This document shows positions 1 through 64,000 of a stretch of DNA of 64,000 nt, piece by piece. Both the position numbers and the translations under genes were made by a program. Under the pieces are notes generated by a model, which was not told the origin of the DNA, searched no databases, and was given only the letters and a program-made list of their open reading frames with translations. Source of the stretch: Betaproteobacteria bacterium (lineage in GTDB: Bacteria > Pseudomonadota > Gammaproteobacteria > Burkholderiales > SG8-41); assembly GCA_947486575.1 (NCBI GenBank), contig CANKUB010000012.1:1-64000 (forward strand), in the 5' to 3' direction. Numbering within the stretch: position 1 is the first letter of the stretch; each line of letters starts with the position of its first letter.

Positions 1-111
1 AACCGAGAGGAGTTGAAAGCAGCGGTGAGATCACACCTGCACCGTCGCCAACGGCAGCCCGATGTGATCAAGCGTTTCTTCCATGGCGAGCACGTCCGGT
101 ATGCCGCTTGA
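1..111 (+). CDS. IS630-family transposase, C-terminal end (cut by window start)
   Basis: Frame 1 is open from the first base and ends at a TGA at 109-111, giving 36 residues that run NREELKAAVRSHL, then RRQRQPDVIKRFF, then HVRYAA. This tail (a basic helix followed by a terminal HVRYAA) is the typical C-terminus of IS630/Tc1-like DDE transposases as I remember them. The catalytic DDE residues lie outside the window, so it is unknown whether the gene is complete. Downstream, I could not identify the terminal inverted repeat or the TA target with certainty. Together with the following unknown gene and the HTH regulator it marks the left 1.4 kb as mobile or formerly mobile DNA. Confidence 0.7.
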   Translation, partial: NREELKAAVRSHLHRRQRQPDVIKRFFHGEHVRYAA

Positions 112-168
112 TTCCCTGTGTAGGTCATATTTTCGTAGCGGAGTAATAGTAACGGCGAATAGAAATCA

Positions 169-453
169 ATGTCTGATTACCGCTACATCGTCATTGAAAC
201 TTACAACGGCACGCTGGAGCCCTCGACTGGTGCTCCGCCCGCTCGCCCTCTTCCGGGGCAAGGCTTGTCGACATCGTTGAAAGTTGAGTGTTCCGGATCC
301 ATGCGTAAATTACATCCTGTGGGTACCAAATTTCTAATCAAGGCAAAACTGACGGAAGCTTATGGGACGCCCTTCCTTTATTCGTCTTATCGCTGGAATT
401 ACGAGGTGCTATCCACACGCGCAGCAAAGGCGTATATCGAAAGGGCGAAATGA
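169..453 (+). CDS. small hypothetical protein (94 aa)
   Basis: The protein starts MSDYRYIVIETYNG and contains a segment PVGTKFLIKAKL followed by TPFLYSSYRWNYEVLS. It has no signal peptide or membrane segment, and I recognise no domain with certainty. Alternating hydrophobic residues suggest a small beta-rich soluble protein. No strong Shine-Dalgarno sequence precedes the ATG. It lies between a transposase end and an HTH regulator gene on the opposite strand, so it may be cargo of a mobile element. A similar FLYSSYRW-type segment seems familiar from hypothetical proteins on proteobacterial islands, but this is memory and not a search. Confidence 0.5.
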   Translation: MSDYRYIVIETYNGTLEPSTGAPPARPLPGQGLSTSLKVECSGSMRKLHPVGTKFLIKAKLTEAYGTPFLYSSYRWNYEVLSTRAAKAYIERAK

Positions 454-534
454 AGAAAGACGTTGGGTTGGGTTTCGCGGAGCAGCGTATTGGTCGGGTC
501 TAACTAGGCCACATCGCTCATTTTCGAGGCATCG

Positions 535-1017
535 TCACCTTGACAGAGAAGCGCTGTTGATTTCTCGGGATGACCCGCTTTGGTCACCGGTATCCCCCGG
601 CGCTTGCAAGGCGTGTTTATTCAGTTCGGCTGACCGGACACGGGCCCAATTCATTACTGCATTCACGTCATATCTGATGGATCCATTGATATAAACAAAG
701 GGGACGCCAGCCGCCTCGCGAACCCTTTTGTTGGTAAACAAATAGATCGGCAGTCCCGTCGCGACTGCTGCTTCCTCGGCATTCAGCAATCTAGCCTCTG
801 GCAACACAGGGGTCATAATGGACGGTGATTTTTCAGATGTCGACGCGCACAGAGCCTTGGACTCAAACGCCTGGATCTGATCCAGCGGATAAATTACCCG
901 CTTGGACAATTTCAGATACATCGGCCCACGACCTTCAGAACGCCAGCGCTGCAAGGTTTTGGGGCTGACACCCCACCGTTCCGCAAGGTCCCGTTCATTG
1001 AAATTCAGTTTTATCAT
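535..1017 (-). CDS. helix-turn-helix DNA-binding protein (MerR/excisionase-like)
   Basis: The 160-residue protein begins MIKLNFNERDLAERWGVSP and continues KTLQRWRSEGRGP, the pattern of the HTH_17/MerR-like fold used by excisionases and AlpA-type regulators (recognition helix about residues 12-27). A second segment, about residues 80-125 (LLNAEEAAVATGLPI then YINGSIRYDVNAVMNW), resembles another such domain, so the protein may carry two DNA-binding units. The start at 1017 is chosen because GGAG lies just upstream with good spacing; a longer frame to 1113 has no such site. No integrase is visible beside it. A regulator of a decayed integrative element is the best guess. Confidence 0.65.
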   Translation of the reverse strand: MIKLNFNERDLAERWGVSPKTLQRWRSEGRGPMYLKLSKRVIYPLDQIQAFESKALCASTSEKSPSIMTPVLPEARLLNAEEAAVATGLPIYLFTNKRVREAAGVPFVYINGSIRYDVNAVMNWARVRSAELNKHALQAPGDTGDQSGSSREINSASLSR

Positions 1018-1351
1018 CACTTTCTCCGTCAAATGAATGGACTCGCATTCATGCGTAGACCGGCGGAGAAGGCAACTCGAGGTTCTGATGCTCCAAGGAG
1101 TCGTCACCCGCATTGGCCAGCGGTTCGGTTCCGGAAAGCGGAATCGAATTGACTACGGTTCGATCAGCCCCCGGGTCAGCAACAATTTCAGGCGAGGAAT
1201 GGTGGGGCGCTTGAGGGCCGGGACAGATTTCCTCGACAACACGCTCGATAACGTCTCAAAGCGCCGGCCCACGAGTGAGCGAAAATGGCTGTTTGCGGTT
1301 AATATCTGACTCCACCACCACTTAACACTCCAGCACTATCCAGCAGCAACC
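1018..1351. other. gene-free stretch, possible end of mobile DNA
   Basis: A 90-codon frame runs here on the plus strand but starts inside the regulator's upstream region and has no recognisable protein features or ribosome site; I treat it as chance. The stretch ends with a CTCCACCACCA segment at about 1310-1320, shortly before a strong terminator. That could be a leftover tRNA or tmRNA 3' end, but no T-arm precedes it. Confidence 0.3.
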
Positions 1352-1377
1352 AAAAACCGGCCTAGGGGCCGGTTTTT
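1352..1377 (-). terminator. Rho-independent terminator, bidirectional
   Basis: AAAAACCGGCC, a TAGG loop and GGCCGGTTTTT form a perfect 11-bp stem including the A/T flanks. It stands 48 bases beyond the stop of the metallo-hydrolase gene on the minus strand and has T-runs in both directions. Confidence 0.85.
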
Positions 1378-1425
1378 CATTGGAGAACTCATCCGTGCGG
1401 GCTTAACGCAAAAGGAAGGAGGCCA

Positions 1426-2253
1426 TTATTTCGCAGCAGCCGGGAATGCCGGTAATTTGCCTACGTCGCGCGCGTCGTGCTGAATGATGACGGTGGCTTT
1501 GGAATTTGCTGCAATTTTCTTGAAGCGGTCAATCGAAGCCAGCGTATCCGCGCGGCTGACGTTGAACCACGGTACACCGTTGGTTTCGTAATTCTCGCGA
1601 AAATGCACGAGATCACCCGTGATCAGCACGTTGCCCATTTCGTTTAGTTTGACCAGCAGGCTGTGGTGCCCCGGCGTGTGCCCGGGCGTATTCAGTATCA
1701 GGACGCTACCGTCTCCGAATACGTCCTTGTCCGCTGGCAGAGATTCGACTTTGCCGCCGCCGCTGACCCAGTGCGCAAACGGACCCGCGTTCACGCCGGG
1801 CGCCGGCTTGGGACTGGCTATCGCATCCCAGTCGCCCTTGCCGATCAGCAGAGTCGATTGCGGGAACGAGTCGATCTGACCCGTGTGATCCGCGTGGTAA
1901 TGGCTGATGCCGACGAACTGGATTTGCTCAGGCTTCACGCCCAGCTGCGCCAACTGATCGACCACGCTGACTTTCGGCGCCACGAGGGGGGCACGCATGG
2001 AATGGCCGGTATCCCACATCATGTATCGATCACCATGCTTGATGAGGTAGCAGCTAAAGACAAACTGTATCTTGAGGCCGCCGTATGAGTAGGTATCGGA
2101 GAAGCGCTGGTTAACCTCGGTGGGCACCTGGGGCGTGCCGCAATCGGCGAGCCGCGTGAGGGATATCTCCGGTTTCGTTTGCGCCAGAGCCGACAGGCTG
2201 ATGAAAGCGTTGGCGCACGCGCCGATTAACAGCAGGCAAAGCGTTTTCTTCAT
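1426..2253 (-). CDS. exported metallo-beta-lactamase-fold hydrolase (N-acyl-homoserine lactonase-like)
   Basis: The 275-residue protein starts MKKTLCLLLIGACANAF and has a Sec signal peptide ending near SALAQ (about residue 25). The HxHxDH zinc motif appears as SHYHADHTGQ at about residue 120, with later metal ligands in NTPGHTPGHHS and TGDLVHF, so both zinc sites look complete. Proportions resemble the AttM/AiiA-like quorum-quenching lactonase subgroup, but the signal peptide means it acts in the periplasm and the substrate cannot be read from sequence. The start at 2253 is preceded by GGAGG; an upstream frame to 2334 lacks a signal peptide at its beginning. It is transcribed alone, divergently from the LLM oxidoreductase gene. 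Confidence 0.85.
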   Translation of the reverse strand: MKKTLCLLLIGACANAFISLSALAQTKPEISLTRLADCGTPQVPTEVNQRFSDTYSYGGLKIQFVFSCYLIKHGDRYMMWDTGHSMRAPLVAPKVSVVDQLAQLGVKPEQIQFVGISHYHADHTGQIDSFPQSTLLIGKGDWDAIASPKPAPGVNAGPFAHWVSGGGKVESLPADKDVFGDGSVLILNTPGHTPGHHSLLVKLNEMGNVLITGDLVHFRENYETNGVPWFNVSRADTLASIDRFKKIAANSKATVIIQHDARDVGKLPAFPAAAK

Positions 2254-2572
2254 GACATCCTCCAGTGATTGATGGTTACCGTTCGCAAACTGTCTCAGCC
2301 AACAGGCATACTCAAGAAAGTTTGGTGTTCGCAAAACCAGTTCAATACTCTACCAGTTTGCCGTCGTATTCGTTTGGCGCTGACGAAATGGCAATTCGAT
2401 GCAGGCAGTCCTCGGCACGTAATTGATTGGATGATCAAATGACGCTACGATGACGCTACGATCTGCGGTGCGTGATTGAAACTGCTGGGTCGCGTGACGC
2501 CGCGTGACGCTTCAAGCAGCTACGCGTCAATCACAATCTGCCCTGAAAATCCCTGACATTTGGAGTTATCCC
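2254..2572. other. divergent intergenic region with short tandem repeats
   Basis: Region between the divergent hydrolase and oxidoreductase genes. It holds two short direct repeats: ATGACGCTACG twice in tandem around 2439-2460, and CGCGTGACGC twice around 2491-2510. Any promoters for the two genes must lie here, but I see no confident -35/-10 pair. A reading frame from 2504 would extend the oxidoreductase by 23 residues. Confidence 0.4.
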
Positions 2573-3643
2573 ATGGAGTTTGGCGTCAGCGTTGGTCACA
2601 TCTCAGCCCTTGATTTTGCGCAGCATGGCGAGCAGCTTGGCTTTACGCGCTGCTGGGTCACCGATAGCCCGCTGCTGCGCTCAAACCTGTTTGCGACGAT
2701 GGCGGCGGTGGCGCTTAAAACCCAAAAAATCCAGATTGGCACCGGCGTAGCTGTTTGCGGCATGCGCCTGGCGCCAGAAGCGGCGAGCGGCATTGCAACC
2801 ATCAATGCACTTGCGCCGGGGCGCACCTTTGCCATTTTTGGCGCGGGTAACACGGCGATGCGCATGCTGGGCATGCGTCCCACCGGGGCCAAGGCGCTGC
2901 GCGAATACGTGCGCGTGGTGCGTGCGCTGCTGCACGGCGAAGAAGTTGCGTATGCCGCTGATGCTGCTGGCAGTGAAACACATCCGATTCGATTCACCTC
3001 GCTGGAACAAAAACACGTGCGGCTTGATCCACCCCCGCCAGTTTATGTGGCCGGCAACGGGCCGCTGTCGCAGGCGGTGGCGGGTGAGATCGCTGACGGG
3101 CTATGCACCTCGTTTCCGCGCGGCGGCACCATTGCCGAGGCCATGGCCCATGCGCGACGCGGCGCGGCACGGGTGGGGCGCACGCTGCCAGATGATTTTC
3201 ACACCTCAGCCTTGGTCAATGTACTGATGCTGGAGGCGGGCGAATCGCTCACTTCGCCGAGAGTGATCGCCGAGATCGGCCCGGCGATCATGACGAACTT
3301 TCATTACCTGGTGGACTGGGTGCGCGAGACCGGAAAAGAGCCGCCACTGTTTGCGCGCCCGGTGTGGAACGAATACACCGAATTCCTGCGCGCCCGTGCC
3401 GCAGCCGATTCGCACCTCACCATGCACGCCAGCCACTACGCCACCATGGATGCTGAAGAAGCGCGCTTTATCACGCCTGAAATCGTTCGCAATTTCTGCA
3501 TCATAGGCGAGCCGCCCGATCTGGTGGAGCAACTGCATGCGCTGGAACGCGACGGGCTGAAACAGATCACCTTTCATCCGCCGTTCGAACAACGCTACGA
3601 GGTGATGGAGCGATTTTCGCGTCTGGTGATGGACAAAATGTAA
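2573..3643 (+). CDS. LLM-class flavin-dependent oxidoreductase (luciferase-like)
   Basis: The 356-residue protein starts MEFGVSVGHISALDFAQ and shows the luciferase-like TIM-barrel pattern: strand 1, then a helix LGFTRCWVTDSP, IQIGTGVAVCG, and RTFAIFGAGNTAMRMLG. It would use FMN or F420; which of them, and the substrate, cannot be decided by eye. The start at 2573 has GGAG eight bases upstream; a longer frame starting at 2504 has no signal and its extra residues do not fit the fold. An N-acyl-D-amino-acid deacylase gene follows on the same strand 174 bases later, so the two may belong to one catabolic unit. Confidence 0.8.
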   Translation: MEFGVSVGHISALDFAQHGEQLGFTRCWVTDSPLLRSNLFATMAAVALKTQKIQIGTGVAVCGMRLAPEAASGIATINALAPGRTFAIFGAGNTAMRMLGMRPTGAKALREYVRVVRALLHGEEVAYAADAAGSETHPIRFTSLEQKHVRLDPPPPVYVAGNGPLSQAVAGEIADGLCTSFPRGGTIAEAMAHARRGAARVGRTLPDDFHTSALVNVLMLEAGESLTSPRVIAEIGPAIMTNFHYLVDWVRETGKEPPLFARPVWNEYTEFLRARAAADSHLTMHASHYATMDAEEARFITPEIVRNFCIIGEPPDLVEQLHALERDGLKQITFHPPFEQRYEVMERFSRLVMDKM

Positions 3644-3686
3644 GCGGCTGGCTTTGCCCGATTTACGCCAATGCGGGCAGGCATAC

Positions 3687-3720
3687 GTAAGTAATTGTTT
3701 TTATTGGGTTATTTATAACG
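3687..3720 (+). repeat. AT-rich interspersed element, copy 1
   Basis: GTAAGTAATTGTTTTTATTG, continuing into TTATTTATAA. It lies after the LLM oxidoreductase gene, about 100 bases before the deacylase start. It is a member of the window-wide family with core TAASTATTTGTTTTTAWT. Confidence 0.6.
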
Positions 3721-3817
3721 AGTGTGCGGGCGCTACAGGTGGCCGCATTCGCCCGTCGCTTGCATGAATGCCGAAGTTGGCTCACGATTGCCCGATGTAT
3801 ACAGGGAGAGACTTGCC

Positions 3818-5530
3818 ATGCAATATGATCTGGTCATCAAGAACGGTACGGTGGTGGATGGTTCCGGCATGCCGCGTTACCGCGCGGATGTCGGCGTGAT
3901 TCAGGGCAAGATTGCCAGCATCGGGCGCATCCGTGAATCTGCAAAAGAAGTGCTGGATGCCGAAGGCCATGTGGTGGCACCGGGTTTTGTGGACGGCCAC
4001 ACGCACATGGATGCGCAGATTTTCTGGGATCCGCTCGGTACTTCATCCTGTTACCACGGTATTACCACGGCGGTGATGGGTAATTGCGGGTTTACGCTGG
4101 CGCCATGCGCCGCGCAGGACAAGCACATGGTGGTGCGCAACCTCCAACGTGCCGAGGACATTTCGCCTGCAGCGATGGAAGCTGGCATCCAGTGGAGCTG
4201 GACGACATATCCTGAGTTTCTTGAAACCATCGAGAAGCTGCCCAAAGGCATTAACTACGCGAGCTACGTCGGGCACTCGGCCATCCGCACGTTTGTCATG
4301 GGCGAGCGCGCTTTCACGGAAAAGGCGACTGAAGACGATTTGCGGGCGATGCAGCGCCAGGTGCATGACGCCATATCCGCAGGCGCGGTGGGCTTTACCT
4401 CGTCACGCTCACCCGCCCACGAGACGCCGGATGCGCGTCCGGTGGCGAGCCGCGCCGCAGCGTGGGACGAGGTGCGGCGTCTGGTCGGTGTGATGGGCAA
4501 GCTGAACGCGGGGCTGTTCGAGCTGGCAGGCGAGGGTGTGGATCGCATGGCGGGCGACCCCGGTGTGCGCGAATACCATAATCGCTTGCGTGACCTCGCG
4601 GTGGAGTCGGGCCGTCCGATTACGTTTGGCGTGTTCGGTCGGCGTGAGTCGCCAGGCACGTGGAAGCAATATCTCAATCTGCTCGACGAAACGGCTGCCG
4701 CAGGCGGACGTATGTTTGCGCAGGCGCACAGCCGCGCGCTCTCAGCGCTGCTGTCGTTCAAGACGCAGATGCCGTTTGACCGGTTGCCGTTGTGGAAAGA
4801 GATTCGCGCGCTGCCGCTGGAAGAGCAGAAACAAAAGCTGCGCGATCCCGCGTTGCGCGCCAGGCTGATCGAGGCGTCCGGCGCACGTGATAACCGGCAG
4901 GCGCGCGGCACCGAGGCGCGGCCCGCCGATTACGACTGGCTGTTTGTGTTCGACACTGTGAAAGGGCCGCATCGCTCGGTGGCCGAAGTCGCGCACGAGC
5001 GCGGGCAACATCCCGCTGAGACCATGATTGAACTCGCATTGGAGAAGGATTTAGACCTGTTCTTTTTGCAACCGGTGGCCAACGAAGACCAAGATGCTGC
5101 GCTGCAGATCATGCGTCACCCGCGTGCAGTGACCACGTTTTCAGATTCCGGCGCGCATGTTTCGCAACTGATGGATTCGTCGCTGCAAACGCATTTGCTG
5201 TCGCACTGGGTGCGCGAAAAGCAGGCGTTCACGCTGGAACAGGCGGTGCGCATGTTGTCACTGGTGCCTGCAACGTTATGGGGATTTCATGACAGAGGCT
5301 TGCTACGTGTAGGCATGGCGGCCGATATGGTGGTGTTCAATCCCGACACGATTATGGCCACCATGCCTGAGGTGGTGGACGATCTGCCTGCTGGCGCACG
5401 GCGCTTGGTGCAACGCACGCGCGGCATGGCAGCAACGGTGGTGAATGGCAAGATTGTGCTGCGCGATTGCAAGCCGACCGGTGCGCTATCGGGAAGCCTG
5501 CTGCGCGGGCCGCTGGGACAGCGGGCCTGA
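3818..5530 (+). CDS. N-acyl-D-amino-acid deacylase family amidohydrolase
   Basis: The 570-residue protein begins MQYDLVIKNGTVVDGSG, the small beta-sandwich typical of composite amidohydrolases. The metal motif HTHMD is at about residue 58, GNCGF at about 88 (a family-specific cysteine region), and the late aspartate appears in FSDSGAHV at about residue 445. The C-terminus returns to the sandwich (GMAADMVVFNPDTI). Length and motifs fit D-aminoacylases, cytoplasmic zinc enzymes that cleave N-acyl-D-amino acids; related dihydropyrimidinase-like activities are possible. The start at 3818 has GGGAGAG upstream. The longer frame from 3722 would add an unrelated 32 residues. A hairpin terminator follows at 5619. 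Confidence 0.85.
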   Translation: MQYDLVIKNGTVVDGSGMPRYRADVGVIQGKIASIGRIRESAKEVLDAEGHVVAPGFVDGHTHMDAQIFWDPLGTSSCYHGITTAVMGNCGFTLAPCAAQDKHMVVRNLQRAEDISPAAMEAGIQWSWTTYPEFLETIEKLPKGINYASYVGHSAIRTFVMGERAFTEKATEDDLRAMQRQVHDAISAGAVGFTSSRSPAHETPDARPVASRAAAWDEVRRLVGVMGKLNAGLFELAGEGVDRMAGDPGVREYHNRLRDLAVESGRPITFGVFGRRESPGTWKQYLNLLDETAAAGGRMFAQAHSRALSALLSFKTQMPFDRLPLWKEIRALPLEEQKQKLRDPALRARLIEASGARDNRQARGTEARPADYDWLFVFDTVKGPHRSVAEVAHERGQHPAETMIELALEKDLDLFFLQPVANEDQDAALQIMRHPRAVTTFSDSGAHVSQLMDSSLQTHLLSHWVREKQAFTLEQAVRMLSLVPATLWGFHDRGLLRVGMAADMVVFNPDTIMATMPEVVDDLPAGARRLVQRTRGMAATVVNGKIVLRDCKPTGALSGSLLRGPLGQRA

Positions 5531-5561
5531 GCGACGAATGGGTTCTGCGTGCGGCCTAGAG

Positions 5562-5590
5562 CAAGTGCGCAAAATCCCGCCGCGCACTTG
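5562..5590. terminator. hairpin after the deacylase gene
   Basis: CAAGTGCGC and GCGCACTTG form a 9-bp perfect stem around an 11-base loop, 32 bases after the deacylase stop. There is no T-run, so termination here would be weak or the hairpin may protect the mRNA end. Confidence 0.45.
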
Positions 5591-5618
5591 ACCGGCGTAA
5601 CGTCAAACCAAAATCAAA

Positions 5619-5648
5619 GCGGCAATCAAAACATCGATTGCCGCATTT
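5619..5648. terminator. terminator between convergent genes
   Basis: GCGGCAATC and GATTGCCGC form a 9-bp stem with an 8-base loop, followed by ATTTTG on the plus strand and preceded by an A-rich AAAATCAAA. It serves the deacylase gene on the plus strand and probably also the small gene on the minus strand. Confidence 0.65.
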
Positions 5649-5657
5649 TGTTACTGC

Positions 5658-5870
5658 CTACTGATACGTGCGCTCCACGAAAGCGCTGACGTCGAAATCC
5701 TCAAAGTCGTCGTCAGGCTCCAGAATGGGCGCAGGGCGAACGGTGCGCGTTGCGAACGCACGCCGCGTAGGCGCCGACTGGGCTAGCCGCGGGCGCTTTT
5801 CTTCGCGCGCGTACGGCTCAAGGTCATCGATATCCGACTCACTGCCATATTCCCTTACGTGAACGATCAT
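5658..5870 (-). CDS. small acidic hypothetical protein (70 aa)
   Basis: The protein runs MIVHVREYGSESDIDDLEP, then a basic Arg/Ala/Pro-rich middle (KRPRLAQSAPTRR), then an acidic tail DDDFEDFDVSAFVER. It has no signal peptide or membrane segment and is probably largely disordered; the charge split is striking. A strong AAAGGAGAG ribosome-binding site stands directly before the ATG, which is the main reason to accept it. It faces the deacylase gene across a shared terminator and is otherwise isolated. I do not recognise the family. Confidence 0.65.
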   Translation of the reverse strand: MIVHVREYGSESDIDDLEPYAREEKRPRLAQSAPTRRAFATRTVRPAPILEPDDDFEDFDVSAFVERTYQ

Positions 5871-6353
5871 GTCTGCTCTCCTTTTCGGGTGCTACCACTA
5901 TGATAAGAGCATCGAGCGTGCCAGCCTAAAAATGTACTGTGATGAAATACACATAAATTTTGTAAGCTATTGTTTTAAATAAATATTTATATAGCTGCCC
6001 CGCGTGACGCTATTCGCTAGCGCGGCCGTTATTGACGGGCAATTGACAATTTACGTCGTATGCCGACAAGCTTTCGACAAAACGCGGTCGGATTGCCGTA
6101 GTTTTGCGCACCATAGTTGATCGCAATGCACGCAGTTGGAGCGCGGAATTTCATCGCTGCGCGTGCGGTCTGGGTGCTGGTAACGACCACCATCATAACT
6201 AATTGAATAAAAACAATAACTTGTGTGTCGTCGTCCCGGTGAGCGATGGTTACATCCTGCAAGCAAGCGCTTATTCAACGCCCCGTGATTTTGTGCTCGC
6301 GCATCATGCTGTTTGCACATGTAAACTCGCCGCCATGAATAAGCAATGTTTCC
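5871..6353. other. AT-rich divergent intergenic region
   Basis: About 480 bases between the small acidic gene and the UbiH-like gene. It contains one copy of the AT-rich interspersed element (5962-5995). Two short minus-strand frames here (6029-6262, 6051-6320) have no ribosome site and no protein-like composition, so I see no gene. Promoters for both flanking genes should be here. Confidence 0.4.
5962..5995 (+). repeat. AT-rich interspersed element, copy 2
   Basis: GTAAGCTATTGTTTTAAAT followed by AAATATTTATATAG. One base shorter in the T-run than the consensus. It lies between divergent genes. Confidence 0.5.
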
Positions 6354-7526
6354 ATGACTGAATCCTGCGACGTCGCGATTATCGGTGCGGGTCTGGTCGG
6401 TGCGAGCCTTGCGTTGGCGCTTGCGCCATCAGGCTTGAGCGTGGCGCTGGTTGAGCCGCGTGCGTCGGAAGCGCCTTCTGCGAATTGGGATAGCCGAATC
6501 TACGCCGTCAGTCCCGGTTCAGCGGCGTTTCTCACTCGTGTGGGCGCGTGGCAAGGCATGGATTCGGCGCGCGTGGCACGCGTGGAGACGATGCGAATTT
6601 TTGGTGATGCTTCATTGGTGAGCGCGAATATGGAATTCAATGCCTACGATGCCGGATTGCGTGAGCTGGCTTTTATCGCGGAAAGCGGGCGCATGCAGGC
6701 AGCGCTGTGGCAATGCCTGGATCAAGCGGCGCATGTCACGCGGTACTGCCCCGCGGTGTGCGTGGCGCTGTCGCAGCACGTGGATGCGACAGACATCGTG
6801 CTCAACTCGGGCGTCACCTTGCGTGCAAAGCTCGTGGTGGGGGCCGATGGTGCGCAATCGTGGGTGCGCGAGCAAGCGGGCATCAAAGCGCATACACACG
6901 CCTACGCGCAGTGTGGCGTGGTAGCGAATTTCGCTTGTGCTTTACCGCATCACGATACGGCTTATCAGTGGTTTCGTGCGGATGGCGTGCTGGCGTTGCT
7001 GCCGCTGCCGGGCAATCGCGTGTCGATGGTGTGGTCTACTTCTGACGCGCATGCTCAGGTATTGATGGCGCTGGATGCGGCGGCGCTGGCGCAGCGAGTC
7101 AGTGAAGCCAGCCATGCTGTAATGGGTGCGCTTGAGGTCATTACACCGGTGGCGGCGTTTCCGTTGCAGTTGCAGCGTGTGGAAGCGCTGGTTAAACCGC
7201 GTCTTGCGCTGGTAGGGGACGCTGCGCATAATGTGCACCCGCTGGCGGGGCAAGGCGTTAATCTGGGCTTTCGTGATGCGCGTGAATTGGCTGCAGTGCT
7301 GTGTGATCGCGGGGCGCAGCACGATTGCGGGGACTACGTATTGCTGCGGCGCTACGAGCGCGCGCGCAGGGAAGATGTGTTATCGATGCAGCTCGTAACC
7401 GATGGATTGCAGAAACTTTTTGCGTCAAATGCGGTCTGGTTATCACGCGCGCGTAATCTGGGCGTACGCTTGATGGAAAATCAGCCCATGCTCAAGAATT
7501 TGCTGATGAAACACGCCATTGCGTGA
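6354..7526 (+). CDS. FAD-dependent aromatic monooxygenase, UbiH/UbiF/VisC family
   Basis: The 390-residue flavoprotein hydroxylates the ring of a ubiquinone precursor. The Rossmann motif IIGAGLVGAS lies at residues 9-18, the family motif GADGAQSWVR at about 160, and the FAD-ribose motif GDAAHNVHPLAGQG at about 288, which is the ubiquinone-hydroxylase form. It is a soluble protein that probably attaches to the Ubi complex. Which ring position it acts on (C5, C6 or several) cannot be told. Because a Coq7-type C6 hydroxylase is present at 20.6 kb, this enzyme more likely acts at another carbon. It is followed closely by dsbC, an order I associate with betaproteobacteria. Confidence 0.88.
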   Translation: MTESCDVAIIGAGLVGASLALALAPSGLSVALVEPRASEAPSANWDSRIYAVSPGSAAFLTRVGAWQGMDSARVARVETMRIFGDASLVSANMEFNAYDAGLRELAFIAESGRMQAALWQCLDQAAHVTRYCPAVCVALSQHVDATDIVLNSGVTLRAKLVVGADGAQSWVREQAGIKAHTHAYAQCGVVANFACALPHHDTAYQWFRADGVLALLPLPGNRVSMVWSTSDAHAQVLMALDAAALAQRVSEASHAVMGALEVITPVAAFPLQLQRVEALVKPRLALVGDAAHNVHPLAGQGVNLGFRDARELAAVLCDRGAQHDCGDYVLLRRYERARREDVLSMQLVTDGLQKLFASNAVWLSRARNLGVRLMENQPMLKNLLMKHAIA

Positions 7527-7557
7527 TATCAGCTTGATATTTTACAAAGGGATTCAA

Positions 7558-8283
7558 ATGTTCAAGCAATTTGCCCGCCTGCCGACCGTGTTGCTGATGC
7601 TGCTGACGCTGGGTTTAAGCGGTGCGCGCGCGCAGGATTCTGACGAGGCCAGAGTCAAGCAGGCAGTGCAGGCGAAGTTTCCGAAAATGTCGGTGGACAC
7701 CGTAACGCGCATGCCGTTCGGCGGCCTGTTTGAAGTGGTGATGGGCAGCGAGGTGGTTTACACCGACAGCAAAGCCGAGTTCATGATGGGCGGCACGCTG
7801 TACGACATACGCACCATGCCCGCGCGCAACATCACGCAGGATACGACGCAAAAACTCGCGTCCAAAGCGCTGACCACCTCACACGATTCCGCCATCAAAA
7901 TGGTGCGCGGCAACGGCAAGCGCGTACTCTATACGTTTGAAGATCCCAACTGCGGTTATTGCCGCGAGCTTTACAAAGAGCTGGTCAAGATGACGGATGT
8001 CACGGTGTATACGTTCCTGCTGCCGATACTGTCGCCTGATTCAACCGAAAAATCGCGCGCGATCTGGTGCGCCAAAGATCGCGCCAAAGCGTGGGAGCAG
8101 GTGATGACCAAGGGTGCGCTTACCGAGGCGTCGAAACCATGTGACACACCGCTGGCGAAAAATACCGAAATTTCGCAACGCCTGGGCATCCGTGGCACGC
8201 CGGCCATTTATTTGGCCAGCGGCCAGCAGTTGGGTGGATTTATTCAGGCGCAGCAAATCGAACAGGCGTTCGCCAAGAAATAA
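7558..8283 (+). CDS. dsbC: periplasmic disulfide isomerase DsbC
   Basis: The 241-residue protein starts MFKQFARLPTVLLML with a signal peptide ending at ARAQ (about residue 27). The N-terminal dimerisation domain follows (about 28-95). The thioredoxin domain has the active-site CGYC at residues 132-135 in EDPNCGYCRELYKEL, and the cis-proline loop GTPAIY at about 212. It rearranges wrong disulfides in the periplasm and needs DsbD for reduction. The start is fixed by AAAGGGA upstream of the ATG at 7558; the frame from 7519 would overlap the upstream gene and bury the signal peptide. A further Cys pair (about residues 168 and 191) matches the structural disulfide of the family. Confidence 0.92.
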   Translation: MFKQFARLPTVLLMLLTLGLSGARAQDSDEARVKQAVQAKFPKMSVDTVTRMPFGGLFEVVMGSEVVYTDSKAEFMMGGTLYDIRTMPARNITQDTTQKLASKALTTSHDSAIKMVRGNGKRVLYTFEDPNCGYCRELYKELVKMTDVTVYTFLLPILSPDSTEKSRAIWCAKDRAKAWEQVMTKGALTEASKPCDTPLAKNTEISQRLGIRGTPAIYLASGQQLGGFIQAQQIEQAFAKK

Positions 8284-8314
8284 TTCCTCGATTCACACCT
8301 CGTCCACGCGTGAC

Positions 8315-8959
8315 ATGAATGGCGTTCGCAATCGCAGTCACATTGCCTGGGCGCTGGGTGCCTCTGCATTGCTGCATGTGTGGCTCGCGCATAACCCGCG
8401 AGGGTTGGTCAGCGCGCCGAGTGTTGTGGCAAACAGCGGCGCGCCCCTAACGGTCGAAATCGGCAGGCCGAGCGTTGATTATCTCGCGCCTGAGGTCATG
8501 CCACGTTTCGAGTCGGCGCAACCAGCCGTAGCGCCCCAGTTGCCGCGTGATAGTGCTGTTGCCGCCCCCAAAGCGCGTGTTACCGCCGCTGCCGGTGAAC
8601 GACCGCCGTGGAATCTCGGATTGTCCGTTGCCGCAGCTGCACAAAGCCAAGCTGCGATACCACAGCCGAGCGACCCAACTTACTACGGCGCGCTGAGTCT
8701 GGACGTGTATCCCAAGGCCATCACCTCGCTCGACTTGGGCACAAAACTGAACACTGCTGTCGCCGGACAAGTGCGCGCAACGGTGCTGATTGATGAAGCC
8801 GGTGTTGTGAATGAGGTGCGCGTGATCGATGCGGCCGTGCCAGACATTGCGAACGCTGCACGTGAGCTGCTATTGCAGACGCGCTTTACGCCCGCGCGCA
8901 AGGATGGGCGTGTGGTTAAAGCTGAAGTGCGCGTTAGTCTCGATTACGGCCCAAGCTAG
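8315..8959 (+). CDS. TonB-like energy transducer protein
   Basis: The protein of about 214 residues begins MNGVRNRSHIAWALGAS and has one N-terminal membrane segment (WALGASALLHVWLAHN). An Ala/Pro-rich periplasmic linker follows, then a C-terminal TonB-type domain (about residues 145-214: VRATVLIDEAGVVNEV, then ANAARELLLQTRFTPARK). No ExbB or ExbD gene is nearby. The frame continues upstream to 8114 inside dsbC, but 8315 is the first ATG after the dsbC stop; no good ribosome site is present, so translation may be coupled to dsbC. It may also be a TonB-family protein with another envelope role. Confidence 0.75.
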   Translation: MNGVRNRSHIAWALGASALLHVWLAHNPRGLVSAPSVVANSGAPLTVEIGRPSVDYLAPEVMPRFESAQPAVAPQLPRDSAVAAPKARVTAAAGERPPWNLGLSVAAAAQSQAAIPQPSDPTYYGALSLDVYPKAITSLDLGTKLNTAVAGQVRATVLIDEAGVVNEVRVIDAAVPDIANAARELLLQTRFTPARKDGRVVKAEVRVSLDYGPS

Positions 8960-8967
8960 ATAGCCAA

Positions 8968-8999
8968 CATAACATATTGTTTTTATTAAGTAATTTATG
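8968..8999 (+). repeat. AT-rich interspersed element, copy 3
   Basis: CATAACATATTGTTTTTATT, then AAGTAATTTATG. It fills the gap between the convergent tonB-like and mltA genes, so it cannot be a promoter of either. Confidence 0.6.
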
Positions 9000-10284
9000 T
9001 GGGCGGCGTTGGATACCCGTTCGGCAACAACACCCACAGGCGCACCGATTGCTGCATGCGTCCGGCTTCGCGTGCGGCTTTTTCGCCCGCGCCCCAGAAA
9101 TAATCAATCCGCACAGCGCCACGTATCGCGCCACCGGTGTCTTGCGCCAGCATCAGGCGTTGCAGCGGTTTATCCGTGTTGGGCCATGTGGTGGCAATAT
9201 GTACTGGCGCGCCCAGCGGTACATAGCGCGGATCAATGGCGACACTGCGCTCGGGCGTGAGCGGCAAGCCCATCGCGCCCGGTGGTGATGTGGCGGGGCC
9301 GGTGAGTTCACGGAAAAATACATAGCGCGGATTTTGATTAAGTAATTCACCCAGCCGAGCCGGATTCGCGCGCGCCCACGCCTTGATGCCCTGCATGGAG
9401 GCGCGGTCAGCGCTGAGCTCGCCGCGCTCGATCAGCACGCGGCCTATTGAGCGATACGGGTGACCGTTGTGATCCGCAAAGCCGATGCGCATGACGCCGC
9501 CCTCGCTCAATGTGATACGGCCTGAGCCTTGCACTTGCAGAAAAAATAAATCAATCGCGTCTTCCACCCAGGCGATTTCTTTGCCGCGCAAGGGCGAATT
9601 TTCAGTGTCGATTTGCGCGCGGGTGTAGTACGGCACCACGCGTTTGCCGTCGAGGCGGCCACGCGGCGCGCTGGCCTTTAATTCGGGTACCAGCGTGCCC
9701 AGATCCAGCAACACAATGTCGTCGGGTGCGCTGTACACCGGGTAACGGTTGCGCGCACTGCGCGTGCGGCTGCCGCGTATGGTGGGCTCAAAATAACCCG
9801 TGGCCAGGCCATCCAGCGTGCCGTCGGGATTGGTGACGCGATGCGGGGTGAAGTATTGCTCGAAAAACTGTCGCGCGGCATCGCGGCCATTCACGGCAGA
9901 CGCGGCGTCGCAGGCCTCGCGCCACGCGGGTTGTTTGGCGATGACGCGGCAACTGATCAGCAACGCGGGCAACGCCTCCGCGTGATTGTCTTGCGCCCAG
10001 CCGGGCAATTCAGACCATGCTGCTCTGATCAGCGTTTGTGGCGGGCTTTGCGGTGGTTCGGCGGGCTGCTCGGCTTGCGCTGGGGCAGCGTCGGCAGGCG
10101 CGGGTTTGGCTGCAGGTGCTGGCGCGCGATCTTCGATAGCCGCTGGTGTCGCGGCTTGTGGTGGCGTGACCTGCGGTTTGGGCGACTGACAGGCGCTTAC
10201 CAATGCCAACAGCGCCATTGGCACCACGCCCAGAAAACGCTTTGCGCCTATGAAGTATTGGATTTTCCGCGCCGGATCATTCAT
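8995..10284 (-). CDS. mltA: membrane-bound lytic murein transglycosylase A
   Basis: The 429-residue lipoprotein starts MNDPARKIQYFIGAKRFL; the lipobox LVSAC is at about residue 30, followed by a long Ala/Pro-rich spacer to about residue 90. The MltA barrel follows (GYFEPTIRGSRTRSARNRYPVY, FFLQVQGSGRITL). The C-terminal 3D domain carries the catalytic aspartates in LAQDTGGAIRGAVRIDYFWG. It cleaves peptidoglycan glycan strands from the outer membrane, releasing 1,6-anhydromuropeptides, the substrate that AnmK (26.3 kb) recycles. The start at 10284 is chosen because it puts the lipobox at the usual distance; the frame extends to 10359. Confidence 0.93.
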   Translation of the reverse strand: MNDPARKIQYFIGAKRFLGVVPMALLALVSACQSPKPQVTPPQAATPAAIEDRAPAPAAKPAPADAAPAQAEQPAEPPQSPPQTLIRAAWSELPGWAQDNHAEALPALLISCRVIAKQPAWREACDAASAVNGRDAARQFFEQYFTPHRVTNPDGTLDGLATGYFEPTIRGSRTRSARNRYPVYSAPDDIVLLDLGTLVPELKASAPRGRLDGKRVVPYYTRAQIDTENSPLRGKEIAWVEDAIDLFFLQVQGSGRITLSEGGVMRIGFADHNGHPYRSIGRVLIERGELSADRASMQGIKAWARANPARLGELLNQNPRYVFFRELTGPATSPPGAMGLPLTPERSVAIDPRYVPLGAPVHIATTWPNTDKPLQRLMLAQDTGGAIRGAVRIDYFWGAGEKAAREAGRMQQSVRLWVLLPNGYPTPPT

Positions 10285-10315
10285 GATGGGCGATAGTATA
10301 AAGGCAACAAACACT

Positions 10316-10456
10316 ATGGAAATTTTATCGTGGTTCTTGGTGGAAGCGCTTGCCGCCACTGCGCTGCTGGTGCTGGTGGTATGGTGGACGTGGCCGCGAG
10401 CGCCGAAAAACGAAGACGACGATCAGCCGGAAACCTCAAAGCGCAATAAATCCTAA
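10316..10456 (+). CDS. small single-pass membrane protein (46 aa)
   Basis: It reads MEILSWFLVEALAATAL, then LVLVVWWTWP, then a hydrophilic tail [19 protein letters not shown]: one membrane helix followed by a charged, probably cytoplasmic tail. AAAGG lies about 12 bases before the ATG, a little far. It is divergent from mltA and overlaps the end of apaG by 3 bases. I do not know the family; the clear helix-plus-tail design makes it more likely real than chance. Confidence 0.5.
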   Translation: MEILSWFLVEALAATALLVLVVWWTWPRAPKNEDDDQPETSKRNKS

Positions 10457-10833
10457 TGCAGCACGCGCGGCATGGACAGAGTGAATTCCGGTATCGTTAC
10501 ATCGAATTTCGTGCCATCGTCCGCCAGCATTTGATAGGTGCCGCGCATGGTGCCCACGGGCGTGGCAATCGCTGAACCGCTGGTGTATTCAAAACTTTCG
10601 CCGGGACGCAAGTGGGGTTGTTCGCCCACCACGCCTTTGCCGCGCACTTCCTGTACTTTGTCGGCGGCGTCAGTGATGACCCAATGACGGCTGACCAATT
10701 GTGCGGCGGCACTGCCCGCGTTGGTAATGGTGATGGTGTAGGCAAAAACGTAACGGTCGTTCGCGGGATCGGATTGATCCGCGATGTAAACCGTGCGCGT
10801 TTTTACGGCAATCTCGTAGGGTTTGCTGGGCAT
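10453..10833 (-). CDS. apaG: ApaG domain protein
   Basis: The 126-residue protein starts [20 protein letters not shown] and shows the fibronectin-III-like ApaG fold: [21 protein letters not shown], then [20 protein letters not shown] and GTMRGTYQM. The GxGxxG-like element appears as [11 protein letters not shown]. The precise biochemical role of ApaG is unsettled (linked to cobalt/magnesium phenotypes). Two in-frame ATGs are close together; I choose 10833 because AGAGAA stands at a proper distance and the length then matches the family. The alternative 10842 adds three residues. It sits next to rpe in the order mltA-apaG-rpe-gph-trpE seen in many betaproteobacteria. Confidence 0.9.
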
Positions 10834-10905
10834 GGATGGCATTTCTCTAGCGGCATAGTATACGCGAGGTTCACTGGCTGGCGGCGAAACAGTTACAATA
10901 TCCGC

Positions 10906-11577
10906 ATGAAATACCGCATTGGACCGAGCATTTTGTCCGCTGACTTCGCGCGCCTGGGTGACGAGGTAAAAAGCGTGGTCGCTGCGGGCGCCGACATCAT
11001 TCATTTTGATGTGATGGACAATCACTACGTGCCGAATCTGACCATCGGCCCACTGGTGTGCGAGGCGATACGCCCGCACGTGCAGGTGCCGATTGATGTG
11101 CATCTGATGGTGAAGCCGGTGGATCGCATCGTGCCGGATTTCGCCAGGGCTGGCGCGAATATTATTTCGTTTCACCCAGAGGCTTCTGACCACATTGATC
11201 GCACCATAGGCCTGATTCACGAGCACGGCTGCAAGGCAGGGTTGGTGTTTAATCCGGGCACGCCGCTGCACTATCTTGATCATGTTTTGGATAAACTGGA
11301 TCTGGTGCTGATAATGTCGGTGAATCCGGGTTTCGGCGGGCAAAAGTTCATACCCGAGGCGCTAAAAAAGCTGGCAGCCGTGCGACAAAAAATTGATGCC
11401 AGCGGACGTGCTCCCGGTGATGTCTGGCTTGAAATCGATGGCGGTGTGAAGATCGATAACATTGCCGAGATTGCGCGTGCGGGCGCTGATACGTTTGTTG
11501 CGGGTTCTGCAATATTTGATACCAAAGATTACAAAGCCACCATTGCTGCCATGCGCGCTGCGCTCGCGGCGTACTAA
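10906..11577 (+). CDS. rpe: ribulose-phosphate 3-epimerase
   Basis: The 223-residue TIM-barrel enzyme interconverts ribulose 5-phosphate and xylulose 5-phosphate in the pentose phosphate and Calvin pathways. It begins [20 protein letters not shown]. Metal-binding and catalytic residues are visible in [17 protein letters not shown] (Asp at about residue 36), [24 protein letters not shown] and EIDGGVK (second Asp at about 180). The length is normal. It is the first gene of a likely operon with gph (20 bases apart) and then trpE. Confidence 0.96.
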
Positions 11578-11597
11578 AATTATATGGAGTTTTCGCA

Positions 11598-12287
11598 TTG
11601 AAGTTCACCCTGCCCTTGCAAATTAAAGCTGTCATGATCGATCTCGATGGTACGCTGCTCGATACCATTCCTGATCTTGCCGCTGCTGCCAACCTGATGC
11701 TGGCGGAACTGAAAATGCCCGCGCTGCCCGAAGCCACCATTCGTAATTTTGTCGGCAAGGGCATCAACAACCTGATCGAGCGCACGCTCACCAACAGCAT
11801 GGACGGCAAGCCCGATGCCGATTTATTTCAGCGCGCGCTCCCAGTGTATGAACGCAGCTACAAAGCGGTGAACGGCAAGCACACCACGATTTATCCCGGC
11901 GTGAAAGAGGGCCTGGATGTGCTGCGCGCGCAAGGCTACCCGCTGGCGTGCGTGACCAATAAAGTGGAGCGCTTTACCTTGCCGCTGCTTGATTACGTCA
12001 ACCTGTCGAGCTACTTTGTCAGCGTGGTCGCTGGCGACACGTTGCCGCAGCGCAAGCCCGATCCCGCGCAACTGCTGCATGCGTGCAGGCAAATGAATGT
12101 CGCGCCTGGCGAAATGCTGATGATCGGTGATTCGATTAACGATGCACAGGCCGCGCGCGCAGCGGGCTGCCCGATTTTTTGCGTAACCTACGGCTACAAC
12201 GAAGGCCACGACGTGCAGTCACTGGATGTTGATGCTATAGTAGCGTCGCTGGTTGAAGCTACCCGATTGATTTCAAAGAAAATTTAG
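11598..12287 (+). CDS. gph: phosphoglycolate phosphatase
   Basis: The 229-residue HAD-family phosphatase dephosphorylates 2-phosphoglycolate. HAD motif I is DLDGTLLDT at about residues 14-22, the cap domain follows, then motif II in CVTNKVE, and motifs III/IV in QRKPDP and MIGDSINDA. The start is a TTG at 11598 with GGAG eight bases upstream; the first ATG (11634) would fall just before motif I and remove the first strand, so TTG is preferred. rpe-gph-trpE is a conserved order in this class. Confidence 0.93.
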   Translation: MKFTLPLQIKAVMIDLDGTLLDTIPDLAAAANLMLAELKMPALPEATIRNFVGKGINNLIERTLTNSMDGKPDADLFQRALPVYERSYKAVNGKHTTIYPGVKEGLDVLRAQGYPLACVTNKVERFTLPLLDYVNLSSYFVSVVAGDTLPQRKPDPAQLLHACRQMNVAPGEMLMIGDSINDAQAARAAGCPIFCVTYGYNEGHDVQSLDVDAIVASLVEATRLISKKI

Positions 12288-12445
12288 TATTTATTCAGTC
12301 ATGATGTCGAAACACGAAAATTCAGGTTTGGCCGGGAAACGTTGGTGTCGCTGGCGCCGCTAAACGTTCGTCCCTTTTTGCCGCGCAGGTCATTTACGCG
12401 CGGCCCTGAATAAACGGTTTTCCCAGGTTTCGTATGGAGCAACGC

Positions 12446-13930
12446 ATGACTGAAGTCGAATTTAAACGGCTGGCCCTTGCTGGCTACAACCGCATTCCCC
12501 TCGTGCTTGAGACCTTTGCCGATCTTGACACGCCGCTGTCGATCTACCTCAAGCTCGCCAACAAGCCGTATACCTATTTGCTCGAATCCGTAGTCGGTGG
12601 CGAACGTTTTGGGCGTTATTCGTTCATTGGCCTCGCTGCAAAAACACGCATTGAAGTGCGTGGTTATCAGTGCACTGAATTTTTCGGCAGCGCCGTTACC
12701 AGACAAATCACAGTAGCCGACCCGCTGGATTACGTTGAAAAATATCTCGCGCAATTCAAAGTGGCGAAAGTTGAAACGCCCGCAACGCTGCCGCGTTTTT
12801 GCGGCGGACTGGTGGGTTATTTTGGCTACGACACCGTGCGCTACGTCGAGAAAAAGCTCGCGCATACACAAAAGCCCGATCAACTGGGCACGCCGGACAT
12901 TGCGCTGCTGGTATCGGAAGAAATCGCGATTGTTGATAATCTTTCGGGCAAACTGTATCTCGTGGTGTATGCACAGCCGGGTACGCCGGATGCGTATCAA
13001 AACGCCAGCGCACGCCTCGCCGAATTACTGAAAAAACTGCGTGAGCCCGTGGTGATTCCGCCAGCTAGCACCGCAGTATCAGAACCTGCCGTATCAGGCT
13101 TTGGCCGCGAGGCATATCACGCTGCCGTCGAGCGCGCAAAAAAATACATCTTCGAGGGCGACATCATGCAGGTGGTGCCGTCGCAGCGCATGGTAAAACC
13201 GCTGCGCGCAACACCGCTGGCGCTGTACCGCGCGCTGCGCACGTTGAACCCATCGCCGTACATGTTTTATTTTGACTTTGCTGATTTTCATGTCGTCGGC
13301 GCATCACCGGAAATTCTCGCGCGGCTTGAAAGTGGCGTCGTCACCGTGCGCCCCATTGCAGGAACACGCAAGCGCGGCGCAACCGTCGACGAAGACAATG
13401 CGCTGGCCGCAGAATTGCTCGCCGATCCAAAAGAGCGCGCCGAACACATCATGCTGATGGACCTCGGCCGCAACGACGCCGGACGTGTTTCACAAACCGG
13501 CAGCGTGAAAGTCACCGAGCAAATGGTGATCGAACGTTACTCGCACGTGATGCACATTGTTTCAAACGTTGAAGGCAAAATCAAACCGGGCTTGGGCGCG
13601 ATAGACGTGCTGCGGGCGACCTTTCCGGCGGGTACGGTTTCCGGTGCGCCCAAGGTGCGCGCGATGGAAATCATTGATGAACTGGAGCCGGTGAAGCGCG
13701 GCATCTACGCGGGTGCGGTCGGCTATCTTGGCTTTGACGGCAACATGGATGTGGCAATCGCGCTGCGTACGGGCGTGGTGAAAGACGGCATGCTCTATGC
13801 GCAGGCAGGCGGCGGCGTAGTGGCGGATTCCGAACCCGAAGCCGAATGGCAGGAAACGCAGAACAAGGCGCGTGCTTTGTTACGAGCGGCGGAGATTGCC
13901 GAGGCAGGACTGGATAGTAAAATTAGCTAA
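12446..13930 (+). CDS. trpE: anthranilate synthase component I
   Basis: The 494-residue enzyme starts MTEVEFKRLALAGYNRIPLV and, with the TrpG amidotransferase, makes anthranilate from chorismate. The N-terminal domain includes LLESVVGGERFGRYSFIG, which belongs to the tryptophan feedback site. The chorismate-binding domain contains QVVPSQRM, PSPYMFYF, RPIAGTRKRG, and the late motif TFPAGTVSGAPKVRAMEI, then GIYAGAVGYLGFDG. The start at 12446 has GGAG at 12436-12439; a frame from 12434 adds four residues. Unusually, trpG, trpD and trpC are not next but 4.2 kb further on. A leader peptide rich in Trp codons is not evident upstream. Confidence 0.96.
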   Translation: MTEVEFKRLALAGYNRIPLVLETFADLDTPLSIYLKLANKPYTYLLESVVGGERFGRYSFIGLAAKTRIEVRGYQCTEFFGSAVTRQITVADPLDYVEKYLAQFKVAKVETPATLPRFCGGLVGYFGYDTVRYVEKKLAHTQKPDQLGTPDIALLVSEEIAIVDNLSGKLYLVVYAQPGTPDAYQNASARLAELLKKLREPVVIPPASTAVSEPAVSGFGREAYHAAVERAKKYIFEGDIMQVVPSQRMVKPLRATPLALYRALRTLNPSPYMFYFDFADFHVVGASPEILARLESGVVTVRPIAGTRKRGATVDEDNALAAELLADPKERAEHIMLMDLGRNDAGRVSQTGSVKVTEQMVIERYSHVMHIVSNVEGKIKPGLGAIDVLRATFPAGTVSGAPKVRAMEIIDELEPVKRGIYAGAVGYLGFDGNMDVAIALRTGVVKDGMLYAQAGGGVVADSEPEAEWQETQNKARALLRAAEIAEAGLDSKIS

Positions 13931-13948
13931 TAAAAACAAAGTCTTATG
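13918..13948 (-). repeat. AT-rich interspersed element, copy 4
   Basis: On the minus strand: CATAAGACTTTGTTTTTATT, then AGCTAATTTTA. It overlaps the trpE stop codon and lies between convergent genes. Confidence 0.55.
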
Positions 13949-13987
13949 GTGTATATGGAATGCGTGAGCAAGTTCCTGCACGCCAAA

Positions 13988-15199
13988 TTACAGCGTCGGA
14001 CTTTTAAATTCTCCGCCCAGTGAAACCTGCGCCCACGGCGTTAGTTGCGCATCCGTAGAAAAACTAAAGTGCCCCCCTGCGGCATGTTGATCGCGGTAAA
14101 TACGTTGCAGCGCGCTGGTGTCGTAGATGCCTGCTGCGCCTGCCATTTCATAGAGCGTATCGACGGCTTCGGTGAGTAGCTTCATGCCCATGGCACAGTT
14201 GCGCTTGTAGCGCAGCTTGGTTTCAATATCGAGTTTGCCGCCGCCGCGATACACGTTGTGTGCTTCGATGCAGTCGTTGCGTAGCCACGTGCGCACGGCG
14301 TCTATTTTTGCACCCGCCATACCAATGCGCAGTTGCACGGTTTGAAAATCGCGCATCTTGGCGCCAGTGTAGTTGGTGCTGCGTTGCCTGACCATCCCGG
14401 TGGCAAGATCAAGCATCGCCTGTGCGTTACCGGTCATGGCACCGGCGATGCAGTGCCCGCCGAGCGAGGCCGTGGGCACTTTGAACATCGAGTTGGTGTG
14501 TATTTTCAGTCCCGGATATTCGTGTGCGGGGTTGGCTACATGCATGGATATCGCGCGATGCGCGGGGACAAAAACCTTATTGCATGTAACCGTACGGCTG
14601 CCGGTGCCGCGCATGCCGAGTGTTTGCCAATCGTCGATGACTTCAAATTGCGGGCGCGGTACCTGGCACATCATCCAGTCGAGTGGTTTTCCATCAGAGT
14701 CTTTGATGATGCAGGCGAGTTGCTCCCAGCCGGAATGATCCACGCCCGATGAAAACCCCCACTTGCCGGATAGCTCGATACCGCCATCGACTTTGCGCCC
14801 GGTGCCCTGCATGAAAGCGATGCCGGAGGCAATCAGCATATCGGGATTAGCGCCCCAGATTTCTTCCTGCGCCGCTTTGGGCCATAGCGCCAGACCGCGA
14901 TGATGCGAGGCGAGATTCGCTACTGCCCAGGCGGTTGATGCATCGCCGCGCCCGAGCATTTCCGGGATGTCGAAATACGCGATGAAGTCAAGTTCCATGC
15001 CGCCCCAGGCTTTGGGCTGGATGTAACGGAACAAGCCATTTTCGTGCAGTGCGTTGACGACGGCAGGAACCATTTTCGTGGCCTTGTCGTTTTCTGCGCC
15101 TTGCGTGCGCAAAAAAGGAATCAGCGCGCGAGCGCGTTCGATGGCCTCGTCATAGCCGACGCTGGAAAAATCTTGCTGCTTGGGTGCGGGAGCATTCAT
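13988..15199 (-). CDS. acyl-CoA-dehydrogenase-fold flavin monooxygenase-like protein
   Basis: The 403-residue protein starts MNAPAPKQQDFSSVGYDE. Its fold is that of acyl-CoA dehydrogenases: N-terminal helices, a beta domain (GGIELSGKWGFSSGVDHSGW) and C-terminal helices. The pattern resembles the group D flavin monooxygenases (HsaA, HpaB-like oxygenase components, DszC), which use FMNH2 supplied by a reductase. The typical acyl-CoA dehydrogenase catalytic Glu region is not recognisable. No reductase gene is adjacent, and the substrate is unknown. The start at 15199 is the ATG giving a family-like N-terminus, though without a strong ribosome site. The gene lies inside the split trp region, convergent to trpE. 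Confidence 0.75.
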   Translation of the reverse strand: MNAPAPKQQDFSSVGYDEAIERARALIPFLRTQGAENDKATKMVPAVVNALHENGLFRYIQPKAWGGMELDFIAYFDIPEMLGRGDASTAWAVANLASHHRGLALWPKAAQEEIWGANPDMLIASGIAFMQGTGRKVDGGIELSGKWGFSSGVDHSGWEQLACIIKDSDGKPLDWMMCQVPRPQFEVIDDWQTLGMRGTGSRTVTCNKVFVPAHRAISMHVANPAHEYPGLKIHTNSMFKVPTASLGGHCIAGAMTGNAQAMLDLATGMVRQRSTNYTGAKMRDFQTVQLRIGMAGAKIDAVRTWLRNDCIEAHNVYRGGGKLDIETKLRYKRNCAMGMKLLTEAVDTLYEMAGAAGIYDTSALQRIYRDQHAAGGHFSFSTDAQLTPWAQVSLGGEFKSPTL

Positions 15200-15772
15200 G
15201 GTGTGCGCATGATAACCGGCGGGCGCGCGGCACTCAACTTGGCGGTCATATTGTGGTTGAAAATGGCTGAAGCTATTCGGGTTTGATGCCGCAAGAAGCC
15301 ACGGCCTGTTGAGCATGCGTGATTCCGCACAGGCACGGTGCGACCAGCCATGTTGATGAATGTGACAAATTTCTCAGCATCAGTTTTTCTGGACTAAACC
15401 CGTGTCGGGCCATGCTATGGGTCAGTGCTAGCAGGGAGCAAGGGTCGTGGAACCTCGCGCCGGAAAAGTAATCTGAATTGAACCAGCAAATTACCACTTG
15501 CTACAATTGGGGTAGGTTGCGGGGCAATTGTCGAAAACAGGCTGGAATGGGCGGCTGGATGAGGCAATTAGGCGTGTAGGGGTAGCCAACAAGAGTTTGA
15601 AATACAAGGCTTTCTTGGTAGAATCTACTGGTTTTCAATGCCGGTTTGCATAACCTTTGGATCGTTCGTGTATGCGTCCGCGTACCGAGTGCGTTTCAAT
15701 CGCCCTATTCTTTGCATCGCATCGAACCGTAGCGCATTGTCTACCCACGAATTTTTGTGAAAGCATAACGCA
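15200..15772. other. intergenic region without a clear gene
   Basis: About 570 bases between the divergent monooxygenase-like and TPR genes. A 74-codon frame on the minus strand (15273-15497) lacks a ribosome site and domain-like sequence. A good promoter for the TPR gene lies at 15597-15624. Confidence 0.4.
15597..15624 (+). promoter_or_regulatory. sigma-70-type promoter of the TPR/L,D-transpeptidase operon
   Basis: TTGAAA at 15597-15602 and TAGAAT at 15619-15624 are separated by 16 bases. The untranslated leader to the ATG at 15773 would be about 140 bases. Confidence 0.5.
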
Positions 15773-16828
15773 ATGACACTTCTTTCTGTCCGTTCACTAC
15801 GTTCCGTATGGCGCGTTTTTCGCCATACGTTTCGTGCGGTCGGTGGCCTAACAGTAGCGTTGGCGCTGTTGATGGCGTTTCCCGCAGCCGCGCAAACTGA
15901 CGAGTTGCAAGATGTTAACCAGATGCTCAAATTGGGTCAGTTCGACCAGGCTATGACGCGTGTTAACAGCTATCTTTCAACTCGTCCGAAGGATGCGCGC
16001 GGGCGCTTTCTCAAAGGTTTGATACTCGCGGAGCAAAATAAGCCTGCAGATGCCATTCAGGTGTTTGCGGCGTTGACCAAAGATTTCCCGGATCTGCCAG
16101 GGCCGTATAATAACCTTGCGGTTTTGTATGCCTCGCAGGGCCAGTATGACAAGGCGCGTGATGCGCTGGAGTTGGCTATACGCACCCACCCCAGCTACGC
16201 CACCGCGCACGAAAATCTGGGTGATATCTACGCCAAAATGGCCAGTCAGGCGTACGACAAGGCATTGCAGCTCGACAAAAGCAATTCCACCGCGCAATCA
16301 AAATTGAACATGATTCGTGATCTGTTCCCGGCGGATTCGCGCACGGCCAAAACCGCAGCAGCAAAGGTTGAGCCCGCCGCAAAGGTAGCCGCAACTCCCG
16401 CAGCCCCAGTCGCGACCCCTGCGTACGATCCAACAAAAGTAGCGGCTGCAGCCAAGCCCGCAGCGGCTAAACCCACCGGCGCGCCCAGCGCGGAAGAAGT
16501 GCTGGCCTCGGTCAATGCATGGGCGCAATCCTGGTCGAAGAATGATGTTCCCGGCTATCTGGGCGCTTACGCACCGGATTTTCGCGCGCCGGGCGGCGTA
16601 TCACGCGCCGCGTGGGAGGCTGAACGCAAACAGCGCATTGCCAAACCACGTCAGATACAAGTCACAATTGAGTCGCCCCGAGTGGAGTTTGACGAGAACG
16701 GCCGCGCCACGGTGACATTCCGCCAACAGTACCGGTCTGATGCCCTGAAGTCCACCAACAGCAAAACACTGGTGATGACCAAGGCCGGCGACAAATGGCT
16801 GATCCAGCAAGAACGAAGCGGCGGTTAA
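15773..16828 (+). CDS. exported TPR protein with C-terminal NTF2-like domain
   Basis: The 351-residue protein has a long basic N-terminus (MTLLSVRSLRSVWRVFRH) and a signal peptide ending at AAAQ (about residue 41). TPR repeats follow, about residues 45-160 (KLGQFDQAMTRVNSYL, PGPYNNLAVLYASQGQ, ATAHENLGDIYAKM). A low-complexity Ala/Lys/Pro linker spans about 185-235. The C-terminal 110 residues (VNAWAQSWSKNDVPGYLGAY onward) form an NTF2-like/Cds6-type domain, also found at the end of the next protein. It probably works in the periplasm beside that L,D-transpeptidase, perhaps as a partner. The two genes overlap by 34 bases and so are co-translated. Confidence 0.8.
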   Translation: MTLLSVRSLRSVWRVFRHTFRAVGGLTVALALLMAFPAAAQTDELQDVNQMLKLGQFDQAMTRVNSYLSTRPKDARGRFLKGLILAEQNKPADAIQVFAALTKDFPDLPGPYNNLAVLYASQGQYDKARDALELAIRTHPSYATAHENLGDIYAKMASQAYDKALQLDKSNSTAQSKLNMIRDLFPADSRTAKTAAAKVEPAAKVAATPAAPVATPAYDPTKVAAAAKPAAAKPTGAPSAEEVLASVNAWAQSWSKNDVPGYLGAYAPDFRAPGGVSRAAWEAERKQRIAKPRQIQVTIESPRVEFDENGRATVTFRQQYRSDALKSTNSKTLVMTKAGDKWLIQQERSGG

Positions 16829-18117
16829 CCACCGGACGCGCTTCGCTGCTGGCCATCGCGCTGTGTGTGCTGATGGCGGGCACGGCTGCGTTTTTTGTCA
16901 GCGGGCAGCCGCAGCTGGCGGCGGCGTTTATTCCGGTGAATTACGCCAAGAGCGTTAGTTCCACAGGCGTTGCGAACCGGGCCGCCGTGGGCGCGCTAGA
17001 GCCCGAGATTGCATTGCAAAAAACGCTGGTCGAGATCAAAAATCATCGCATGGATAATGCGTTGACCGAGATCGACAAAGTGATCGGCGCCTATCCCAAT
17101 TTTCGTCTTGCACATCTGATCAAAGGCGATCTACTGATGGCGCGGGCGCATGCGATCAACACAGTAGGCAATGTTACCGATGCGCCGCAGGATCAACTTG
17201 AAGACCTGCGCGACGAAGCGCGCGCCCGCGTCGGCCGCTTGCAGAACGAACGCCCCAAAGATCAGGTGCCGCGCTATCTGGTGCAAATGCCGCCGGAGCA
17301 GCGTTATGCGCTGGTGGTTGATACGGCAAAATCCACGCTGTATGTGTTTGAAAACAAAGACGGCGAAGCGCGCTACGTGGCTGACTACTACGCCACCATC
17401 GGCAAAAACGGCATGGACAAATTTCGCGAGGGCGACAATAAAACACCGCTGGGTGTGTATCACGTTACCAGCAGCATCTCGCGCGAACAGTTAAACAATC
17501 GCTACGGCAAGTTGGCCGGGCAGTACGGCGTAGGCGCGCTGCCGATCAGTTACCCGAACGAGTGGGATAAACGCAGCGGGCGTAACGGCAGCGGCATCTG
17601 GTTGCACGGCGTGCCGTTCGATACCTACAGTCGTGCGCCGCGCGCGAGCAACGGTTGTGTCGCGCTGACCAACGAAGATTTCATGGCCATTGCGGCAAAC
17701 TCCCAAGTGGGCGTAACGCCAGTGATTATCGCCAACGGCATCGAATGGGTCAGCGCGGACGCCACGCGCGCCGTTCGGCAAGATCTTGCGCAGGCGGTCG
17801 AAGGCTGGCGCCGTGATTGGGAAAGCCTCAACACGGATAACTACCTCAAACATTATTCGCCAGCAAAATTTTCCACCGGTACACAGAAATTCGATGCGTG
17901 GGCGGAACACAAATACAGAGTCAACGCGGGTAAAACCTGGCTCAAGGTCAAGGTTGAAAACGTCAGCATGTTTTTTTATCCGGGTGCCGCTGATCTCGCG
18001 GTGGTGACGTTCGATCAGGATTACAACAGCAGCAATCTCGCCGGACAATCGCGCAAACGCCAATATTGGATGAAAGAATCCGGCGGCTGGAAAATTGTTT
18101 ACGAAGGTGCTGGCTGA
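16795..18117 (+). CDS. L,D-transpeptidase (YkuD) with NTF2-like C-terminal domain
   Basis: The 440-residue protein starts MADPARTKRRLTTGRASL with an N-terminal signal anchor (ALCVLMAGTAAFFVSG). A helical TPR-like stretch covers about 75-165, followed by the YkuD domain from about residue 175 (RYALVVDTAKSTLYVFE) with the catalytic block HGVPFDTYSRAP, then RASNGCVALTNED; the Cys is the nucleophile. A Cds6-like NTF2 domain closes the protein (VEGWRRDWESLNTDNYL to KIVYEGAG). Such enzymes cross-link peptidoglycan 3-3 or attach proteins to it. The start overlaps the previous gene by 34 bases, which suggests coupling; a later start would cost the signal anchor. Confidence 0.88.
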   Translation: MADPARTKRRLTTGRASLLAIALCVLMAGTAAFFVSGQPQLAAAFIPVNYAKSVSSTGVANRAAVGALEPEIALQKTLVEIKNHRMDNALTEIDKVIGAYPNFRLAHLIKGDLLMARAHAINTVGNVTDAPQDQLEDLRDEARARVGRLQNERPKDQVPRYLVQMPPEQRYALVVDTAKSTLYVFENKDGEARYVADYYATIGKNGMDKFREGDNKTPLGVYHVTSSISREQLNNRYGKLAGQYGVGALPISYPNEWDKRSGRNGSGIWLHGVPFDTYSRAPRASNGCVALTNEDFMAIAANSQVGVTPVIIANGIEWVSADATRAVRQDLAQAVEGWRRDWESLNTDNYLKHYSPAKFSTGTQKFDAWAEHKYRVNAGKTWLKVKVENVSMFFYPGAADLAVVTFDQDYNSSNLAGQSRKRQYWMKESGGWKIVYEGAG

Positions 18118-18147
18118 AATAATTTAATTAAAACAATAGATTACGTG
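18118..18147 (-). repeat. AT-rich interspersed element, copy 5
   Basis: On the minus strand: CACGTAATCTATTGTTTTAA, then TTAAATTATT. It occupies most of the 42-base gap between the L,D-transpeptidase stop and the trpG start. Confidence 0.55.
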
Positions 18148-18159
18148 TAGCCTTTATTT

Positions 18160-18729
18160 ATGTTGCTGGTCATCGACAACTACGATTCCTTCACCTACAA
18201 CCTCGTGCAATATTTTGGCGAGTTGGGTGAAACCGTCGAAGTATTTCGTAACGACGACATCACGCTCGAAGGGGTGGAGCGGTTAAACCCTGCGCGCATC
18301 GTTATTTCGCCGGGCCCCTGCACGCCGAATGAGGCGGGCATATCTGTGCCCGCAATCAAACACTTTGCGGGCAAAGTGCCGATGCTCGGCGTGTGTCTGG
18401 GCCACCAAAGCATTGGTCAGGCGTTCGGCGGCAAGATCATTCACGCCAAACAATTGATGCACGGCAAAACCTCGGCGATACATCACAATAACAGCAGTGT
18501 GTTCAAAGGGCTGCCCGCTGCTTTTCAGGCTACGCGCTATCACTCGCTGGTGATTGAGCGCGACAGTCTGCCGGATTGCCTTGAGGTGACGGCCTGGACA
18601 GACGACGGCGAAATCATGGGCGTGCGCCATAAAACATTGCCGATTGAAGGCGTGCAGTTTCACCCGGAATCGATACTTACCGAACACGGCCACGCCATGC
18701 TGAAAAATTTCCTGGAGGGCAAACCATGA
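18160..18729 (+). CDS. trpG: anthranilate synthase component II (glutamine amidotransferase)
   Basis: The 189-residue class I amidotransferase supplies ammonia to TrpE. It starts [20 protein letters not shown]. The oxyanion motif SPGPCTP is at about residue 50, the nucleophile Cys at about 78 in [16 protein letters not shown], and the His/Glu of the triad in [14 protein letters not shown] near the C-terminus. All catalytic residues are present. Its product may also serve 4-amino-4-deoxychorismate synthesis (PabA role), common when only one such gene exists. The stop overlaps the trpD start (ATGA). Confidence 0.95.
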
Positions 18730-19751
18730 CACCGCAAGAGGCGTTAGCGCGCATTGTCGATCATCGTGAAATCTTTCACGAGGAAATGCTCTCATTGATG
18801 CGCCAGATCATGAGTGGCGAAGTCTCTGCGACCTTGATTGCCGCCATCGTCGCCGGGTTACGCGTGAAAAAGGAAACCATCGGCGAGATTTCCGCAGCGG
18901 CACAAGTAATGCGCGAGTTTGCAACCAAAGTACCGACACCTGACGCGCCGAATCTGATTGATACCTGCGGCACCGGCGGTGATGCTGCGCACACGTTTAA
19001 TATTTCCACGGCGGCGATGTTCGTTGCTGCGGCAGCGGGTGCAAAAATCGCCAAACACGGCGGGCGGTCGGTATCCAGCAAATCCGGCAGCGCCGATGTA
19101 CTGGAGGCCTTGGGCGCCAATATCAATTTGTCGCCCGATCAAGTGGCGAAATCGATCAATGAAGTGGGTGTGGGTTTCATGTTCGCGCCCAACCACCACA
19201 GCGCGATGAAATACGCCGCCCCCGTGCGCCGTGAGCTGGGCGTGAAAACCATCTTCAACATTCTCGGCCCGCTGACCAATCCGGCAGCCGCAAAGCAGCA
19301 GGTGATGGGCGTATTTCATCCTGATCTTGTCGGCATACAGGCGCGCGTGCTGCAGCGCCTGGGCAGCCGTCGAGTGATGATCGTGCACGGCCGCGAAGGG
19401 CTGGACGAAATGTCGCTGTGCGGCCCCACCCTGATTGCAGAGTTGAAGAATAACGAAGTGCGCGAGTACGAAGTGCAACCGTCCGACGTGGGTCTAAAAG
19501 TGTGTGATGCGGCAGCGCTGCGCGTCGATGGCATTGATGCGTCGAAAGCCATGCTGCTCGCAGCGCTCGATAACCAGGACGGCCCCGCGCGCGACATCGT
19601 CGCGTTTAACGCGGGTGCGAGCATTTATGTTGCAGGGCTGGCCGACTCGCTGGCGGACGGGGTGAAAAAAGCGCTGGCCATTTTAGCCGGCGGCGCCGCG
19701 CGTAAAAAGCTCGATCAGTTTGTAGCGCATACCAGCGCTGCTCAAAAGTAA
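18726..19751 (+). CDS. trpD: anthranilate phosphoribosyltransferase
   Basis: The 341-residue enzyme transfers phosphoribose from PRPP to anthranilate. The glycine-rich PRPP loop reads [17 protein letters not shown] (about residues 78-94), the anthranilate-binding part [21 protein letters not shown] at about 107-127, and the metal-binding [11 protein letters not shown] at about 222. The start codon overlaps trpG by four bases, so translation is coupled. It is normal in length and fully conserved in motif content. Confidence 0.96.
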
Positions 19752-19779
19752 CATAAGTATTTGTTTTTAAACAAATTTA
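19751..19779 (+). repeat. AT-rich interspersed element, copy 6
   Basis: CATAAGTATTTGTTTTTAAA, then CAAATTTA. It spans exactly from the trpD stop codon to the trpC ATG, so it is the whole trpD-trpC intergenic segment and must carry the trpC ribosome-binding region, yet it has no Shine-Dalgarno sequence. Confidence 0.6.
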
Positions 19780-20571
19780 ATGTCCGATATTCTGCGGCGC
19801 ATCGTAGCCGTTAAGTCACAGGAAGTTGCCGCCGCAAAACTTGCTGTGTCGCCCGCCGAGGTTGAGCAGCAAGCCAAAGCCGCAACACCGCCGCGCGATT
19901 TTGCTGGCGCACTGCGCGCAAAAATCGCTGCAGGTAAATCTGCAGTGATCGCGGAAATCAAAAAAGCGAGCCCCAGCAAAGGCATACTGCGCGATCACTT
20001 TGAACCAGCGCTGATTGCAAAAAGTTACGCGCAGCACGGTGCGGCGTGTTTGTCGGTGTTGACCGATCAGCAGTTTTTTCAGGGCGATATCGCGCACATG
20101 AAATCGGCGCGCGCGGCATGTGCGTTGCCGGTGTTGCGCAAGGATTTTATGATTGATCCGTATCAGATTTATGAAGCACGCGCGGCAGGTGCGGATTGCA
20201 TATTGCTGATTGTGGCCGCGCTGGATTTGCCGCGCATGCGCGAACTGGAATCCGTGGCGATGGGCTTGGGCCTGGCGGTGCTGGTGGAAGCGCATGACGG
20301 TGATGAACTGGAGTTGGCGTTAAACCTCAAGACGCCGCTGATCGGCATCAACAACCGCAATCTGCGCACGTTTGAAACGCGGCTTGAAACCACGCTGGGG
20401 CTGCTGGAGCGCGTGCCCGCTGGTCGCCTGGTAATTACTGAAAGCGGTATTTTAAAAGCGGACGATGTAGCGTTGATGCGGCAGCACAAGGTGAATTGTT
20501 TTCTGGTGGGCGAGGCGTTTATGCGTGCGCCAGAGCCGGGAGTTGAACTCGAGCGGCTATTTGGAGCGTGA
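19780..20571 (+). CDS. trpC: indole-3-glycerol phosphate synthase
   Basis: The 263-residue TIM-barrel enzyme closes the indole ring of carboxyphenylaminodeoxyribulose phosphate. It starts [20 protein letters not shown]. Catalytic and phosphate-binding parts are [13 protein letters not shown] (about residue 57-69, catalytic Lys), [42 protein letters not shown] and ITESGIL. No PRAI (TrpF) domain is fused. The usual Shine-Dalgarno sequence is missing because the AT-rich element abuts the ATG; an A/T-rich start region may compensate. Confidence 0.96.
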
Positions 20572-20589
20572 GTGGAGCATGAGTGGAAC

Positions 20590-21216
20590 ATGATTAACAT
20601 TGATCAACTCATCGTGGGATTCGACAAGGGCTTGCGCACGTTGTTCGCACCCGCGCAAACGTTGCGTCGCGTGCCGGGCGACGCAATTCTCGACGCGGCG
20701 CTCGACGATAAATCGCGGCAAACCTCCGCTGCGCTCATGCGCGTGAACCACACGGGCGAAGTGTGCGCGCAGGCGTTGTATCAAGGTCAGGCGCTGACCG
20801 CGCGCGAGCCATCTGCCAAGCAAGCGCTGGAACACGCTGCACAGGAAGAAACCGAGCACCTGGCGTGGACGGAACGGCGTATCGCCGAATTAGGCGGCAG
20901 CAAAAGCGTACTGAACCCATTGTTTTACGCAGGTTCGTTTGCGATGGGTGCGGCGTCGGGGTTGCTGGGCGACAAATGGAATCTCGGTTTTCTCGCGGAG
21001 ACCGAACGGCAAGTGGTGCGCCACCTGGATGGCCATCTCGAACGGTTGCCTGCCGAAGACGAAAAAAGTCGCGCGATAGTTGAGCAGATGCGTGACGATG
21101 AAGCGCGTCACGCCACCAGTGCCATCAGTCACGGTGGTGCAGAATTGCCTGCGCCGGTTAAGGCGGGGATGAAGGTTTCGTCAAAAGTGATGACGGAAAC
21201 CGCGTACTGGTTGTAA
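20590..21216 (+). CDS. coq7: COQ7-type 3-demethoxyubiquinol 3-hydroxylase
   Basis: The 208-residue carboxylate-bridged di-iron enzyme carries out the C6 hydroxylation of the ubiquinone ring. Ligands are visible in [34 protein letters not shown] and [10 protein letters not shown], giving the paired E and ExxH motifs. Hydrophobic stretches ([18 protein letters not shown]) fit the membrane-facing channel. The start at 20590 follows GTGGA; a GTG frame from 20572 would add six residues. Presence of Coq7 means the UbiH-like protein at 6.3 kb need not do this step. Confidence 0.93.
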
Positions 21217-21233
21217 CGGGGTGTAAAGTGAGG

Positions 21234-21650
21234 TTACGCCTCGCGCACTTCAAAATCGTGCGTAATGGCAACAGATTTGGCGAGCATGATAGAAGCTGAG
21301 CAATATTTCTCCGCCGATAGGTGCACCGCGCGCTCAACCTGCGCAGGCTTTAGCGCCTTACCCGTCACCACAAAATGAAAATGAATTTTGGTAAAGACTT
21401 TCGGGTCTTCGGTGGCGCGTTCGGCGTCGATTTCCAGCACGCAGTCGGTGACATCTGCGCGTGATTTTTTGAGGATGTGAACCACGTCATACGCCGTGCA
21501 GCCGCCCGCGCCCATCAGCAACGTTTCCATCGGGCGTGGCCCCAGATTGCGTCCGCCACCTTCGGGCGCACCGTCCATCACCATCGCGTGGCCGCTTTCG
21601 GATTCAGCAACGAAGGCGACGTTTTCCAGCCATTTAATGCGTGCTTTCAT
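21234..21650 (-). CDS. OsmC/Ohr family protein
   Basis: The 138-residue protein starts MKARIKWLENVAFVAESES and has the two reactive cysteines of the family at 51 (GAGGCTAYDVVHIL) and 117 (SAEKYCSASIML). OsmC-like proteins reduce organic peroxides in the cytoplasm; this one resembles the YhfA branch, whose substrate is less clear. AGGA precedes the start at good spacing. It ends 17 bases from coq7, convergently, and may be cotranscribed with the ElyC-like gene upstream of it on the same strand. Confidence 0.88.
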   Translation of the reverse strand: MKARIKWLENVAFVAESESGHAMVMDGAPEGGGRNLGPRPMETLLMGAGGCTAYDVVHILKKSRADVTDCVLEIDAERATEDPKVFTKIHFHFVVTGKALKPAQVERAVHLSAEKYCSASIMLAKSVAITHDFEVREA

Positions 21651-21662
21651 GATTGCATCCTG

Positions 21663-22433
21663 TTATCGGATGACGGATTTTAGCCCATACCAGAGCAGCC
21701 CTATGAGCTCGTGAAAGAAGTGGCTGCTGTCTTGCAGCGCGTAGGCATGCGGCACAAAATCCCTAGGCGTAAGGCGCAAGCTCGTCGCATATTGGGTGGG
21801 GGCAATCACCACGTGAAAGCCGGCCTGCTGGAATATCCATTTCGAGCGCGGCATGTGCCATGCGTGGGTAACCAGATAGACGCGGTTGATGCCCAAAGGT
21901 GCCAGCATGGCGCGGCTCGCACGGGCGGTTTCCAGTGTGTTGGCTGATGTCGCTTCAACCCAGGGGACCGGCACCTGGAAATCGTGTTCTAACACCCTTT
22001 TCATGTTCTGCGCTTCGGAAATCGCACCCCCTTCGGGCGCACCGCCGCTGACCAGGATGGGTTTGCCGGTCAGTCGGTGCAGATGCGCGCCGTAGCGCAG
22101 CCGCGTCAGCGTGGATTCGCTCACGGTGTCGCTGCCGCCAAATTCCGGCGCAGCAAAGTATTGGCCGCCACCCAGTATCACGATCGCCTGCGGTGGTGGC
22201 CCGGACAGTATGTTCAGCGGGTCGGTTGGTGCCGGTTCCAGGGCTTGCAGCAGCGTGCGCGATAGCAAGGGCGTGGATAGCGCCCACAACGCGATAAGGC
22301 TCAACAGGATCAGCGCTTTGCCGGAGCGCGGATGTTTGCGCAGCCGCAAAACACCCCAGCCCGTCAGCACCATCAGGCAACCCGGCGGCAAGAACCATAC
22401 GGAAATCAGCTTTTCGATTAGCCAGAATGACAT
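21663..22433 (-). CDS. YdcF/ElyC family membrane protein (DUF218)
   Basis: The 256-residue protein starts MSFWLIEKLISVWFLPPG with two N-terminal membrane segments (about 8-28 and 38-58), followed by a DUF218 domain from about residue 80: AIVILGGGQYF, LRYGAHLHRLTGKPILVSGG, TSANTLETARASRAML, VYLVTHAWHMPRSKWIFQ. ElyC of E. coli, with the same layout, affects undecaprenyl-phosphate-dependent envelope synthesis, so a cell-wall role is likely. The start codon lies inside an AT-rich interspersed element. Confidence 0.85.
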   Translation of the reverse strand: MSFWLIEKLISVWFLPPGCLMVLTGWGVLRLRKHPRSGKALILLSLIALWALSTPLLSRTLLQALEPAPTDPLNILSGPPPQAIVILGGGQYFAAPEFGGSDTVSESTLTRLRYGAHLHRLTGKPILVSGGAPEGGAISEAQNMKRVLEHDFQVPVPWVEATSANTLETARASRAMLAPLGINRVYLVTHAWHMPRSKWIFQQAGFHVVIAPTQYATSLRLTPRDFVPHAYALQDSSHFFHELIGLLWYGLKSVIR

Positions 22434-22466
22434 AACTATATGTTTTTAAATGAGTTTCATAATTTA
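22431..22466 (+). repeat. AT-rich interspersed element, copy 7
   Basis: CATAACTATATGTTTTTAAA, then a TGAGTTTCATAATTTA tail. The copy overlaps the start codon of the ElyC-like gene on the minus strand. Confidence 0.55.
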
Positions 22467-22505
22467 AGCGGATTTCTCAGCCTGCCGCCAACGGTAGCCT
22501 AAAAT

Positions 22506-22535
22506 TTGACACGGAGGGCCGATTTCTAATAGAAT
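22506..22535 (+). promoter_or_regulatory. promoter of rplM-rpsI
   Basis: A perfect TTGACA at 22506-22511 and TAGAAT at 22530-22535, 18 bases apart. The rplM start is about 75 bases further on. This is the strongest promoter match I see in the window, as expected for ribosomal protein genes. Confidence 0.75.
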
Positions 22536-22613
22536 TAGCGGTTCCCTTCGGGCGGTACTGATGCCGGGGTGTGCTGTAAGTGTAAGGAAACAAGGTTAAA
22601 CAGGGTTCGCAAG

Positions 22614-23042
22614 ATGAAAACATGGAATGCCAAGGCAGAAACTGTGCAGCACGATTGGGTTATCGTCGATGCCGCTGACAAAGTACTCGGACGGCTGGCG
22701 TCCGCAATTGCACATCGCTTGCGCGGCAAGCATAAGCCCGAATTCACGCCGCACGTCGACGTCGGCGATTATATCGTCGTGGTCAATGTGGACAAATTGC
22801 GTGTCACTGGCAATAAGGCCAAAGACAAGCTGTATCACCGGCACACCGGTTATCCCGGCGGTATCCGCACTACGGCGTTTGAGGATATGCATGCCGATCA
22901 TCCCAGCCGCGTGCTTGAAAAAGCCGTTAAAGGCATGCTGCCCAAAGGCCCGTTGGGCTACGCCATGCTGCGCAAAATGAAAGCCTATGCCGGTGACGCT
23001 CACCCGCATACTGCGCAGCAACCCAAAACACTCACGATTTGA
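22614..23042 (+). CDS. rplM: 50S ribosomal protein L13
   Basis: The 142-residue protein starts [20 protein letters not shown], then [20 protein letters not shown], the L13 signature region [12 protein letters not shown] and the end [16 protein letters not shown]. It is complete and of normal length. The start at 22614 gives the family N-terminus; the frame from 22569 is only an upstream extension. It forms the usual operon with rpsI, 26 bases downstream. Confidence 0.98.
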
Positions 23043-23068
23043 TGACGTAATAGTCGAGGCGAATTCAC

Positions 23069-23467
23069 ATGGCATTGCAATCTAGCTCAAACTACGGAAC
23101 AGGCCGCCGCAAAAGCGCGGTAGCGCGGGTTTACATCAAGCCTGGCAAGGGCGATATCATCGTCAACGGCAAACCGGTTGATCTGTTTTTCTCGCGCGAG
23201 ACCGGTCGCATGATCGTGCGCCAACCGCTGGTGATTACAGATAACGTTGAGCGTTTTGATATCAGCGTTAACGTCATTGGTGGTGGTGAGTCGGGTCAGG
23301 CGGGCGCAGTGCGTCACGGTATTACGCGCGCACTGATCGATTTTGATGCGACACTGAAGCCGCCGCTCAAAAAAGCTGGCCTGGTTACGCGCGATGCACG
23401 TGAAGTTGAGCGTAAAAAAGTGGGTTTGCGCAAAGCGCGCCGTCGTAAGCAATTCTCGAAGCGGTAA
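23069..23467 (+). CDS. rpsI: 30S ribosomal protein S9
   Basis: The 132-residue protein has the S9 N-terminal part [20 protein letters not shown], the core [20 protein letters not shown] and the basic tail that reaches toward the P-site tRNA, ending QFSKR. It is complete. A strong terminator follows at 23493. Confidence 0.98.
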
Positions 23468-23492
23468 TCGCAGTTTCGCAACGCTTTATGCG

Positions 23493-23527
23493 ACAAAGCC
23501 GCCTTCCACGGGCGGCTTTGTTGTTTT
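23493..23527 (+). terminator. terminator of the rplM-rpsI operon
   Basis: ACAAAGCCGCC and GGCGGCTTTGT pair over 11 bases with a 7-base loop, followed by TGTTTT. Confidence 0.9.
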
Positions 23528-23565
23528 AGAGTCGCCTGTCCGTAGTGCAAAATTCGGAGGCAACC

Positions 23566-24606
23566 ATGACGCAAAAAATCATCAACGTCGGCATCGTTGG
23601 CGGCACCGGCTACACTGGTGTCGAGTTGTTGCGGCTGCTGGTGCAGCACCCCAATGCCAAACTTACTGCGATCACTTCGCGCTCTGAAGCAGGCATACCG
23701 GTTGCCGATATGTTCCACAATCTGCGCGGCTGGACAGACCTTAAATTTGTCGAGCCTGCTGCTGCTGCGCTTGACCAATGTGATCTCGTCTTCTTTGCCA
23801 CGCCCAATGGCATCGCCATGAAAGACACGCCCGCGCTGGTGAAAGCCGGTGTACGCGTGATTGATGTCGCCGCGGATTTTCGGATCAAAGACATTGCCGA
23901 GTGGGAGCGCTGGTACAAAATGCCACACGCCTGCCCTGAGCTCGTGGCTGAGGCGGTGTACGGTTTGCCGGAGGTAAACCGTGCGCAAATCGTCGGCGCG
24001 CGCATCGTGGCCAATCCCGGCTGTTATCCCACGGCGGTGCAACTTGGCTTCCTGCCGCTGGTCGAAGCCGGTGTGGTCGATATCGAACATTTAATTGCCG
24101 ATGCCAAATCGGGTGTGTCAGGCGCGGGCCGCAAGGCGGAAGTGCATACGCTGCTGGCGGAAGCGGCGGATAATTTTAAAGCCTACGGCGTGCCGGGGCA
24201 TAGACATTTTCCTGAAATAAAACAAGGGCTTACGCATATAGCGCAAAAGGCGGTCAACCTCGTGTTTACGCCACATCTGACGCCGATGATTCGTGGCATA
24301 CACGCCACCTTGTACGCCCGACTAACGCAAGAAGTTGATCTGCAATCGCTCTACGAAAATCGTTACGCCAATGAAGCATTTGTAGACGTGATGCCCGCTG
24401 GTTCGCACCCCGACACGCGCGGTGTGCGTGGTGTGAACGTGTGCCGCATGGCTGTGCATCGGCCGCAAAATGGCGACACCGTTGTGGTGCTTTCTGTCAT
24501 CGACAATCTGGTAAAAGGTGCCGCCGGCCAAGCGCTGCAAAACATGAACATCATGTTTGGTTTGCCCGAGACCACGGGGCTGAGGCAGGTCGCGCTACTG
24601 CCGTAG
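23566..24606 (+). CDS. argC: N-acetyl-gamma-glutamyl-phosphate reductase
   Basis: The 346-residue enzyme makes N-acetylglutamate semialdehyde with NADPH in arginine synthesis. It starts [20 protein letters not shown] (nucleotide-binding GGTGYTG at residues 11-17). The catalytic Cys is at about 153 in [10 protein letters not shown], and the family segment [11 protein letters not shown] follows at about 210. GGAGG precedes the ATG at 23566; the frame from 23545 is not needed. Type I length. No other arg gene is in the window. Confidence 0.96.
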
Positions 24607-24620
24607 CGCAAGGCTGCATT

Positions 24621-25370
24621 TTGAAAGCCTGGCTTAAATCACTTAAAAATCGCGTCGGCATTAACGCCCCGCGTGTGGCCGTGCGGGCGCATATGCCCTG
24701 GCATACCCGGTGGATTATTTTTGGCTGTATCGTTGCCGCAGTGGCCGGTGCGAGCTGGGCCACTTATCACTTCGGGCGCGAGTTCACCGGGTTTCGCAAG
24801 AGCGAAATCGAGAGCGAAATGAAGCGGCTGCATGACGCGACAGCCAAGCAAGCTGCCGAGATCGCGGACATACGGCAGAAGCTGGCGGCGTCAGAAAGTC
24901 AGCGCCAGATCGAGGCTGTAACTTACGTCGATCTGGCGAAGCAGGTTAAGGGATTATCCACAGAAAACGCGACGCTCAAGGATGATCTCGCATTTTTTCA
25001 GTCATTGCTGCCCACGGCGGCGCGCGACGACACCATTGCGTTGGGCCGCCTCAAGGTGGAGCCGGACACGCTGCCCGGCGAATTCAAATACCGCCTGCTG
25101 GTCGTGCAAGGCGGTCAACGGCCCACAGATTTTCAGGGGCATGTGCAAATCGTGGTCAGCGCGTTGCAGGGTAGCGAAAAAGTGGTTCTGGCGCTGCCGC
25201 CGACGGCCGACGGGAAAACCCGAGAATACCAGCTGAATTTCAAGTCATTTCAACGGGTTGAAGGCACTTTCAAAATTGCGCCGGGGGCTGTAGTCAAGAG
25301 CGTGCAGGTGCGGGTGTATCAAATTGGCGCGAGTGCGCCTAAACTTACGCAAACCATCAGTATTTCGTAG
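24621..25370 (+). CDS. coiled-coil membrane protein (DUF6776-like)
   Basis: The predicted protein of 249 residues starts (TTG) at KAWLKSLKNRVGI and has one membrane segment (about 28-48: WIIFGCIVAAVAGASWATYH). A long coiled coil follows, about 60-130 (ESEMKRLHDATAKQAAEIAD, RQKLAASESQRQIEAV), and then a periplasmic beta-rich domain (FKYRLLVVQGGQRP to the end). The TTG at 24621 follows AAGG; the first ATG at 24693 lies close to the membrane segment and lacks a ribosome site. The position between argC and bactofilin is shared with many betaproteobacteria, and I would place it in the family named DUF6776. Function unknown; an envelope or cytoskeletal partner is plausible. Confidence 0.75.
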   Translation: MKAWLKSLKNRVGINAPRVAVRAHMPWHTRWIIFGCIVAAVAGASWATYHFGREFTGFRKSEIESEMKRLHDATAKQAAEIADIRQKLAASESQRQIEAVTYVDLAKQVKGLSTENATLKDDLAFFQSLLPTAARDDTIALGRLKVEPDTLPGEFKYRLLVVQGGQRPTDFQGHVQIVVSALQGSEKVVLALPPTADGKTREYQLNFKSFQRVEGTFKIAPGAVVKSVQVRVYQIGASAPKLTQTISIS

Positions 25371-25414
25371 CTTTTCCAAAGCGTATAGCACATCGCAAAT
25401 AAGGGGGCAGGAGC

Positions 25415-25831
25415 ATGTTTGGAAACAAGGGTTCGGCTAAACCGCAAAGCATAGATTCATTGATCGGCGCAGGCACAACGATCGAAGGCAACATCAGTTT
25501 TTCGGGCGGCTTGCGCATCGATGGCCGGGTGCACGGCAATATCGTGTCATCGGGCGACCAGCCCGGCATGCTGGTAATATCCGAACACGCGGAAGTGGCA
25601 GGCGAGATTCGCGTCAATCATGTCGTGGTGAATGGCCGAGTCAACGGTCCGGTTCACGCCACCGAAACCCTCGATCTGCAAGCCAAAGCCCATGTGACGG
25701 GTGACGTGCATTACCGACGGCTCGAAATTCAGGGTGGCGCGGTGTTGCAGGGCATGATGGTGTGCGACAATGAGATGCAGTCCGACAAAGTGGTGCAGCT
25801 CAAACCGCAAACAGCAGACGCAAGCTCTTGA
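25415..25831 (+). CDS. bactofilin
   Basis: The 138-residue protein starts MFGNKGSAKPQSIDSLIGAG. The right-handed beta-helix core is visible as short periodic strands: TTIEGNISFSGGLRIDGRVHG, SEHAEVAGEIRVNHVVVNGRV, TETLDLQAKAHVTGDVHYR. Bactofilins polymerise into cytoskeletal filaments at the inner membrane and often recruit cell-wall enzymes; an M23 peptidase gene lies 2 kb away. GGCAGGAG precedes the ATG. Confidence 0.92.
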   Translation: MFGNKGSAKPQSIDSLIGAGTTIEGNISFSGGLRIDGRVHGNIVSSGDQPGMLVISEHAEVAGEIRVNHVVVNGRVNGPVHATETLDLQAKAHVTGDVHYRRLEIQGGAVLQGMMVCDNEMQSDKVVQLKPQTADASS

Positions 25832-25878
25832 TTTTTGGTAACATTGTCCCAAATTAAAGCAGTAACCTGGAGTAACCC

Positions 25879-26274
25879 ATGAATGCCATTACTGAAGCGA
25901 TACCCGCCGTTACGTCCGCCGTTACGTCATTTGCCGGAAAAATTCCCGATCCACTGGTGTTCTCCGACAATGCCGCGAACAAAGTCAAAAGCCTGATCGA
26001 GGAAGAAGGTAATCCAGATCTCAAGCTGCGCGTGTTTGTCACTGGTGGCGGTTGCTCGGGCTTTCAGTATGGCTTTACGTTTGAAGAAACCGTCAGCGAC
26101 GACGACACCGCGCTCAACAAAGCGGGTGTCATGTTATTGGTCGATCCGATGAGCCTGCAATACCTGATGGGCGCGGAAATTGACTATCAGGAAAACGTTG
26201 AAGGCGCGCAGTTTGTGATCAAGAATCCGAACGCGACATCTACCTGTGGCTGCGGCTCTTCGTTTTCGGCGTAA
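25879..26274 (+). CDS. erpA: iron-sulfur cluster insertion protein ErpA
   Basis: The 131-residue A-type carrier has the three conserved cysteines: one at about residue 60 in [13 protein letters not shown] and two at the end in [10 protein letters not shown]. It delivers [4Fe-4S] clusters to apo-proteins such as isoprenoid enzymes. A variable N-terminal stretch ([20 protein letters not shown]) precedes the domain. It is the last plus-strand gene before a strong terminator shared with anmK. Confidence 0.95.
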
Positions 26275-26293
26275 TTGCGCAATATCCTGAAAT

Positions 26294-26325
26294 AAAAAAA
26301 GCGGCGTCAGCCGCTTTTTTTATTT
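26294..26325. terminator. bidirectional terminator between erpA and anmK
   Basis: An A7 run, GCGGC, the loop GTCA, GCCGC and a T-run form a compact stem with A/T tracts on both sides, so it can end both convergent transcripts. Confidence 0.88.
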
Positions 26326-26348
26326 ACGCACTTGGCTCCCTTTGAATC

Positions 26349-27455
26349 TCATTTTGAATATACCGCCCCTAAGATACGTAATCCTTTCGCGCCGGTAACC
26401 ACAGGCAAATTCCCCGGTTCGTGCCGCAAGGCTAGTTTTGCAAACCACGCGAAGGCCAGTGCCTCTACCCAATCGGCATCCAAACCAACGGCGGCGGTAT
26501 CCGCGATCTTGATACGCGGCAACAACGCAGCAAGCCGCGCCATCAGAGTGTGATTGTGCGCGCCGCCGCCGCAAACGAATGCGGCTTGCGTGCCCGTGCA
26601 GTATTTAGTTATAGCCTGCGCGATACCTTGTGCGCTGAGTTCCAGCAGCGTGGCCTGCACATCCTGCGGCAGTTCGTTGCCGCGCAGTGCTTGCTTTAAC
26701 CAGGCCAGATTAAACACATCGCGGCCTGTGCTTTTGGGTGGCGGCAATGAAAGATAAGTGTTTGAAAACAAATAGTTATATAGCTCTGGTAATACGCTGC
26801 CACCGGCTGCCCACGCGCCGTTTTTGTCGTACGGCTCGTGACGATGCATGGCGATCCATTCATCCATCAGCGCGTTGCCCGGCCCGCAATCAAAACCCGT
26901 TACGCTTCCGTTGGATGGCAAGTTGGTAATGTTGGCAATGCCGCCGATGTTGACGATCACACGATGCTCACTCGCCGAATGAAACAGACGCTGGTGCAGC
27001 ATCGGCAATAGCGGCGCACCCTGCCCACCTGCGGCAATGTCGCGGCTGCGAAAATCATTGACGACGGTAATGCCGGTCAACTCGGCCAGCAAGGCCGCAT
27101 TGCCAAGTTGCATGGTGTAGCCCGCTTCGGGGCGATGGCGTATGGTTTGGCCGTGACAGCCTATGGCTTCAATATCGCTCGCGTGAAGCACCGCTTTTGC
27201 CAGCAGCGCATGAATTGCAGCAGCGTAAGCATGCGCCAGTTGATTGGCTGCAAGCGCTGCGCGGTGCAGTTCGTTTTCGCACGGCGCTTGCAGCGCCAGC
27301 AGTTCATCTCGCAGGCGCGGCTCGAACGGCTGATAGTGGCTGTGCAGCAGGCGCGGTGCAGTGTCAACGTTGCCGATGCTGGCAACTACGGCGTCTATGC
27401 CGTCAAGGCTGGTGCCCGACATCAGCCCGATAAACAATCCGGGCCCGGCGCTCAT
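26349..27455 (-). CDS. anmK: anhydro-N-acetylmuramic acid kinase
   Basis: The 368-residue kinase phosphorylates and opens 1,6-anhydro-MurNAc from cell-wall turnover. ATP-binding ASKHA elements are seen in FIGLMSGTSLDGIDAVV at residues 8-24 and in FVCGGGAHNHTLM. The substrate site includes GCHGQTIRHRPE, VNDFRSRDIAAGGQGAPL and FDCGPGNALMDEW. A short segment at about residues 225-234 (YNYLFSNTYL) is encoded by an AT-rich stretch matching the interspersed element. The gene is followed at 7 bases by the M23 peptidase end, so the two form a cell-wall pair on the minus strand. Confidence 0.95.
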   Translation of the reverse strand: MSAGPGLFIGLMSGTSLDGIDAVVASIGNVDTAPRLLHSHYQPFEPRLRDELLALQAPCENELHRAALAANQLAHAYAAAIHALLAKAVLHASDIEAIGCHGQTIRHRPEAGYTMQLGNAALLAELTGITVVNDFRSRDIAAGGQGAPLLPMLHQRLFHSASEHRVIVNIGGIANITNLPSNGSVTGFDCGPGNALMDEWIAMHRHEPYDKNGAWAAGGSVLPELYNYLFSNTYLSLPPPKSTGRDVFNLAWLKQALRGNELPQDVQATLLELSAQGIAQAITKYCTGTQAAFVCGGGAHNHTLMARLAALLPRIKIADTAAVGLDADWVEALAFAWFAKLALRHEPGNLPVVTGAKGLRILGAVYSK

Positions 27456-27462
27456 CTGGCGA

Positions 27463-28812
27463 TTACTCGAAGGTAGAGGGCGTTGCGGCGCGTAGCAGGT
27501 GCATGGTGCGCGAAAGCGGCGTGGCGGCTTGCTGAAATTTTAACTTGTGTTCCGCTGCAATAGGAAACGCCTGCGGCATCGCAACCGACAGCGGATCGTG
27601 ATGCACCTCATTGATGCGAAACTCGTAATGCACATGCGGGCCGGTGGTCATGCCCGTCATGCCCACTGCGCCGATGACATCACCCTGCTGCACGCGCGCG
27701 CCCTTGTGTATACCCGCAGCAAAACCCTGCATATGCGCATAGAGCGTAGTGTATTTATTCTGGTGACGCAAAATCACCACATTGCCGTAGCCGCTTTGCA
27801 CGCCCGCGAAATCCACTACGCCATCGGCAGTGGCTTTAATGCGCGAGCCGATGGGGGCTACATAATCAACGCCATTGTGCGCGCGCCAGGTATTCAGAAT
27901 CGGATGGTAACGCGCAGCGGTAAAGCCAGAACTAATGCGTGAAAACTCCAGCGGTGAGCGCAAAAACGCCTTGCGCACATTTTTGCCTTCGAGCGTGTAG
28001 TAGGCGCCTTCGCCTTCGCGCAACTCAAACCACACGCCGCTGAGCGTGCGGCCCTGATTGGCGAATTCCGCTGACAAAAGGCGGCCCGCGCGCACCGGTT
28101 CACCGCGTTGATGCAGCGCTTCGTACACCACGGCAAAGCGGTCGCCTTTGCGCAAATCTTTATGGAAATCAACGTCAGTCGAGAAAATCTCGACCATCTG
28201 CATGGCAATCGTATCGGGAATATTCAGCGCATCGGTCGCCGCAAACAGCGAACTGCGGATTTCACCGGCGACCGAAATCACCCGCGTTTCAAGCTCGGCC
28301 AGGCTGTCTTCGGCGGAAAAATTATCACCATCGCGTTTAACGGTGAGTAACCGCTCGCCGTTCAGATAATGCAGTGTCAATAGCTTGCCGTCGGCGCTGG
28401 TTTCCGCGCGCAGCGAACGGCCCGGCACCAACTGAAACACCATGCGCGCCTCGTGTGACGTATTCAAAAACGCCAGTGCCTCGGCGTCATTGACCTGCAG
28501 GCGCGAAATCAGGCGCGCCAGCGTATCGCCGCGTTGGATGCGTTCTTCCCGCCAGTAGGTTTGCTGCGCTTGCGTCATCAGGGTAGCGGCAGTCGACAAC
28601 ACAAGATCTTCGATGACTTGCGTGCGTTCGAGCGTGTCGGTGACCGTATTAGGCGCGATGCCAAACGCTGTAACCACCCCGGCAAAAGTCAGCACCAGCG
28701 GCAACACCAGCACGCGCGCCCAGCGGCGCAAACCCGCGTGGGCTTTATTACGCAGCGATGACAACAGGATTTGCGCCACTTGCGCTACAATTCGAAATTG
28801 CGCTTGAGCCAT
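27463..28812 (-). CDS. M23-family peptidoglycan endopeptidase with N-terminal anchor
   Basis: The 449-residue protein starts MAQAQFRIVAQVAQIL with an N-terminal membrane segment (about 33-52: VLVLPLVLTFAGVVTAFGI), an OapA/LysM-like region (about 90-140), then a second beta domain and the LytM/M23 peptidase (about 300-410). Metal ligands are in WRAHNGVDYVAPIG and GPHVHYEFRIN. All three catalytic elements are present, so it is likely active, unlike EnvC-type activators. It probably cuts cross-links in growing peptidoglycan. tyrS is divergent from it, a common arrangement in this class. Confidence 0.9.
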   Translation of the reverse strand: MAQAQFRIVAQVAQILLSSLRNKAHAGLRRWARVLVLPLVLTFAGVVTAFGIAPNTVTDTLERTQVIEDLVLSTAATLMTQAQQTYWREERIQRGDTLARLISRLQVNDAEALAFLNTSHEARMVFQLVPGRSLRAETSADGKLLTLHYLNGERLLTVKRDGDNFSAEDSLAELETRVISVAGEIRSSLFAATDALNIPDTIAMQMVEIFSTDVDFHKDLRKGDRFAVVYEALHQRGEPVRAGRLLSAEFANQGRTLSGVWFELREGEGAYYTLEGKNVRKAFLRSPLEFSRISSGFTAARYHPILNTWRAHNGVDYVAPIGSRIKATADGVVDFAGVQSGYGNVVILRHQNKYTTLYAHMQGFAAGIHKGARVQQGDVIGAVGMTGMTTGPHVHYEFRINEVHHDPLSVAMPQAFPIAAEHKLKFQQAATPLSRTMHLLRAATPSTFE

Positions 28813-28910
28813 GATTTCTTTACGTTTATTGCTATTTTAAGAACGAATTTTTGGCAGCGCGAAGCATAGCAGTACTATCCCGCCGGTCAATCCCGAATAT
28901 CAAGTAAAAA

Positions 28911-28926
28911 AGCGCTTATAAGCGCT
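28911..28926. promoter_or_regulatory. 16-bp perfect palindrome upstream of tyrS
   Basis: AGCGCTTATAAGCGCT lies 26 bases before the tyrS start in the divergent gap to the M23 gene. It could be an operator or a short hairpin in the tyrS leader. No T-box is present. Confidence 0.4.
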
Positions 28927-28952
28927 AATTAGCACAATAAAGCACAAAACTC

Positions 28953-30146
28953 ATGCCGGATATTGCATCTCAACTTGAAACCATACGTCGCGGTTGCGAC
29001 GAACTCCTGATTGAAGCCGAGCTCGTCGAAAATCTCAAAAAGGGCACACCACTGCGCGTGAAAGCTGGCTTCGACCCCACCGCGCCCGATCTGCACATCG
29101 GCCACACCGTGCTGATTAACAAACTGCGTCAGTTGCAAGACCTCGGCCATCACATTTTGTTCCTTATCGGCGATTTCACCGGCATGATTGGCGATCCCAC
29201 CGGTAAAAATGCCACGCGCCCGCCGCTCACGCGCGAGGACGTAGCGAAGAACGCGGTGTCGTACACCGATCAGGTGTTCAAAATTCTGGATCGCGAAAAG
29301 ACCGAGGTTTGCTTCAACTCGACGTGGATGGACAAAATGTCCTCGGCGGATATGATCAAGCTCGCGGCCAGTCACACCGTCGCACGCATGCTGGAGCGCG
29401 ACGATTTTTCCAAGCGCTACAAAGGCAATCAGCCAATCGCGATTCACGAATTTCTCTATCCGTTGGTGCAGGGATACGACTCGGTGGCGATGAAAGCCGA
29501 CCTGGAACTCGGTGGCACCGATCAAAAATTCAACCTGTTGATGGGCCGCGAACTGCAAAAACATTATGGCCAGCCGTCGCAATGCATCCTCACCATGCCG
29601 TTGCTCGAAGGATTGGATGGCGTGAATAAAATGTCCAAATCGCTGGGCAACTATGTCGGTATCAACGAGCCGCCGAATGAAATTTTCGGCAAGCTGATGA
29701 GCGTGTCGGATGATCTGATGTGGCGCTACATCGAGCTGCTGTCGTTTCAATCATTGGTAGAAATAAATCAACAAAAACAACAGGTTAAAGAAGGTGCGAA
29801 TCCACGTAATATCAAAGTGAAATTCGCCCAGGAAATTGTCGCGCGATTTCACAACGCCGAAGCCGCAACCAACGCACTTGCCGATTTTGAAGCGCGCTTT
29901 AAACAGGGCGGTGTGCCGGACGACATGCCCGAAATGACAATCGCTGCACCCGGCGGGTTAGCGATTGCGCAGGTGTTAAAGCAGTCCGGCCTGACACCCA
30001 GTACCACCGAAGCCACACGTATGATCGAGCAAGGTGGTGTCAAAATTGATGGCGAAAAGATCAGCGACAAGGCGCTCAAGGTTGCGCCTGGGAACTATGT
30101 GCTACAGGTCGGGAAACGCAAATTCGCACGCGTTACACTGGCTTAA
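28953..30146 (+). CDS. tyrS: tyrosyl-tRNA synthetase
   Basis: The 397-residue class I synthetase has HIGH ([10 protein letters not shown]) at about residue 48 and KMSKS at about 226 ([13 protein letters not shown]), and a C-terminal S4 RNA-binding domain ([20 protein letters not shown]). It fits the TyrRS form with KMSKS, as is usual in betaproteobacteria. One oddity is the peptide [14 protein letters not shown] at about residues 268-281, encoded by an AT-rich stretch that matches the interspersed element; related enzymes have a variable loop here. Confidence 0.96.
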
Positions 30147-30147
30147 G

Positions 30148-30184
30148 TTTAAAAAAATATCTTAAAATCAAATAGTTGAATTAA
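30148..30184 (-). repeat. AT-rich interspersed element, copy 8
   Basis: On the minus strand: CAACTATTTGATTTTAAGAT, then an A/T tail. It follows the tyrS stop and ends about 30 bases before the LVIVD-repeat gene start. Confidence 0.5.
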
Positions 30185-30214
30185 TCAGTCCCACCTTACT
30201 TTTCAGGAGCATTT

Positions 30215-31468
30215 ATGGCCCAAGCACTCGGCGCTGGTACCAACCCGTCGCAAACCCTTTCCCTCAATTTCAAACTGCTGTCGCACAACACGCTGGATGG
30301 TTTCGGCGGTGTGGGCGAGGGCATGGGCATGCAGAAAACCAAGGATGGCCGGCGCATCATGTGGCTGGGCCACGAAGCCGCGCCGAAAAATTTCACGGGC
30401 GTGGATGTCACCGATCCGAAGAATCCCCGGGTGATTATCCAAACCGAGCTGCCGCATCACAAAATGCGCTCGAACTCGCTCGAAGTGTGCGGCGACCGCA
30501 TGTATGTGGCACACCAGATCCGCGGTGCGGAGCCGGGCGCCACCCCTGCGGGCTTCGACATATGGGATATCAGCACGCCGGAAAAGCCGGTGAAGATTTC
30601 GCACTTTGACGCTTCCGGCCCGCACTCGCTGGGCGCGCACTGCGTGTGGTGCGTGGACAACGAGTTCGTTCACATGTCGTGCGGCGCCGCTGATTTTACG
30701 CCGCGCGTGCCCGATAAGGACTTCCAGTTCTACCGCATCATCGACGTGCGTAATCCGTCAAAGCCTGTGGAAGCCGGCCGCTGGTGGTATCCCGGACAGA
30801 GCGTTACCGACAAAGAACCGCCGATGAAGCGTCATCCGAAATTCGACAGCGGCTACCGGCCCCACAACATTCAGGTGTATCCGCAACGGCCTGACCGCGC
30901 TTATATCGGCTACTTGGACGGTGGCATTGTCATTCTCGATATCAAGGACAAGGCGCATCCCAAGGTTGTTTCAATGTACAACTACTCACCGCCGATGAAC
31001 GGTTTTACGCACACCGCGATGCCGCTGTTTTCGCGCGATCTGCTGATCGTCACCGATGAATGCACCTACGATGACGGTCAGGATTGGCCCAAGCTCACCT
31101 GGGTGATGAACATGGCCGACGAAACCAATATCGTGCCGATTTCCACCTTGCCGCTGCCGCCAGTGGAGGTGTTCAGCAAGCGTGGCGGGCGCTTTGGTTC
31201 GCACAACCTGTATGAAAACTATCCGATGGACGTGGCGTGGCGCTCGGACAACATCGTTCTCGCCACGTTCTTTAACGGCGGCTTGCGTGTGTACGATCTC
31301 GCTAATCCGTACCAGCCGCAGGAAGTCGCCTACTTCGTGCCGGGTGCACCTGCACTGTCACCCAAAGGCTCGGTGCAGATTAACGACGTGTATGTCGATG
31401 ATCGTGGATTGGTTTACACCGTTGATCGCTTCACCGGCGGTTTGTATATTCTGGAAATGAATCTCTAA
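30215..31468 (+). CDS. LVIVD-repeat beta-propeller protein
   Basis: The 417-residue protein has no signal peptide (MAQALGAGTNPSQTLSLNFK). Repeated blade units contain the pattern of a strand plus IxDxxNPxxP: FTGVDVTDPKNPRV, FDIWDISTPEKPV, FYRIIDVRNPSKPVE, GGIVILDIKDKAHPKV, LRVYDLANPYQPQEVA. This is the LVIVD/choice-of-anchor propeller family, whose biochemical function is generally unknown. The His- and Trp-rich blade GAHCVWCVDNEFVHM could be a binding site. AGGAGC precedes the ATG. Confidence 0.72.
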   Translation: MAQALGAGTNPSQTLSLNFKLLSHNTLDGFGGVGEGMGMQKTKDGRRIMWLGHEAAPKNFTGVDVTDPKNPRVIIQTELPHHKMRSNSLEVCGDRMYVAHQIRGAEPGATPAGFDIWDISTPEKPVKISHFDASGPHSLGAHCVWCVDNEFVHMSCGAADFTPRVPDKDFQFYRIIDVRNPSKPVEAGRWWYPGQSVTDKEPPMKRHPKFDSGYRPHNIQVYPQRPDRAYIGYLDGGIVILDIKDKAHPKVVSMYNYSPPMNGFTHTAMPLFSRDLLIVTDECTYDDGQDWPKLTWVMNMADETNIVPISTLPLPPVEVFSKRGGRFGSHNLYENYPMDVAWRSDNIVLATFFNGGLRVYDLANPYQPQEVAYFVPGAPALSPKGSVQINDVYVDDRGLVYTVDRFTGGLYILEMNL

Positions 31469-31534
31469 ACGGCACTGCGCGAGCTGCAATACGCAATACA
31501 TCAAGGGACCAAGTGACGACAGGACAGTCTGTCG

Positions 31535-31735
31535 TTACTTGTTCTCTTTCTTTTTGTTGTCGCTATCCGGGATGACCGCGTCGGCCACGGCACCCACGGC
31601 CTTAGCCGTGATCTTGACCGCAGTTGCGCCCACGGTAACCGCCGCGTCGGTTACGGCGACAACGGCTGAACAGCCGGGCAGCACCATCATAGCCAATGCC
31701 AAGCTGCAACTTGCGGGTAAGATCTTGCGGGTCAT
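31535..31735 (-). CDS. small lipoprotein (66 aa)
   Basis: It starts MTRKILPASCSLALAMMV with the lipobox LPGC at about residues 18-21. A repetitive Ala/Val/Thr-rich body follows (AVVAVTDAAVTVGATAVKIT), then a charged end DNKKKENK. GGAGCAGAGGA stands directly before the ATG. The function is unknown; such short Ala-rich lipoproteins recur in proteobacteria. A longer frame from 31822 has no ribosome site. Confidence 0.75.
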   Translation of the reverse strand: MTRKILPASCSLALAMMVLPGCSAVVAVTDAAVTVGATAVKITAKAVGAVADAVIPDSDNKKKENK

Positions 31736-31863
31736 TCCTCTGCTCCGGTAAATTGAATCATCCACGCATAGCGTACGCCAACTGTGCCAAGGCGTAATGT
31801 CTGTTACGCAAGCACGCGGCAACGGGTTCTACATGCAACGCAACACCATAACGCAGGATGGGA

Positions 31864-31892
31864 AAATGTACAATAAAAACAAATACTTACGA
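31864..31892 (-). repeat. AT-rich interspersed element, copy 9 (spans gene start)
   Basis: On the minus strand: CGTAAGTATTTGTTTTTATT, then GTACATTT. It covers the start codon and first eight codons of the Bug receptor gene at 31866. Confidence 0.55.
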
Positions 31893-32846
31893 TGGATAGT
31901 CGGGCTGACAGCCAGCTTGTGCTGCAGTGGCGTATGGGGCCAAGTGGATAGCTTTCCCACCAAGCCCATACGCATCATCGTGCCGTTCGCGCCCGGCGGC
32001 AGCGTTGATCTGATTTCGCGTCTGATCTCATCGAAAATGAGCGAACTGCTGGGCCAGCAGATCATCGTTGAGAATCGCGCAGGCGCATCTGGCAACATCG
32101 GTACCGAGTTGGTGGCGCGCGCCACACCCGATGGTTACACGCTGTTGATGAACACATTGCCGTTTGTGGTCAACCCGAATATTTTTCCGCGCGTGCCGTA
32201 TCACCCGATCAATGATTTCGCGCCGGTGGGCATGGTGTCGTCGTCGCCTTCCGTGCTGACGGTGCATCCGTCGCTGCCGGTCCACAACGTCAAGGACTTG
32301 CTTGCGCTGACAAAATCGCGCCCTGGGCAAATCAATTATGCCTCGGCGGGCATCGGCACCAATCCGCATATCGCGGGCGAATTGTTTAATTTTCTGGGCA
32401 GAACCAGTCTGGTCGCCGTGCATTTCAAGGGTGGCGGGCCGGGCCTGATTGCGGCGATGAGCGGCGAAGTGAGCGCCACGTTTACCAACATCGCGGAAAC
32501 ATCCGTTTTTGTGCGCGCAAAAAAACTGCGTGCGTTAGGCGTCAGCAGCTTGAAGCGATCACCCGCATTCCCGGAAATACCCACCGTGCATGAAAGCGGG
32601 TTGCCGGGCTATGAGTTCATTACCTGGTTTGCGTTGATCGCCCCGGCGAAGACCCCGCGCGCGGTGATTGCGCAGATCAACGAGGCGATGAAAAAAACAC
32701 TGACGGCACCGGAGCAGGTGCGATTGTTTGCCGATCGCGGACTGGATATCGTCGCCAGTTCACCCGAAGGTGCCGCCGATCATCTCAAAAAAGAAGTCGA
32801 GCGCTGGGCGCGCGTGGTGAAAGAGCGCGGCATGAAGGCCGAGTAA
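31866..32846 (+). CDS. Bug/TctC-family solute-binding receptor (1)
   Basis: The 326-residue protein has a signal peptide ending at SGVWGQ (about residue 26). Family segments are FPTKPIRIIVPFAPGGSVDL (beginning of lobe 1), IVENRAGASGNIGTELVARATPDGY, and a C-terminal VERWARVVKERGMKAE. These periplasmic receptors bind small carboxylates or amides for tripartite transporters or for signalling. The start at 31866 gives MYNKNKYLRWIVGL, encoded by the AT-rich element; the upstream in-frame ATG at 31830 is possible. It is divergent from the small lipoprotein gene and convergent to the amidohydrolase gene. Confidence 0.9.
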   Translation: MYNKNKYLRWIVGLTASLCCSGVWGQVDSFPTKPIRIIVPFAPGGSVDLISRLISSKMSELLGQQIIVENRAGASGNIGTELVARATPDGYTLLMNTLPFVVNPNIFPRVPYHPINDFAPVGMVSSSPSVLTVHPSLPVHNVKDLLALTKSRPGQINYASAGIGTNPHIAGELFNFLGRTSLVAVHFKGGGPGLIAAMSGEVSATFTNIAETSVFVRAKKLRALGVSSLKRSPAFPEIPTVHESGLPGYEFITWFALIAPAKTPRAVIAQINEAMKKTLTAPEQVRLFADRGLDIVASSPEGAADHLKKEVERWARVVKERGMKAE

Positions 32847-32881
32847 CGCCGCCGCGTCCCGCTACAACGCTCAGCAACGCT

Positions 32882-33975
32882 TTACAACTTTATCCCCAGC
32901 AGCTTCGCCGCATTGCCGCCGAGTATCGCGATTTTCTGCGCATCCGTCAGCGGCGTTTTCATGATGTGATCGACGGGGTGCTCTTCCCACGGAATCGGGT
33001 GGTCGGTGCCAATCACCACCTGGCTCGCGCCGACTTGCGCAACCAGATGGCGCAGCGCTTCAGGCGTGAATACCAGTGCGTCGAAAAAAATCTGGTTCAG
33101 GTATTCGGTGGGCTTTTTCTTCAGCACAATGCCGGGGTCGCAGTTTTGCGGCGAGATAAAGCAGCCGTGATCGGAGCGCGGCGCGTATGAGCCGAGATAA
33201 CCGCCGCCGTGCGCGGCGCATACCTTGAGTTTGGGGAATTTATCCAGCGTGCCTTCAAAGATCAGGTGTTGCAACGCGATGGTGGTGTCGAGCGGATTGC
33301 CGATGACATTCGACAGCCAGCCGTTGCCCTTGAAGCGGCTCGCCAGTTGCGGCGTGCTTTGCGGATGGATGAACAGCGTAACGCCCAGTTCTTCGGCTTT
33401 GGCCCACACCGGATGATATTTCGCATCCGAGAAATCATTGCCCAGCACGCTGCCGCCAATGGCAGCACCCTTGAGACCGTACTTGCGCACGCCGTCCTCA
33501 AGCTGCTTAACCGCGAGATCGGGGAATTGCAGCGCGAGTGAAGCGAACGCCATCAGACGGTCAGGCTTCTTCGCGCATAGCTCGGCCAGTTTTTCGTTTT
33601 GCACTTCAATGATTTTTTCAACCAGATCGCGCTCTTTGCGATACCACCAGGGGTTGATGCTCAACACCTCGATATCGACGCCCTGCGCATCCATGCCCGC
33701 CAGACGCTCGTCCAGCACAATGTCAAATTGCTTGGAGCCCTTGGTCTGCGGATAAATCGATTGCGCTTCTTTCTCCGGCAGCAGCGCCAGCGCTTCGGCA
33801 ATCAGGCAATGCGCGTGAACGTCTATGGTTTTGACGCGCTTGCCTTTGACCAGCACCGGCAGACGGCTCGATTTTTTTGCGCGCGCGCCGGTGCGGCGCC
33901 CAGCAGGCTGCAGCCAGTGAAAATAACGCCTGCGCTTGCAGCAGCATCTTTGATGAAATTTCGACGGGTACTCAT
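32882..33975 (-). CDS. Tat-type ACMSD-like amidohydrolase, reading frame broken in an A7 tract
   Basis: The catalytic part (32882 to about 33856) is an amidohydrolase of the ACMSD/2,3-dihydroxybenzoate decarboxylase group: metal motif IDVHAHC, then CAAHGGGYLGSYAPRSDHG, and GTDHPIPWEEHP. It has no ribosome site of its own. Upstream, in another frame, a perfect AGGAGAG precedes ATG at 33975, giving MSTRRNFIKDAAASAGVIF, a twin-arginine signal, to APARAQ. The two frames meet at seven A's (33882-33888 as T's on the plus strand). One extra A would restore a single protein of about 364 residues. It may be a true pseudogene, a sequencing error or a slippage site. Substrate unknown. Confidence 0.75.
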
Positions 33976-34051
33976 GGCCTCTCCTGTGTGAGTTGTTGTG
34001 CGCGGATTATTGCACAGGCTTACACTGGCGCAGGCGCTGCACACGATAATT

Positions 34052-34079
34052 GTAACGCATTGATTTTAAATGTATTTAA
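34052..34079 (+). repeat. AT-rich interspersed element, copy 10
   Basis: GTAACGCATTGATTTTAAAT followed by GTATTTAA. It lies between the divergent amidohydrolase and Bug receptor genes. Confidence 0.45.
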
Positions 34080-34141
34080 CAAAAAACCCATAGAGTGTGT
34101 AGCATGGAATCCATCGGGTCTATTCCTTTCACCGGGTATCT

Positions 34142-35110
34142 ATGAAACGCTTTTTGGCCGCATGCTCTGCCGTTGCATCGCTATCAGTACCACGGGCGCA
34201 CGCCGCTGATCCAGTCAAGGATTACCCGCTGCGCCCGGTGCGCATCGTGTCCGGGTTTGCGGCGGGCGGTAGTTCCGACTTTCTGGTGCGCGTGCTCGCA
34301 CCCAAACTGACCGAACGCCTCGGACAAACCTTCATCATCGAGAACCGCCCTGGCGCGGGGGGTGCCATAGGCGCCAATCTGGTGGCTAAAGCAACGCCTG
34401 ATGGCTATACCTTAATTTTCATCAGCGGCGCATTTACAGCGCAAGCAGCGTCGGTCAAGACACCCTACGATCCGCTGAAGGATTTCGAGTGGATTACCAC
34501 CATCGCCACCTACCCGTTTGTGGTTACCGTGCGCAACGATACGGCTGCGCGCAACACAGCGGAACTGATTGCGCTGGCCAAGAAGAGTCCCGGCAAATTG
34601 AATTATGGTTCTGTAGGCATCGGCTCCGTGTTTCATCTCGCGGCGGAATTGTTTAATTCGATGGCGGGTACGGAGTCGGTGCATGTCCCCTACAAGGGCA
34701 GCACCGATGCGCTGACCGATATGATCGGCGGTCGTCTCGACTACATGTTCATGACGCTTACAGGCGCGTCGCCGCATATTCGATCCGGGCGCATTCGTGC
34801 TATCGCGATCTGCTCAAAGGAACGCTCGCCGCAGATGCCTGAATTGCAGCCCGTTTCGCAGATATTGCCCGGCTATGAAGTCACGTCATTTGCGGGCATG
34901 GGCGCAACGGGCGGTACGCCCAAGCCGATTATTCAGAAACTGAACCGTGAACTGCGTGCCGTCATGGCAGGCAACGAAGTTGTCAGGCAAATGACGGATG
35001 CCGGGGCCGACATGCGCCCTGGCAGTCCGGAAGAAATGATTCGCTATGTCACGGATGAAATCGCCAAGTGGCGGCGGGTGGTAAAGGAGCGCAGAATAGA
35101 GGTGAAGTAG
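34142..35110 (+). CDS. Bug/TctC-family solute-binding receptor (2)
   Basis: The 322-residue protein starts MKRFLAACSAVASLSVP, with the signal peptide ending at AHAAD. Diagnostic parts are YPLRPVRIVSGFAAGGSSDF, IIENRPGAGGAIGANLVAKATPDGY and VHVPYKGSTDALTDMIGG. It opens a run of three receptor genes on the same strand (34.1-37.2 kb) and is divergent from the Tat amidohydrolase, which could act on the ligand. It is clearly more distant from the next two receptors than they are from each other. Confidence 0.92.
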   Translation: MKRFLAACSAVASLSVPRAHAADPVKDYPLRPVRIVSGFAAGGSSDFLVRVLAPKLTERLGQTFIIENRPGAGGAIGANLVAKATPDGYTLIFISGAFTAQAASVKTPYDPLKDFEWITTIATYPFVVTVRNDTAARNTAELIALAKKSPGKLNYGSVGIGSVFHLAAELFNSMAGTESVHVPYKGSTDALTDMIGGRLDYMFMTLTGASPHIRSGRIRAIAICSKERSPQMPELQPVSQILPGYEVTSFAGMGATGGTPKPIIQKLNRELRAVMAGNEVVRQMTDAGADMRPGSPEEMIRYVTDEIAKWRRVVKERRIEVK

Positions 35111-35187
35111 GCGCAGTACACCGCTACCGCCGCGCAGCGTTATTTGACAGCGGTTGCGCAAAATCTCGCTTTCCGCAGGAGGACAGC

Positions 35188-36183
35188 ATGAATACTTGCC
35201 GAGTAGGTTGTGCGTGCGCGATTGTCCTTGCCTATTTTGTGTTGCCGGGCAGCAACAAGTCTGGCCTGGCCCAGCCATTTCCTGCGAAGCCCATCAACAT
35301 GATCGCGCCCTATGCCGCCGGTGGCCCCACTGATACGGTGGCGCGGCTGGTAGCCGAGCCCATGCGCCGCTTCTTCGGGCAGCCGGTGGTGGTTGAAAAC
35401 ATCACCGGCGCAGGCGGTAGCATCGCCACGGCACGGGTTGCGCGCGCGACGCCAGACGGCTATACACTCAGCATCGGCCATTGGGGCTCGCATGTGGTGA
35501 ACGGCGCTTACTACAGTAACTTGCCCTTCGATTTGCGCACGGATTTTGAGCCGATTGCGTTGATTTCCTCCAACCCGCAGTTGCTGATTTCCAAGCTGTC
35601 GGTGCCCGCGAAAAACCTCAAGGAACTGATCCCGTGGCTTAAAGCCAATCACGACAAGGCGATGTTCGGCAGCGGCGGCGTGGGCGCTTCGTCGCATATT
35701 GGTGGCGCGTATTTTCTCAGTCGCATCGGCGTGAAAATGGAGTTCGTGCCGTATCGCGGTGGCGCACCCGCGATGCAGGCGCTGCTGTCAGGCGAATTCG
35801 AACTGTACATGACGCAGATTTCTGGTGCGGTGGGCCACATTCGCGCCGGAAAACTGCGCGCGTATCTGGTGTCGGACAAAAAACGCCAGGCCATCGCGCC
35901 GGAAATTCCCACCTCCGACGAAGCCGGTTTGCCGGGCCTTTACAACTCGATCTGGCATGGCCTATGGGCGCCCAAGGGCGCGCCGCGCGATGTGATAACC
36001 AAACTCAATGCTGCCGCAGTTGACGCATTGATGGACGACGCGTTGCGCAAGCGCTTTGCCGATCTTGGCCAGGAAATTCCGCCGCGCAACGAGCAAACGC
36101 CGCAGGCGCTCGGCGCTTTTCACAAGGCAGAGATTGATAAGTGGTGGCCGCTGATGCGGGCCGCAGGCATCAAGGCGGAATAG
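35188..36183 (+). CDS. Bug/TctC-family solute-binding receptor (3), tandem paralogue
   Basis: The 331-residue protein starts MNTCRVGCACAIVLAYF; the signal peptide ends near GLAQ. It shares long blocks with the next gene: GGPTDT, TLSIGHWGSHVVNGAYY, RIGVKMEFVPYRGGAPAMQALLSGE, AEIDKWWPLMRAAGIKAE. GCAGGAGG precedes the ATG at 35188; the frame from 35068 runs through the end of the previous gene. It is one half of a tandem duplication. Confidence 0.92.
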   Translation: MNTCRVGCACAIVLAYFVLPGSNKSGLAQPFPAKPINMIAPYAAGGPTDTVARLVAEPMRRFFGQPVVVENITGAGGSIATARVARATPDGYTLSIGHWGSHVVNGAYYSNLPFDLRTDFEPIALISSNPQLLISKLSVPAKNLKELIPWLKANHDKAMFGSGGVGASSHIGGAYFLSRIGVKMEFVPYRGGAPAMQALLSGEFELYMTQISGAVGHIRAGKLRAYLVSDKKRQAIAPEIPTSDEAGLPGLYNSIWHGLWAPKGAPRDVITKLNAAAVDALMDDALRKRFADLGQEIPPRNEQTPQALGAFHKAEIDKWWPLMRAAGIKAE

Positions 36184-36224
36184 AACGGAGTTTCATCAAA
36201 GCAGAATCACATCGAGAGGACAGC

Positions 36225-37199
36225 ATGAAATCACTGCTATGGGTTTACGCAGGGACGTTCACATTCGCGAGTATTTCAGAGAGCATTGCCCAACCGTGGC
36301 CTTCGCGTGCTATAGCGATCATCGTGCCATTTTCGGCCGGCGGGCCTACGGATACGCTGGCGCGCCTGATGAGCGAGCCAATGCGCCGGTTTTTGGGTCA
36401 AACGGTGGTAGTGGAAAACGTTACTGGCGCTGGCGGCAGTATTGGCGTCGGGCGCGTGGCGCGCGCCGCGCCCGACGGTTACACGCTGAGTATCGGTCAC
36501 TGGGGCACGCATGTGGTCAATGGCGCGTACTACAACCTGACATTTGATTTATTAAAGGACCTTGCGCCCGTCGCACAGATCGCCACCAATCCGCAATTGG
36601 TCTTGTCCAAAATTTCAGTCCCCGCAAAGAATATGAAAGAGCTGGCACCGTGGCTAAAAGCAAATCAGGACAAGGTGCAATTTGCGACGGGTGGCGTCGG
36701 TGGCGCTTCGCACATTTCAAGCATCTACTTTATCAATCGTATCGGCGCGAAGGTGGAATATGTGCCGTATCGGGGCGCTGCGCCGGCGTTGCAGGCGCTG
36801 ATGTCGGGAGAAGCTGATGTCAACATCTCGCAGATCGGCGGCTCCATACAGCATGTGCGCAGCGGCAAGTTGCGCGCCTACATGGTGACTGCCAACGCAC
36901 GGCAGAGCGCTGCGCCCGAAGTGCCGTCGGCAGACGAAGCCGGCATGCCGGGGTTGTACACTTCGGTGTGGCATGCGATCTGGGTGCCCGCGAAAACGCC
37001 GCGCGATATCATCACCAAACTCAATGCGTCAATCGTGGAAACTCTGGCAGATGACAACATCCGCAAACGCTTCGCCGACATCGGACAGGACATCCCGCCG
37101 CGCGCGGAACAAACGCCGCAGGCGCTGGCGGCGTATCACAAGGCAGAAATCGACAAGTGGTGGCCGTTGATGAAAGCAGCGGGGATTAAAGGGGAGTGA
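36225..37199 (+). CDS. Bug/TctC-family solute-binding receptor (4), tandem paralogue
   Basis: The 324-residue protein starts MKSLLWVYAGTFTFASIS with the signal peptide ending at SIAQ. Corresponding blocks to receptor 3 are GGPTDT, TLSIGHWGTHVVNGAYY, RIGAKVEYVPYRGAAPALQALMSGE and AEIDKWWPLMKAAGIKGE. GAGAGGACAG before the ATG is almost the same as at the paralogue's start, so the duplication included the ribosome-binding region. The ligand may have diverged. Confidence 0.92.
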   Translation: MKSLLWVYAGTFTFASISESIAQPWPSRAIAIIVPFSAGGPTDTLARLMSEPMRRFLGQTVVVENVTGAGGSIGVGRVARAAPDGYTLSIGHWGTHVVNGAYYNLTFDLLKDLAPVAQIATNPQLVLSKISVPAKNMKELAPWLKANQDKVQFATGGVGGASHISSIYFINRIGAKVEYVPYRGAAPALQALMSGEADVNISQIGGSIQHVRSGKLRAYMVTANARQSAAPEVPSADEAGMPGLYTSVWHAIWVPAKTPRDIITKLNASIVETLADDNIRKRFADIGQDIPPRAEQTPQALAAYHKAEIDKWWPLMKAAGIKGE

Positions 37200-37449
37200 G
37201 CGCCGACAGGCTATCGCTAGCGTACTGTATGAGCTGGCAGTGACTTTTGTGACAAATTGATTTTGTTCATTATTATCGGCATTTACGTCAACGGCGAACG
37301 GCAAGTTCGCAGGTTCACCTGTAGCTGGATCTATCGTGTAATTGTCTGCGGCGGCGGCATTCAGCGGGCAGAAACCGGCATTCACAGCGCCCGCTCGAAT
37401 TGCAGGCAAAATACAGACCTAATTCAACTTTCCCCGAAAGGAACGCTTT

Positions 37450-37752
37450 ATGCTCTGGGCCATTACCCGCGTCGCTGCACCCAATTTCGCTGAGAATCGC
37501 GAGAAGGGCTTGCAGCCCCACATTGACTACCTGCGCAGCCAGAAAAACATTCTGGTCATTTCGGGCGCGACGACGAGCGACGACGGCACGCAGTTCGTTG
37601 GCAGCGTATTGATCGTCAACGTGAAAACCCGCGCCGAAGCACAAGCTTTTGTGGACGGCGACCCCTTCACGAAGGCAGGCATGTTTACCGACGTTAAGAT
37701 CACGCGCATGAACAAAGGGCAGTTCAATCCGCAAGCGTGTGAAGGCGCGTAG
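37450..37752 (+). CDS. YCII-related protein (YciI-like)
   Basis: The 100-residue protein starts MLWAITRVAAPNFAENREKG and has the ferredoxin-like YCII fold: HIDYLRSQKNILVISGA, GSVLIVNVKTRAEAQAFVDGDPFTKAGMF. The conserved His (about residue 24) and the DGDPF aspartates are present. Some relatives take part in degradation of chlorinated aromatics or act as small isomerases; here the neighbouring receptors suggest a catabolic job. AAAGGAA precedes the ATG. Confidence 0.85.
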   Translation: MLWAITRVAAPNFAENREKGLQPHIDYLRSQKNILVISGATTSDDGTQFVGSVLIVNVKTRAEAQAFVDGDPFTKAGMFTDVKITRMNKGQFNPQACEGA

Positions 37753-38027
37753 GTATTCAGCGTCGGCACCTGGCGGCTTGTTCGGCGAAGAATCCGTTTT
37801 CAGGGGGTTACTGCGCGGTTGTTATCCGGCGGCTATCGGCCTCAGCCGACACTGACGACGCGTAAAGTCCCCACCTCTGAGCGTCGGCTCCAAGCCTGAC
37901 AGCGGTCATTCATATTTGCGCGACAGGCTCAGGCGTGGTTAACCGACCGCCAACCAGCAGCACTTGCCTTCATGCCTAATATCGACCACAATAAAGCACC
38001 TATTTTGGATTGATACTGATACACGCC

Positions 38028-38342
38028 ATGGAACAGGTTCTCGCTTCCCGCTCGGTGAGCATCACCGAACTTAAACGCAGCCCCAGCGCCGTTCTCGAAC
38101 AGGCCGGTTCCGAACCCGTGGCGGTGCTGAACCACAACCGGCCGGCCGCCTACCTGCTATCGCCTCACGTCTATGAGGCCATGCTGGAACGGCTGAAGGC
38201 CGACTTGCGGCAATCGATACAGGAGGGTATCGACAGCGGCCCGGCCGTTGCGGCCGATCAGGTGTTCGCCGAGCTGAATGCCCGCTATGCCGAACCCGGC
38301 AGTAAGCCCGCCACCAAGCCCAGTGGCAAACGCAAGGCTTAA
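38028..38342 (+). CDS. Phd/YefM-family antitoxin
   Basis: The 104-residue protein starts MEQVLASRSVSITELKRSP and has the Phd fold (SAVLEQAGSEPVAVLNHNRPAAYLLSPHVYEAMLERL) followed by a variable tail that neutralises the toxin (VFAELNARYAEP). It binds its own promoter in this family; the upstream region holds no clear palindrome that I can point to. The stop overlaps the toxin start (TAATG). An extension to 38010 adds six residues. Confidence 0.88.
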   Translation: MEQVLASRSVSITELKRSPSAVLEQAGSEPVAVLNHNRPAAYLLSPHVYEAMLERLKADLRQSIQEGIDSGPAVAADQVFAELNARYAEPGSKPATKPSGKRKA

Positions 38343-38650
38343 TGGCAGCAGTCACCTTCTCGCCGAAGTCTCGGCAAGACCTCCTCGACATCGGCGATTA
38401 CATCGCCAAAGACAGCCGCGCTAACGCTCGGCGTTTTGTCGGCAAACTGATGGAGCAGTGTAAGCGCATCGGCAATGCCCCGTTGGGCTACGCTGGCCGC
38501 GAGGATTTGGCTCCCGACCTGCGCATGGCGGCGTTAGGCCGCTATGTGGTTTTCTTCCGCGTGATTGATAATTCGGTGCGAATCGAAAGAGTCTTGCATG
38601 GCGCCCGTAATCTGCATGCGATACTCGAATCCGATCAGAGATCTGAATGA
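38342..38650 (+). CDS. ParE/RelE-family toxin
   Basis: The 102-residue protein starts MAAVTFSPKSRQDLLDIGDY and follows the ParE pattern (AKDSRANARRFVGKLMEQCKRI, PDLRMAALGRYVVFFRV, IERVLHGARNL). ParE toxins poison DNA gyrase; RelE relatives cut mRNA, and the sequence alone favours ParE. It is translationally coupled to the antitoxin. The pair sits in a non-coding, degenerate stretch, typical of a transferred cassette. Confidence 0.88.
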   Translation: MAAVTFSPKSRQDLLDIGDYIAKDSRANARRFVGKLMEQCKRIGNAPLGYAGREDLAPDLRMAALGRYVVFFRVIDNSVRIERVLHGARNLHAILESDQRSE

Positions 38651-38983
38651 GGTGCGACACTGTTTCGACAACAACGATGTAGCAGTCGCGAGAGTCTGCT
38701 GCCGGCGTAAGCCGACGCTCGATCTATGTCGGCCCGTGTTTCTCCATTGGGTCGATAACGGAAGTTGCCGTTTTCGGTAAGCAGCCGCTCAGACTCGTCG
38801 GCCCAGGCTTTTCGGCGGCGCATTGTCGAACGTCGGCAATGCGAAACACAGCCGACCCTCAAGACACCAACGCCCAATGTCGGGAATGGCCGACAAGTTG
38901 TCATTGAGTGAGTTGGTCGGACGACTGCTCCAATCTGATACCGGCCTTTGAACCTCGGATTGCTCGAACGGCAGCAGTGGGTC
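38651..38983. other. non-coding flank of the toxin-antitoxin cassette
   Basis: About 330 bases with many GTCGG/CCGAC words but no believable gene. A 275-base stretch before the antitoxin gene (37753-38027) has the same character, so the cassette appears embedded in related non-coding sequence. Confidence 0.35.
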
Positions 38984-39202
38984 TATTGTGTTGAAAAACT
39001 CGGTTTTGCATAGACGCCAATTTCTAGCGCGGACGCATTGCAGTGGGTTATTGCCCCGAAGAATAATTCGAGGATTGAACAGGTGAGCCATTTATGCACG
39101 CAGAAGTAAATTACGATCCCTTCCGCATCCAGAAAGCCACAATGTCGCTATGAGCCTGGAATTTTTCGGTTGGTCTCAAAAATGGACTTTTTCAACACAA
39201 TA
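38984..39202. mobile_element. 219-bp MITE-like element with terminal inverted repeats
   Basis: The left end reads TATTGTGTTGAAAAACTCGG; the right end, reversed, reads TATTGTGTTGAAAAAGTCCA, so the first 15 bases of both ends are identical and most of the next ten also agree. GGTC stands directly outside both ends (38980-38983 and 39203-39206), which fits a 4-bp target duplication. No transposase frame is inside, so it is a MITE or a deleted insertion sequence; the family cannot be named safely from the ends. Confidence 0.7.
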
Positions 39203-39273
39203 GGTCGAAAGCGGACCTGAAAAATACTCAACCACCGCTTAGTCCGTGCACCGTGCAGCGCATGCCGCAACCG

Positions 39274-39440
39274 TTATGCCGTGAACTGCGATGTCAACCC
39301 GTCTACCCCTGCGTAGCGCGACTGCCAGATTTCGCCCGCTGCAACCGGCAGCGCGGCAGTGAGTGTGCCGGTGGTGATGATTTCCCCTTCGGCCAGCAGC
39401 GCTTGCGCGATGGCTTTCACTGGGCTGTGTCGCAAAGGAT
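39274..39440 (-). pseudogene. 3' remnant of a 2-keto-4-pentenoate hydratase gene
   Basis: On the minus strand the frame reads NPLRHSPVKAIAQALLAEGE, then IITTGTLTAALPVAAGEIW, then QSRYAGVDGLTSQFTA and a stop. This is the C-terminal strand-helix pattern of the MhpD/FahA-like hydratases (NPLxAVxxLAxxL, then TGTLTxxxPVxxGD). Only about 55 codons remain; the 5' part is missing and the fragment abuts the stop of the diguanylate cyclase gene. It shows that a catabolic gene was lost here. Confidence 0.65.
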
Positions 39441-39442
39441 TT

Positions 39443-40378
39443 TTACACCGGCTCCGCAGCGCAGACGCGATTGCGCCCCGATTGCTTCGCTTTGTACAAC
39501 AGACTGTCGGCGATTTCCACCATGGCGTGGATGTCTTTCACCGAGGTGTCTGCGCATAAGCCCATGCTCATGGTGATCTTGAGATCCGGGTGCAGTGAGT
39601 ACCACGGGAATGATTCGATGCGCTGGCGCAGTATTTCACAGGTGGCGATGGCCTGCGGCAGCGGTGTTTCGGGAAAAGCGACAACGAACTCTTCACCGCC
39701 GTAGCGCGCCACCATATCTACGGAGCGTACTTTGGACACCAGTATTTCGCCGATGCGCCGCAGCACTTCATCGCCCATCGCGTGCGACAGGGTATCGTTG
39801 ACTTTCTTGAAGTGATCGAGATCGCCGATCATCACGGCCAGCGGCCGGTTGTAACGCACGGCACGTTCAAACAAAATCGCGCCTTGCTCGTCGAAATAAC
39901 GGCGATTGTACAGATTGGTCAGTGCATCATGCACGCTGAGTTCGCGCAGCCGGTCGGCCTGCTGGCGAATCTGCTCGTGTGAATCCTGCAAGTCTTTGTA
40001 GTTCGCGACGAGGGTATCGCTCATCGTATTGAATTCAGCCGCAAGCTGGCCGATTTCGTCACGCGTATCAACGGCGACGTGCTGACTCAGATCTCCGTGT
40101 TCGATCGCGCGCACCGCACGCGTTAGGCGCTTGAGGCGACGGCTTACGCGCGAACCGAGCGCCACGCCGACCAGCATCGCGACCACAGTGGCTGCCGCCG
40201 CGCCAGCGATTAATGACTCGCGTATGGCATCGATGTGACCCGGATCAAGGTGAACGTAACTGCGTGTCATCAAATAATACGCGACGCCGCCGACTACGGC
40301 GGTGGACGCCAGCGTCGTCACCAGCAGGGTGACGATGACCTTGGTCATGACTGTCAGATCGAGAAAGCGCTGGATCAT
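39443..40378 (-). CDS. membrane diguanylate cyclase (HAMP-GGDEF)
   Basis: The 311-residue protein starts MIQRFLDLTVMTKVIVTLL with two membrane helices (about 10-37 and 55-73) around a short periplasmic loop, a HAMP domain (about 74-125) and a GGDEF domain (about 145-305). The catalytic motif is GGEEF, preceded by DLDHFKKVND, so the enzyme should make cyclic di-GMP. An RxxD inhibitory site can be read near ILVSKVRSVDMV (RSVD, four residues before ARYGGEEF). The very small sensor loop leaves the stimulus unknown. Confidence 0.92.
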   Translation of the reverse strand: MIQRFLDLTVMTKVIVTLLVTTLASTAVVGGVAYYLMTRSYVHLDPGHIDAIRESLIAGAAAATVVAMLVGVALGSRVSRRLKRLTRAVRAIEHGDLSQHVAVDTRDEIGQLAAEFNTMSDTLVANYKDLQDSHEQIRQQADRLRELSVHDALTNLYNRRYFDEQGAILFERAVRYNRPLAVMIGDLDHFKKVNDTLSHAMGDEVLRRIGEILVSKVRSVDMVARYGGEEFVVAFPETPLPQAIATCEILRQRIESFPWYSLHPDLKITMSMGLCADTSVKDIHAMVEIADSLLYKAKQSGRNRVCAAEPV

Positions 40379-40436
40379 GTAGGTGTTTGCGTGGTGCGCC
40401 CAGGTAAGTGAAAGCGCGCAGTTCAGACTGTAACCA

Positions 40437-40466
40437 CAAAAATGATTAAAAACAAATAGTTATGTG
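40437..40466 (-). repeat. AT-rich interspersed element, copy 11
   Basis: On the minus strand: CATAACTATTTGTTTTTAAT, then CATTTTTG. One of the closest matches to the core. It is about 60 bases upstream of the diguanylate cyclase start. Confidence 0.6.
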
Positions 40467-40503
40467 ATGCTTTGTGTTGTGATGCCAATCGAAACCGCAC
40501 ACC

Positions 40504-41289
40504 TTATTGGGCGCAGCGAAAGCTGATGTTGTGATGGCCCGCGCGCGGGTTGCGCGAGAGGGTGCGCCCGCGCTGGGTGGTGGTGATTTCTCCGGCGGGC
40601 GAATCGTGACCGCCGCCGCGCGTGGCGCGCACCGGGCCGGGCGTCAAGTCTTCTCTGCCATCGTCTGAGCGATAAGGGTACGGGCGGTAGGCGCTCGATA
40701 CCCAATGCCATGCGTTGCCTGCCATGCCCTGAACGCCGTAAGGGCTTGCGCCAGCCGCGAAATTTTCCACCGGTGCCGTTTCATTGAAGCGCGCGGCAAA
40801 TTGCGCGCGGCTACGATCAGGCGCGGTATTGCCCCACGGATGGCGGCGTGCATCCGTGCCGCGTGCGGCTTTTTCCCACTCTGCTTCGCTGGGCAAACGT
40901 TTGCCGCGCCAGGCACAATACTCGCGTGCGCCCAGCCATGAGGGCTCCACTGCGGGATGGTTTTCAAATCCACGATCAGCGACGTATTGGCCGTTGACCT
41001 GATGAATGCGCGCATCGTTGTCGTCGTAATCGTAGAGACGCGCGCCGCTCGCCGTGCTGTGGCCACGTACATTCAGAAATTCGGCAAACTGCGCATTGGT
41101 GACGGGCTGCCGGTCAATGTGAAACGCGGACAGTGTTACCGGATGCGCAGGGCGTTCGTCATCAGCGCCGTGGTCGCGGCCCATGGTGAAGGCTCCTGCG
41201 GGGATGGTGATCATGTCGTTGGTAGTTGTGGCGCCGATGGCGTTCATGCCAACGGCCAGGAAAAGTATCGCGCAGATCAGATGCCGCAT
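40504..41289 (-). CDS. exported formylglycine-generating-enzyme-like (SUMF1) protein
   Basis: The 261-residue protein has a signal peptide (MRHLICAILFLAVGMNAIGA). FGE-sulfatase domain features are MITIPAGAFTMGRDHGADDE, HPVTLSAFHIDRQPVTNAQF, WRGKRLPSEAEWEKAARG, GNAWHWVSSAY and ISFRC at the end. The cysteine pair that oxidises sulfatases in true FGE falls in the stretch TTTQRGRTLSRNP, which has no Cys. It is therefore not an ordinary formylglycine generator and no sulfatase is nearby; other roles in this superfamily (e.g. ligand binding or sulfoxide synthase-like chemistry) remain open. It begins 3 bases after the Bug receptor stop, so the two are one operon. Confidence 0.82.
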   Translation of the reverse strand: MRHLICAILFLAVGMNAIGATTTNDMITIPAGAFTMGRDHGADDERPAHPVTLSAFHIDRQPVTNAQFAEFLNVRGHSTASGARLYDYDDNDARIHQVNGQYVADRGFENHPAVEPSWLGAREYCAWRGKRLPSEAEWEKAARGTDARRHPWGNTAPDRSRAQFAARFNETAPVENFAAGASPYGVQGMAGNAWHWVSSAYRPYPYRSDDGREDLTPGPVRATRGGGHDSPAGEITTTQRGRTLSRNPRAGHHNISFRCAQ

Positions 41290-41292
41290 GCT

Positions 41293-42288
41293 CTACTCCG
41301 GCTTGATGCCCGCCGCTTTCACCACCTTGCCTATGGTGGCGTAATCCGTGCGGATCATCCGCGCGAATTCTTCGGGTGATTCGCTGGCCGTGGGTGCGAG
41401 GCCCTGTGCGGCGAACTGCTCTTTGACCTCGGGCGTAGCCGCTACTTTTCGCATGATGCCGTGCACCTGATTGACAATCGAACGCGGTGTGCCTGCAGGT
41501 GCCAGCACGCCGTTCCAACTGCCAAATTCGTAACCGGGCACACCGGCTTCAGCAATGGTGGGCAGTTCCGGCAGAATCGGCGAGCGTTTAGCGGATGAAA
41601 TGGCAATTGCGCGCAGCCGCCCGGCGCGTATCAGCCCAACCAGCGCCGCTGCGGGAGAAATAGCCCACTGCGCCTCGTTGGCTACTACCGCTGTGGCCAT
41701 CGGGCCGCCGCCTTTGTAGGGCACGTGCGTGCTATCGATGCCGGTAAAACTAACGAACAGCAGGCCCGCAAGATGGCTGGATGCGCCCACGCCCGCCGAG
41801 CCCATGTTGAGCTTACCCGGTTGCGCTTTGGCCAGCGCAATAAAATCCTTGACGCTTTTTATGGGCAACGAGGGACTCACCACGAACACCGCTTCGACAT
41901 TGGCAAACAGCGAAATCGGCGCAAAATCGTTAAGCGTATCGAACGGAAGTTTCTTGTAGGTAAAGCTAGACACAATCATTGAGCTGGATGCGCCCGCGAG
42001 CAGCGTGTAGCCGTCGGCAGGTGAGCGTGCAGCCAGTTCTACGCCGATGGTGCCGCCAGCGCCGCCGCGATTGTCGATGACAATCTGCTGGCCGAGTGTT
42101 TCAGTCATTTTCTGCGCGAAGATGCGTAGCAGGGTGTCAAGCGATGAGCCGGACGATTGGGCGGCGATCATGCGGATTGGCCGCTCGGGATAGGCGGAGG
42201 TGGCAGCCGGTTGGGCCTGCACGGCGCACGAGAGCGATGCCAGAACCGATGAAGCTATAAACGGTAACATATTGATTATATTGGACAT
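41293..42288 (-). CDS. Bug/TctC-family solute-binding receptor (5)
   Basis: The 331-residue protein starts MSNIINMLPFIASSVLASL; the signal peptide ends at AVQAQ. Core segments are YPERPIRMIAAQSSGSSLDT, IDNRGGAGGTIGVELAARSPADGY and THVPYKGGGPMATAVVANE. The usual FxPGG after the first strand is replaced by QSSGSS, a variation in the ligand loop. AAAGGAGGAAA before the ATG is a very strong ribosome site. The next gene on the strand is the SUMF1-like protein. Confidence 0.92.
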   Translation of the reverse strand: MSNIINMLPFIASSVLASLSCAVQAQPAATSAYPERPIRMIAAQSSGSSLDTLLRIFAQKMTETLGQQIVIDNRGGAGGTIGVELAARSPADGYTLLAGASSSMIVSSFTYKKLPFDTLNDFAPISLFANVEAVFVVSPSLPIKSVKDFIALAKAQPGKLNMGSAGVGASSHLAGLLFVSFTGIDSTHVPYKGGGPMATAVVANEAQWAISPAAALVGLIRAGRLRAIAISSAKRSPILPELPTIAEAGVPGYEFGSWNGVLAPAGTPRSIVNQVHGIMRKVAATPEVKEQFAAQGLAPTASESPEEFARMIRTDYATIGKVVKAAGIKPE

Positions 42289-42422
42289 TATTTTCCTCCT
42301 TTGCGAGTGAGCAAAGCTATTCTGGCACGCTACACGCGCACTTACAAAACCCCCTTTTCAAATCTGGTCAATTGGGCGCACAATAACCTGTCAATGAGAC
42401 GTATGAACAACTGGAGGCTGAC

Positions 42423-42941
42423 ATGGGCAATATGGAACAAGTGGGACACACGCTGGAAACCTTCGCGGCCAAGTGCCACGATTTCGTCAAGGCCGAACCT
42501 GGCCCGGCAGGCCGTCAGAAAGTCTGCGGCTTGCTGTCGCAGGTTTTGGCGGATGAGCAATTCGTTGCGAAATACGTAGACAGCAATAAAGAGGAACGCA
42601 ATATTTTGTATCAAGATCCCGAATTTGGTTTTTGCATCATCTCGCACAACTATGAAGGCCCCAAGACCAGTGATCCGCACGATCACGGCCATTCATGGGC
42701 GATTTACGGTCAGGCGCGCGGCGAGACTGCCATGAACGATTGGGCGCTGGTGGAAAAAGCGACGGAACAAAAGCCAGGCAAAGTAAAACACGTGCGTACT
42801 TACAAACTGACGCCGGGCATTGCGCACCTTTACAACGAGGGCGATCTGCATTCGCCCAGCCGCGCGAATTCCACCAAGTTGATTCGCATTGAAGGCACGG
42901 ATATGACAAAGGTCAAGCGCTTCAAGTTTCTGGCGGAGTAA
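42423..42941 (+). CDS. cupin-type metal-dependent protein
   Basis: The 172-residue protein starts MGNMEQVGHTLETFAAKCHD. The cupin motif 1 is visible as DPHDHGHSWAIYGQARGETAM (about residues 79-99) and a second metal-site part as GIAHLYNEGDLHSPSR. The overall form is like cysteine/3-mercaptopropionate dioxygenases, but the arginine and tyrosine markers for thiols are not clear. GGAGG precedes the ATG. It is transcribed alone and followed by a terminator. Confidence 0.7.
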   Translation: MGNMEQVGHTLETFAAKCHDFVKAEPGPAGRQKVCGLLSQVLADEQFVAKYVDSNKEERNILYQDPEFGFCIISHNYEGPKTSDPHDHGHSWAIYGQARGETAMNDWALVEKATEQKPGKVKHVRTYKLTPGIAHLYNEGDLHSPSRANSTKLIRIEGTDMTKVKRFKFLAE

Positions 42942-42973
42942 CGCTAACGTTTGGCATCAATAACTAAAAAACT

Positions 42974-43000
42974 AAAAGGCTGCTTGTGCGGCCTTTTTTT
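42974..43000 (+). terminator. terminator after the cupin gene
   Basis: AAAAGGCTGC and GCGGCCTTTT pair with one G-U, TTGT loop, followed by T's. It lies between the convergent cupin and lplT genes and probably serves both. Confidence 0.85.
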
Positions 43001-43013
43001 ATGGGCTGATGGA

Positions 43014-44309
43014 TTAATGTGTTGCGGTCGCCGGTATCGCGGGCAGTGGCCCCTGCGTCAGATTATACAAATGCCGTTTGCGCACCAGCCACATCGACAG
43101 CGCGACGAAGCCACCGAACATGCCGATCACAATGTAAATGGATAAATCAATACTGATCAGCAGGGCATAGAGTCCGATCATGATCAGAATTGACAGATTC
43201 TCGTTAAAGTTTTGCACGGCAATCGAGTGCCCGGCGCCCATCAGGATGTGACCACGATGCTGCAACAGCGCGTTCATCGGCACCACGAAAAATCCCGCCA
43301 GCGCGCCGATTATGATGATCAGCGGCACGGCAAAGTAAACCGAGCGTACGACGATCATGGTCATCACGATCAGCCCCATCATTATGCCCATCGGAATCAC
43401 ATTCACGGCGCGGTTGAGCGGCACGATTTTAGCTGCGACAATCGCGCCTATCGCTATGCCGAGTGCGCACACACCTTGCAGATAGGTAGCCTGCGACAGG
43501 CTGTAACCCAGCGCGGTTTCGGCCCACTTGAGCACGATGAATTGCAGCGTCGCCCCTGCCCCCCAGAACAGCGTGGTGGTGGCAAGCGAAATTTGCCCCA
43601 GCTTGTCACTCCACAGCAGCTTCATGCAATGCGAGAATTCGCGCATCAGATACAGCGGATTGCGATTCACCATTTTGTGATCGACGCCGGTGTTCGGAAT
43701 ATACAGATTGAAAATCGCGGCTGTGATGTAGAGCACCATGATAAAGGCAATGGCAATTTCGCCGGGGCTATCAATTGTCGACAGAAAGTGCGGTAACTCG
43801 ATCGCCAGCAACCGATTGGAAACGGCATCACTGACCAGCGCGCCGCCCAGCAACGTGCCCAGAATGATCGAGCCCACGGTCAAGCCTTCAATCCAGCCAT
43901 TGGCGATTACCAGTTTATGATGTGGCAGGTATTCGGTGAGGATGCCGTATTTGGCGGGTGAGTAGGCCGCTGCGCCCAACCCGACCACGGCATAACCCAC
44001 CAGTATGGTGACGTAATCGTCAACGCCGGGAATCGACCACCAATCGTGGGTGAAGATCATCAGGCAGCCGAGGATTTTGATGGTGTTGGTGATAAACATC
44101 ACGCGGCCTTTGGGCATCGAGTCAGCAAAGGCACCCACCACTGCGGCGAACAACACATACGACACCGTGAAGAAAAACTTCAACATGGGTGTCATCCATT
44201 CCGGCGCGAACAGTTGCATCAGCAACGCAATGGCAGCAACCAGTAACGCGTTATCCGCCAGCGACGAGAAAAACTGCGCCGCCATGATGATGTAAAACCC
44301 GAAAGGCAT
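43014..44309 (-). CDS. lplT: lysophospholipid transporter LplT
   Basis: The 431-residue MFS protein starts MPFGFYIIMAAQFFSSLADN, with about 12 membrane segments. LplT features include SLADNALLVAAIALL, LFAAVVGAFADSMPKGRVM and SPAKYGILTEYLPHHKLV. It flips lysophospholipids across the inner membrane for reacylation. No fused or adjacent acyltransferase (Aas) is seen. In many betaproteobacteria lplT is next to alr; here a Bug receptor gene has been placed between them. Confidence 0.92.
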   Translation of the reverse strand: MPFGFYIIMAAQFFSSLADNALLVAAIALLMQLFAPEWMTPMLKFFFTVSYVLFAAVVGAFADSMPKGRVMFITNTIKILGCLMIFTHDWWSIPGVDDYVTILVGYAVVGLGAAAYSPAKYGILTEYLPHHKLVIANGWIEGLTVGSIILGTLLGGALVSDAVSNRLLAIELPHFLSTIDSPGEIAIAFIMVLYITAAIFNLYIPNTGVDHKMVNRNPLYLMREFSHCMKLLWSDKLGQISLATTTLFWGAGATLQFIVLKWAETALGYSLSQATYLQGVCALGIAIGAIVAAKIVPLNRAVNVIPMGIMMGLIVMTMIVVRSVYFAVPLIIIIGALAGFFVVPMNALLQHRGHILMGAGHSIAVQNFNENLSILIMIGLYALLISIDLSIYIVIGMFGGFVALSMWLVRKRHLYNLTQGPLPAIPATATH

Positions 44310-44595
44310 CTTATTGATTTATAAGAGAATTTTATAATCCGGTGCTGAGCCGGTACCACCGTGGCGACGTTATACCATAATTTAGTGATGCTTCGCCGGG
44401 GTATGGGGGCACCGTCGCGCCACCGGATCAGTTGTGGTTGAATGTAGGAATGCGTGTTTTTGACCGTTTTCTGTAAATATCGTTTTTTGCATTCGCTCGA
44501 CAATTTCTTGTTTGCGCTGGCGCTGACATTTGCAGTGCGCGCCGCGTAGTTGCCGGATTTGCCGACTGTTTTATGTCATGTTTGAGGAGGACGTT

Positions 44596-45582
44596 GTGCA
44601 AAAACCAATCGGGTATCCTAAGGTTTTATTTTTAATCAGCATTCTTGTGGCCAGCGTGGTTGATATGGGTGCACAGGCGCAGTCGTGGCCATCACGCCCC
44701 ATACGCTTTATCGTGCCGTTTCCACCCGGCGGCGGCACCGACGTCAACGCGCGCATCATGGCGCCGCGCCTCACCACAGCGCTGGGCCAGCAAGTGGTAG
44801 TGGAAAATCGACCCGGCGCAGGCGGCATGCTGGGTGCCGAGCTGGTGGCAAAATCCGCACCGGATGGCTACAACATGGTGATTGCCACCATCGGACCGAT
44901 TGCAATCAATCCGAGCCTTTATTCGAAGATGACCTACGATCCGGCGAAGGAACTCGCACCCGTATCCATCACCGGCGAAGTGCCCAACGGCTTGGTGGTG
45001 CATCCGACATTGCCTGCAAAATCCTTGAAGGAATTGATTGCACTCGCCAAACAGCGTCCGCGTGAACTGAATTACGGCTCGTCCGGCCCGGGCGCCGGGG
45101 ATCATCTCGCCGGTGAAATGCTGAACGTGATGGCGGGCATACGCATGACCCATGTGCCCTACAAAGGCGGTCCGCCCGCGATGGTGGATTTGATGTCGGG
45201 CAACATACAGTTGATCTTTGCCACGCTCGCCACCAGCATGCCCTACATACGCGCGGGTCGCGTGCGCACGCTGGCGGTGGCGAGCGCGCAACGCTTTGCC
45301 CTGTTGCCCGACGTGCCCACCGTCGCTGAAGCGGGCGTGCCCGGATTTGCCATCAACAACTGGGCGGGTGTGTTTGTCGCTGGTGGCACGCCACGCCCGA
45401 TCATCGAGCGCCTCAATAGCGAAATCGTCAAGGCGCTCGCACCGCCCGATGTGCGGCAGAAGCTGCTGGAAATGGGTTTGGTGGCAGGCACCAATACGCC
45501 TGAACAATTCACCAGCTACATCCAGGCGGAAACCGTGCGCTGGGCCAGGGTGGTAAAAGATGCGGGTATCAAGCTCGATTAA
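44596..45582 (+). CDS. Bug/TctC-family solute-binding receptor (6)
   Basis: The 328-residue protein starts with GTG at 44596 (VQKPIGYPKVLFLIS), supported by GAGGAGG five bases upstream; the frame goes back to 44530 without a better site. The signal peptide ends at GAQAQ. Segments are WPSRPIRFIVPFPPGGGTDV, VVENRPGAGGMLGAELVAKSAPDGY and THVPYKGGPPAMVDLMSG. This is the most canonical of the eight receptors in the window. It interrupts the usual lplT-alr neighbourhood. Confidence 0.93.
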   Translation: MQKPIGYPKVLFLISILVASVVDMGAQAQSWPSRPIRFIVPFPPGGGTDVNARIMAPRLTTALGQQVVVENRPGAGGMLGAELVAKSAPDGYNMVIATIGPIAINPSLYSKMTYDPAKELAPVSITGEVPNGLVVHPTLPAKSLKELIALAKQRPRELNYGSSGPGAGDHLAGEMLNVMAGIRMTHVPYKGGPPAMVDLMSGNIQLIFATLATSMPYIRAGRVRTLAVASAQRFALLPDVPTVAEAGVPGFAINNWAGVFVAGGTPRPIIERLNSEIVKALAPPDVRQKLLEMGLVAGTNTPEQFTSYIQAETVRWARVVKDAGIKLD

Positions 45583-45590
45583 TACACCCT

Positions 45591-45622
45591 ACGCATTTGT
45601 TTTTAAATGATTATTTAATAAC
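45591..45622 (+). repeat. AT-rich interspersed element, copy 12
   Basis: ACGCATTTGTTTTTAAATGA, then TTATTTAATAA. It ends a few bases before the alr ATG, leaving no Shine-Dalgarno sequence there. Confidence 0.55.
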
Positions 45623-45625
45623 GCC

Positions 45626-46702
45626 ATGTCGCGTCCGATCATAGCCACCATCGATTTATCTGCACTGCGCCATAACTTAAGCGTGGCGCGCCGCCACGCG
45701 CCGCGCTCAAGCGTGCTGGCCGTGGTAAAGGCCAATGCCTACGGCCACGGTATCGCGCGTGCGGCGCGCAGCCTGGTGCAGGCCGGTGTGGAAGGCTTCG
45801 CGCTGCTGGAACTGGATGCCGCGATTGCGCTGCGCGAAGCCGGCTATACACAACGCATCGTGTTACTGGAGGGTTTTTTTGAGGCCAAAGAGTTGGCGCT
45901 GCTGGCGCAATATCGTATCGACACCGCGATACACGACGCAGAACAAATTGCCATGTTGCGTGCGGCGCCGACAGGAGCAAAACTCAATGTGTTGCTAAAA
46001 CTCAATACTGGCATGAATCGACTGGGGTTCACCGAGTCGACATTTCCCGACGCGATGTCCGCGCTGCGTGACTGCGCCGCGGTTGCGGACATAACGCTGA
46101 TGACGCACTTTGCCAATTCGGATGATGCGCGTGGCGTGGCGTGGCAAATGGAAACTTTCAACCGCGTGACACAAGGCAGTCGGCTCCCCCGCACGCTGGC
46201 AAATTCGGCAGCGCTACTGCGTTACCCGCAAACCCACGCCGACTGGGTACGCCCCGGCATCATGCTCTATGGCGCGTCGCCGTTTGCCGATGTCAGTGCT
46301 GACGCATTGGGTATAAAACCGGTGATGACACTGACTTCACGAATTATCGCCATACAGCATTTAAACCCGGGCGATACCGTGGGCTACGGCGGCACTTACA
46401 CTGCTCATCAGCCTACACGCATCGGTGTAGTTGCGTGCGGCTACGCTGACGGCTACCCGCGCCACGCGCCGACTGGCACGCCAGTGCGCGTGGGCGATGC
46501 CATGGCCACTACCGTGGGCCGCGTGTCGATGGATATGTTGTGTGTGGATATCACCGCGTTGCCGCAGGCGCAGGTGGGTAGTTCCGTAACTTTATGGGGC
46601 AAGGGCAATCCGGTGGATGATGTGGCCGCGGCCGCCGGTACGGTGGGCTATGAGTTGTTGTGTGCTTTGGCGCAGCGGGTGCCGGTCGACGAACGTGGCT
46701 GA
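45626..46702 (+). CDS. alr: alanine racemase
   Basis: The 358-residue PLP enzyme makes D-alanine for peptidoglycan. The PLP lysine is at residue 35 in AVVKANAYGHGIARA; the second catalytic base Tyr is in GYGGTYTAHQP at about 254; RVSMDMLCVDIT closes the site. Length is normal. The start codon is preceded by the AT-rich element and not by a Shine-Dalgarno sequence. The end overlaps the next gene by 8 bases. Confidence 0.96.
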   Translation: MSRPIIATIDLSALRHNLSVARRHAPRSSVLAVVKANAYGHGIARAARSLVQAGVEGFALLELDAAIALREAGYTQRIVLLEGFFEAKELALLAQYRIDTAIHDAEQIAMLRAAPTGAKLNVLLKLNTGMNRLGFTESTFPDAMSALRDCAAVADITLMTHFANSDDARGVAWQMETFNRVTQGSRLPRTLANSAALLRYPQTHADWVRPGIMLYGASPFADVSADALGIKPVMTLTSRIIAIQHLNPGDTVGYGGTYTAHQPTRIGVVACGYADGYPRHAPTGTPVRVGDAMATTVGRVSMDMLCVDITALPQAQVGSSVTLWGKGNPVDDVAAAAGTVGYELLCALAQRVPVDERG

Positions 46703-47642
46703 CTCTGCACAACCAAGCGGCAAAAAACGCTTCGGACGCCAGCTCGCAACCGCTTCACGTAAAGGCATTGCTGCGGCTTTGAGTTCCCGTTTTGCGTTGC
46801 GATTTCATACGTCCATTTTACTGCTGTGGACATTCAGCGCAGGCTTACTCACGACCAAGGCGTTGTTCGCTCTGGGCATGCATTCGATGTTTTTGCGCTA
46901 CACCTTCGCAATTTTGGTTGCGTATGGCGCATTTTTGCTGGGGGTGCGGATTTGGCTGGCGTATGTGGGGGCCGGTGGCGGAACGAACGGCGGCGGGGAT
47001 AACGCGCGTTCTGCCGATAGCAAGCGTAGTGGCAGCAGTTCTACGGATATCACGGATTTCATTCCGTCAGGTAGTCGTTCGGGTGGTTCGTCTCCAATTT
47101 TCAGTGGCGGGGGTGGTGGCAGTGGTGGTGGCGGCGCCAGCAGCAGCTTTGATGGCGACGTTGCATCGTCGAGCAACTTGTTGGCGATGGATGCCGCAAG
47201 CCTATCTACTTCCGGTAGCAGTGGCGCGGAGGGCAGCAGCCTGATTGGGGATGCAGGCAGCAGCGTCGGTGACGTAGTCAGCGGCATAGGCGATATCGGC
47301 GGCGATGGTGAAGGCTGTCTCATCGCATTCGCCATCATGATTGTGGTGGGCGTATTTGCCCTGGCGATCGGCAGCGCGTTTTTCGTGATCAGCATGGGGC
47401 CGGAGATTTTGATCGACGCAGCGTTTAACGCCATGCTGGCGGGCGGGTTGTTGCGTGCGGGCAGGCAGGTGACTGATCCCGATTGGTTCGGCAGTGTGCT
47501 CAAGGCGACAGGGATACCGCTGGCGATTGTGCTGGTGTCGGCATGGCTGTTTGCGGGTGCTGCTGCGGTGCTTTTGCCCAAGGCTCACACGTTTGGCGAG
47601 GTGTGGCGCATCGTGTGGCCACTACTGCTTGGCAGCCTTTAA
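46695..47642 (+). CDS. membrane protein with Gly/Ser-rich loop
   Basis: The protein of about 315 residues starts with GTG at 46695 (VADSAQPSGKKRFGRQL), overlapping alr. Two membrane helices lie in about 40-95 (HTSILLLWTFSAGLL, FAILVAYGAFLLGVRIW). A low-complexity Gly/Ser/Asp-rich loop covers about 100-210 (FSGGGGGSGGGGASSSF). The C-terminal half has two or three further helices (CLIAFAIMIVVGVFALAIG, IPLAIVLVSAWLFAGAA). The function is unknown. The start is the least certain part; the coding phase is clear from the helices and the overlap. Confidence 0.65.
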   Translation: MADSAQPSGKKRFGRQLATASRKGIAAALSSRFALRFHTSILLLWTFSAGLLTTKALFALGMHSMFLRYTFAILVAYGAFLLGVRIWLAYVGAGGGTNGGGDNARSADSKRSGSSSTDITDFIPSGSRSGGSSPIFSGGGGGSGGGGASSSFDGDVASSSNLLAMDAASLSTSGSSGAEGSSLIGDAGSSVGDVVSGIGDIGGDGEGCLIAFAIMIVVGVFALAIGSAFFVISMGPEILIDAAFNAMLAGGLLRAGRQVTDPDWFGSVLKATGIPLAIVLVSAWLFAGAAAVLLPKAHTFGEVWRIVWPLLLGSL

Positions 47643-47712
47643 GTTCATTTTCATTCATCCGGTGTATGATGATTGCTTCGCTCACTTCTACAGACGCATA
47701 GGCGGAATTCAT

Positions 47713-48159
47713 ATGAGCACACCAGATACCCCTCTTTGGAAAGCGGAGTTTTCCGGCGGCGTCACGCCGCACGTGAATGCACGCTGGCAGACGCGTTATG
47801 GTGTGGCATGCGGAGTTGTATTGGTGGCATTTCTGTTGCGGTTGACGTTATTTGGGCACTTGGATACGCGCCTGCCTTTCGGATTTTTTCTGGTGGGTGT
47901 GATGATTACGGCCTGGTACGGCGGGCTCGGTCCGGGCTTGTTTGTTACGGCTGTGGGGTTGTTGCTGGGTGGATATTTTTTTCTGCCGCGAACGGGTTCC
48001 AGTGTTGCGATGGGTGACGCGGAGCGCACGGCGATACTGGTTTACATTATTAATGCGGCACTGATTTCGTTTTTGATGGATAACCTTCACGCCCGCATAA
48101 AAAAGCTGGAATCTGATAAATTGCAGTGCAGCAAGCCATCACTGGATGTAGAGCGCTGA
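47713..48159 (+). CDS. DUF4118-type membrane protein
   Basis: The 148-residue protein starts MSTPDTPLWKAEFSGG. Three to four short hydrophobic segments (VACGVVLVAFLLRLTLFG, LPFGFFLVGVMITAWYGGLGPG, AVGLLLGGYFFLP) match the KdpD-like DUF4118 membrane module that usually precedes a histidine kinase. Here no kinase follows; a short coiled tail (HARIKKLESDKL) ends the protein. It may be an orphan sensor module or the remnant of a kinase. GGCGGA precedes the ATG. Confidence 0.7.
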   Translation: MSTPDTPLWKAEFSGGVTPHVNARWQTRYGVACGVVLVAFLLRLTLFGHLDTRLPFGFFLVGVMITAWYGGLGPGLFVTAVGLLLGGYFFLPRTGSSVAMGDAERTAILVYIINAALISFLMDNLHARIKKLESDKLQCSKPSLDVER

Positions 48160-48213
48160 ACACTTCAGCAGGATTTTTTGCATGCTGAGTAGGCGCTCAG
48201 CGCAATAGAAGTC

Positions 48214-49584
48214 ATGGCCAAGCCCAAAACCATTTACGTATGCACTGAATGTGGCGGACAGTCGCCCAAGTGGCAGGGGCAATGCCCGGCGTGCCACTCG
48301 TGGAATACATTGGTGGAAAGCGTCAATGAAATCGCGTCTGCGGGCGGCAATCGTTTTGGCCTGATTGCCGAGGCGGGCAAACTGCAACGCCTGTCGGAAG
48401 TGGAGGCGCGTGAGGAAGCGCGCATTCCGTCGGGTGTGGCCGAGTTTGACCGCGTGCTGGGTGGTGGCCTGGTGCCGGGTGGTGTAGTGCTGATTGGCGG
48501 CGATCCGGGTATCGGCAAATCCACGTTGCTGCTGCAATCGCTGGCCGCGATGGGCGCGACGCGCAAGGTGCTCTACGTCAGTGGCGAAGAATCGGCGCAG
48601 CAGATCGCGCTGCGTGCCAAGCGGCTGGATGCTGATGGCCGGCAGGTGCATGTGCTGGCTGAAATCAATCTCGAAAAAATTCAGGCGACGATCCAGCATG
48701 AGAAGCCCGATGTCGCGGTGATTGATTCGATTCAGACGCTGTATTCGTCCGCCCTGACGTCTGCGCCGGGCTCGGTGGCGCAGGTGCGCGAATGCGCGGC
48801 GCAGCTCACGCGCGTGGCCAAATCGGGTGCGACGACGATTATTCTGGTTGGCCATGTGACCAAGGAAGGTGCGCTGGCCGGCCCGCGCGTGCTCGAACAC
48901 ATGGTCGATACCGTGCTGTATTTCGAGGGCGATACACATTCCAGTTTCAGATTGATCCGCGCTTTCAAAAACCGCTACGGTGCGGTGAACGAACTCGGTG
49001 TGTTCGCCATGAGCGAAAAGGGTTTGAAGGGCGTGTCGAATCCGTCTGCGTTGTTTTTATCACAGCACAGCGGCGAAGTCGCAGGGTCGTGCGTGATGGT
49101 GACGCAGGAAGGCACGCGACCGATTCTGGTGGAAATACAGGCGCTGGTGGATGAGGCGCACGCCCCCAATCCGCGCCGCCTGTCGGTGGGGCTGGAGCAA
49201 AATCGCCTGGCGCTGCTGCTCGCTGTGCTGCACCGGCATTCCGGCATTGCGTGCTTCGATCAGGATGTATTCATCAACGCAGTGGGTGGCGTGCGCATCA
49301 CTGAACCAGCAGCCGATCTGGCGGTGATGATGGCAGTGGTGTCGTCGCTCAAGAACAAGCCTTTGCCCGCGAAGCTGGTGGTGTTTGGCGAGGTGGGCCT
49401 CGCGGGCGAAGTGCGGCCGGTGCAGCGCGGGCAGGAGCGCTTGCGCGAGGCGGCGAAGCTGGGCTTTACCCACGCAATGATTCCTGCTGCGAACAAGCCC
49501 AAGCAGGCGATTGCAGGCCTGACGGTGATTGCAGTTGAGCGTATTGAAGATGCGGTGGTGCGCTTTCGCGATGGGTTTCAGTAG
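48214..49584 (+). CDS. radA: DNA repair protein RadA
   Basis: The 456-residue helicase-like protein helps branch migration in recombination. It starts MAKPKTIYVCTECGGQSPKW with a C4 zinc finger (CTEC...CPAC, about residues 10-29), Walker A GGDPGIGKST at about 97, the RadA signature KNRYG at about 251 (AFKNRYGAVNELGVF), and a Lon-like C-terminal domain (LPAKLVVFGEVGLAGEVRPV). It is complete and located after alr as in relatives. Confidence 0.96.
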   Translation: MAKPKTIYVCTECGGQSPKWQGQCPACHSWNTLVESVNEIASAGGNRFGLIAEAGKLQRLSEVEAREEARIPSGVAEFDRVLGGGLVPGGVVLIGGDPGIGKSTLLLQSLAAMGATRKVLYVSGEESAQQIALRAKRLDADGRQVHVLAEINLEKIQATIQHEKPDVAVIDSIQTLYSSALTSAPGSVAQVRECAAQLTRVAKSGATTIILVGHVTKEGALAGPRVLEHMVDTVLYFEGDTHSSFRLIRAFKNRYGAVNELGVFAMSEKGLKGVSNPSALFLSQHSGEVAGSCVMVTQEGTRPILVEIQALVDEAHAPNPRRLSVGLEQNRLALLLAVLHRHSGIACFDQDVFINAVGGVRITEPAADLAVMMAVVSSLKNKPLPAKLVVFGEVGLAGEVRPVQRGQERLREAAKLGFTHAMIPAANKPKQAIAGLTVIAVERIEDAVVRFRDGFQ

Positions 49585-49638
49585 GTCGCAACGCGCAGCA
49601 GCCAACGTTTCAGCGCCTGCCCATTGACGCTGGAAGTC

Positions 49639-50466
49639 ATGCTGATCGTGTTGTTCGCCGCGCTGCTGCATGCGGTGTGGAACGCGCTGATCAAATCGGG
49701 CAGCGACAAGTTGCTGGATTCCGTGATGCTGTGTCTGGCGGCTGGCGTGATTGCGATGACGGTGCTGCCATTTCTGCCCGCGCCGGCGGCGGCGAGCTGG
49801 GGTCACCTTGTTGCCTCGACGCTGATCCACGTGGTGTATTTTTGCCTGGTTGCGCTGGCCTATCGCGGCGCGGACATGAGTTTTATTTATCCATTGATGC
49901 GCGGGGCCGCGCCGCTGTTTACGGCGTTGATCGCCGTGTTTGCGGTGGGCGAATCGTTGTCGTGGGGCGGCTGGATGGGCGTTATTTTATTGTGCGCGGG
50001 CGTAGCGTCGCTGACGCTGGACGGTTTGCGTGCGGCTGGCGTGCCAGGCCGCATGTGGCTGCTGGGGTTTGCCAATGCTGCCGTGATCGTCAGTTACACG
50101 GTGGTGGATGGCGTGGGCGCGCGGTTGTCGGGCGATGCGTGGAGCTATGTGTTGTGGCTGTTCGTGTTGACGGCCTTGCCGATGCTTGCCGTGGGTTGCA
50201 TCATCCGCGGTAAGGCGATGGCAGCATTGCCTTTGGCGGTGTGGCGCAAGGGGTTTGTCAGTGGCGCGTGCTCGATCGCATCGTACGGACTGGCGTTGTG
50301 GGCGATGATGTCGGCGCCGATTGCGCTGGTGGCGGCCTTGCGCGAAACCTCGGTGCTGTTCGGTTCCGCCATCGCCGCGTTGCTGCTGCATGAAAAATTT
50401 GGCCGCATGCGCTGGCTCGCGTCAGGGTTCGTGGTGGTCGGCGTGGCGGTGATGAAGTTATTGTAA
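49639..50466 (+). CDS. EamA-family (DMT) transporter
   Basis: The 275-residue protein starts MLIVLFAALLHAVWNALIKS and has about ten membrane helices in two EamA repeats (LMRGAAPLFTALIAVFAVGE, RETSVLFGSAIAALLLHEKFG). The substrate cannot be inferred. GGAAG supports ATG at 49639; a TTG frame at 49624 has no ribosome site. It is 40 bases behind radA and probably read through from it. Confidence 0.85.
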   Translation: MLIVLFAALLHAVWNALIKSGSDKLLDSVMLCLAAGVIAMTVLPFLPAPAAASWGHLVASTLIHVVYFCLVALAYRGADMSFIYPLMRGAAPLFTALIAVFAVGESLSWGGWMGVILLCAGVASLTLDGLRAAGVPGRMWLLGFANAAVIVSYTVVDGVGARLSGDAWSYVLWLFVLTALPMLAVGCIIRGKAMAALPLAVWRKGFVSGACSIASYGLALWAMMSAPIALVAALRETSVLFGSAIAALLLHEKFGRMRWLASGFVVVGVAVMKLL

Positions 50467-50480
50467 GAAGGAGAAATCTT

Positions 50481-50513
50481 CGTAAAAAATTGTTTTTATT
50501 GAATTATTTTATT
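50481..50513 (+). repeat. AT-rich interspersed element, copy 13
   Basis: CGTAAAAAATTGTTTTTATT, then GAATTATTTTA. It lies after the EamA gene and about 40 bases before the hydrolase start. Confidence 0.55.
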
Positions 50514-50553
50514 GCCGCTATAGCGGGCAGTGATGTCAAAGAAAGGTCGATTT

Positions 50554-51645
50554 ATGAGCGAACAGTTATTCAGCAAAGAAGCGCCACTGGCCATCGCTGA
50601 TCAAGGTTGCTTTTTTGTCGGCGGTGAATACGTTGATTCTCCTGCCGGGCGCATCAGTGGCGGCCAGATGTATGTGCAGTATCAGATTCCCGCGAAGCAA
50701 ACGCAGCCGTACTCGGTGGTGATGATTCATGGCGGTGGACAAACCGGTGTCAATTTTCTTGGTACGCCGGATGGACGGCGGGGTTGGGCGGATTATTTTC
50801 TGGCGAACGGCTACGCGGTGTACGTGGTGGATCAGCCCTCGCGCGGACGCTCCGGCTTTATCAGCAAAGTTTATGGCGCAGCGGCAAACCGCAGTGCCGA
50901 GGCGATTGCAGAACGCTTTACTGCACCGGAAGGCGCGAAGCTCTGGCCGCAGGCCGAACTGCACACGCAGTGGCCGGGCAGCGGTGTCGCGGGCAATGCT
51001 ACGTTTGATCAGTTTTACAGGTCACAGGTCGAGAGCATGACCGACGTGGGCGCGGGCGAGCTGATGATGCGTGCTGCAGGCAGCGCGCTGCTGGATCGTA
51101 TCGGTTCGGCGATACTGATCACGCATTCACAGGGCGGGCCGCTGGGATGGACAATAGCTGATGCACGCCCCAAGCTGGTGAAGGGTATCGTTGCCGTCGA
51201 GCCGAACGGTGCGCCGGTGTATGAAGTCAAATTCACAGGTGCGCCCGATTGGTTCGAGGACGACGTTGTAACGCGACCGTGGGGCATCACGCGCCATCCG
51301 CTGACGTTCGATCCGCCGCCGTCTAGCGCTGGCGAGATGCGGTTCGTCAAACAGGAGAAAGCGGATGGCCCAGGTCTTGTGCGTTACTGGTTGCAAGCCG
51401 AGCCGGCACGGCAACTGGTCAATCTCAAAGGCATACCGATTTTGATCGTCACGGCGGAAGCGTCCTATCATGCGCCGTACGATCACGGCACCTCGCAATT
51501 CTTGCGGCAGGCTGGCGTTGAACACACGTTTATACGGCTCGCGGATGTGGGCATACGCGGCAACGGACACATGATGATGCTGGAGAAAAATAATCTCGAG
51601 ATTGCAAGGTATTTCGATCAATGGCTGCGGAGCCACGTGAAATGA
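50554..51645 (+). CDS. alpha/beta-fold hydrolase (esterase-like)
   Basis: The 363-residue protein starts MSEQLFSKEAPLAIADQGC. The oxyanion part is MIHGGGQTGVNF (about 65) and the nucleophile elbow ILITHSQGGPLGWT (Ser at about 192). The acid and His are in the C-terminal part (LADVGIRGNGHMMMLE). It has no signal peptide, so it is cytoplasmic. The start follows AAAGG; an ATG at 50533 adds seven residues. The following Bug receptor gene overlaps its stop (ATGA), so the hydrolase probably acts on what the receptor helps import. Confidence 0.82.
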   Translation: MSEQLFSKEAPLAIADQGCFFVGGEYVDSPAGRISGGQMYVQYQIPAKQTQPYSVVMIHGGGQTGVNFLGTPDGRRGWADYFLANGYAVYVVDQPSRGRSGFISKVYGAAANRSAEAIAERFTAPEGAKLWPQAELHTQWPGSGVAGNATFDQFYRSQVESMTDVGAGELMMRAAGSALLDRIGSAILITHSQGGPLGWTIADARPKLVKGIVAVEPNGAPVYEVKFTGAPDWFEDDVVTRPWGITRHPLTFDPPPSSAGEMRFVKQEKADGPGLVRYWLQAEPARQLVNLKGIPILIVTAEASYHAPYDHGTSQFLRQAGVEHTFIRLADVGIRGNGHMMMLEKNNLEIARYFDQWLRSHVK

Positions 51646-52607
51646 AGCAGCTATGGGTGCTGGTTATCACTGCGATTTTTGTGCCTTGCGTCGCGGTCGC
51701 GCACGCCGCTTCAACAGACTCAGGACAGGGTTATCCCAGGAAACCCGTGCGCGTGATCGTGCCTGCATCGCCGGGTGGTGGGCTCGATATCATGGCGCGC
51801 ATGCTGGGGCAATCGCTGTTTGCGGTATGGGGGCAGGCGGTGGTGGTGGACAACCGGCCCGGCGCCGGCGTAATGCTTGGCGTTGAGGTTGCGGCCAAAG
51901 CCGCCCCCGATGGTTACACAGCGCTGGTGGTCAATGCCAATCTCGCCTCGAACGCGGTGATGGCGCAAAAACTCGGTGTTGTTAACGAGCTGCAAGCAGT
52001 CACCATGCTGGCGACGCTGCCAAACGCATTGTCGGTACCCGGCGTGTCACCAGCCAAGACCACCAGTGAATTCATCGCCTTGGCTAAAACATCGAAACTG
52101 ACGTTTGGCACAGCAGGTACCGGCACGCTGGGTCATGTGTTCGGCGAAATGCTCAAGCTGAATATCAAGGCAGATATGATTCACGTCCCCTACAAGGGTG
52201 GTGGGCCGGTCATGGCTGCATTAACGGGCGCGCAGGTGAATGCGGCAGTGGTAAGCGTGGCATCAACCGTGCCGCATATGAAAACAGGGCGCGTCCGGTT
52301 GTTGGCGGTTACCGGCAGCAAACGCGCAGGCGTTGCGCCTGACGTGCCCACGTTTGCTGAAACAATTCCTGGTATGGTGCTGGATGGCTGGATTGGCCTG
52401 CTCGTGCCCAAAGGCACGCCGCGCGCCGTGATAGGTGCGCTCAATGCGTCAGTGCACAAGGTGCTTGGCGATGCGGTTGTGCGACAGCGGTTGGTAGATC
52501 AGGGCTATGACGTGCAAAGCAGTACGCCGGAAGAACTGGATAAAATCATCCGCGCTGATCTTGCCATGTACGCCAGAGTGATACGCGAGGCGAATATTCG
52601 CGAGTAG
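51642..52607 (+). CDS. Bug/TctC-family solute-binding receptor (7)
   Basis: The 321-residue protein starts MKQLWVLVITAIFVPCVAV; the signal peptide ends at AHAAS. Segments are YPRKPVRVIVPASPGGGLDI, VVDNRPGAGVMLGVEVAAKAAPDGY and IHVPYKGGGPVMAALTGAQ. The start overlaps the stop of the hydrolase gene by four bases, which is the tightest link between a receptor and an enzyme in this window. The frame from 51621 is only an extension. Confidence 0.92.
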   Translation: MKQLWVLVITAIFVPCVAVAHAASTDSGQGYPRKPVRVIVPASPGGGLDIMARMLGQSLFAVWGQAVVVDNRPGAGVMLGVEVAAKAAPDGYTALVVNANLASNAVMAQKLGVVNELQAVTMLATLPNALSVPGVSPAKTTSEFIALAKTSKLTFGTAGTGTLGHVFGEMLKLNIKADMIHVPYKGGGPVMAALTGAQVNAAVVSVASTVPHMKTGRVRLLAVTGSKRAGVAPDVPTFAETIPGMVLDGWIGLLVPKGTPRAVIGALNASVHKVLGDAVVRQRLVDQGYDVQSSTPEELDKIIRADLAMYARVIREANIRE

Positions 52608-52621
52608 TTTCAGGAGATGTT

Positions 52622-52844
52622 ATGCCCAATAGTCAATTGCCATTGCAGGGAAAGAAGCCGTTTGAAGAACTGAAGCGCCCCAACGGGCGCGGTGCATCAC
52701 TTTGCCGGTACCGGCAAACCGATCACAGAGGGTAAAGGTGCGGTTCAGGTAGTAGATGATTATCAACGCTGTCGCTTTGCCTGCTATGTGCTTAAAACCG
52801 GTGGTTTACCGGGCGATTCAAACGACAAGCGCAAATCTAAGTGA
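52622..52844 (+). pseudogene. dinD-like (DNA-damage-inducible protein D) remnant
   Basis: The first frame (52622-52735, with AGGAG upstream) reads MPNSQLPLQGKKPFEELKRP, then NGRGA before turning to nonsense and a stop. In another frame, from 52695, follow HHFAGTGKPITEGKGAVQVV, then DDYQRCRFACYVL and a stop at 52844. Together these match the start and the middle of DinD/BRO-N-like proteins, joined by a deletion of perhaps 35-40 codons with frame change; the C-terminal half is missing. Confidence 0.6.
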
Positions 52845-52887
52845 GTGCGTTTATGATTGAACCCATCGCCATTTAATAGGGGCTGCA

Positions 52888-53178
52888 ATGAATCGCTTAC
52901 ACGCTCTTGAATTGCTCACCCAAAGCAAGCCAACTCTGGTTGCCCGCTACGGGGTAACTCAGCTCGCCCTGTTTGGCTCTACCGCACGTAACGCTGCGGG
53001 TAACGATAGTGATATCGACGTTCTGGTCGCCTTCGATGGGCCGGCAACATCTGAGCGCTACTTTGGTGTGCAGTTTTATCTTGAGGATTTGTTTGGCTGC
53101 AAGGTAGATCTGGTTACCGAAAAAGCCCTGCGCGCAGAGCTACGACCGTTCATTGAAAAGGAGGCCGTCCGTGTCTGA
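52888..53178 (+). CDS. mntA: MntA-like minimal nucleotidyltransferase antitoxin
   Basis: The 96-residue protein starts MNRLHALELLTQSKPTLVA and has the minimal nucleotidyltransferase motif GSTARNAAGNDSDID (G30-S31, D42, D44). In MntA/HepT systems the antitoxin AMPylates a tyrosine in HepT and so blocks the toxin. The stop overlaps the HepT start by 8 bases. The pair directly follows a dinD remnant, which points to an inserted defence or stress segment. Confidence 0.88.
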   Translation: MNRLHALELLTQSKPTLVARYGVTQLALFGSTARNAAGNDSDIDVLVAFDGPATSERYFGVQFYLEDLFGCKVDLVTEKALRAELRPFIEKEAVRV

Positions 53179-53524
53179 TGCCACGCAGCGTGAATGGCGG
53201 TTTTATCTTGACGACATGATTAGCTTTGCCGAGAAGGTTATTGTCTATACCCACGGCCTCGACCAAGCGGGTTTTGTTACCAGCGGACTTAACTACGATG
53301 CCACCGTACGCAACCTGGAATTGATCGGCGAGGCAGCCACCCATGTGCCGGACGCAGTGCGTGTAGCTAATCCGCAGATTCCGTGGCGGCTCATCGTGGC
53401 TACGCGCAATCGGTTAATCCACAGTTATCTCGGCATCGACAACGATACCCTGTGGAGCATTATCCGTATTGACATTCCTGCCTTGCTGCCCGCCATGCGC
53501 GCGCTCAAAAATAAATCTGCATGA
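53171..53524 (+). CDS. hepT: HepT-like ribonuclease toxin
   Basis: The helical protein of 117 residues starts with GTG at 53171 (VSDATQREWRFYLDDM), supported by AGGAGG seven bases before. The HEPN active-site motif RNRLIHSY is at residues 79-86 (R79, H84, Y86); Y86 is the residue modified by MntA in studied systems. All key residues are kept, so the toxin should be active. An ATG frame from 53153 would put the start inside mntA by 26 bases. Confidence 0.88.
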   Translation: MSDATQREWRFYLDDMISFAEKVIVYTHGLDQAGFVTSGLNYDATVRNLELIGEAATHVPDAVRVANPQIPWRLIVATRNRLIHSYLGIDNDTLWSIIRIDIPALLPAMRALKNKSA

Positions 53525-53550
53525 GCGTTGATTTTCCTGGAGTAAGCCGC

Positions 53551-54819
53551 ATGACCGAACCCACTATAACCTGCCCCAACTGCAACACCGAGATCAAGCT
53601 CACGGAATCGCTCGCCGCCCCCTTGCTGGCAGCGACCAAGCACGATTTCGACAAGCGCCTCGCGCAAAAAGATGCCGACATTGCCACGCGCGAATCAACG
53701 CTGCGTGAACGCGAGGCCGCGTTAAGCAAAGCCAAAGCAGCCATCGACGATCAGGTTGCTGAAAAGTTAAAGCACGAGCGCAGCAAGATCGTCGCCGAGG
53801 AAGCCAAAAAAGCCAAGCAAGTGGCGGCTAATGACGTAGAGCAAAAAATCAATGAAATCAAAGTGTTAAATGAAGTAATCAAACAGCGCGAAGAAAAACT
53901 CGCCGAAGCGCAAAAGGCGCAGGCCGATTTAATTCGCAAGCAGCGCGAACTCGACGACGCCAAGCGCGAGCTGGACCTCACCGTAGAAAAGCGTATTCAG
54001 GCAGGGCTTGCCGCCACACGCGAGCAGGCGCGCAAAGAAGTTGAAGAACAGCAAAAACTCAAAGTCGCCGAAAAAGAGCAAACCATACAGGCGATGCAAA
54101 AGCAGATCGAAGAACTCAAGCGCCGCGCCGAGCAAGGCTCGCAACAGTTGCAGGGCGAAGTGCAGGAGCTGGAACTTGAAAATATTTTGCGCGCCAAATT
54201 TCCGTTTGACACCATCGAGCCCGTGCCAAAAGGCGAATTCGGCGGCGACGCACTGCAACGTGTAGTCAGCGCCAGCGGCCAGCCGAGCGGAACCATACTG
54301 TGGGAATCAAAGCGCACCAAAAACTGGAGCGACGGCTGGCTGACCAAGCTGCGCGAAGACCAGCGCACCGCCAAAGCAGAAATTGCCGTGTTAGTGACAC
54401 AAGTGCTGCCCAAGGGCGTGGAATCCTTCGATGTCGTCGATGGCGTATGGGTGACAACCCCGCGCGCAGCACTGCCTGTGGCCACCGTGCTGCGCCACAC
54501 CCTGCTGCAAGTCAGCATGGCGCGGCAAGTTTCCGAAGGCCAGCAGACTAAAACGGAAATGGTGTATCAGTACTTAACCGGCCCGCGCTTCCGTCATCGC
54601 GTTGAAGCCATTGTGGAGGCGTTTTCATCGATGCAGGAAGACCTGGATCGGGAACGCAAGGCCATCATGAAACAATGGGCCAAGCGCGAAGAACAGATTG
54701 AGCGCGTGATGGGCGCGACGGTGGGGATGTATGGGGATTTGCAGGGGATTGCGGGGAAGTCGTTGCAGGAGATTGAGGGACTTGAATTAGTAGCTCTTGA
54801 CGTGCCCGACACACTCTGA
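53551..54819 (+). CDS. DUF2130 protein with long coiled coil
   Basis: The 422-residue protein starts MTEPTITCPNCNTEIKLTES, a short zinc-ribbon-like beginning with only CPNC visible. A long charged coiled coil covers about 40-210 (KAAIDDQVAEKLKHERSKIV, EEQQKLKVAEKEQTIQAM). The DUF2130 nuclease-like domain follows (LELENILRAKFPFDTIEPV, GDALQRVV, GTILWESKRTKNWSDGWL). The E-x-K in WESKRT and the preceding D are like a PD-(D/E)XK core, so a DNA-processing role is possible; this is inference. GGAG supports 53551; a start at 53521 overlaps hepT. Confidence 0.82.
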   Translation: MTEPTITCPNCNTEIKLTESLAAPLLAATKHDFDKRLAQKDADIATRESTLREREAALSKAKAAIDDQVAEKLKHERSKIVAEEAKKAKQVAANDVEQKINEIKVLNEVIKQREEKLAEAQKAQADLIRKQRELDDAKRELDLTVEKRIQAGLAATREQARKEVEEQQKLKVAEKEQTIQAMQKQIEELKRRAEQGSQQLQGEVQELELENILRAKFPFDTIEPVPKGEFGGDALQRVVSASGQPSGTILWESKRTKNWSDGWLTKLREDQRTAKAEIAVLVTQVLPKGVESFDVVDGVWVTTPRAALPVATVLRHTLLQVSMARQVSEGQQTKTEMVYQYLTGPRFRHRVEAIVEAFSSMQEDLDRERKAIMKQWAKREEQIERVMGATVGMYGDLQGIAGKSLQEIEGLELVALDVPDTL

Positions 54820-54857
54820 GCACCAACATATGCTATTTCTTTGAAATTATTATTTCA

Positions 54858-54886
54858 TAAAAATATTTCAAAACAAATAGTTACGG
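54858..54886 (-). repeat. AT-rich interspersed element, copy 14
   Basis: On the minus strand: CCGTAACTATTTGTTTTGAA, then ATATTTTTA. It is about 28 bases before the MmgE/PrpD gene. Confidence 0.6.
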
Positions 54887-54913
54887 TATTTTAAAATTCA
54901 GAAAGGCAAGCGC

Positions 54914-56281
54914 ATGCAAGTCACCCGCACCCTCGCAAAATTTCTCGTCACACACAAAGCCGCAGACCTGCCCGAAGCTGTTCGCCACGAAGGCGCGCGT
55001 GCCCTGCTCAATTGGGTGGGATGTGCGGTCGGTGCGTCGACGCACGCAACCGTTAAACGCGCGCTGGCTGCGCTGAATGAATTTTCTGGCCCGCGCGATG
55101 CAACCATTTTAGGTCGTAGCGAGCGCGTGGATATTTTTCAGGCGGCGTTGCTCAATGGCGCGACTTCGCACACGTTTGATTTTGACGATACGCACATGAA
55201 GACGGTGATTCATCCCAGCGCGCCGGTGCTATCTGCGATTCTTGCCTTGGCGGAGCATACGAAAGTCAGCGGGCGCGATTTTCTCCACGCATTTATTCTG
55301 GGTGTGGAAACGGAGTGCCGCATCGGCAATTCGATTTTTCCCAATCACTATGACGCGGGCTGGCATATCACGGCAACGGCGGGCGTGTTTGGCGCTGCGG
55401 CGGCGGCAGGGCGTTTGCTCAAACTCAACGAGCAACAAATGGTGTGGGCACTGGGCACGGCGGCCACGCACGCTTGTGGCATACGCGAAACCTTTGGCAG
55501 CATGGCCAAGCCGCTGCACCCCGGCATCGCTGCGCGCAACGGCTTAACGTCTGCGTTGCTGGCGAAGAAAAACGTCACCAGCGCCGAGCAGGGCATCGAA
55601 GGGCGGCGCGGCTTTGCGGCGGTGGCCTCCACTAAATTTGATGCGGCGGCGATCACTGAGGGCTTGGGTAAATCATGGGAAATATCGTCCAACAGTTACA
55701 AACCCTACGCCTGCGGCGTGGTGATCCACCCGGCAATAGATGGCTGTATTCAACTGCGCAACGAGCACAAGCTAAAGCTCGACGACATCGCGCGCATTGA
55801 TTTGAAGGTGCATCCCTTGGTGCTGGAACTCACTGGCAGACGTAAGCCAAAGTCGGGACTCGAAGGCAAATTCAGCATCTACCATTCGTGTGCAGCAGCA
55901 ATTTTATTGGGTGAGGGCGGCGAGGCTGCCTATGGCGACGCTATTGTACGCAACCCCAAAGTGATTCGGCTGCGAGATCAGGTGACGGCGGTGGTGCAGA
56001 AGGGCGTGGCCGAAGATCAGGTGCATATCACCCTGACGCTCAAGAATGGGCGTGTGTTTGAGAAGACCATTGATCATTGCGCGGGCAGCGTCGACAACCC
56101 GATGAGTGACGCTGATCTTGAAGCCAAATTTCGTGCGCAGTGCAAAGGTCTGTTACCTGCGGCGCAGATGGACAAATTGATCGGGCTGTGCTGGAACGTC
56201 GGTACGCTGAAAAATGCTGCGGACATTGCGCGGGCAGCGGCGTTAGTGCGAACTAAGGTCAAAGCGAAGGCAACCAAATAG
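54914..56281 (+). CDS. MmgE/PrpD family protein
   Basis: The 455-residue protein starts MQVTRTLAKFLVTHKAADLP. The family is related to 2-methylcitrate dehydratase, iminodisuccinate epimerase and cis-aconitate decarboxylase. Helical first domain: HTFDFDDTHMKTVIHPSAPV (about 94-113, the usual active-site block) and HPGIAARNGLTSALLA; the second domain starts near YKPYACGVVIHPAIDGC. No prpB or prpC is nearby, so it is probably not the propionate enzyme. Other family members work in carboxylate catabolism, which suits the receptor-rich surroundings. Confidence 0.88.
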   Translation: MQVTRTLAKFLVTHKAADLPEAVRHEGARALLNWVGCAVGASTHATVKRALAALNEFSGPRDATILGRSERVDIFQAALLNGATSHTFDFDDTHMKTVIHPSAPVLSAILALAEHTKVSGRDFLHAFILGVETECRIGNSIFPNHYDAGWHITATAGVFGAAAAAGRLLKLNEQQMVWALGTAATHACGIRETFGSMAKPLHPGIAARNGLTSALLAKKNVTSAEQGIEGRRGFAAVASTKFDAAAITEGLGKSWEISSNSYKPYACGVVIHPAIDGCIQLRNEHKLKLDDIARIDLKVHPLVLELTGRRKPKSGLEGKFSIYHSCAAAILLGEGGEAAYGDAIVRNPKVIRLRDQVTAVVQKGVAEDQVHITLTLKNGRVFEKTIDHCAGSVDNPMSDADLEAKFRAQCKGLLPAAQMDKLIGLCWNVGTLKNAADIARAAALVRTKVKAKATK

Positions 56282-56366
56282 TAAGACCGGCGTCTTGCAG
56301 AAGATTGTTGCTCTGCTCGTGTTGTCAGCCTTGCACCGGCAAAAAACTGCCCGATCAAACTTCAGT

Positions 56367-56921
56367 TCAAGGTTGCGACAGCCAAACTTTGATGACTCGG
56401 GTGTGCACGACCGTGCTGATGCCAGACTCTGTTGGTGTAATTGCGGATAGGCGTATCGGCTGGGAATCGCGCGATGCGAAACCGGAATTTTCAGCAGGCG
56501 ATTGGCCTGTTTCGGTACGCGTTTCATGCTCAACGTCGACCTTTCGTATGACATCAGGAAGCGTTGCCACGGCCGACGCGTTTGCTGCGGGTTTGATATT
56601 TGAAGCCGCCCATAGTCCCCATACAATGCCGCCGATCAGCAGCACGGGGTTTGTGGCATTCACCAGCAGCGACAGTGAGCGTCCGGAAAAAATATTGCTG
56701 ACCACGGCATTGGTTCGCTGCAAAGTCACGCGCTGCTCAGCATCCATGGGTAGCTTTTCGAGCACATTGCCGACGATACCCTTGTAGAGCATCTGACTGA
56801 AATCCGCAGATGCCGGTTCAGCCACAGCGTTTTGCGTGTTCGGCGGGCTTTCGGCAATGGCGGGCGGTGCCATTGCCATCAGCACAGCGATGGAAACGCC
56901 TATAAGCCTTAGCGTGAGCAC
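56367..56921 (-). CDS. exported hypothetical protein (184 aa)
   Basis: The start is GTG at 56921 with AAAGG upstream. A signal peptide is clear (LTLRLIGVSIAVLMAMAPPAIAES). The middle has a hydrophobic segment (LSLLVNATNPVLLIGGIVWGLWAA, about 82-105) and the tail is polar. I recognise no family. It is isolated between the MmgE/PrpD gene and the REP doublet, facing the former. The well-formed signal peptide and ribosome site argue that it is real. Confidence 0.6.
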   Translation of the reverse strand: MLTLRLIGVSIAVLMAMAPPAIAESPPNTQNAVAEPASADFSQMLYKGIVGNVLEKLPMDAEQRVTLQRTNAVVSNIFSGRSLSLLVNATNPVLLIGGIVWGLWAASNIKPAANASAVATLPDVIRKVDVEHETRTETGQSPAENSGFASRDSQPIRLSAITPTESGISTVVHTRVIKVWLSQP

Positions 56922-57079
56922 AAGTTGACCTTTCTGAGTTGCTGCAATTTGCCGGGCGATGCCACAGCAGTGATCGCATGATGCCCGCTCAAGAAGGTAT
57001 TTCAGGCATTGAACAGACCGCCTAATTCGCGGCTATTCGATGCTGAAAAGGGTGCGCTCAGTACTAGGGGATACAGCGC

Positions 57080-57177
57080 GGTTGGGGTGACGAAGGAACC
57101 CCAACACTCAATCGATGATGGCTAGTTTTTAAGGCACTGACCGCCAATGCTGTTGGGGTTCCTTCGTCACCCCAACC
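57080..57177. repeat. REP-like doublet (BIME-type inverted repeat)
   Basis: Two 27-bp arms (57080-57106 and 57151-57177) are perfect reverse complements with 44 bases between. Each arm is itself an imperfect palindrome, GTTGGGGT...ACCCCAAC. This is the design of repetitive extragenic palindromes arranged as a head-to-head pair. It lies downstream of the DapA-like gene (minus strand) and can fold into a large hairpin, so it may also end or stabilise its transcript. Confidence 0.75.
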
Positions 57178-57194
57178 TACGAAAGGCGAAGTCT

Positions 57195-58202
57195 TTACGC
57201 CGCCCGCTTCTGCGGTGCAGCCGCAGCCAACCCCGCCTTGGCCTTGGCTACCAGACCCGTAGCTTCAAGATCAGCCTTCATGGCTTTCTTGTTCTCCTCG
57301 GTCATCTCGGCGCACGGCGCGCGTACAGGGCCGCCGGCCATACCAACCAGTTCCATCCAGTATTTTTGTTCGGCGATGGCCATGCGGTTGCTGCTGCCAT
57401 AGCCGGGGATCCACCGTCCGAGTGTGGAGCGCAGCGGGTTGATGCTCTTACAGATTTCAACGGCTTTGTTCATGTCGCCGCTTTGCGCCGCGAGCGTATA
57501 GTCGCGCACCGGCAGGTAGCCAGGCACTTGATAGAGATGCGGGCAATAATTGAGCAGCCAGTGATCGCCACACACGGCGATGTTGTAGAGCCACGGCGCT
57601 TCTTCAGCAACACTGACTTCCATCAGGTTACCCACGGTGTCGCGCAGCGATGTCGCAGCGGCCATGCCCGATACACCCTGCTTGTAGCCGCAGATATTGG
57701 GGATGGTCGCCAGGCGCGCAGCGAGCTTTGCCGACAGCGGATGCCCCTGATTGGTATTGAACAGGCAGATACCGATGTCGACGCGATCAGCGACGAATTT
57801 GTAGTAGTCGTATACCGCGTCGTCACCGCGCGCGGCCATATAGGGTGTGAGGATGATGACAAAATCGATGCCGACATCCTGCGCGTGCTTGGCGAGTCTG
57901 GCGGCTTCAAGCGGATTTTGATGATGGCAACCCGCAATCAGCGGCACGCGGCCTTTGTTGACGTCAACATTGATTTCGACCACGCGCATGCGTTCTTCGT
58001 TGGTCATCGCCCAGAATTCACCGACGTTGCCGATGCAGTAGTGGCCGTCGATTTTGAGGTGCGTAATACTGTGTTCGAGATTTGAGGCGATGCCTTTTTC
58101 ATCCAGCCGCTCGGCATCGATAAAGTTTGTCGGCAGTGCCGTCCACACGCCGCGCAGCATTTCGCGCGCGGCTTCTTTGGCTTCGTTGCGTTTATATTGC
58201 AT
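57195..58202 (-). CDS. DapA-family aldolase-like protein lacking the usual Tyr
   Basis: The 335-residue protein starts MQYKRNEAKEAAREMLRGVW and follows the dihydrodipicolinate synthase/N-acetylneuraminate lyase barrel: GVWTALPTNFIDAERLDE, YCIGNVGEFWAMTNEER, PLIAGCHHQNPLEAARLAK, FVIILTPYMAARGDD, NICGYKQGVSG. The Schiff-base Lys is present in GYKQG. The proton-relay Tyr expected in the pattern LYNxPxxTG is Phe here (CLFNTNQGHP). It is therefore not an ordinary DapA; a retro-aldolase or dehydratase on another keto acid is more likely. A C-terminal Ala/Lys tail extends beyond the usual length. Confidence 0.83.
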   Translation of the reverse strand: MQYKRNEAKEAAREMLRGVWTALPTNFIDAERLDEKGIASNLEHSITHLKIDGHYCIGNVGEFWAMTNEERMRVVEINVDVNKGRVPLIAGCHHQNPLEAARLAKHAQDVGIDFVIILTPYMAARGDDAVYDYYKFVADRVDIGICLFNTNQGHPLSAKLAARLATIPNICGYKQGVSGMAAATSLRDTVGNLMEVSVAEEAPWLYNIAVCGDHWLLNYCPHLYQVPGYLPVRDYTLAAQSGDMNKAVEICKSINPLRSTLGRWIPGYGSSNRMAIAEQKYWMELVGMAGGPVRAPCAEMTEENKKAMKADLEATGLVAKAKAGLAAAAPQKRAA

Positions 58203-58355
58203 GGGAATTTCCTGGTGGCTTTATGCAGTTGGCAGGTCGAGTCAAAGAATAGCAGTTTGCGTGCCGCACAACCAGCGCCGGTGATCATCCTGAGGGCAAG
58301 AAGCCGCTGGCGGACCGCTGCTATACTTCCTGCACGAACATCAGGGAGAACGTGC

Positions 58356-59411
58356 GTGTTGAAAATCGGCATTCTGCTGGGCGACGATATCGGTCTTGAG
58401 GTCGTTCCTGAAGCAGTCAAGGTGATGAAAGCGGCGGCGGTTAAAACGGGCTTGGCCATCGCATGGAGCGAACACGCCATTGGTAAATTGGGGCATGAGC
58501 TGCATGGGCATACGTTTCCGCTGCAAACACAAGCGGAACTGGCAAAGCTGGACGGCTGGTTGTGCGGCCCGATTGGTCATAATGCTTATCCGCGCAACGA
58601 TCCGACATGGATCATGCCGCCGGTGCGCAAGCACTTTGAGCTTTATGCGAATATCAAGCCGGTGAAGTCCTATCCGAATATTCCTTCGGTGCACAAGAAC
58701 GTAGATATTGTTTTTCTGCGAGAAGTGACAGAAGGCTTTCAGTCGAGCGATACTGTGGTGGCTGGCGCAGGCGAGTTCCGGCCGAATGATGAAATCTCCA
58801 TCGGCTCGCGCGTGGTAACGCGCAAGGGTGCCAACCGCGTGGCGCGGGCTGCATTCGAGATCGCGCGCACGCGCAGGATGAAGCGGGTGACGTCGGTGCA
58901 TAAAGAACCGACCTACCGTCTGGTGTGCGGCATGTTTGCCGAGGAATGCCGCAAGGTGGCGAAGGAATTCCCCGATGTGCAATTCAACGAAGTGCTGGTT
59001 GATGGCTTTGCCATGAAAGTGACCATGAAGCCAACGCAATTTGACGTAGTGGTAACCACCAATCAGTTTGGCGATATCTTGACGGACTTGGGCGCAGGCA
59101 TCGTCGGTGGACTGGGTCTCGCGCCGGGACTGGTGTGTGGCGAAACACAGGCAATGGCGCAGGCAACTCACGGCTCCGCGCCGGACATTGCCGGTAAAAA
59201 TATTGCGAACCCGTACGCGTTGATCATGTCGGGCCAGATGCTGCTCGAATGGCTGGGGCGCAAGCGCAATGATGCCCAAGCGGTTGAGACGGCAGCGCTG
59301 ATCGATCGCGCGATGGAAAGGGTCATCGCGGAACAGAAACAGCTCACACCTGACCTTGGCGGCACCGCAAGCACCACGCAGATGGGTGCCGCTGTTGTTG
59401 CGGAACTATAA
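58356..59411 (+). CDS. isocitrate/isopropylmalate dehydrogenase family protein
   Basis: The 351-residue protein starts with GTG at 58356 (VLKIGILLGDDIGLEVVPEA), with GGGAGA upstream. The family signature is present as VTTNQFGDILTDLGAGIVGG (Asp metal ligands, about residues 233-252) and HGSAPDIAGKNIANP for NAD binding. The substrate loop differs from LeuB (REVTEGFQSSD), so the enzyme is more likely a tartrate/malate-type or other beta-decarboxylating dehydrogenase. It is divergent from the DapA-like gene, and both may serve one catabolic route. Confidence 0.88.
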   Translation: MLKIGILLGDDIGLEVVPEAVKVMKAAAVKTGLAIAWSEHAIGKLGHELHGHTFPLQTQAELAKLDGWLCGPIGHNAYPRNDPTWIMPPVRKHFELYANIKPVKSYPNIPSVHKNVDIVFLREVTEGFQSSDTVVAGAGEFRPNDEISIGSRVVTRKGANRVARAAFEIARTRRMKRVTSVHKEPTYRLVCGMFAEECRKVAKEFPDVQFNEVLVDGFAMKVTMKPTQFDVVVTTNQFGDILTDLGAGIVGGLGLAPGLVCGETQAMAQATHGSAPDIAGKNIANPYALIMSGQMLLEWLGRKRNDAQAVETAALIDRAMERVIAEQKQLTPDLGGTASTTQMGAAVVAEL

Positions 59412-59438
59412 AAAACTCAATAAAAACAAATAGTTAGG
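59409..59438 (-). repeat. AT-rich interspersed element, copy 15
   Basis: On the minus strand: ACCTAACTATTTGTTTTTAT, then TGAGTTTTTTA. It directly follows the dehydrogenase stop codon. Confidence 0.6.
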
Positions 59439-59525
59439 TTTGAAATGATTTGTTGCTATTGCCGAATGCATTGTGATTCTCTATTGTTGCGCTGCTCTAA
59501 AACCAACCCCGAGGAGAGGAACATC

Positions 59526-59801
59526 ATGAAACGTTCGATAGCAGTATTCGCGGCAACGATGTTGGTAGGCACGGCAGCCTATGCGTATCAGGTCACCGGC
59601 CCCGTGCTTGAAGTGACCGACACCAAAATCGTGGTGGAAAAAGATAAAGAGAAATGGGAAATCGCGCGCGACAAGGAAACCAAAGGCGCCAAAGATATCA
59701 AGAAAGGTGACCGCGTTACCGTGCAATACAACATGACGGCGACCAGCATCGAATCCAAAGGTGGAGCCAAAAAAGACGACAAAGCGCCGGTCAAGAAATA
59801 A
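59526..59801 (+). CDS. small exported hypothetical protein (91 aa)
   Basis: It starts MKRSIAVFAATMLVGTAAYA, a signal peptide cut near AYA (residue 20). The mature part is a small beta-rich, Lys-rich domain: QVTGPVLEVTDTKIVVEKDK, EKWEIARDKETKGAKDIKKG, DRVTVQYNMTATSIES, ending KKDDKAPVKK. The pattern is like small OB/SH3-like periplasmic proteins of proteobacteria. GAGGAGAGGA precedes the ATG and a strong terminator follows, so it is a complete single-gene unit. Confidence 0.8.
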   Translation: MKRSIAVFAATMLVGTAAYAYQVTGPVLEVTDTKIVVEKDKEKWEIARDKETKGAKDIKKGDRVTVQYNMTATSIESKGGAKKDDKAPVKK

Positions 59802-59820
59802 CGTTGCCGCGCTTGTGCAA

Positions 59821-59848
59821 AAGGAAGGCCGCTGGCCTTCCTTTTTTT
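59821..59848 (+). terminator. terminator after the small exported protein gene
   Basis: AAGGAAGGCC and GGCCTTCCTT pair over ten bases with a GCT loop, followed by T's. Confidence 0.9.
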
Positions 59849-59959
59849 GTTGATGTGAGTCGTATTTGTGTGAGTCGCGCAAGCGGTAACAACACCACAA
59901 CGGCCATTTCGGCCTGCGCGGGAACGACAGGGTTGAGTGTTACTTTCCAGGAGAGCACT

Positions 59960-60934
59960 GTGGTGCATGACGTAGCAAGAATCAGCATTGTCGTGGTGAC
60001 TGTTTTGATGTGTGCAACAGGTTGTATCGCGCACGCTCAATCACAATACCCCGCCAAACAAATCCGCCTGATCGTTCCCAACGCGCCCGGCGGTGGCGCG
60101 GATACTTCGGCGCGCATCGTTGCGCAGGGGCTGACACCAGCGCTGGGCCGCTCGGTGGTGGTGGACAACCGCCCCGGCGCGGGCGGCAATCTCAGTGGTG
60201 AAATTGCGGCTCGCTCCGCGCCGGATGGTTACAGCGTGTTGTGGGGCAGCGTGTCGCATGCGGTGGGCGTCAATCTGTACAGCAGGCCGGGCTATGATCT
60301 GGTTAAGGATTTTGTGCCGGTATCGCTGCTGGTGTTAAGCCCGTATGGTGTGGCGTTGCATCCTTCGTTGCCCGCGCGTTCCATTAAGGACTTGATTGCC
60401 TTGGCGAAAGCGCAGCCGGGGCATATCAACTACGCCACCTCAGGCAGTGGAACGTTTCTGGCCGCTGCGCTGTTTTGCGATATGGCTGGCGTGAAAATGA
60501 CCAACGTGTCGTACAAAGGCGGTGCGCCGGGGCTGGTGGCGCTGCTGTCAGGCGAGGTGTCGATGACCATGACGTCCGTCGCATCGATACTGCCGCATGT
60601 TAAGACCGGCAAGGCGCGACTGCTGGCAGTAACGTCTGCACAGCGCACACCCTCTGCGCCGGAATTTCCCACGGTGAGCGAAGCCGGTCTCAAGGAGTTC
60701 GACGCCATTTCCTGGTACGGGCCCATGATGCCCGCTGGCACGCCAAAGGAAATTGTTGATCGCTGGCTGATTGAATCGCAGAAGCTCATCAAGCAACCCG
60801 AAGTGCGCGAACGCATGATTGCCAGCGGCGTTGATCCCGTGGGCACGACACAGGAAGAATTTGCCGCCTATGTGCGCACCGAGGTCGCGAAGTGGGCGCG
60901 CGTGATCAAGGCCACAGGCGCGAAGCCGGATTGA
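59960..60934 (+). CDS. Bug/TctC-family solute-binding receptor (8)
   Basis: The 324-residue protein starts with GTG at 59960 (VVHDVARISIVVVTVLM), preceded by CAGGAGAG; a second GTG follows directly at 59963. The signal peptide ends at AHAQS. Segments are YPAKQIRLIVPNAPGGGADT, VVDNRPGAGGNLSGEIAARSAPDGY and TNVSYKGGAPGLVALLSGE. The frame is open far upstream to 59804, but that part crosses a terminator and lacks a signal peptide. Confidence 0.92.
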   Translation: MVHDVARISIVVVTVLMCATGCIAHAQSQYPAKQIRLIVPNAPGGGADTSARIVAQGLTPALGRSVVVDNRPGAGGNLSGEIAARSAPDGYSVLWGSVSHAVGVNLYSRPGYDLVKDFVPVSLLVLSPYGVALHPSLPARSIKDLIALAKAQPGHINYATSGSGTFLAAALFCDMAGVKMTNVSYKGGAPGLVALLSGEVSMTMTSVASILPHVKTGKARLLAVTSAQRTPSAPEFPTVSEAGLKEFDAISWYGPMMPAGTPKEIVDRWLIESQKLIKQPEVRERMIASGVDPVGTTQEEFAAYVRTEVAKWARVIKATGAKPD

Positions 60935-61013
60935 GTTTGCCTGCTCTGGCCAAATAACATCTGCGGTCTTTCATGTGGTGTTGATCGCAATCAACGTGCC
61001 TATCGTGCACTGT

Positions 61014-61047
61014 GGTAACATATTGTTTTTATTGATAAATTTAATTT
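61014..61047 (+). repeat. AT-rich interspersed element, copy 16
   Basis: GTAACATATTGTTTTTATTG, then ATAAATTTAATTTT. It ends three bases before the ATG of the adaptor gene, so there is no Shine-Dalgarno sequence at that start. Confidence 0.6.
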
Positions 61048-61050
61048 TCG

Positions 61051-62247
61051 ATGATATCGGGTTCCCGCTGGTTGTGGATGGTATTGGTGTTGCTTCTGGC
61101 CGCTGGCGCGGTCTATTTTGTTAAGCGACCCAAGCCGCTGCCGGTGGATGTGGTGGTGATCAAGCGCGAGGACGTGCAGACCAGTGTCGTGGCGAGCGGT
61201 CGTGTGCTGGCACCGGCGCGTGTGGATGTGGGTTCTACCATCACCGGGCGCGTACAACGCGTAGCCGTGCGTGAGGGTGCGCGGGTCAGCGAAGGGCAGC
61301 TACTCGTGCAACTGGAACAGCCGGAACTCAATGCCGCGTTACTACAAGCGCGCGCAGTGCGTGATCGGGCGCAGGCGCGGGTGGAATCGGTCAGCAAGCT
61401 GGCGTTGCCTACAGCGCGCGAATCGCAATCACAGGCGGAATCGAATGTGCTGCTGGCCGAGCGTGAATGGAAGCGCTCACAGGAATTGGCGACCAAGGGT
61501 TTTATCAGCCAATCGCGGGTGGACGATTCCGAACGCCAGGTGAACGTGGCGCGCAGCCAGCTTGCTGCGTCAAAGTCGCAGGTGGCCGCGCAGAGCAATC
61601 AGGGCGCGGAGTCGCAACAGGCGCGGCAACAACTAGTGGAGGCCGAGGCCGCGGTTGCGCTGGCGCAGGCGCGTCTGGCGCAGACTGAAATTCGCGCGCC
61701 AGCGGCAGCGGTGGTGCTGGAACGGATCGTCGAGCCGGGTGATATCACGCAGGCAGCCAAACGCATGATGACGCTGGCGCTGGACGGGCCTTCGCGGCTG
61801 ATCGTGCAGGTTGACGAAAAAAATCTGCCGCTGCTGCAAATGGGGCGAACCGCTATTGCCACCGTGGATGCGTTTCCGACCGACCGTTTTGAGGCGGTGA
61901 TTGCGTATATATCATCGGGCGTGGATGCCTCGCGCGGCACGGTTGAACTGCGGCTGGACATCCCCAAGCCACCAGCGTTTCTGAAATCCGACATGACGGT
62001 ATCGATAGAACTCGCCGGGCCGTTGCTCAAGCAGGCACTGCTGTTGCCGGCCGACGCCATTCGGCAATTGTCATCAGATGCGGCGTACGTGCTGGTGAAT
62101 CGCAGTGGCGAGGCCACGCGGGTTGCGGTGCGCACGGGTCTGCAAATGCAGGGGCGCGTGCAGATGTTGCAGGGCGTTGCACCCGATGACGCGGTGATTC
62201 TGACACGCGAAATTGAAGCAGGCGCGCGCGTGCAGGCCCGGCGCTGA
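61051..62247 (+). CDS. periplasmic adaptor of an ABC exporter (MacA/HlyD-like)
   Basis: The 398-residue protein starts MISGSRWLWMVLVLLLAAGA, an N-terminal membrane anchor. The lipoyl half-motifs (VDVGSTITGRVQRVAVREGA, then IRAPAAAVVLERIVEPGDIT) flank an alpha-hairpin coiled coil (about 85-205: VRDRAQARVESVSKL, SQLAASKSQVAAQ). Beta-barrel and membrane-proximal parts follow (LIVQVDEKNLPLLQMG, FLKSDMTVSIELAGP). It would link the inner-membrane ABC transporter made by the next two genes to an outer-membrane channel. Start region: the ATG abuts an AT-rich element. Confidence 0.9.
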   Translation: MISGSRWLWMVLVLLLAAGAVYFVKRPKPLPVDVVVIKREDVQTSVVASGRVLAPARVDVGSTITGRVQRVAVREGARVSEGQLLVQLEQPELNAALLQARAVRDRAQARVESVSKLALPTARESQSQAESNVLLAEREWKRSQELATKGFISQSRVDDSERQVNVARSQLAASKSQVAAQSNQGAESQQARQQLVEAEAAVALAQARLAQTEIRAPAAAVVLERIVEPGDITQAAKRMMTLALDGPSRLIVQVDEKNLPLLQMGRTAIATVDAFPTDRFEAVIAYISSGVDASRGTVELRLDIPKPPAFLKSDMTVSIELAGPLLKQALLLPADAIRQLSSDAAYVLVNRSGEATRVAVRTGLQMQGRVQMLQGVAPDDAVILTREIEAGARVQARR

Positions 62248-62262
62248 ACGTCCCGCGACAAA

Positions 62263-63489
62263 ATGGCCGCACTGGGATTTGAGCTGACGGTTGCCATGCG
62301 CTTTTTGCGCGAAGGCCGCATGCAGACTGCGTTGATCATCGGCGGTGCGGCGGTGGGTGTGGCAGTGATCTATTTCATCACCGCGGTGCTGGTGGGCGTA
62401 CAGCTCGATTTGATCAAGCGTGTCACCGGTGCGCAGCCGCATGTGGTGTTGAAGCCGCCCGAGGATACCGTTGCACCGCTGGTTGCGCCGACGTCTGACG
62501 GCACGCGACTGGCAAGCGTGCAGGCGCGCCCGCAACGGCTGACCACCATCGATGGCTGGCCTGCATTGCTGCGCGAGACCGAAGCCACCCAGGGCGTTAC
62601 GGCCGTTGCCCCCGTTGCGAGTGGTGGTGCACTGGCGGTGAAGGGCGACGCGTCACGCGCCATTGTCATCATCGGCACCGATATCGATCGCTACCGGCGC
62701 GTGGTGAAATTCGACGACAAAATTGTTCAGGGTGCGCTGCGACTCGAAGCGGGGGACGCCATGATCGGCACTGATCTCGCGCACGACCTGGGCGCGGTGC
62801 TGGGGGATCGATTCCGCGTGCAATCCGCAGAGGGCGCGAGCGAGGTGTTTCAGATACGCGCCTTGCTTGACCTGGGTTCGCGCGATTTGAATCGCCGTTA
62901 CGTTTACACCGCGTTGCGGCCCGCGCAAAGCCTGCTGAAAATATCCGGCCGCATCACCAATATTGATGTGGCAGTGGATGACATCATGCGTGCCGATGAA
63001 GTGGCGGCGCGGTTGCGTGCGCAATCAGGGCAGCAGATCGAAAGCTGGATACAAACCAACAAGCAGGTGTTTGCGGCGATTGGCAATCAGGACATCATGA
63101 CCATTCTGATCCGCGTGTTTGTCACCATCGTGGTGGTGCTGGGCATTGCCAGCGTGCTGGTGGTATCGGTAGTGCAAAAGCGCAAAGAGATCGGCATCAT
63201 GCGCGCGATCGGCGCCACGCGCAGCCAGATGCTGCGGGTGTTTTTGATGCAGGGCGCGCTGGTGGGCTTTAGCGGCGCATTGGTGGGCACCGCGTTTGGC
63301 ATGGTACTGATCAGCGTGTTCAGCCGCATATTGCGCTCGGCCTCCGGTGCGCCGCTATTCTCGCTGGCATTTGATTTTAATCTCATGCTGTTGGCGCTGA
63401 GCGCAGCCACGCTGCTGGGTGTGCTGGCCGCTGTGCTGCCTGCGCGTAACGCCGCCAACCTTGATCCCGCCGAAGCTATTCGCGGCTGA
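62263..63489 (+). CDS. ABC transporter permease, MacB/FtsX-type
   Basis: The 408-residue protein starts MAALGFELTVAMRFLREGRM. One N-terminal membrane helix (ALIIGGAAVGVAVIYFITAV) is followed by a large periplasmic domain (about 45-265), then three helices of the FtsX module: VFVTIVVVLGIASVLVVSV, GALVGFSGALVGTAFGMVLI, LMLLALSAATLLGVLAAVLP. This is the type VII (mechanotransmission) architecture. The ATPase gene begins 3 bases after its stop. Confidence 0.9.
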   Translation: MAALGFELTVAMRFLREGRMQTALIIGGAAVGVAVIYFITAVLVGVQLDLIKRVTGAQPHVVLKPPEDTVAPLVAPTSDGTRLASVQARPQRLTTIDGWPALLRETEATQGVTAVAPVASGGALAVKGDASRAIVIIGTDIDRYRRVVKFDDKIVQGALRLEAGDAMIGTDLAHDLGAVLGDRFRVQSAEGASEVFQIRALLDLGSRDLNRRYVYTALRPAQSLLKISGRITNIDVAVDDIMRADEVAARLRAQSGQQIESWIQTNKQVFAAIGNQDIMTILIRVFVTIVVVLGIASVLVVSVVQKRKEIGIMRAIGATRSQMLRVFLMQGALVGFSGALVGTAFGMVLISVFSRILRSASGAPLFSLAFDFNLMLLALSAATLLGVLAAVLPARNAANLDPAEAIRG

Positions 63490-63491
63490 CC

Positions 63492-64000
63492 ATGACCGAC
63501 ATCGCAACAGTGCCGCTGGTCAGGCTGCAAGGCATACGCAAAACCTACAACGCCGGCTTGCCCAGCGAGCAGGAAGTGCTGCACGGTATTGATCTTGCGG
63601 TGCAGTCTGGCGAATTTACTGCGCTGATCGGCCCATCCGGCTCAGGCAAAAGCACGCTGCTGAATATTCTGGGCTTGCTGGAGCGCCCCACTGGCGGCAT
63701 CTATCAACTGACGGGCCGCGACGTCACGCAGCTAAACGACGACGCGCGCACCGAGGCGCGGCATTTAACACTAGGTTTTATTTTTCAGTTTCACCATCTG
63801 CTGCCTGCGTTTTCAGCACTTGAAAACGTCATGCTGCCCGCGATGATGGGCGGCAAAACCAACGACCCGGCAATGCGCGAACGCGCCGCGTGGCTGCTCG
63901 ACGCCGTGGGCCTGAAGGATGCCACGGCTAAAAAGCCGAGCGCGCTATCCGGCGGCATGCAGCAACGCGTGGCCATTGCGCGTGCGCTCATGCTAGCGCC
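63492..64000 (+). CDS. ABC transporter ATP-binding protein (cut by window end)
   Basis: The visible 169 residues start MTDIATVPLVRLQGIRKTYN and show Walker A GPSGSGKST at about residue 48, the Q-loop in FIFQFHHLLPAFSALEN, and the signature LSGGMQQRVAIARALM near the end. The Walker B, D-loop and H-loop lie beyond the window. It is the LolD/MacB-type ATPase, a separate protein here and not fused to the permease. It completes the adaptor-permease-ATPase operon. Confidence 0.93.
   Translation, partial: MTDIATVPLVRLQGIRKTYNAGLPSEQEVLHGIDLAVQSGEFTALIGPSGSGKSTLLNILGLLERPTGGIYQLTGRDVTQLNDDARTEARHLTLGFIFQFHHLLPAFSALENVMLPAMMGGKTNDPAMRERAAWLLDAVGLKDATAKKPSALSGGMQQRVAIARALMLA

Follow-up and report, generated by a model that had tools for sequence, protein, structure and literature searches.

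Regularly spaced elements resembling IHF sites along a betaproteobacterial chromosome in which HU is not detected

What is a short AT-rich element that recurs every few kilobases along a bacterial chromosome, and what would keep it there? This question is raised by the window, the whole 64-kb stretch of DNA analysed here, in which an earlier note had described 16 sites with an oriented core followed by about ten A/T-rich bases. Every one of these sites was found where it had been placed, and the pattern (at most 3 mismatches) has 16 matches in the window, against a mean of 0.04 and a maximum of 1 after shuffling. When a matrix refined on stretches totalling 836 kb of the source genome is used, the number rises to 25 through nine weaker sites (at 5963, 12260, 18115, 29759, 34053, 37250, 42265, 44307 and 53840). 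The 25 elements, with strand and matrix score, are:

3688-3716, +, intergenic, co-directional genes; 37.3
5963-5991, +, intergenic, divergent gap, beyond the earlier list; 34.0
6195-6223, -, same divergent gap, 232 bp away from 5963-5991; 28.8
8970-8998, +, between convergent genes; 33.9
12260-12288, +, weak, at a gene 3' end, lowest score of the set and perhaps chance; 17.7
13918-13946, -, between convergent genes, orthologous site in G002; 29.3
18115-18143, -, gap preceding trpG, also in G001 and G007; 28.8
19754-19782, +, filling the trpD-trpC gap, also in G002, G005, G007, G010 and G013, weaker in G001; 33.8
22433-22461, +, divergent gap, recognisable in 8 of 8 congeners compared, with diverged flanks; 23.2
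26750-26778, -, within coding sequence; 30.1
29759-29787, -, within coding sequence, opposite to the gene; 28.0
30150-30178, -, intergenic, canonical TTGATTTT core, also in G001; 26.2
31861-31889, -, close to the 5' end of a predicted gene; 33.3
34053-34081, +, intergenic, canonical ATCAA variant; 24.2
37250-37278, +, intergenic, canonical ATCAA variant; 21.0
40434-40462, -, intergenic, exact core; 31.9
42265-42293, +, across a gene end, canonical ATCAA variant, also in G001; 25.5
44307-44335, +, divergent gap, at the start of a gene, also in G001; 22.7
44619-44647, +, weak, close to a gene 5' end; 20.0
45590-45618, +, preceding alr, with one in the corresponding gap of G001; 27.1
50483-50511, +, intergenic; 35.0
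53840-53868, -, within coding sequence, canonical ATCAA variant; 22.3
54855-54883, -, intergenic; 31.7
59408-59436, -, intergenic, exact core, top score of the window; 38.7
61016-61044, +, preceding the gene at 61051/61078; 32.2

The element array is far larger than the earlier note described. Whole-genome matches with at most 2 mismatches number 770 (389 + 381), against 1 (0 + 1) for the reversed control pattern, and the outcome that would have refuted the earlier note, no more copies than in random AT-rich gaps, is clearly not what is seen. The matrix scan finds one element per 3.2 kb, denser than the estimate of about one per 4 kb made before, and from this density a total of about 1,600 elements can be extrapolated for the 5.35-Mb genome. 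The element with its core is real, but conservation extends to about 29 bp, TAASTATTTGTTTTTAWW-nA-nWWWTTT, with a slight base bias a few bases 5' of this stretch. Predicted folding of five copies gave no stable fold (z-scores -1.49 to 0.71); four have no notable fold and the fifth only a weak one, in keeping with the lack of inverted repeats noticed at the outset.

The core had been thought to match no described element; however, its reverse complement reads as an IHF site that differs from the published consensus in one consistent respect, an A in place of the T of the E. coli consensus, which gives WAACAA instead of WATCAA in the dominant dialect. The identification of the elements as putative IHF sites is well supported, and among the roles suggested before, that of a DNA-protein or nucleoid-protein site is the one favoured by the evidence. 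Reverse-complemented, the element has CAA-NNNN-TTA in fixed register, its weakest-conserved core columns are the N positions of the IHF consensus, and an A/T tract (matrix columns 20-29) lies upstream of WATCAA, on the same side and at approximately the same distance as in lambda H'. At one fixed offset the match to WATCAANNNNTTR averages 7.94 of 9 positions, against 5.7 at the next best offset, and none of 5,000 column-permuted matrices is as good in this register. At least 8 of the 9 positions are matched at one offset by 119 of 143 elements, and all 9 by 18 of them; this letter match alone is weak because a plain shuffle of the consensus letters reaches 8/9 in 12% of cases. The weight of the identification rests instead on the register, the matrix and the lambda tests. 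With a matrix built from the elements only, the attP sites H2, H' and H1 of lambda take, in exact register, ranks 6, 9 and 71 among 39,938 positions; none of 2,000 permuted matrices does as well, and reversed or complemented matrices fail. Ranking the known lambda sites by top-10 counts is suggestive (P=0.08), a weak measure because AT-rich regions draw any AT-rich matrix, and the exact-register test is the valid one. The best lambda match of the matrix lies upstream of pL, which is presented as an IHF-stimulated promoter where the Giladi papers are cited in PMC1784095.

The unaltered WATCAANNNNTTR consensus is itself enriched over its reversed control, with 480 against 74 matches in the source genome, 924 against 24 in the sister species G006, 366 against 70 in G009 and 300 against 44 in G014. 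The source genome encodes intact IhfA and IhfB (NCBIfam equivalogs NF001401 and NF001222, above cut-off), the only HU/IHF family members found in it. Like known IHF sites (WATCAANNNNTTR; lambda attP H1, H2, H'), the elements are asymmetric, about 30 bp long and built of a CAA-N4-TTR core with an A/T tract 9-16 bp off on the same side. Unlike them, they are near-uniform copies, in the WAACAA dialect in most of the genus, at about 1,600 per genome, regularly spaced and in part intragenic, and a scan of 200 kb of E. coli found no site as strong.

Elements are present on all sampled contigs. Many are intergenic, as the gap-filling placement reported before would have it, but 47 of 255 sites in the 836 kb sampled lie at least 100 bp deep in genes. 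Both orientations relative to the genes occur, as had been seen, and without strand preference (in co-directional gaps, 56 sites run the same way as the genes and 61 the opposite way). A site is found in 21% of convergent, 20% of co-directional and 32% of divergent gaps; the two sites between convergent genes singled out earlier (8970 and 13918) are there, but convergent ends are not specially favoured. The fixed orientation or position relative to transcription that marks a promoter or terminator is absent, with every gap type used, and the convergent-gap and intragenic sites bear out the remark that a promoter role cannot explain all copies. Orientation counts, gap-type counts and the lack of structure led us to reject a promoter, a terminator or an mRNA element, the last of these having been among the early suggestions.

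The spacing of the sites is over-regular. Its coefficient of variation is 0.63 against 0.98 for random placement, and only 5 neighbours lie less than 500 bp apart where 35.5 would be expected (0 of 3000 simulations); the effect persists when placement is restricted to the available gaps. Sites deep in coding sequence have a median distance of 2,766 bp to the nearest other site, against 1,195 bp for random coding positions (p=1e-9). Since sites avoid closeness and the intragenic ones fill intervals poor in intergenic sites, the statistics show selection for regular presence along the chromosome and not for any single neighbouring gene. Spacing is likewise over-regular in G092, from another genus (P=0.011). 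A regularly spaced, genome-wide array of IHF sites appears to be previously undescribed, a literature search of incomplete coverage having returned no description of one.

Elements also keep their place between species. In the comparison of orthologous gaps that the earlier note had called for, an element is present in both species in 19/31 gaps, against 0/110, and orientation is retained at all 19 shared sites; identity across species is 0.68 in the element and 0.36 in the flanks (p=7e-5). At the trpD-trpC junction, the genes overlap in several relatives and are separated by an element-holding gap in the source genus.

HU is the usual bacterial packaging protein, from a family that PMC5683647 describes as present throughout the bacteria. 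In profile searches of draft genomes, the element-rich genomes encode IhfA and IhfB, and HU was not detected. In the 21 genomes of the family that carry HU, the excess of IHF consensus sites is 6-18 per Mb and the element array is missing; in the 35 where HU was not detected, the median excess is 40 per Mb. G014, in which HU was not detected, has 45 per Mb, and its 12 congeners with HU have 9-18. The HU-bearing congeners G022 and G077 are represented by genome-wide pattern counts. HU loss is not sufficient for the array, because four HU-less genomes lack it: G016 and G024 (g4), and G082 and G084 (g3). The element-rich genera may form one clade, and hence represent few independent events; RpsA identity places the element-rich genera g1, g6, g8 and g7 nearest the source genome, which is compatible with one origin, and support in a trp gene tree is too weak for counting independent HU losses. 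A class-wide search of 368 other genomes returned no further array with the same core above the reversed control. Balneatrix alpica was rejected as a bearer, its exact 28-mer standing almost alone, with 9 matches over 3.7 Mb.

On this evidence we think it probable that the elements form a lattice of IHF bending sites, maintained by selection and contributing to chromosome folding, possibly compensating for the loss of HU; both the architectural role and the link to HU are steps that we infer. The elements would be high-affinity IHF (IhfA/IhfB) sites, placed in either orientation and selected about every 3 kb, with selection acting, as the spacing statistics show, on regular presence along the chromosome. 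By analogy with known IHF biochemistry, IhfA/IhfB would bind them and bend the DNA sharply, and the summed bends may shape or compact the nucleoid. The array would have arisen in HU-losing lineages, where programmed IHF bends may stand in for part of the non-specific bending by HU, a step suggested by co-occurrence, to which exceptions exist. More tentatively, IHF bends encoded in the sequence at roughly regular intervals of about 3 kb could, as a lattice, have replaced non-specific packaging after HU loss, a stronger proposal about which we are somewhat doubtful.

The main rival is a DNA-uptake signal, recognised at the cell surface in natural transformation and built up by biased uptake and recombination, with a coincidental or secondary likeness to IHF sites. 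To our knowledge, the element core resembles no known uptake core. Like the Haemophilus USS and Neisseria DUS, the elements occur in hundreds of copies and in both orientations, lie partly within genes, are regularly spaced and are conserved in position, and regular spacing and intragenic fractions have been reported for uptake sequences (PMC1939737); such traits are not decisive because the lattice model shares them. ComEC is present in nearly all family genomes and has no match in the element-poor congener G009, but it is equally present in element-free genera, and it was also not found in the element-bearing draft G046. We regard an uptake signal as unlikely: unlike USS and DUS, the elements fit IHF, their motif predicting the lambda sites in register; the canonical consensus is enriched in parallel even in ComEC-negative G009 (366 against 70); and they appear to co-vary with HU rather than ComEC, for which the uptake model offers no reason.

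IHF commonly acts at promoters, and ordinary local regulation, in which each site serves the adjoining promoter and the genome merely has many, would suit the somewhat higher occupancy of divergent gaps (32% against 20%); it is made improbable by sites between convergent genes and within genes, by the lack of strand preference, by spacing that is over-regular even within available gaps, and by intragenic sites lying far from intergenic ones. We give an equally small chance to binding by some other nucleoid or segregation protein, so far unrecognised, whose preference is IHF-like. One position of the dialect does depart from the IHF consensus, and IHF binding is a prediction from sequence, but IhfA and IhfB are the sole family members found and the site architecture matches IHF in register. 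KOPS, matS and Chi are likewise short sequences spread over the chromosome for a chromosome-scale purpose; the elements differ in sequence, have no strand preference relative to genes and occur on all sampled contigs. Least probable of all is the tiny mobile repeat of the earlier note, a REP/MITE-like unit spread by copying, to which the hundreds of near-identical interspersed copies and the trpD-trpC gap would lend themselves. Copies at new positions between relatives, the trait of such units, were not seen, and we rejected this option on orthologous retention (same orientation, flanks diverged) and the lack of terminal inverted repeats or a stable hairpin; moreover, keeping clear of neighbours and filling long intervals within genes with lone copies is not what one would expect of a mobile unit. 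The elements resemble REP/BIME with IHF sites (RIB/RIP) and small mobile repeats, some of which, according to PMC2229807, contain an IHF site, in being interspersed intergenic repeats, but have no palindrome, composite structure or sign of mobility, the IHF site being the entire element.

The usual view of IHF sites is of degenerate sequences, scattered about and each linked to a particular promoter, origin or recombination site. If the lattice of IHF bends is real, the folding pattern of a chromosome would be specified in cis over its whole length, and written through genes where necessary. About 1,600 strong, conserved and regular sites would allow a direct test of whether positioned bends set nucleoid structure, and such a genome would also let one ask what bend spacing is required and how a cell manages when HU is missing. 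Natural replicates exist in the family: a single genus spans element densities of about 50 to 200 per Mb, the sites come in two dialects, and sister genera that carry HU lack the array.

The 16 copies of an AT-rich interspersed element that the earlier note had listed in the window were borne out by pattern search, where dinucleotide shuffles predict 0.04. Genome-wide (5.35 Mb in 282 contigs), the 18-bp core occurs 770 times with at most two mismatches, against once for the reversed control. When 836 kb of the genome was scanned with a matrix built and refined on the same sequence, 255 sites scored above 15, against 11 in the reversed sequence; this density, one per 3.2 kb, scales to about 1,600 copies per genome. 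Conservation covers about 29 bp, running from TAASTATTTGTTTTTAWW through a loose position and an A into an A/T tract whose columns 25-27 are rich in T. There is also a weak base bias a few bases upstream, and matrix columns further out are at background.

Read on the opposite strand, the element consists of an A/T tract followed by AAAAACAA, NNNS and TTA, the same arrangement as the IHF site, in which an A/T tract precedes WATCAANNNNTTR. Columns 5-7, the least conserved of the core, all fall among the N positions of the IHF consensus. At a single offset the elements match a mean of 7.94 of the nine specified positions (5.7 at the next best offset); permuting the matrix columns 5,000 times never gave as good a fit. 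Because shuffled consensus letters alone reach 8 of 9 positions in 12% of cases, we sought independent tests of this identity. A matrix from the Burkholderiales elements alone was run over both strands of a 20-kb piece of lambda (39,938 positions). In exact register, the attP sites H2, H' and H1 came 6th, 9th and 71st, a result that 2,000 permuted matrices never equalled, and reversed and complemented matrices placed these sites at rank 876 or lower. The top-ranked lambda position falls upstream of the pL promoter. IHF binds some 86 and 180 bp upstream of pL, and it is known to stimulate this promoter (papers of Giladi). The same matrix, run on 200 kb of E. coli K-12 sequence, gave 14 matches scoring above 10, against 0 in the reversed sequence, and no match above 15.

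The sole consistent departure from the published consensus is A for T (WAACAA for WATCAA). Since the unaltered consensus is enriched too, in this genome (480 against 74 in the control), in its congener G006 (924 against 24) and in G009, a congener from which the AACAA form is nearly missing (366 against 70), this departure looks like a lineage dialect. IhfA and IhfB are clearly encoded in this genome, and over the stretch RIEIRGFGSF its IhfB agrees residue for residue with the E. coli protein of solved structure. G009, which has 48% GC in the sample, hardly any copies of the dialect and no match to ComEC, has an additional IhfB-like paralogue (locus L133, G009:C113:578-844), which scores just under the NCBIfam cut-off.

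Beyond their numbers and in-register fit to IHF, the sites are conserved in place and orientation. Window gaps were compared with congeners wherever the flanking genes had counterparts there. The congener carries a site in 19 of the 31 cases with one here and in none of the 110 without, with identical orientation in 19 of 19 shared sites. Ungapped identity is 0.68 in shared sites and 0.36 in the adjacent 20 bp (20 pairs; p=7e-5, indicative only, as the pairs share phylogeny). The clearest case is the gap at 22434-22613, where the site is recognisable in all nine genomes. In this genus the trpD-trpC gap (19752-19779) is almost wholly element and trpC has no recognisable Shine-Dalgarno sequence; in several relatives (loci L059-L081) the two genes overlap, by 4-8 nt.

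The sites are also spaced more evenly than chance, and those inside genes fill the long intervals. Successive sites lie a median of 2.7 kb apart. The coefficient of variation of these distances is 0.63, compared with 0.98 (lowest 0.83) when sites were placed at random 3,000 times, and 5 distances are shorter than 500 bp, against an expected 35.5; the gene calls used here come from a simple hexamer model that may misplace starts. Drawing gaps at random, instead of positions, does not account for this regularity (0.65 against 0.89). For the 47 sites at least 100 bp inside genes, the nearest other site is at a median of 2,766 bp, against 1,195 bp for random coding positions (p=1e-9), and therefore coding-sequence sites occur where intergenic ones are missing. 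The 40 sites in 400 kb of G092, a single contig from a second genus, give a coefficient of 0.69 (P=0.011). One pair in the window (5963-6223) ranks among the closest of the genome sample: two copies 232 bp apart in opposite orientation within a single divergent gap.

Within the family, 13 of 14 genomes of the same genus hold 221-1,096 copies (the 14th, G009, has 16), genera g6, g7 and g8 hold 24-726, and genera g2, g3, g4, g5 and g9 hold 0-6, except for G014 with 24. In nearly all element-bearing genomes, IhfA and IhfB were the only members of the HU/IHF family that a Pfam search found; most of g2, g3 and g5 have a further HU-type protein. These proteins were typed directly in selected genomes, and elsewhere HU was inferred from the best-scoring full-length profile matches. 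In the 21 HU-bearing genomes, which show no element array, the excess of IHF consensus sites is 6-18 per Mb, against a median of 40 in the 35 genomes without detected HU (Mann-Whitney p 4e-7, not independent evidence, given draft genomes and phylogenetically clustered classes). Of the g2 members, only G014 combines good completeness with a lack of HU; it has 45 per Mb, and its 12 HU-bearing congeners 9-18. G016, G024, G082 and G084 are exceptions, lacking both HU and array. The apparent absence of HU from many genomes of one betaproteobacterial family is unusual in itself. G083 (g3, 72% complete, no HU-type match), with 76 consensus sites against 3 in the control in 1.7 Mb, far over its congeners, may be a further array-bearing lineage that lacks HU.

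From these results we infer that IHF probably occupies the element sites and bends the DNA there, that the bends taken together would give the nucleoid its shape, and that such an array may substitute for HU, the non-specific DNA-packaging protein of the same family. The main competing explanation, a DNA uptake signal, would have its copy number, spacing and conservation in common with the array (PMC1939737); the register of the IHF match, the enrichment of the canonical consensus alongside it and the distribution of HU among genomes all favour the IHF reading, and the presence of ComEC, a competence marker, does not separate the two. The finding is real, and the identity of the site, judged from sequence an IHF site, is ordinary in kind; a regular genome-wide lattice of such sites in genomes without detected HU appears to be undescribed in the literature within reach of our search.

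Outside the family, none of 368 other genomes of the class scanned for the element stands out above control. Named carriers of its exact 28-mer are Burkholderiales or Betaproteobacteria MAGs, including Ga0077527 and ACE_PRO63, plus one isolated gammaproteobacterial match. The element is also present in several MAG contigs deposited as Bordetella parapertussis (loci L150, L151, L155 and others), which appear to be mislabelled members of the family studied here.

Follow-up and report, generated by a model that had tools for sequence, protein, structure and literature searches.

How should a gene be read when its export signal and its catalytic body lie in two different reading frames: as a device for making two products, or as one enzyme whose frame has been broken? 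The question is raised by positions 32,882–33,975 (minus strand) of the window (the whole 64,000-nucleotide stretch of DNA analysed here), where direct reading of the sequence places a leader open reading frame and an amidohydrolase in different frames. The leader open reading frame (33823–33975, minus strand; 50 amino acids) begins at ATG 33975, with a Shine-Dalgarno sequence, AGGAG (33981–33985, minus strand), 5 nt before it, and comprises a twin-arginine (Tat) leader (MSTRRNFIKDAAASAGVIFTGCSLLGAAPARAQ) of ~33 amino acids, ending APARAQ, and an out-of-frame tail to a stop that ends at 33823; these elements, all named in a preliminary description of the locus, were confirmed on the minus strand. 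The leader passes the curated NCBIfam twin-arginine model TIGR01409 (20.6 bits versus a cut-off of 16.7), by which the product of the split gene is a predicted Tat-exported protein, and is not a chance sequence: comparison with the leaders of three orthologues, L038, L039 and L042, gave identities of 66%, 84% and 78%, respectively.

The amidohydrolase frame (32882–33856, minus strand; GTG 33856 to a stop at 32882) is open from 34006, and its first ATG, GTG or TTG is GTG 33856, which precedes the leader stop by ~30 nt and has no Shine-Dalgarno sequence visible by eye, in line with the earlier statement that this frame has no start signal of its own. Its product passes the PF04909 (Amidohydro_2) model (114.1 bits versus a cut-off of 26.4; E = 1.4e-32) and contains HxH (DVHAHC), FIHP and GTDH, which we take to be the metal-ligand signatures of such enzymes. 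The catalytic-domain family is shared with ACMSD and related PF04909 decarboxylases (PDB 4igm, 4ofc and 2wm1), and we call the enzyme ACMSD-like for its similarity in sequence and fold. Four plus-strand genes surround it (31797–32846, 34142–35110, 35068–36183 and 36141–37199), presumably, from their look, encoding Bug/TctC-type substrate-binding proteins. As the leader and amidohydrolase frames overlap, homology was needed to place the break, and it did so between ...ARAQ (~33879) and ...SRLP (~33864), with homology in the amidohydrolase frame from ~33864–33871. The two frames meet at a tract of seven A's (33872–33878, minus strand; leader-frame codons CAA AAA AAT); the tract had been described at 33882–33888, 10 bases away.

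To place the split among relatives, we drew homologues from 100 genomes including the source genome (E ≤ 1e-100 matches in 49 of the 100) and from a GTDB contig collection, of which the best 80 of 83 relatives were kept, so that 117 5′ ends were examined (37 loci from the genomes and 80 from the collection). Ten of these rows repeat the enzyme sequence of another row and one (L102) is cut at a contig end; leaving these out gave 106 distinct rows, one of them the window's own copy, and setting aside that copy, four distant family members (L005–L008) and two rows cut at contig ends (L087 and L088) left 99 distinct homologues with complete 5′ ends. In all 99, an N-terminal segment with a cysteine shares one frame with the enzyme, as it likewise does in the ten repeat rows. 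(Outside the 117 examined 5′ ends, a 67% paralogue in genome G003 is flagged for an in-frame TAG.) Among the 11 orthologues of at least ~78% identity, no linker has seven A's, the longest A-run being six (L040), and in the nearest orthologue (L038/L009; 92% identity) a single frame runs through MTTRRSFLKETMSASSVIFTGCSLLNAAPARAQDKPKRSRLP, with linker A-runs of no more than two; a distant homologue (L068; 62%) does have seven A's in its linker, yet is in frame. A Tat leader is present at this place in 10 of the same 11 orthologues (all but L016), so the earlier reading withstands the test of orthologues that lack one there. Against the contig of the nearest relative, blastn matched only the split gene and one further stretch of 106 columns.

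Substitution patterns in the two halves were also compared. Relative to L038, dN/dS was 0.040 for the body and 0.172 for the leader, and relative to L039, 0.066 and 0.046, rough values with dS near saturation (1.0–1.9); purifying selection seems to act on both halves, although low dN/dS would also be expected if slippage kept the split gene alive. Amino-acid changes in the window's gene are not in excess: its body dN to L039 (0.067) is hardly above that between L038 and L039 (0.062), so no decay is seen, which suggests that the break is either very recent or absent from the organism.

Together, sequence and homology support the preliminary view of a single amidohydrolase gene with a Tat leader, its frame interrupted in or next to the A-tract, and make it very probable that an ordinary lineage-specific indel in a variable linker breaks the gene of a Tat-exported, ACMSD-like, metal-dependent amidohydrolase. 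A base lost inside the run is the simplest event that could lie behind the break, but linker length differs between orthologues, so the event need not have been a single base within the A-run, and other events are possible.

Two kinds of slippage could in principle give such a split a function, and a programmed role for either is, in our assessment, very unlikely. Programmed or compensating −1 ribosomal frameshifting would have both tRNAs re-pair one base back on A AAA AAT, stimulated by a downstream stem, and the locus has some of the expected anatomy: the heptamer is of the X XXY YYZ form and in register in the leader frame, and a stem predicted 3′ of the tract (33780–33868, minus strand) folds at −41.5 kcal/mol (z = −2.68 and −3.07 in two runs), with 2 nt between the heptamer and its outer pairs and ~10 nt between the heptamer and its main helix; a typical spacing is 5–8 nt (PMC4066793). 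A comparable stem (−46.5 kcal/mol, z = −3.13) is predicted in L039, a close orthologue that has no run of seven A's and is in frame. The 11 close orthologues, however, do not share the tract, the split is absent from all 99 homologues, and the strong stem is not conserved either: across the corresponding region of the 39 best-scoring distinct homologues the mean z was −0.29, and few matched the stem in strength (z ≤ −2.68 in two, L039 and L061; ≤ −41.5 kcal/mol in four). The strongest z of the 39 belongs to L039, so a strong stem can evidently arise without any frameshift site. Conserved stimulatory structures often, though not always, accompany bacterial −1 frameshift genes. In the scheme of PMC3711429, a programmed frameshift cluster needs a conserved site and five or more members. 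The heptamer occurs in frame eight times among 252 long stop-to-stop frames of a sample of the source genome. The most efficient −1 motifs in Escherichia coli are of the X_XXA_AAG type and A_AAA_AAC is inefficient (PMC4066793); no value was found there for A_AAA_AAU. We regard frameshifting as highly improbable.

RNA polymerase slippage at the tract, by which mixed transcripts would yield both the leader peptide and the full enzyme, was the preliminary suggestion, and has precedent in the slippage rescue of a broken gene, tssM of Citrobacter rodentium, at a run of 11 A's (PMC4256274); AAAAAAA is, moreover, underrepresented in all three frames of E. coli genes, with slippage one suggested reason (PMC4066793), which lends some weight to slippage at seven A's. 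Seven A's are nevertheless short, below the commonly used slippage length of nine: in a large fraction of genomes, A/T runs are evidently selected against at nine, although some bacteria may slip at shorter runs (PMC1088944), and 56 A/T runs of at least seven, the present tract included, are tolerated in long open frames of the genome sample. With a tract that close orthologues lack and 99 of 99 homologues unsplit, the notion of two useful products from slippage is not supported, and we give it hardly any credence. Nor does a design of two separate genes, a secreted leader peptide and a cytoplasmic enzyme initiated at GTG 33856 by reinitiation coupling, account well for the data. Non-exported forms probably exist, given that 30 of 80 aligned homologues have no Tat motif by a simple motif test, but homologues without the motif still carry the N-terminal cysteine segment in frame with the enzyme, and GTG 33856 shows no Shine-Dalgarno sequence to the eye and comes ~30 nt before the leader stop; such a design seems to us most improbable.

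For an indel in one lineage, we infer two possible causes: that the draft sequence carries an error or a minority variant, to which we assign about an even chance, and a genuine, very recent mutation, a serious possibility that we would not call probable. The source genome (98% complete) is in draft form, in 282 contigs, and we looked in it for signs of homopolymer error. Truncation of homopolymers as an assembly signature was considered and rejected, as A/T runs of six, seven and eight numbered 193, 65 and five in 337 kb of the source genome and 103, 32 and four, plus one of nine, in the 80 collection loci (300 kb), much alike in the two sets. Of the 70 A/T runs of at least seven in the 337 kb, 33 have coding signal on both sides, 31 of them keeping frame and two switching it, and 37 have no clear signal on one side, among them the window's own break, where the short leader gives the codon score too little to work on; the two switches, judged by eye, have other explanations, one being a lysine-rich tail and the other an intergenic run. 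No systematic homopolymer problem was visible among these 70 runs, which argues against a homopolymer-prone technology but leaves room for a single error or a genuine mutation.

A tblastn survey for frame breaks returned four candidates in the 128 kb covered of the source genome (the window locus, a convincing-looking one at ~118.7 kb of contig C1, one that is probably an antisense frame and one unclear) and three in the 142 kb covered of a relative (G001), of which one in a tyrS-like gene looks convincing. The C1 break (locus L127) is an apparent one away from long homopolymers, in a gene that we take from its sequence to be kinase-like; that in the relative (locus L144, contig C9, ~15.9–16.1 kb) lies near the 5′ end of a gene presumed from its sequence to be tyrS-like. 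tyrS is normally essential, and the break in it is probably a sequence error. With further apparent breaks in both genomes, isolated breaks look to be an ordinary property of such drafts. On another contig of the source genome (C35; locus L132), ~5.4–6.0 kb into the locus, a frame reading ...AGVGD*GSCSS... has an in-frame TGA at 5688; it resembles what we assume to be the UGSC type of (seleno)protein and may be a selenocysteine gene.

In PMC3711429, singleton frame-broken genes are, like the window's gene, broken in one examined genome with intact homologues elsewhere and have no conserved frameshift motif, and BLASTp-confirmed breaks that do not cluster are expected to stem from sequencing error and not from genuine indels; the window's break differs in sitting on a run of potentially slippery shape. 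The tssM gene resembles the window's gene in being intact but for a premature stop close to an A-run, but there the run is of 11 A's and slippage was demonstrated (PMC4256274), whereas the window's gene has seven A's. If the break is genuine, translation from ATG 33975 would give a leader peptide that ends in a short nonsense stretch, and only traces of the enzyme would be expected, through slippage on the A-run or weak initiation at GTG 33856, the latter product having neither the export signal nor the conserved cysteine.

That cysteine, in the FTGC codons of the leader (33910–33921, minus strand; computed coordinates), is itself conserved among the homologues. An alignment of 80 homologues has the VIFTGC cysteine in 80 of 80 rows and a phenylalanine three residues before it in 78; among the 99 complete homologues, [VILAM]xFxxC is found in 95, with a cysteine at a similar place in the other four; and in a second alignment (59 rows) the same column is nearly invariant, though not invariant. 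The rule for choosing start codons demanded a cysteine 11–50 residues upstream but lost no row (99 of 99 kept), and some chosen starts were internal, three of them corrected for the 80-row alignment. The cysteine extends beyond rows with a Tat motif: some of the 30 rows without a twin-arginine motif also have no evident hydrophobic stretch (for example, MHDHTHELAGELAFVDC...). On a tree of the 80 rows (window gene excluded), the Tat label, a crude one for which L020 is a doubtful positive, changes at least four times, and L016 (81% identical to the window's gene), which has no Tat motif and keeps VIFTGC, groups within a supported nine-row clade (100/98) with L038, L039 and other nearest orthologues.

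We take the conservation of the cysteine in the leader segment to be a real pattern. Predicted structures of the orthologue L038 (residues 14–24 with pLDDT < 50) and the non-Tat paralogue L004 (residues 1–14 and 22–34 with pLDDT < 50; the motif block averaging 54) offer no support for a placed role. The matched stretches of the ACMSD-type PDB sequences do not include the Tat/FxxC N-terminal segment of the window's gene, and among the 46 PDB sequences listed as relatives the best stretches start at profile position 41 or later, leaving that segment uncovered; a literature search, judged by titles and the starts of abstracts, found no described Tat amidohydrolase of this type. Our tentative suggestion, at somewhat under an even chance, is that the leader segment is not just disposable but a working part of the enzyme, with Tat export added or lost several times; the cysteine segment could then serve, for instance, as part of the active site, of a metal site or of a subunit contact, or as an anchor.

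These results suggest that the frame break matters for annotation only, and that the gene is best marked as disrupted or possibly mis-assembled, not as a two-product system. If the leader segment is indeed part of the working enzyme, the break would cost the enzyme one of its own elements along with the export signal. A conserved cysteine in a signal-peptide-like segment is the one point here worth experiment, since it would be missing from mature-enzyme constructs trimmed at the predicted AxA site.
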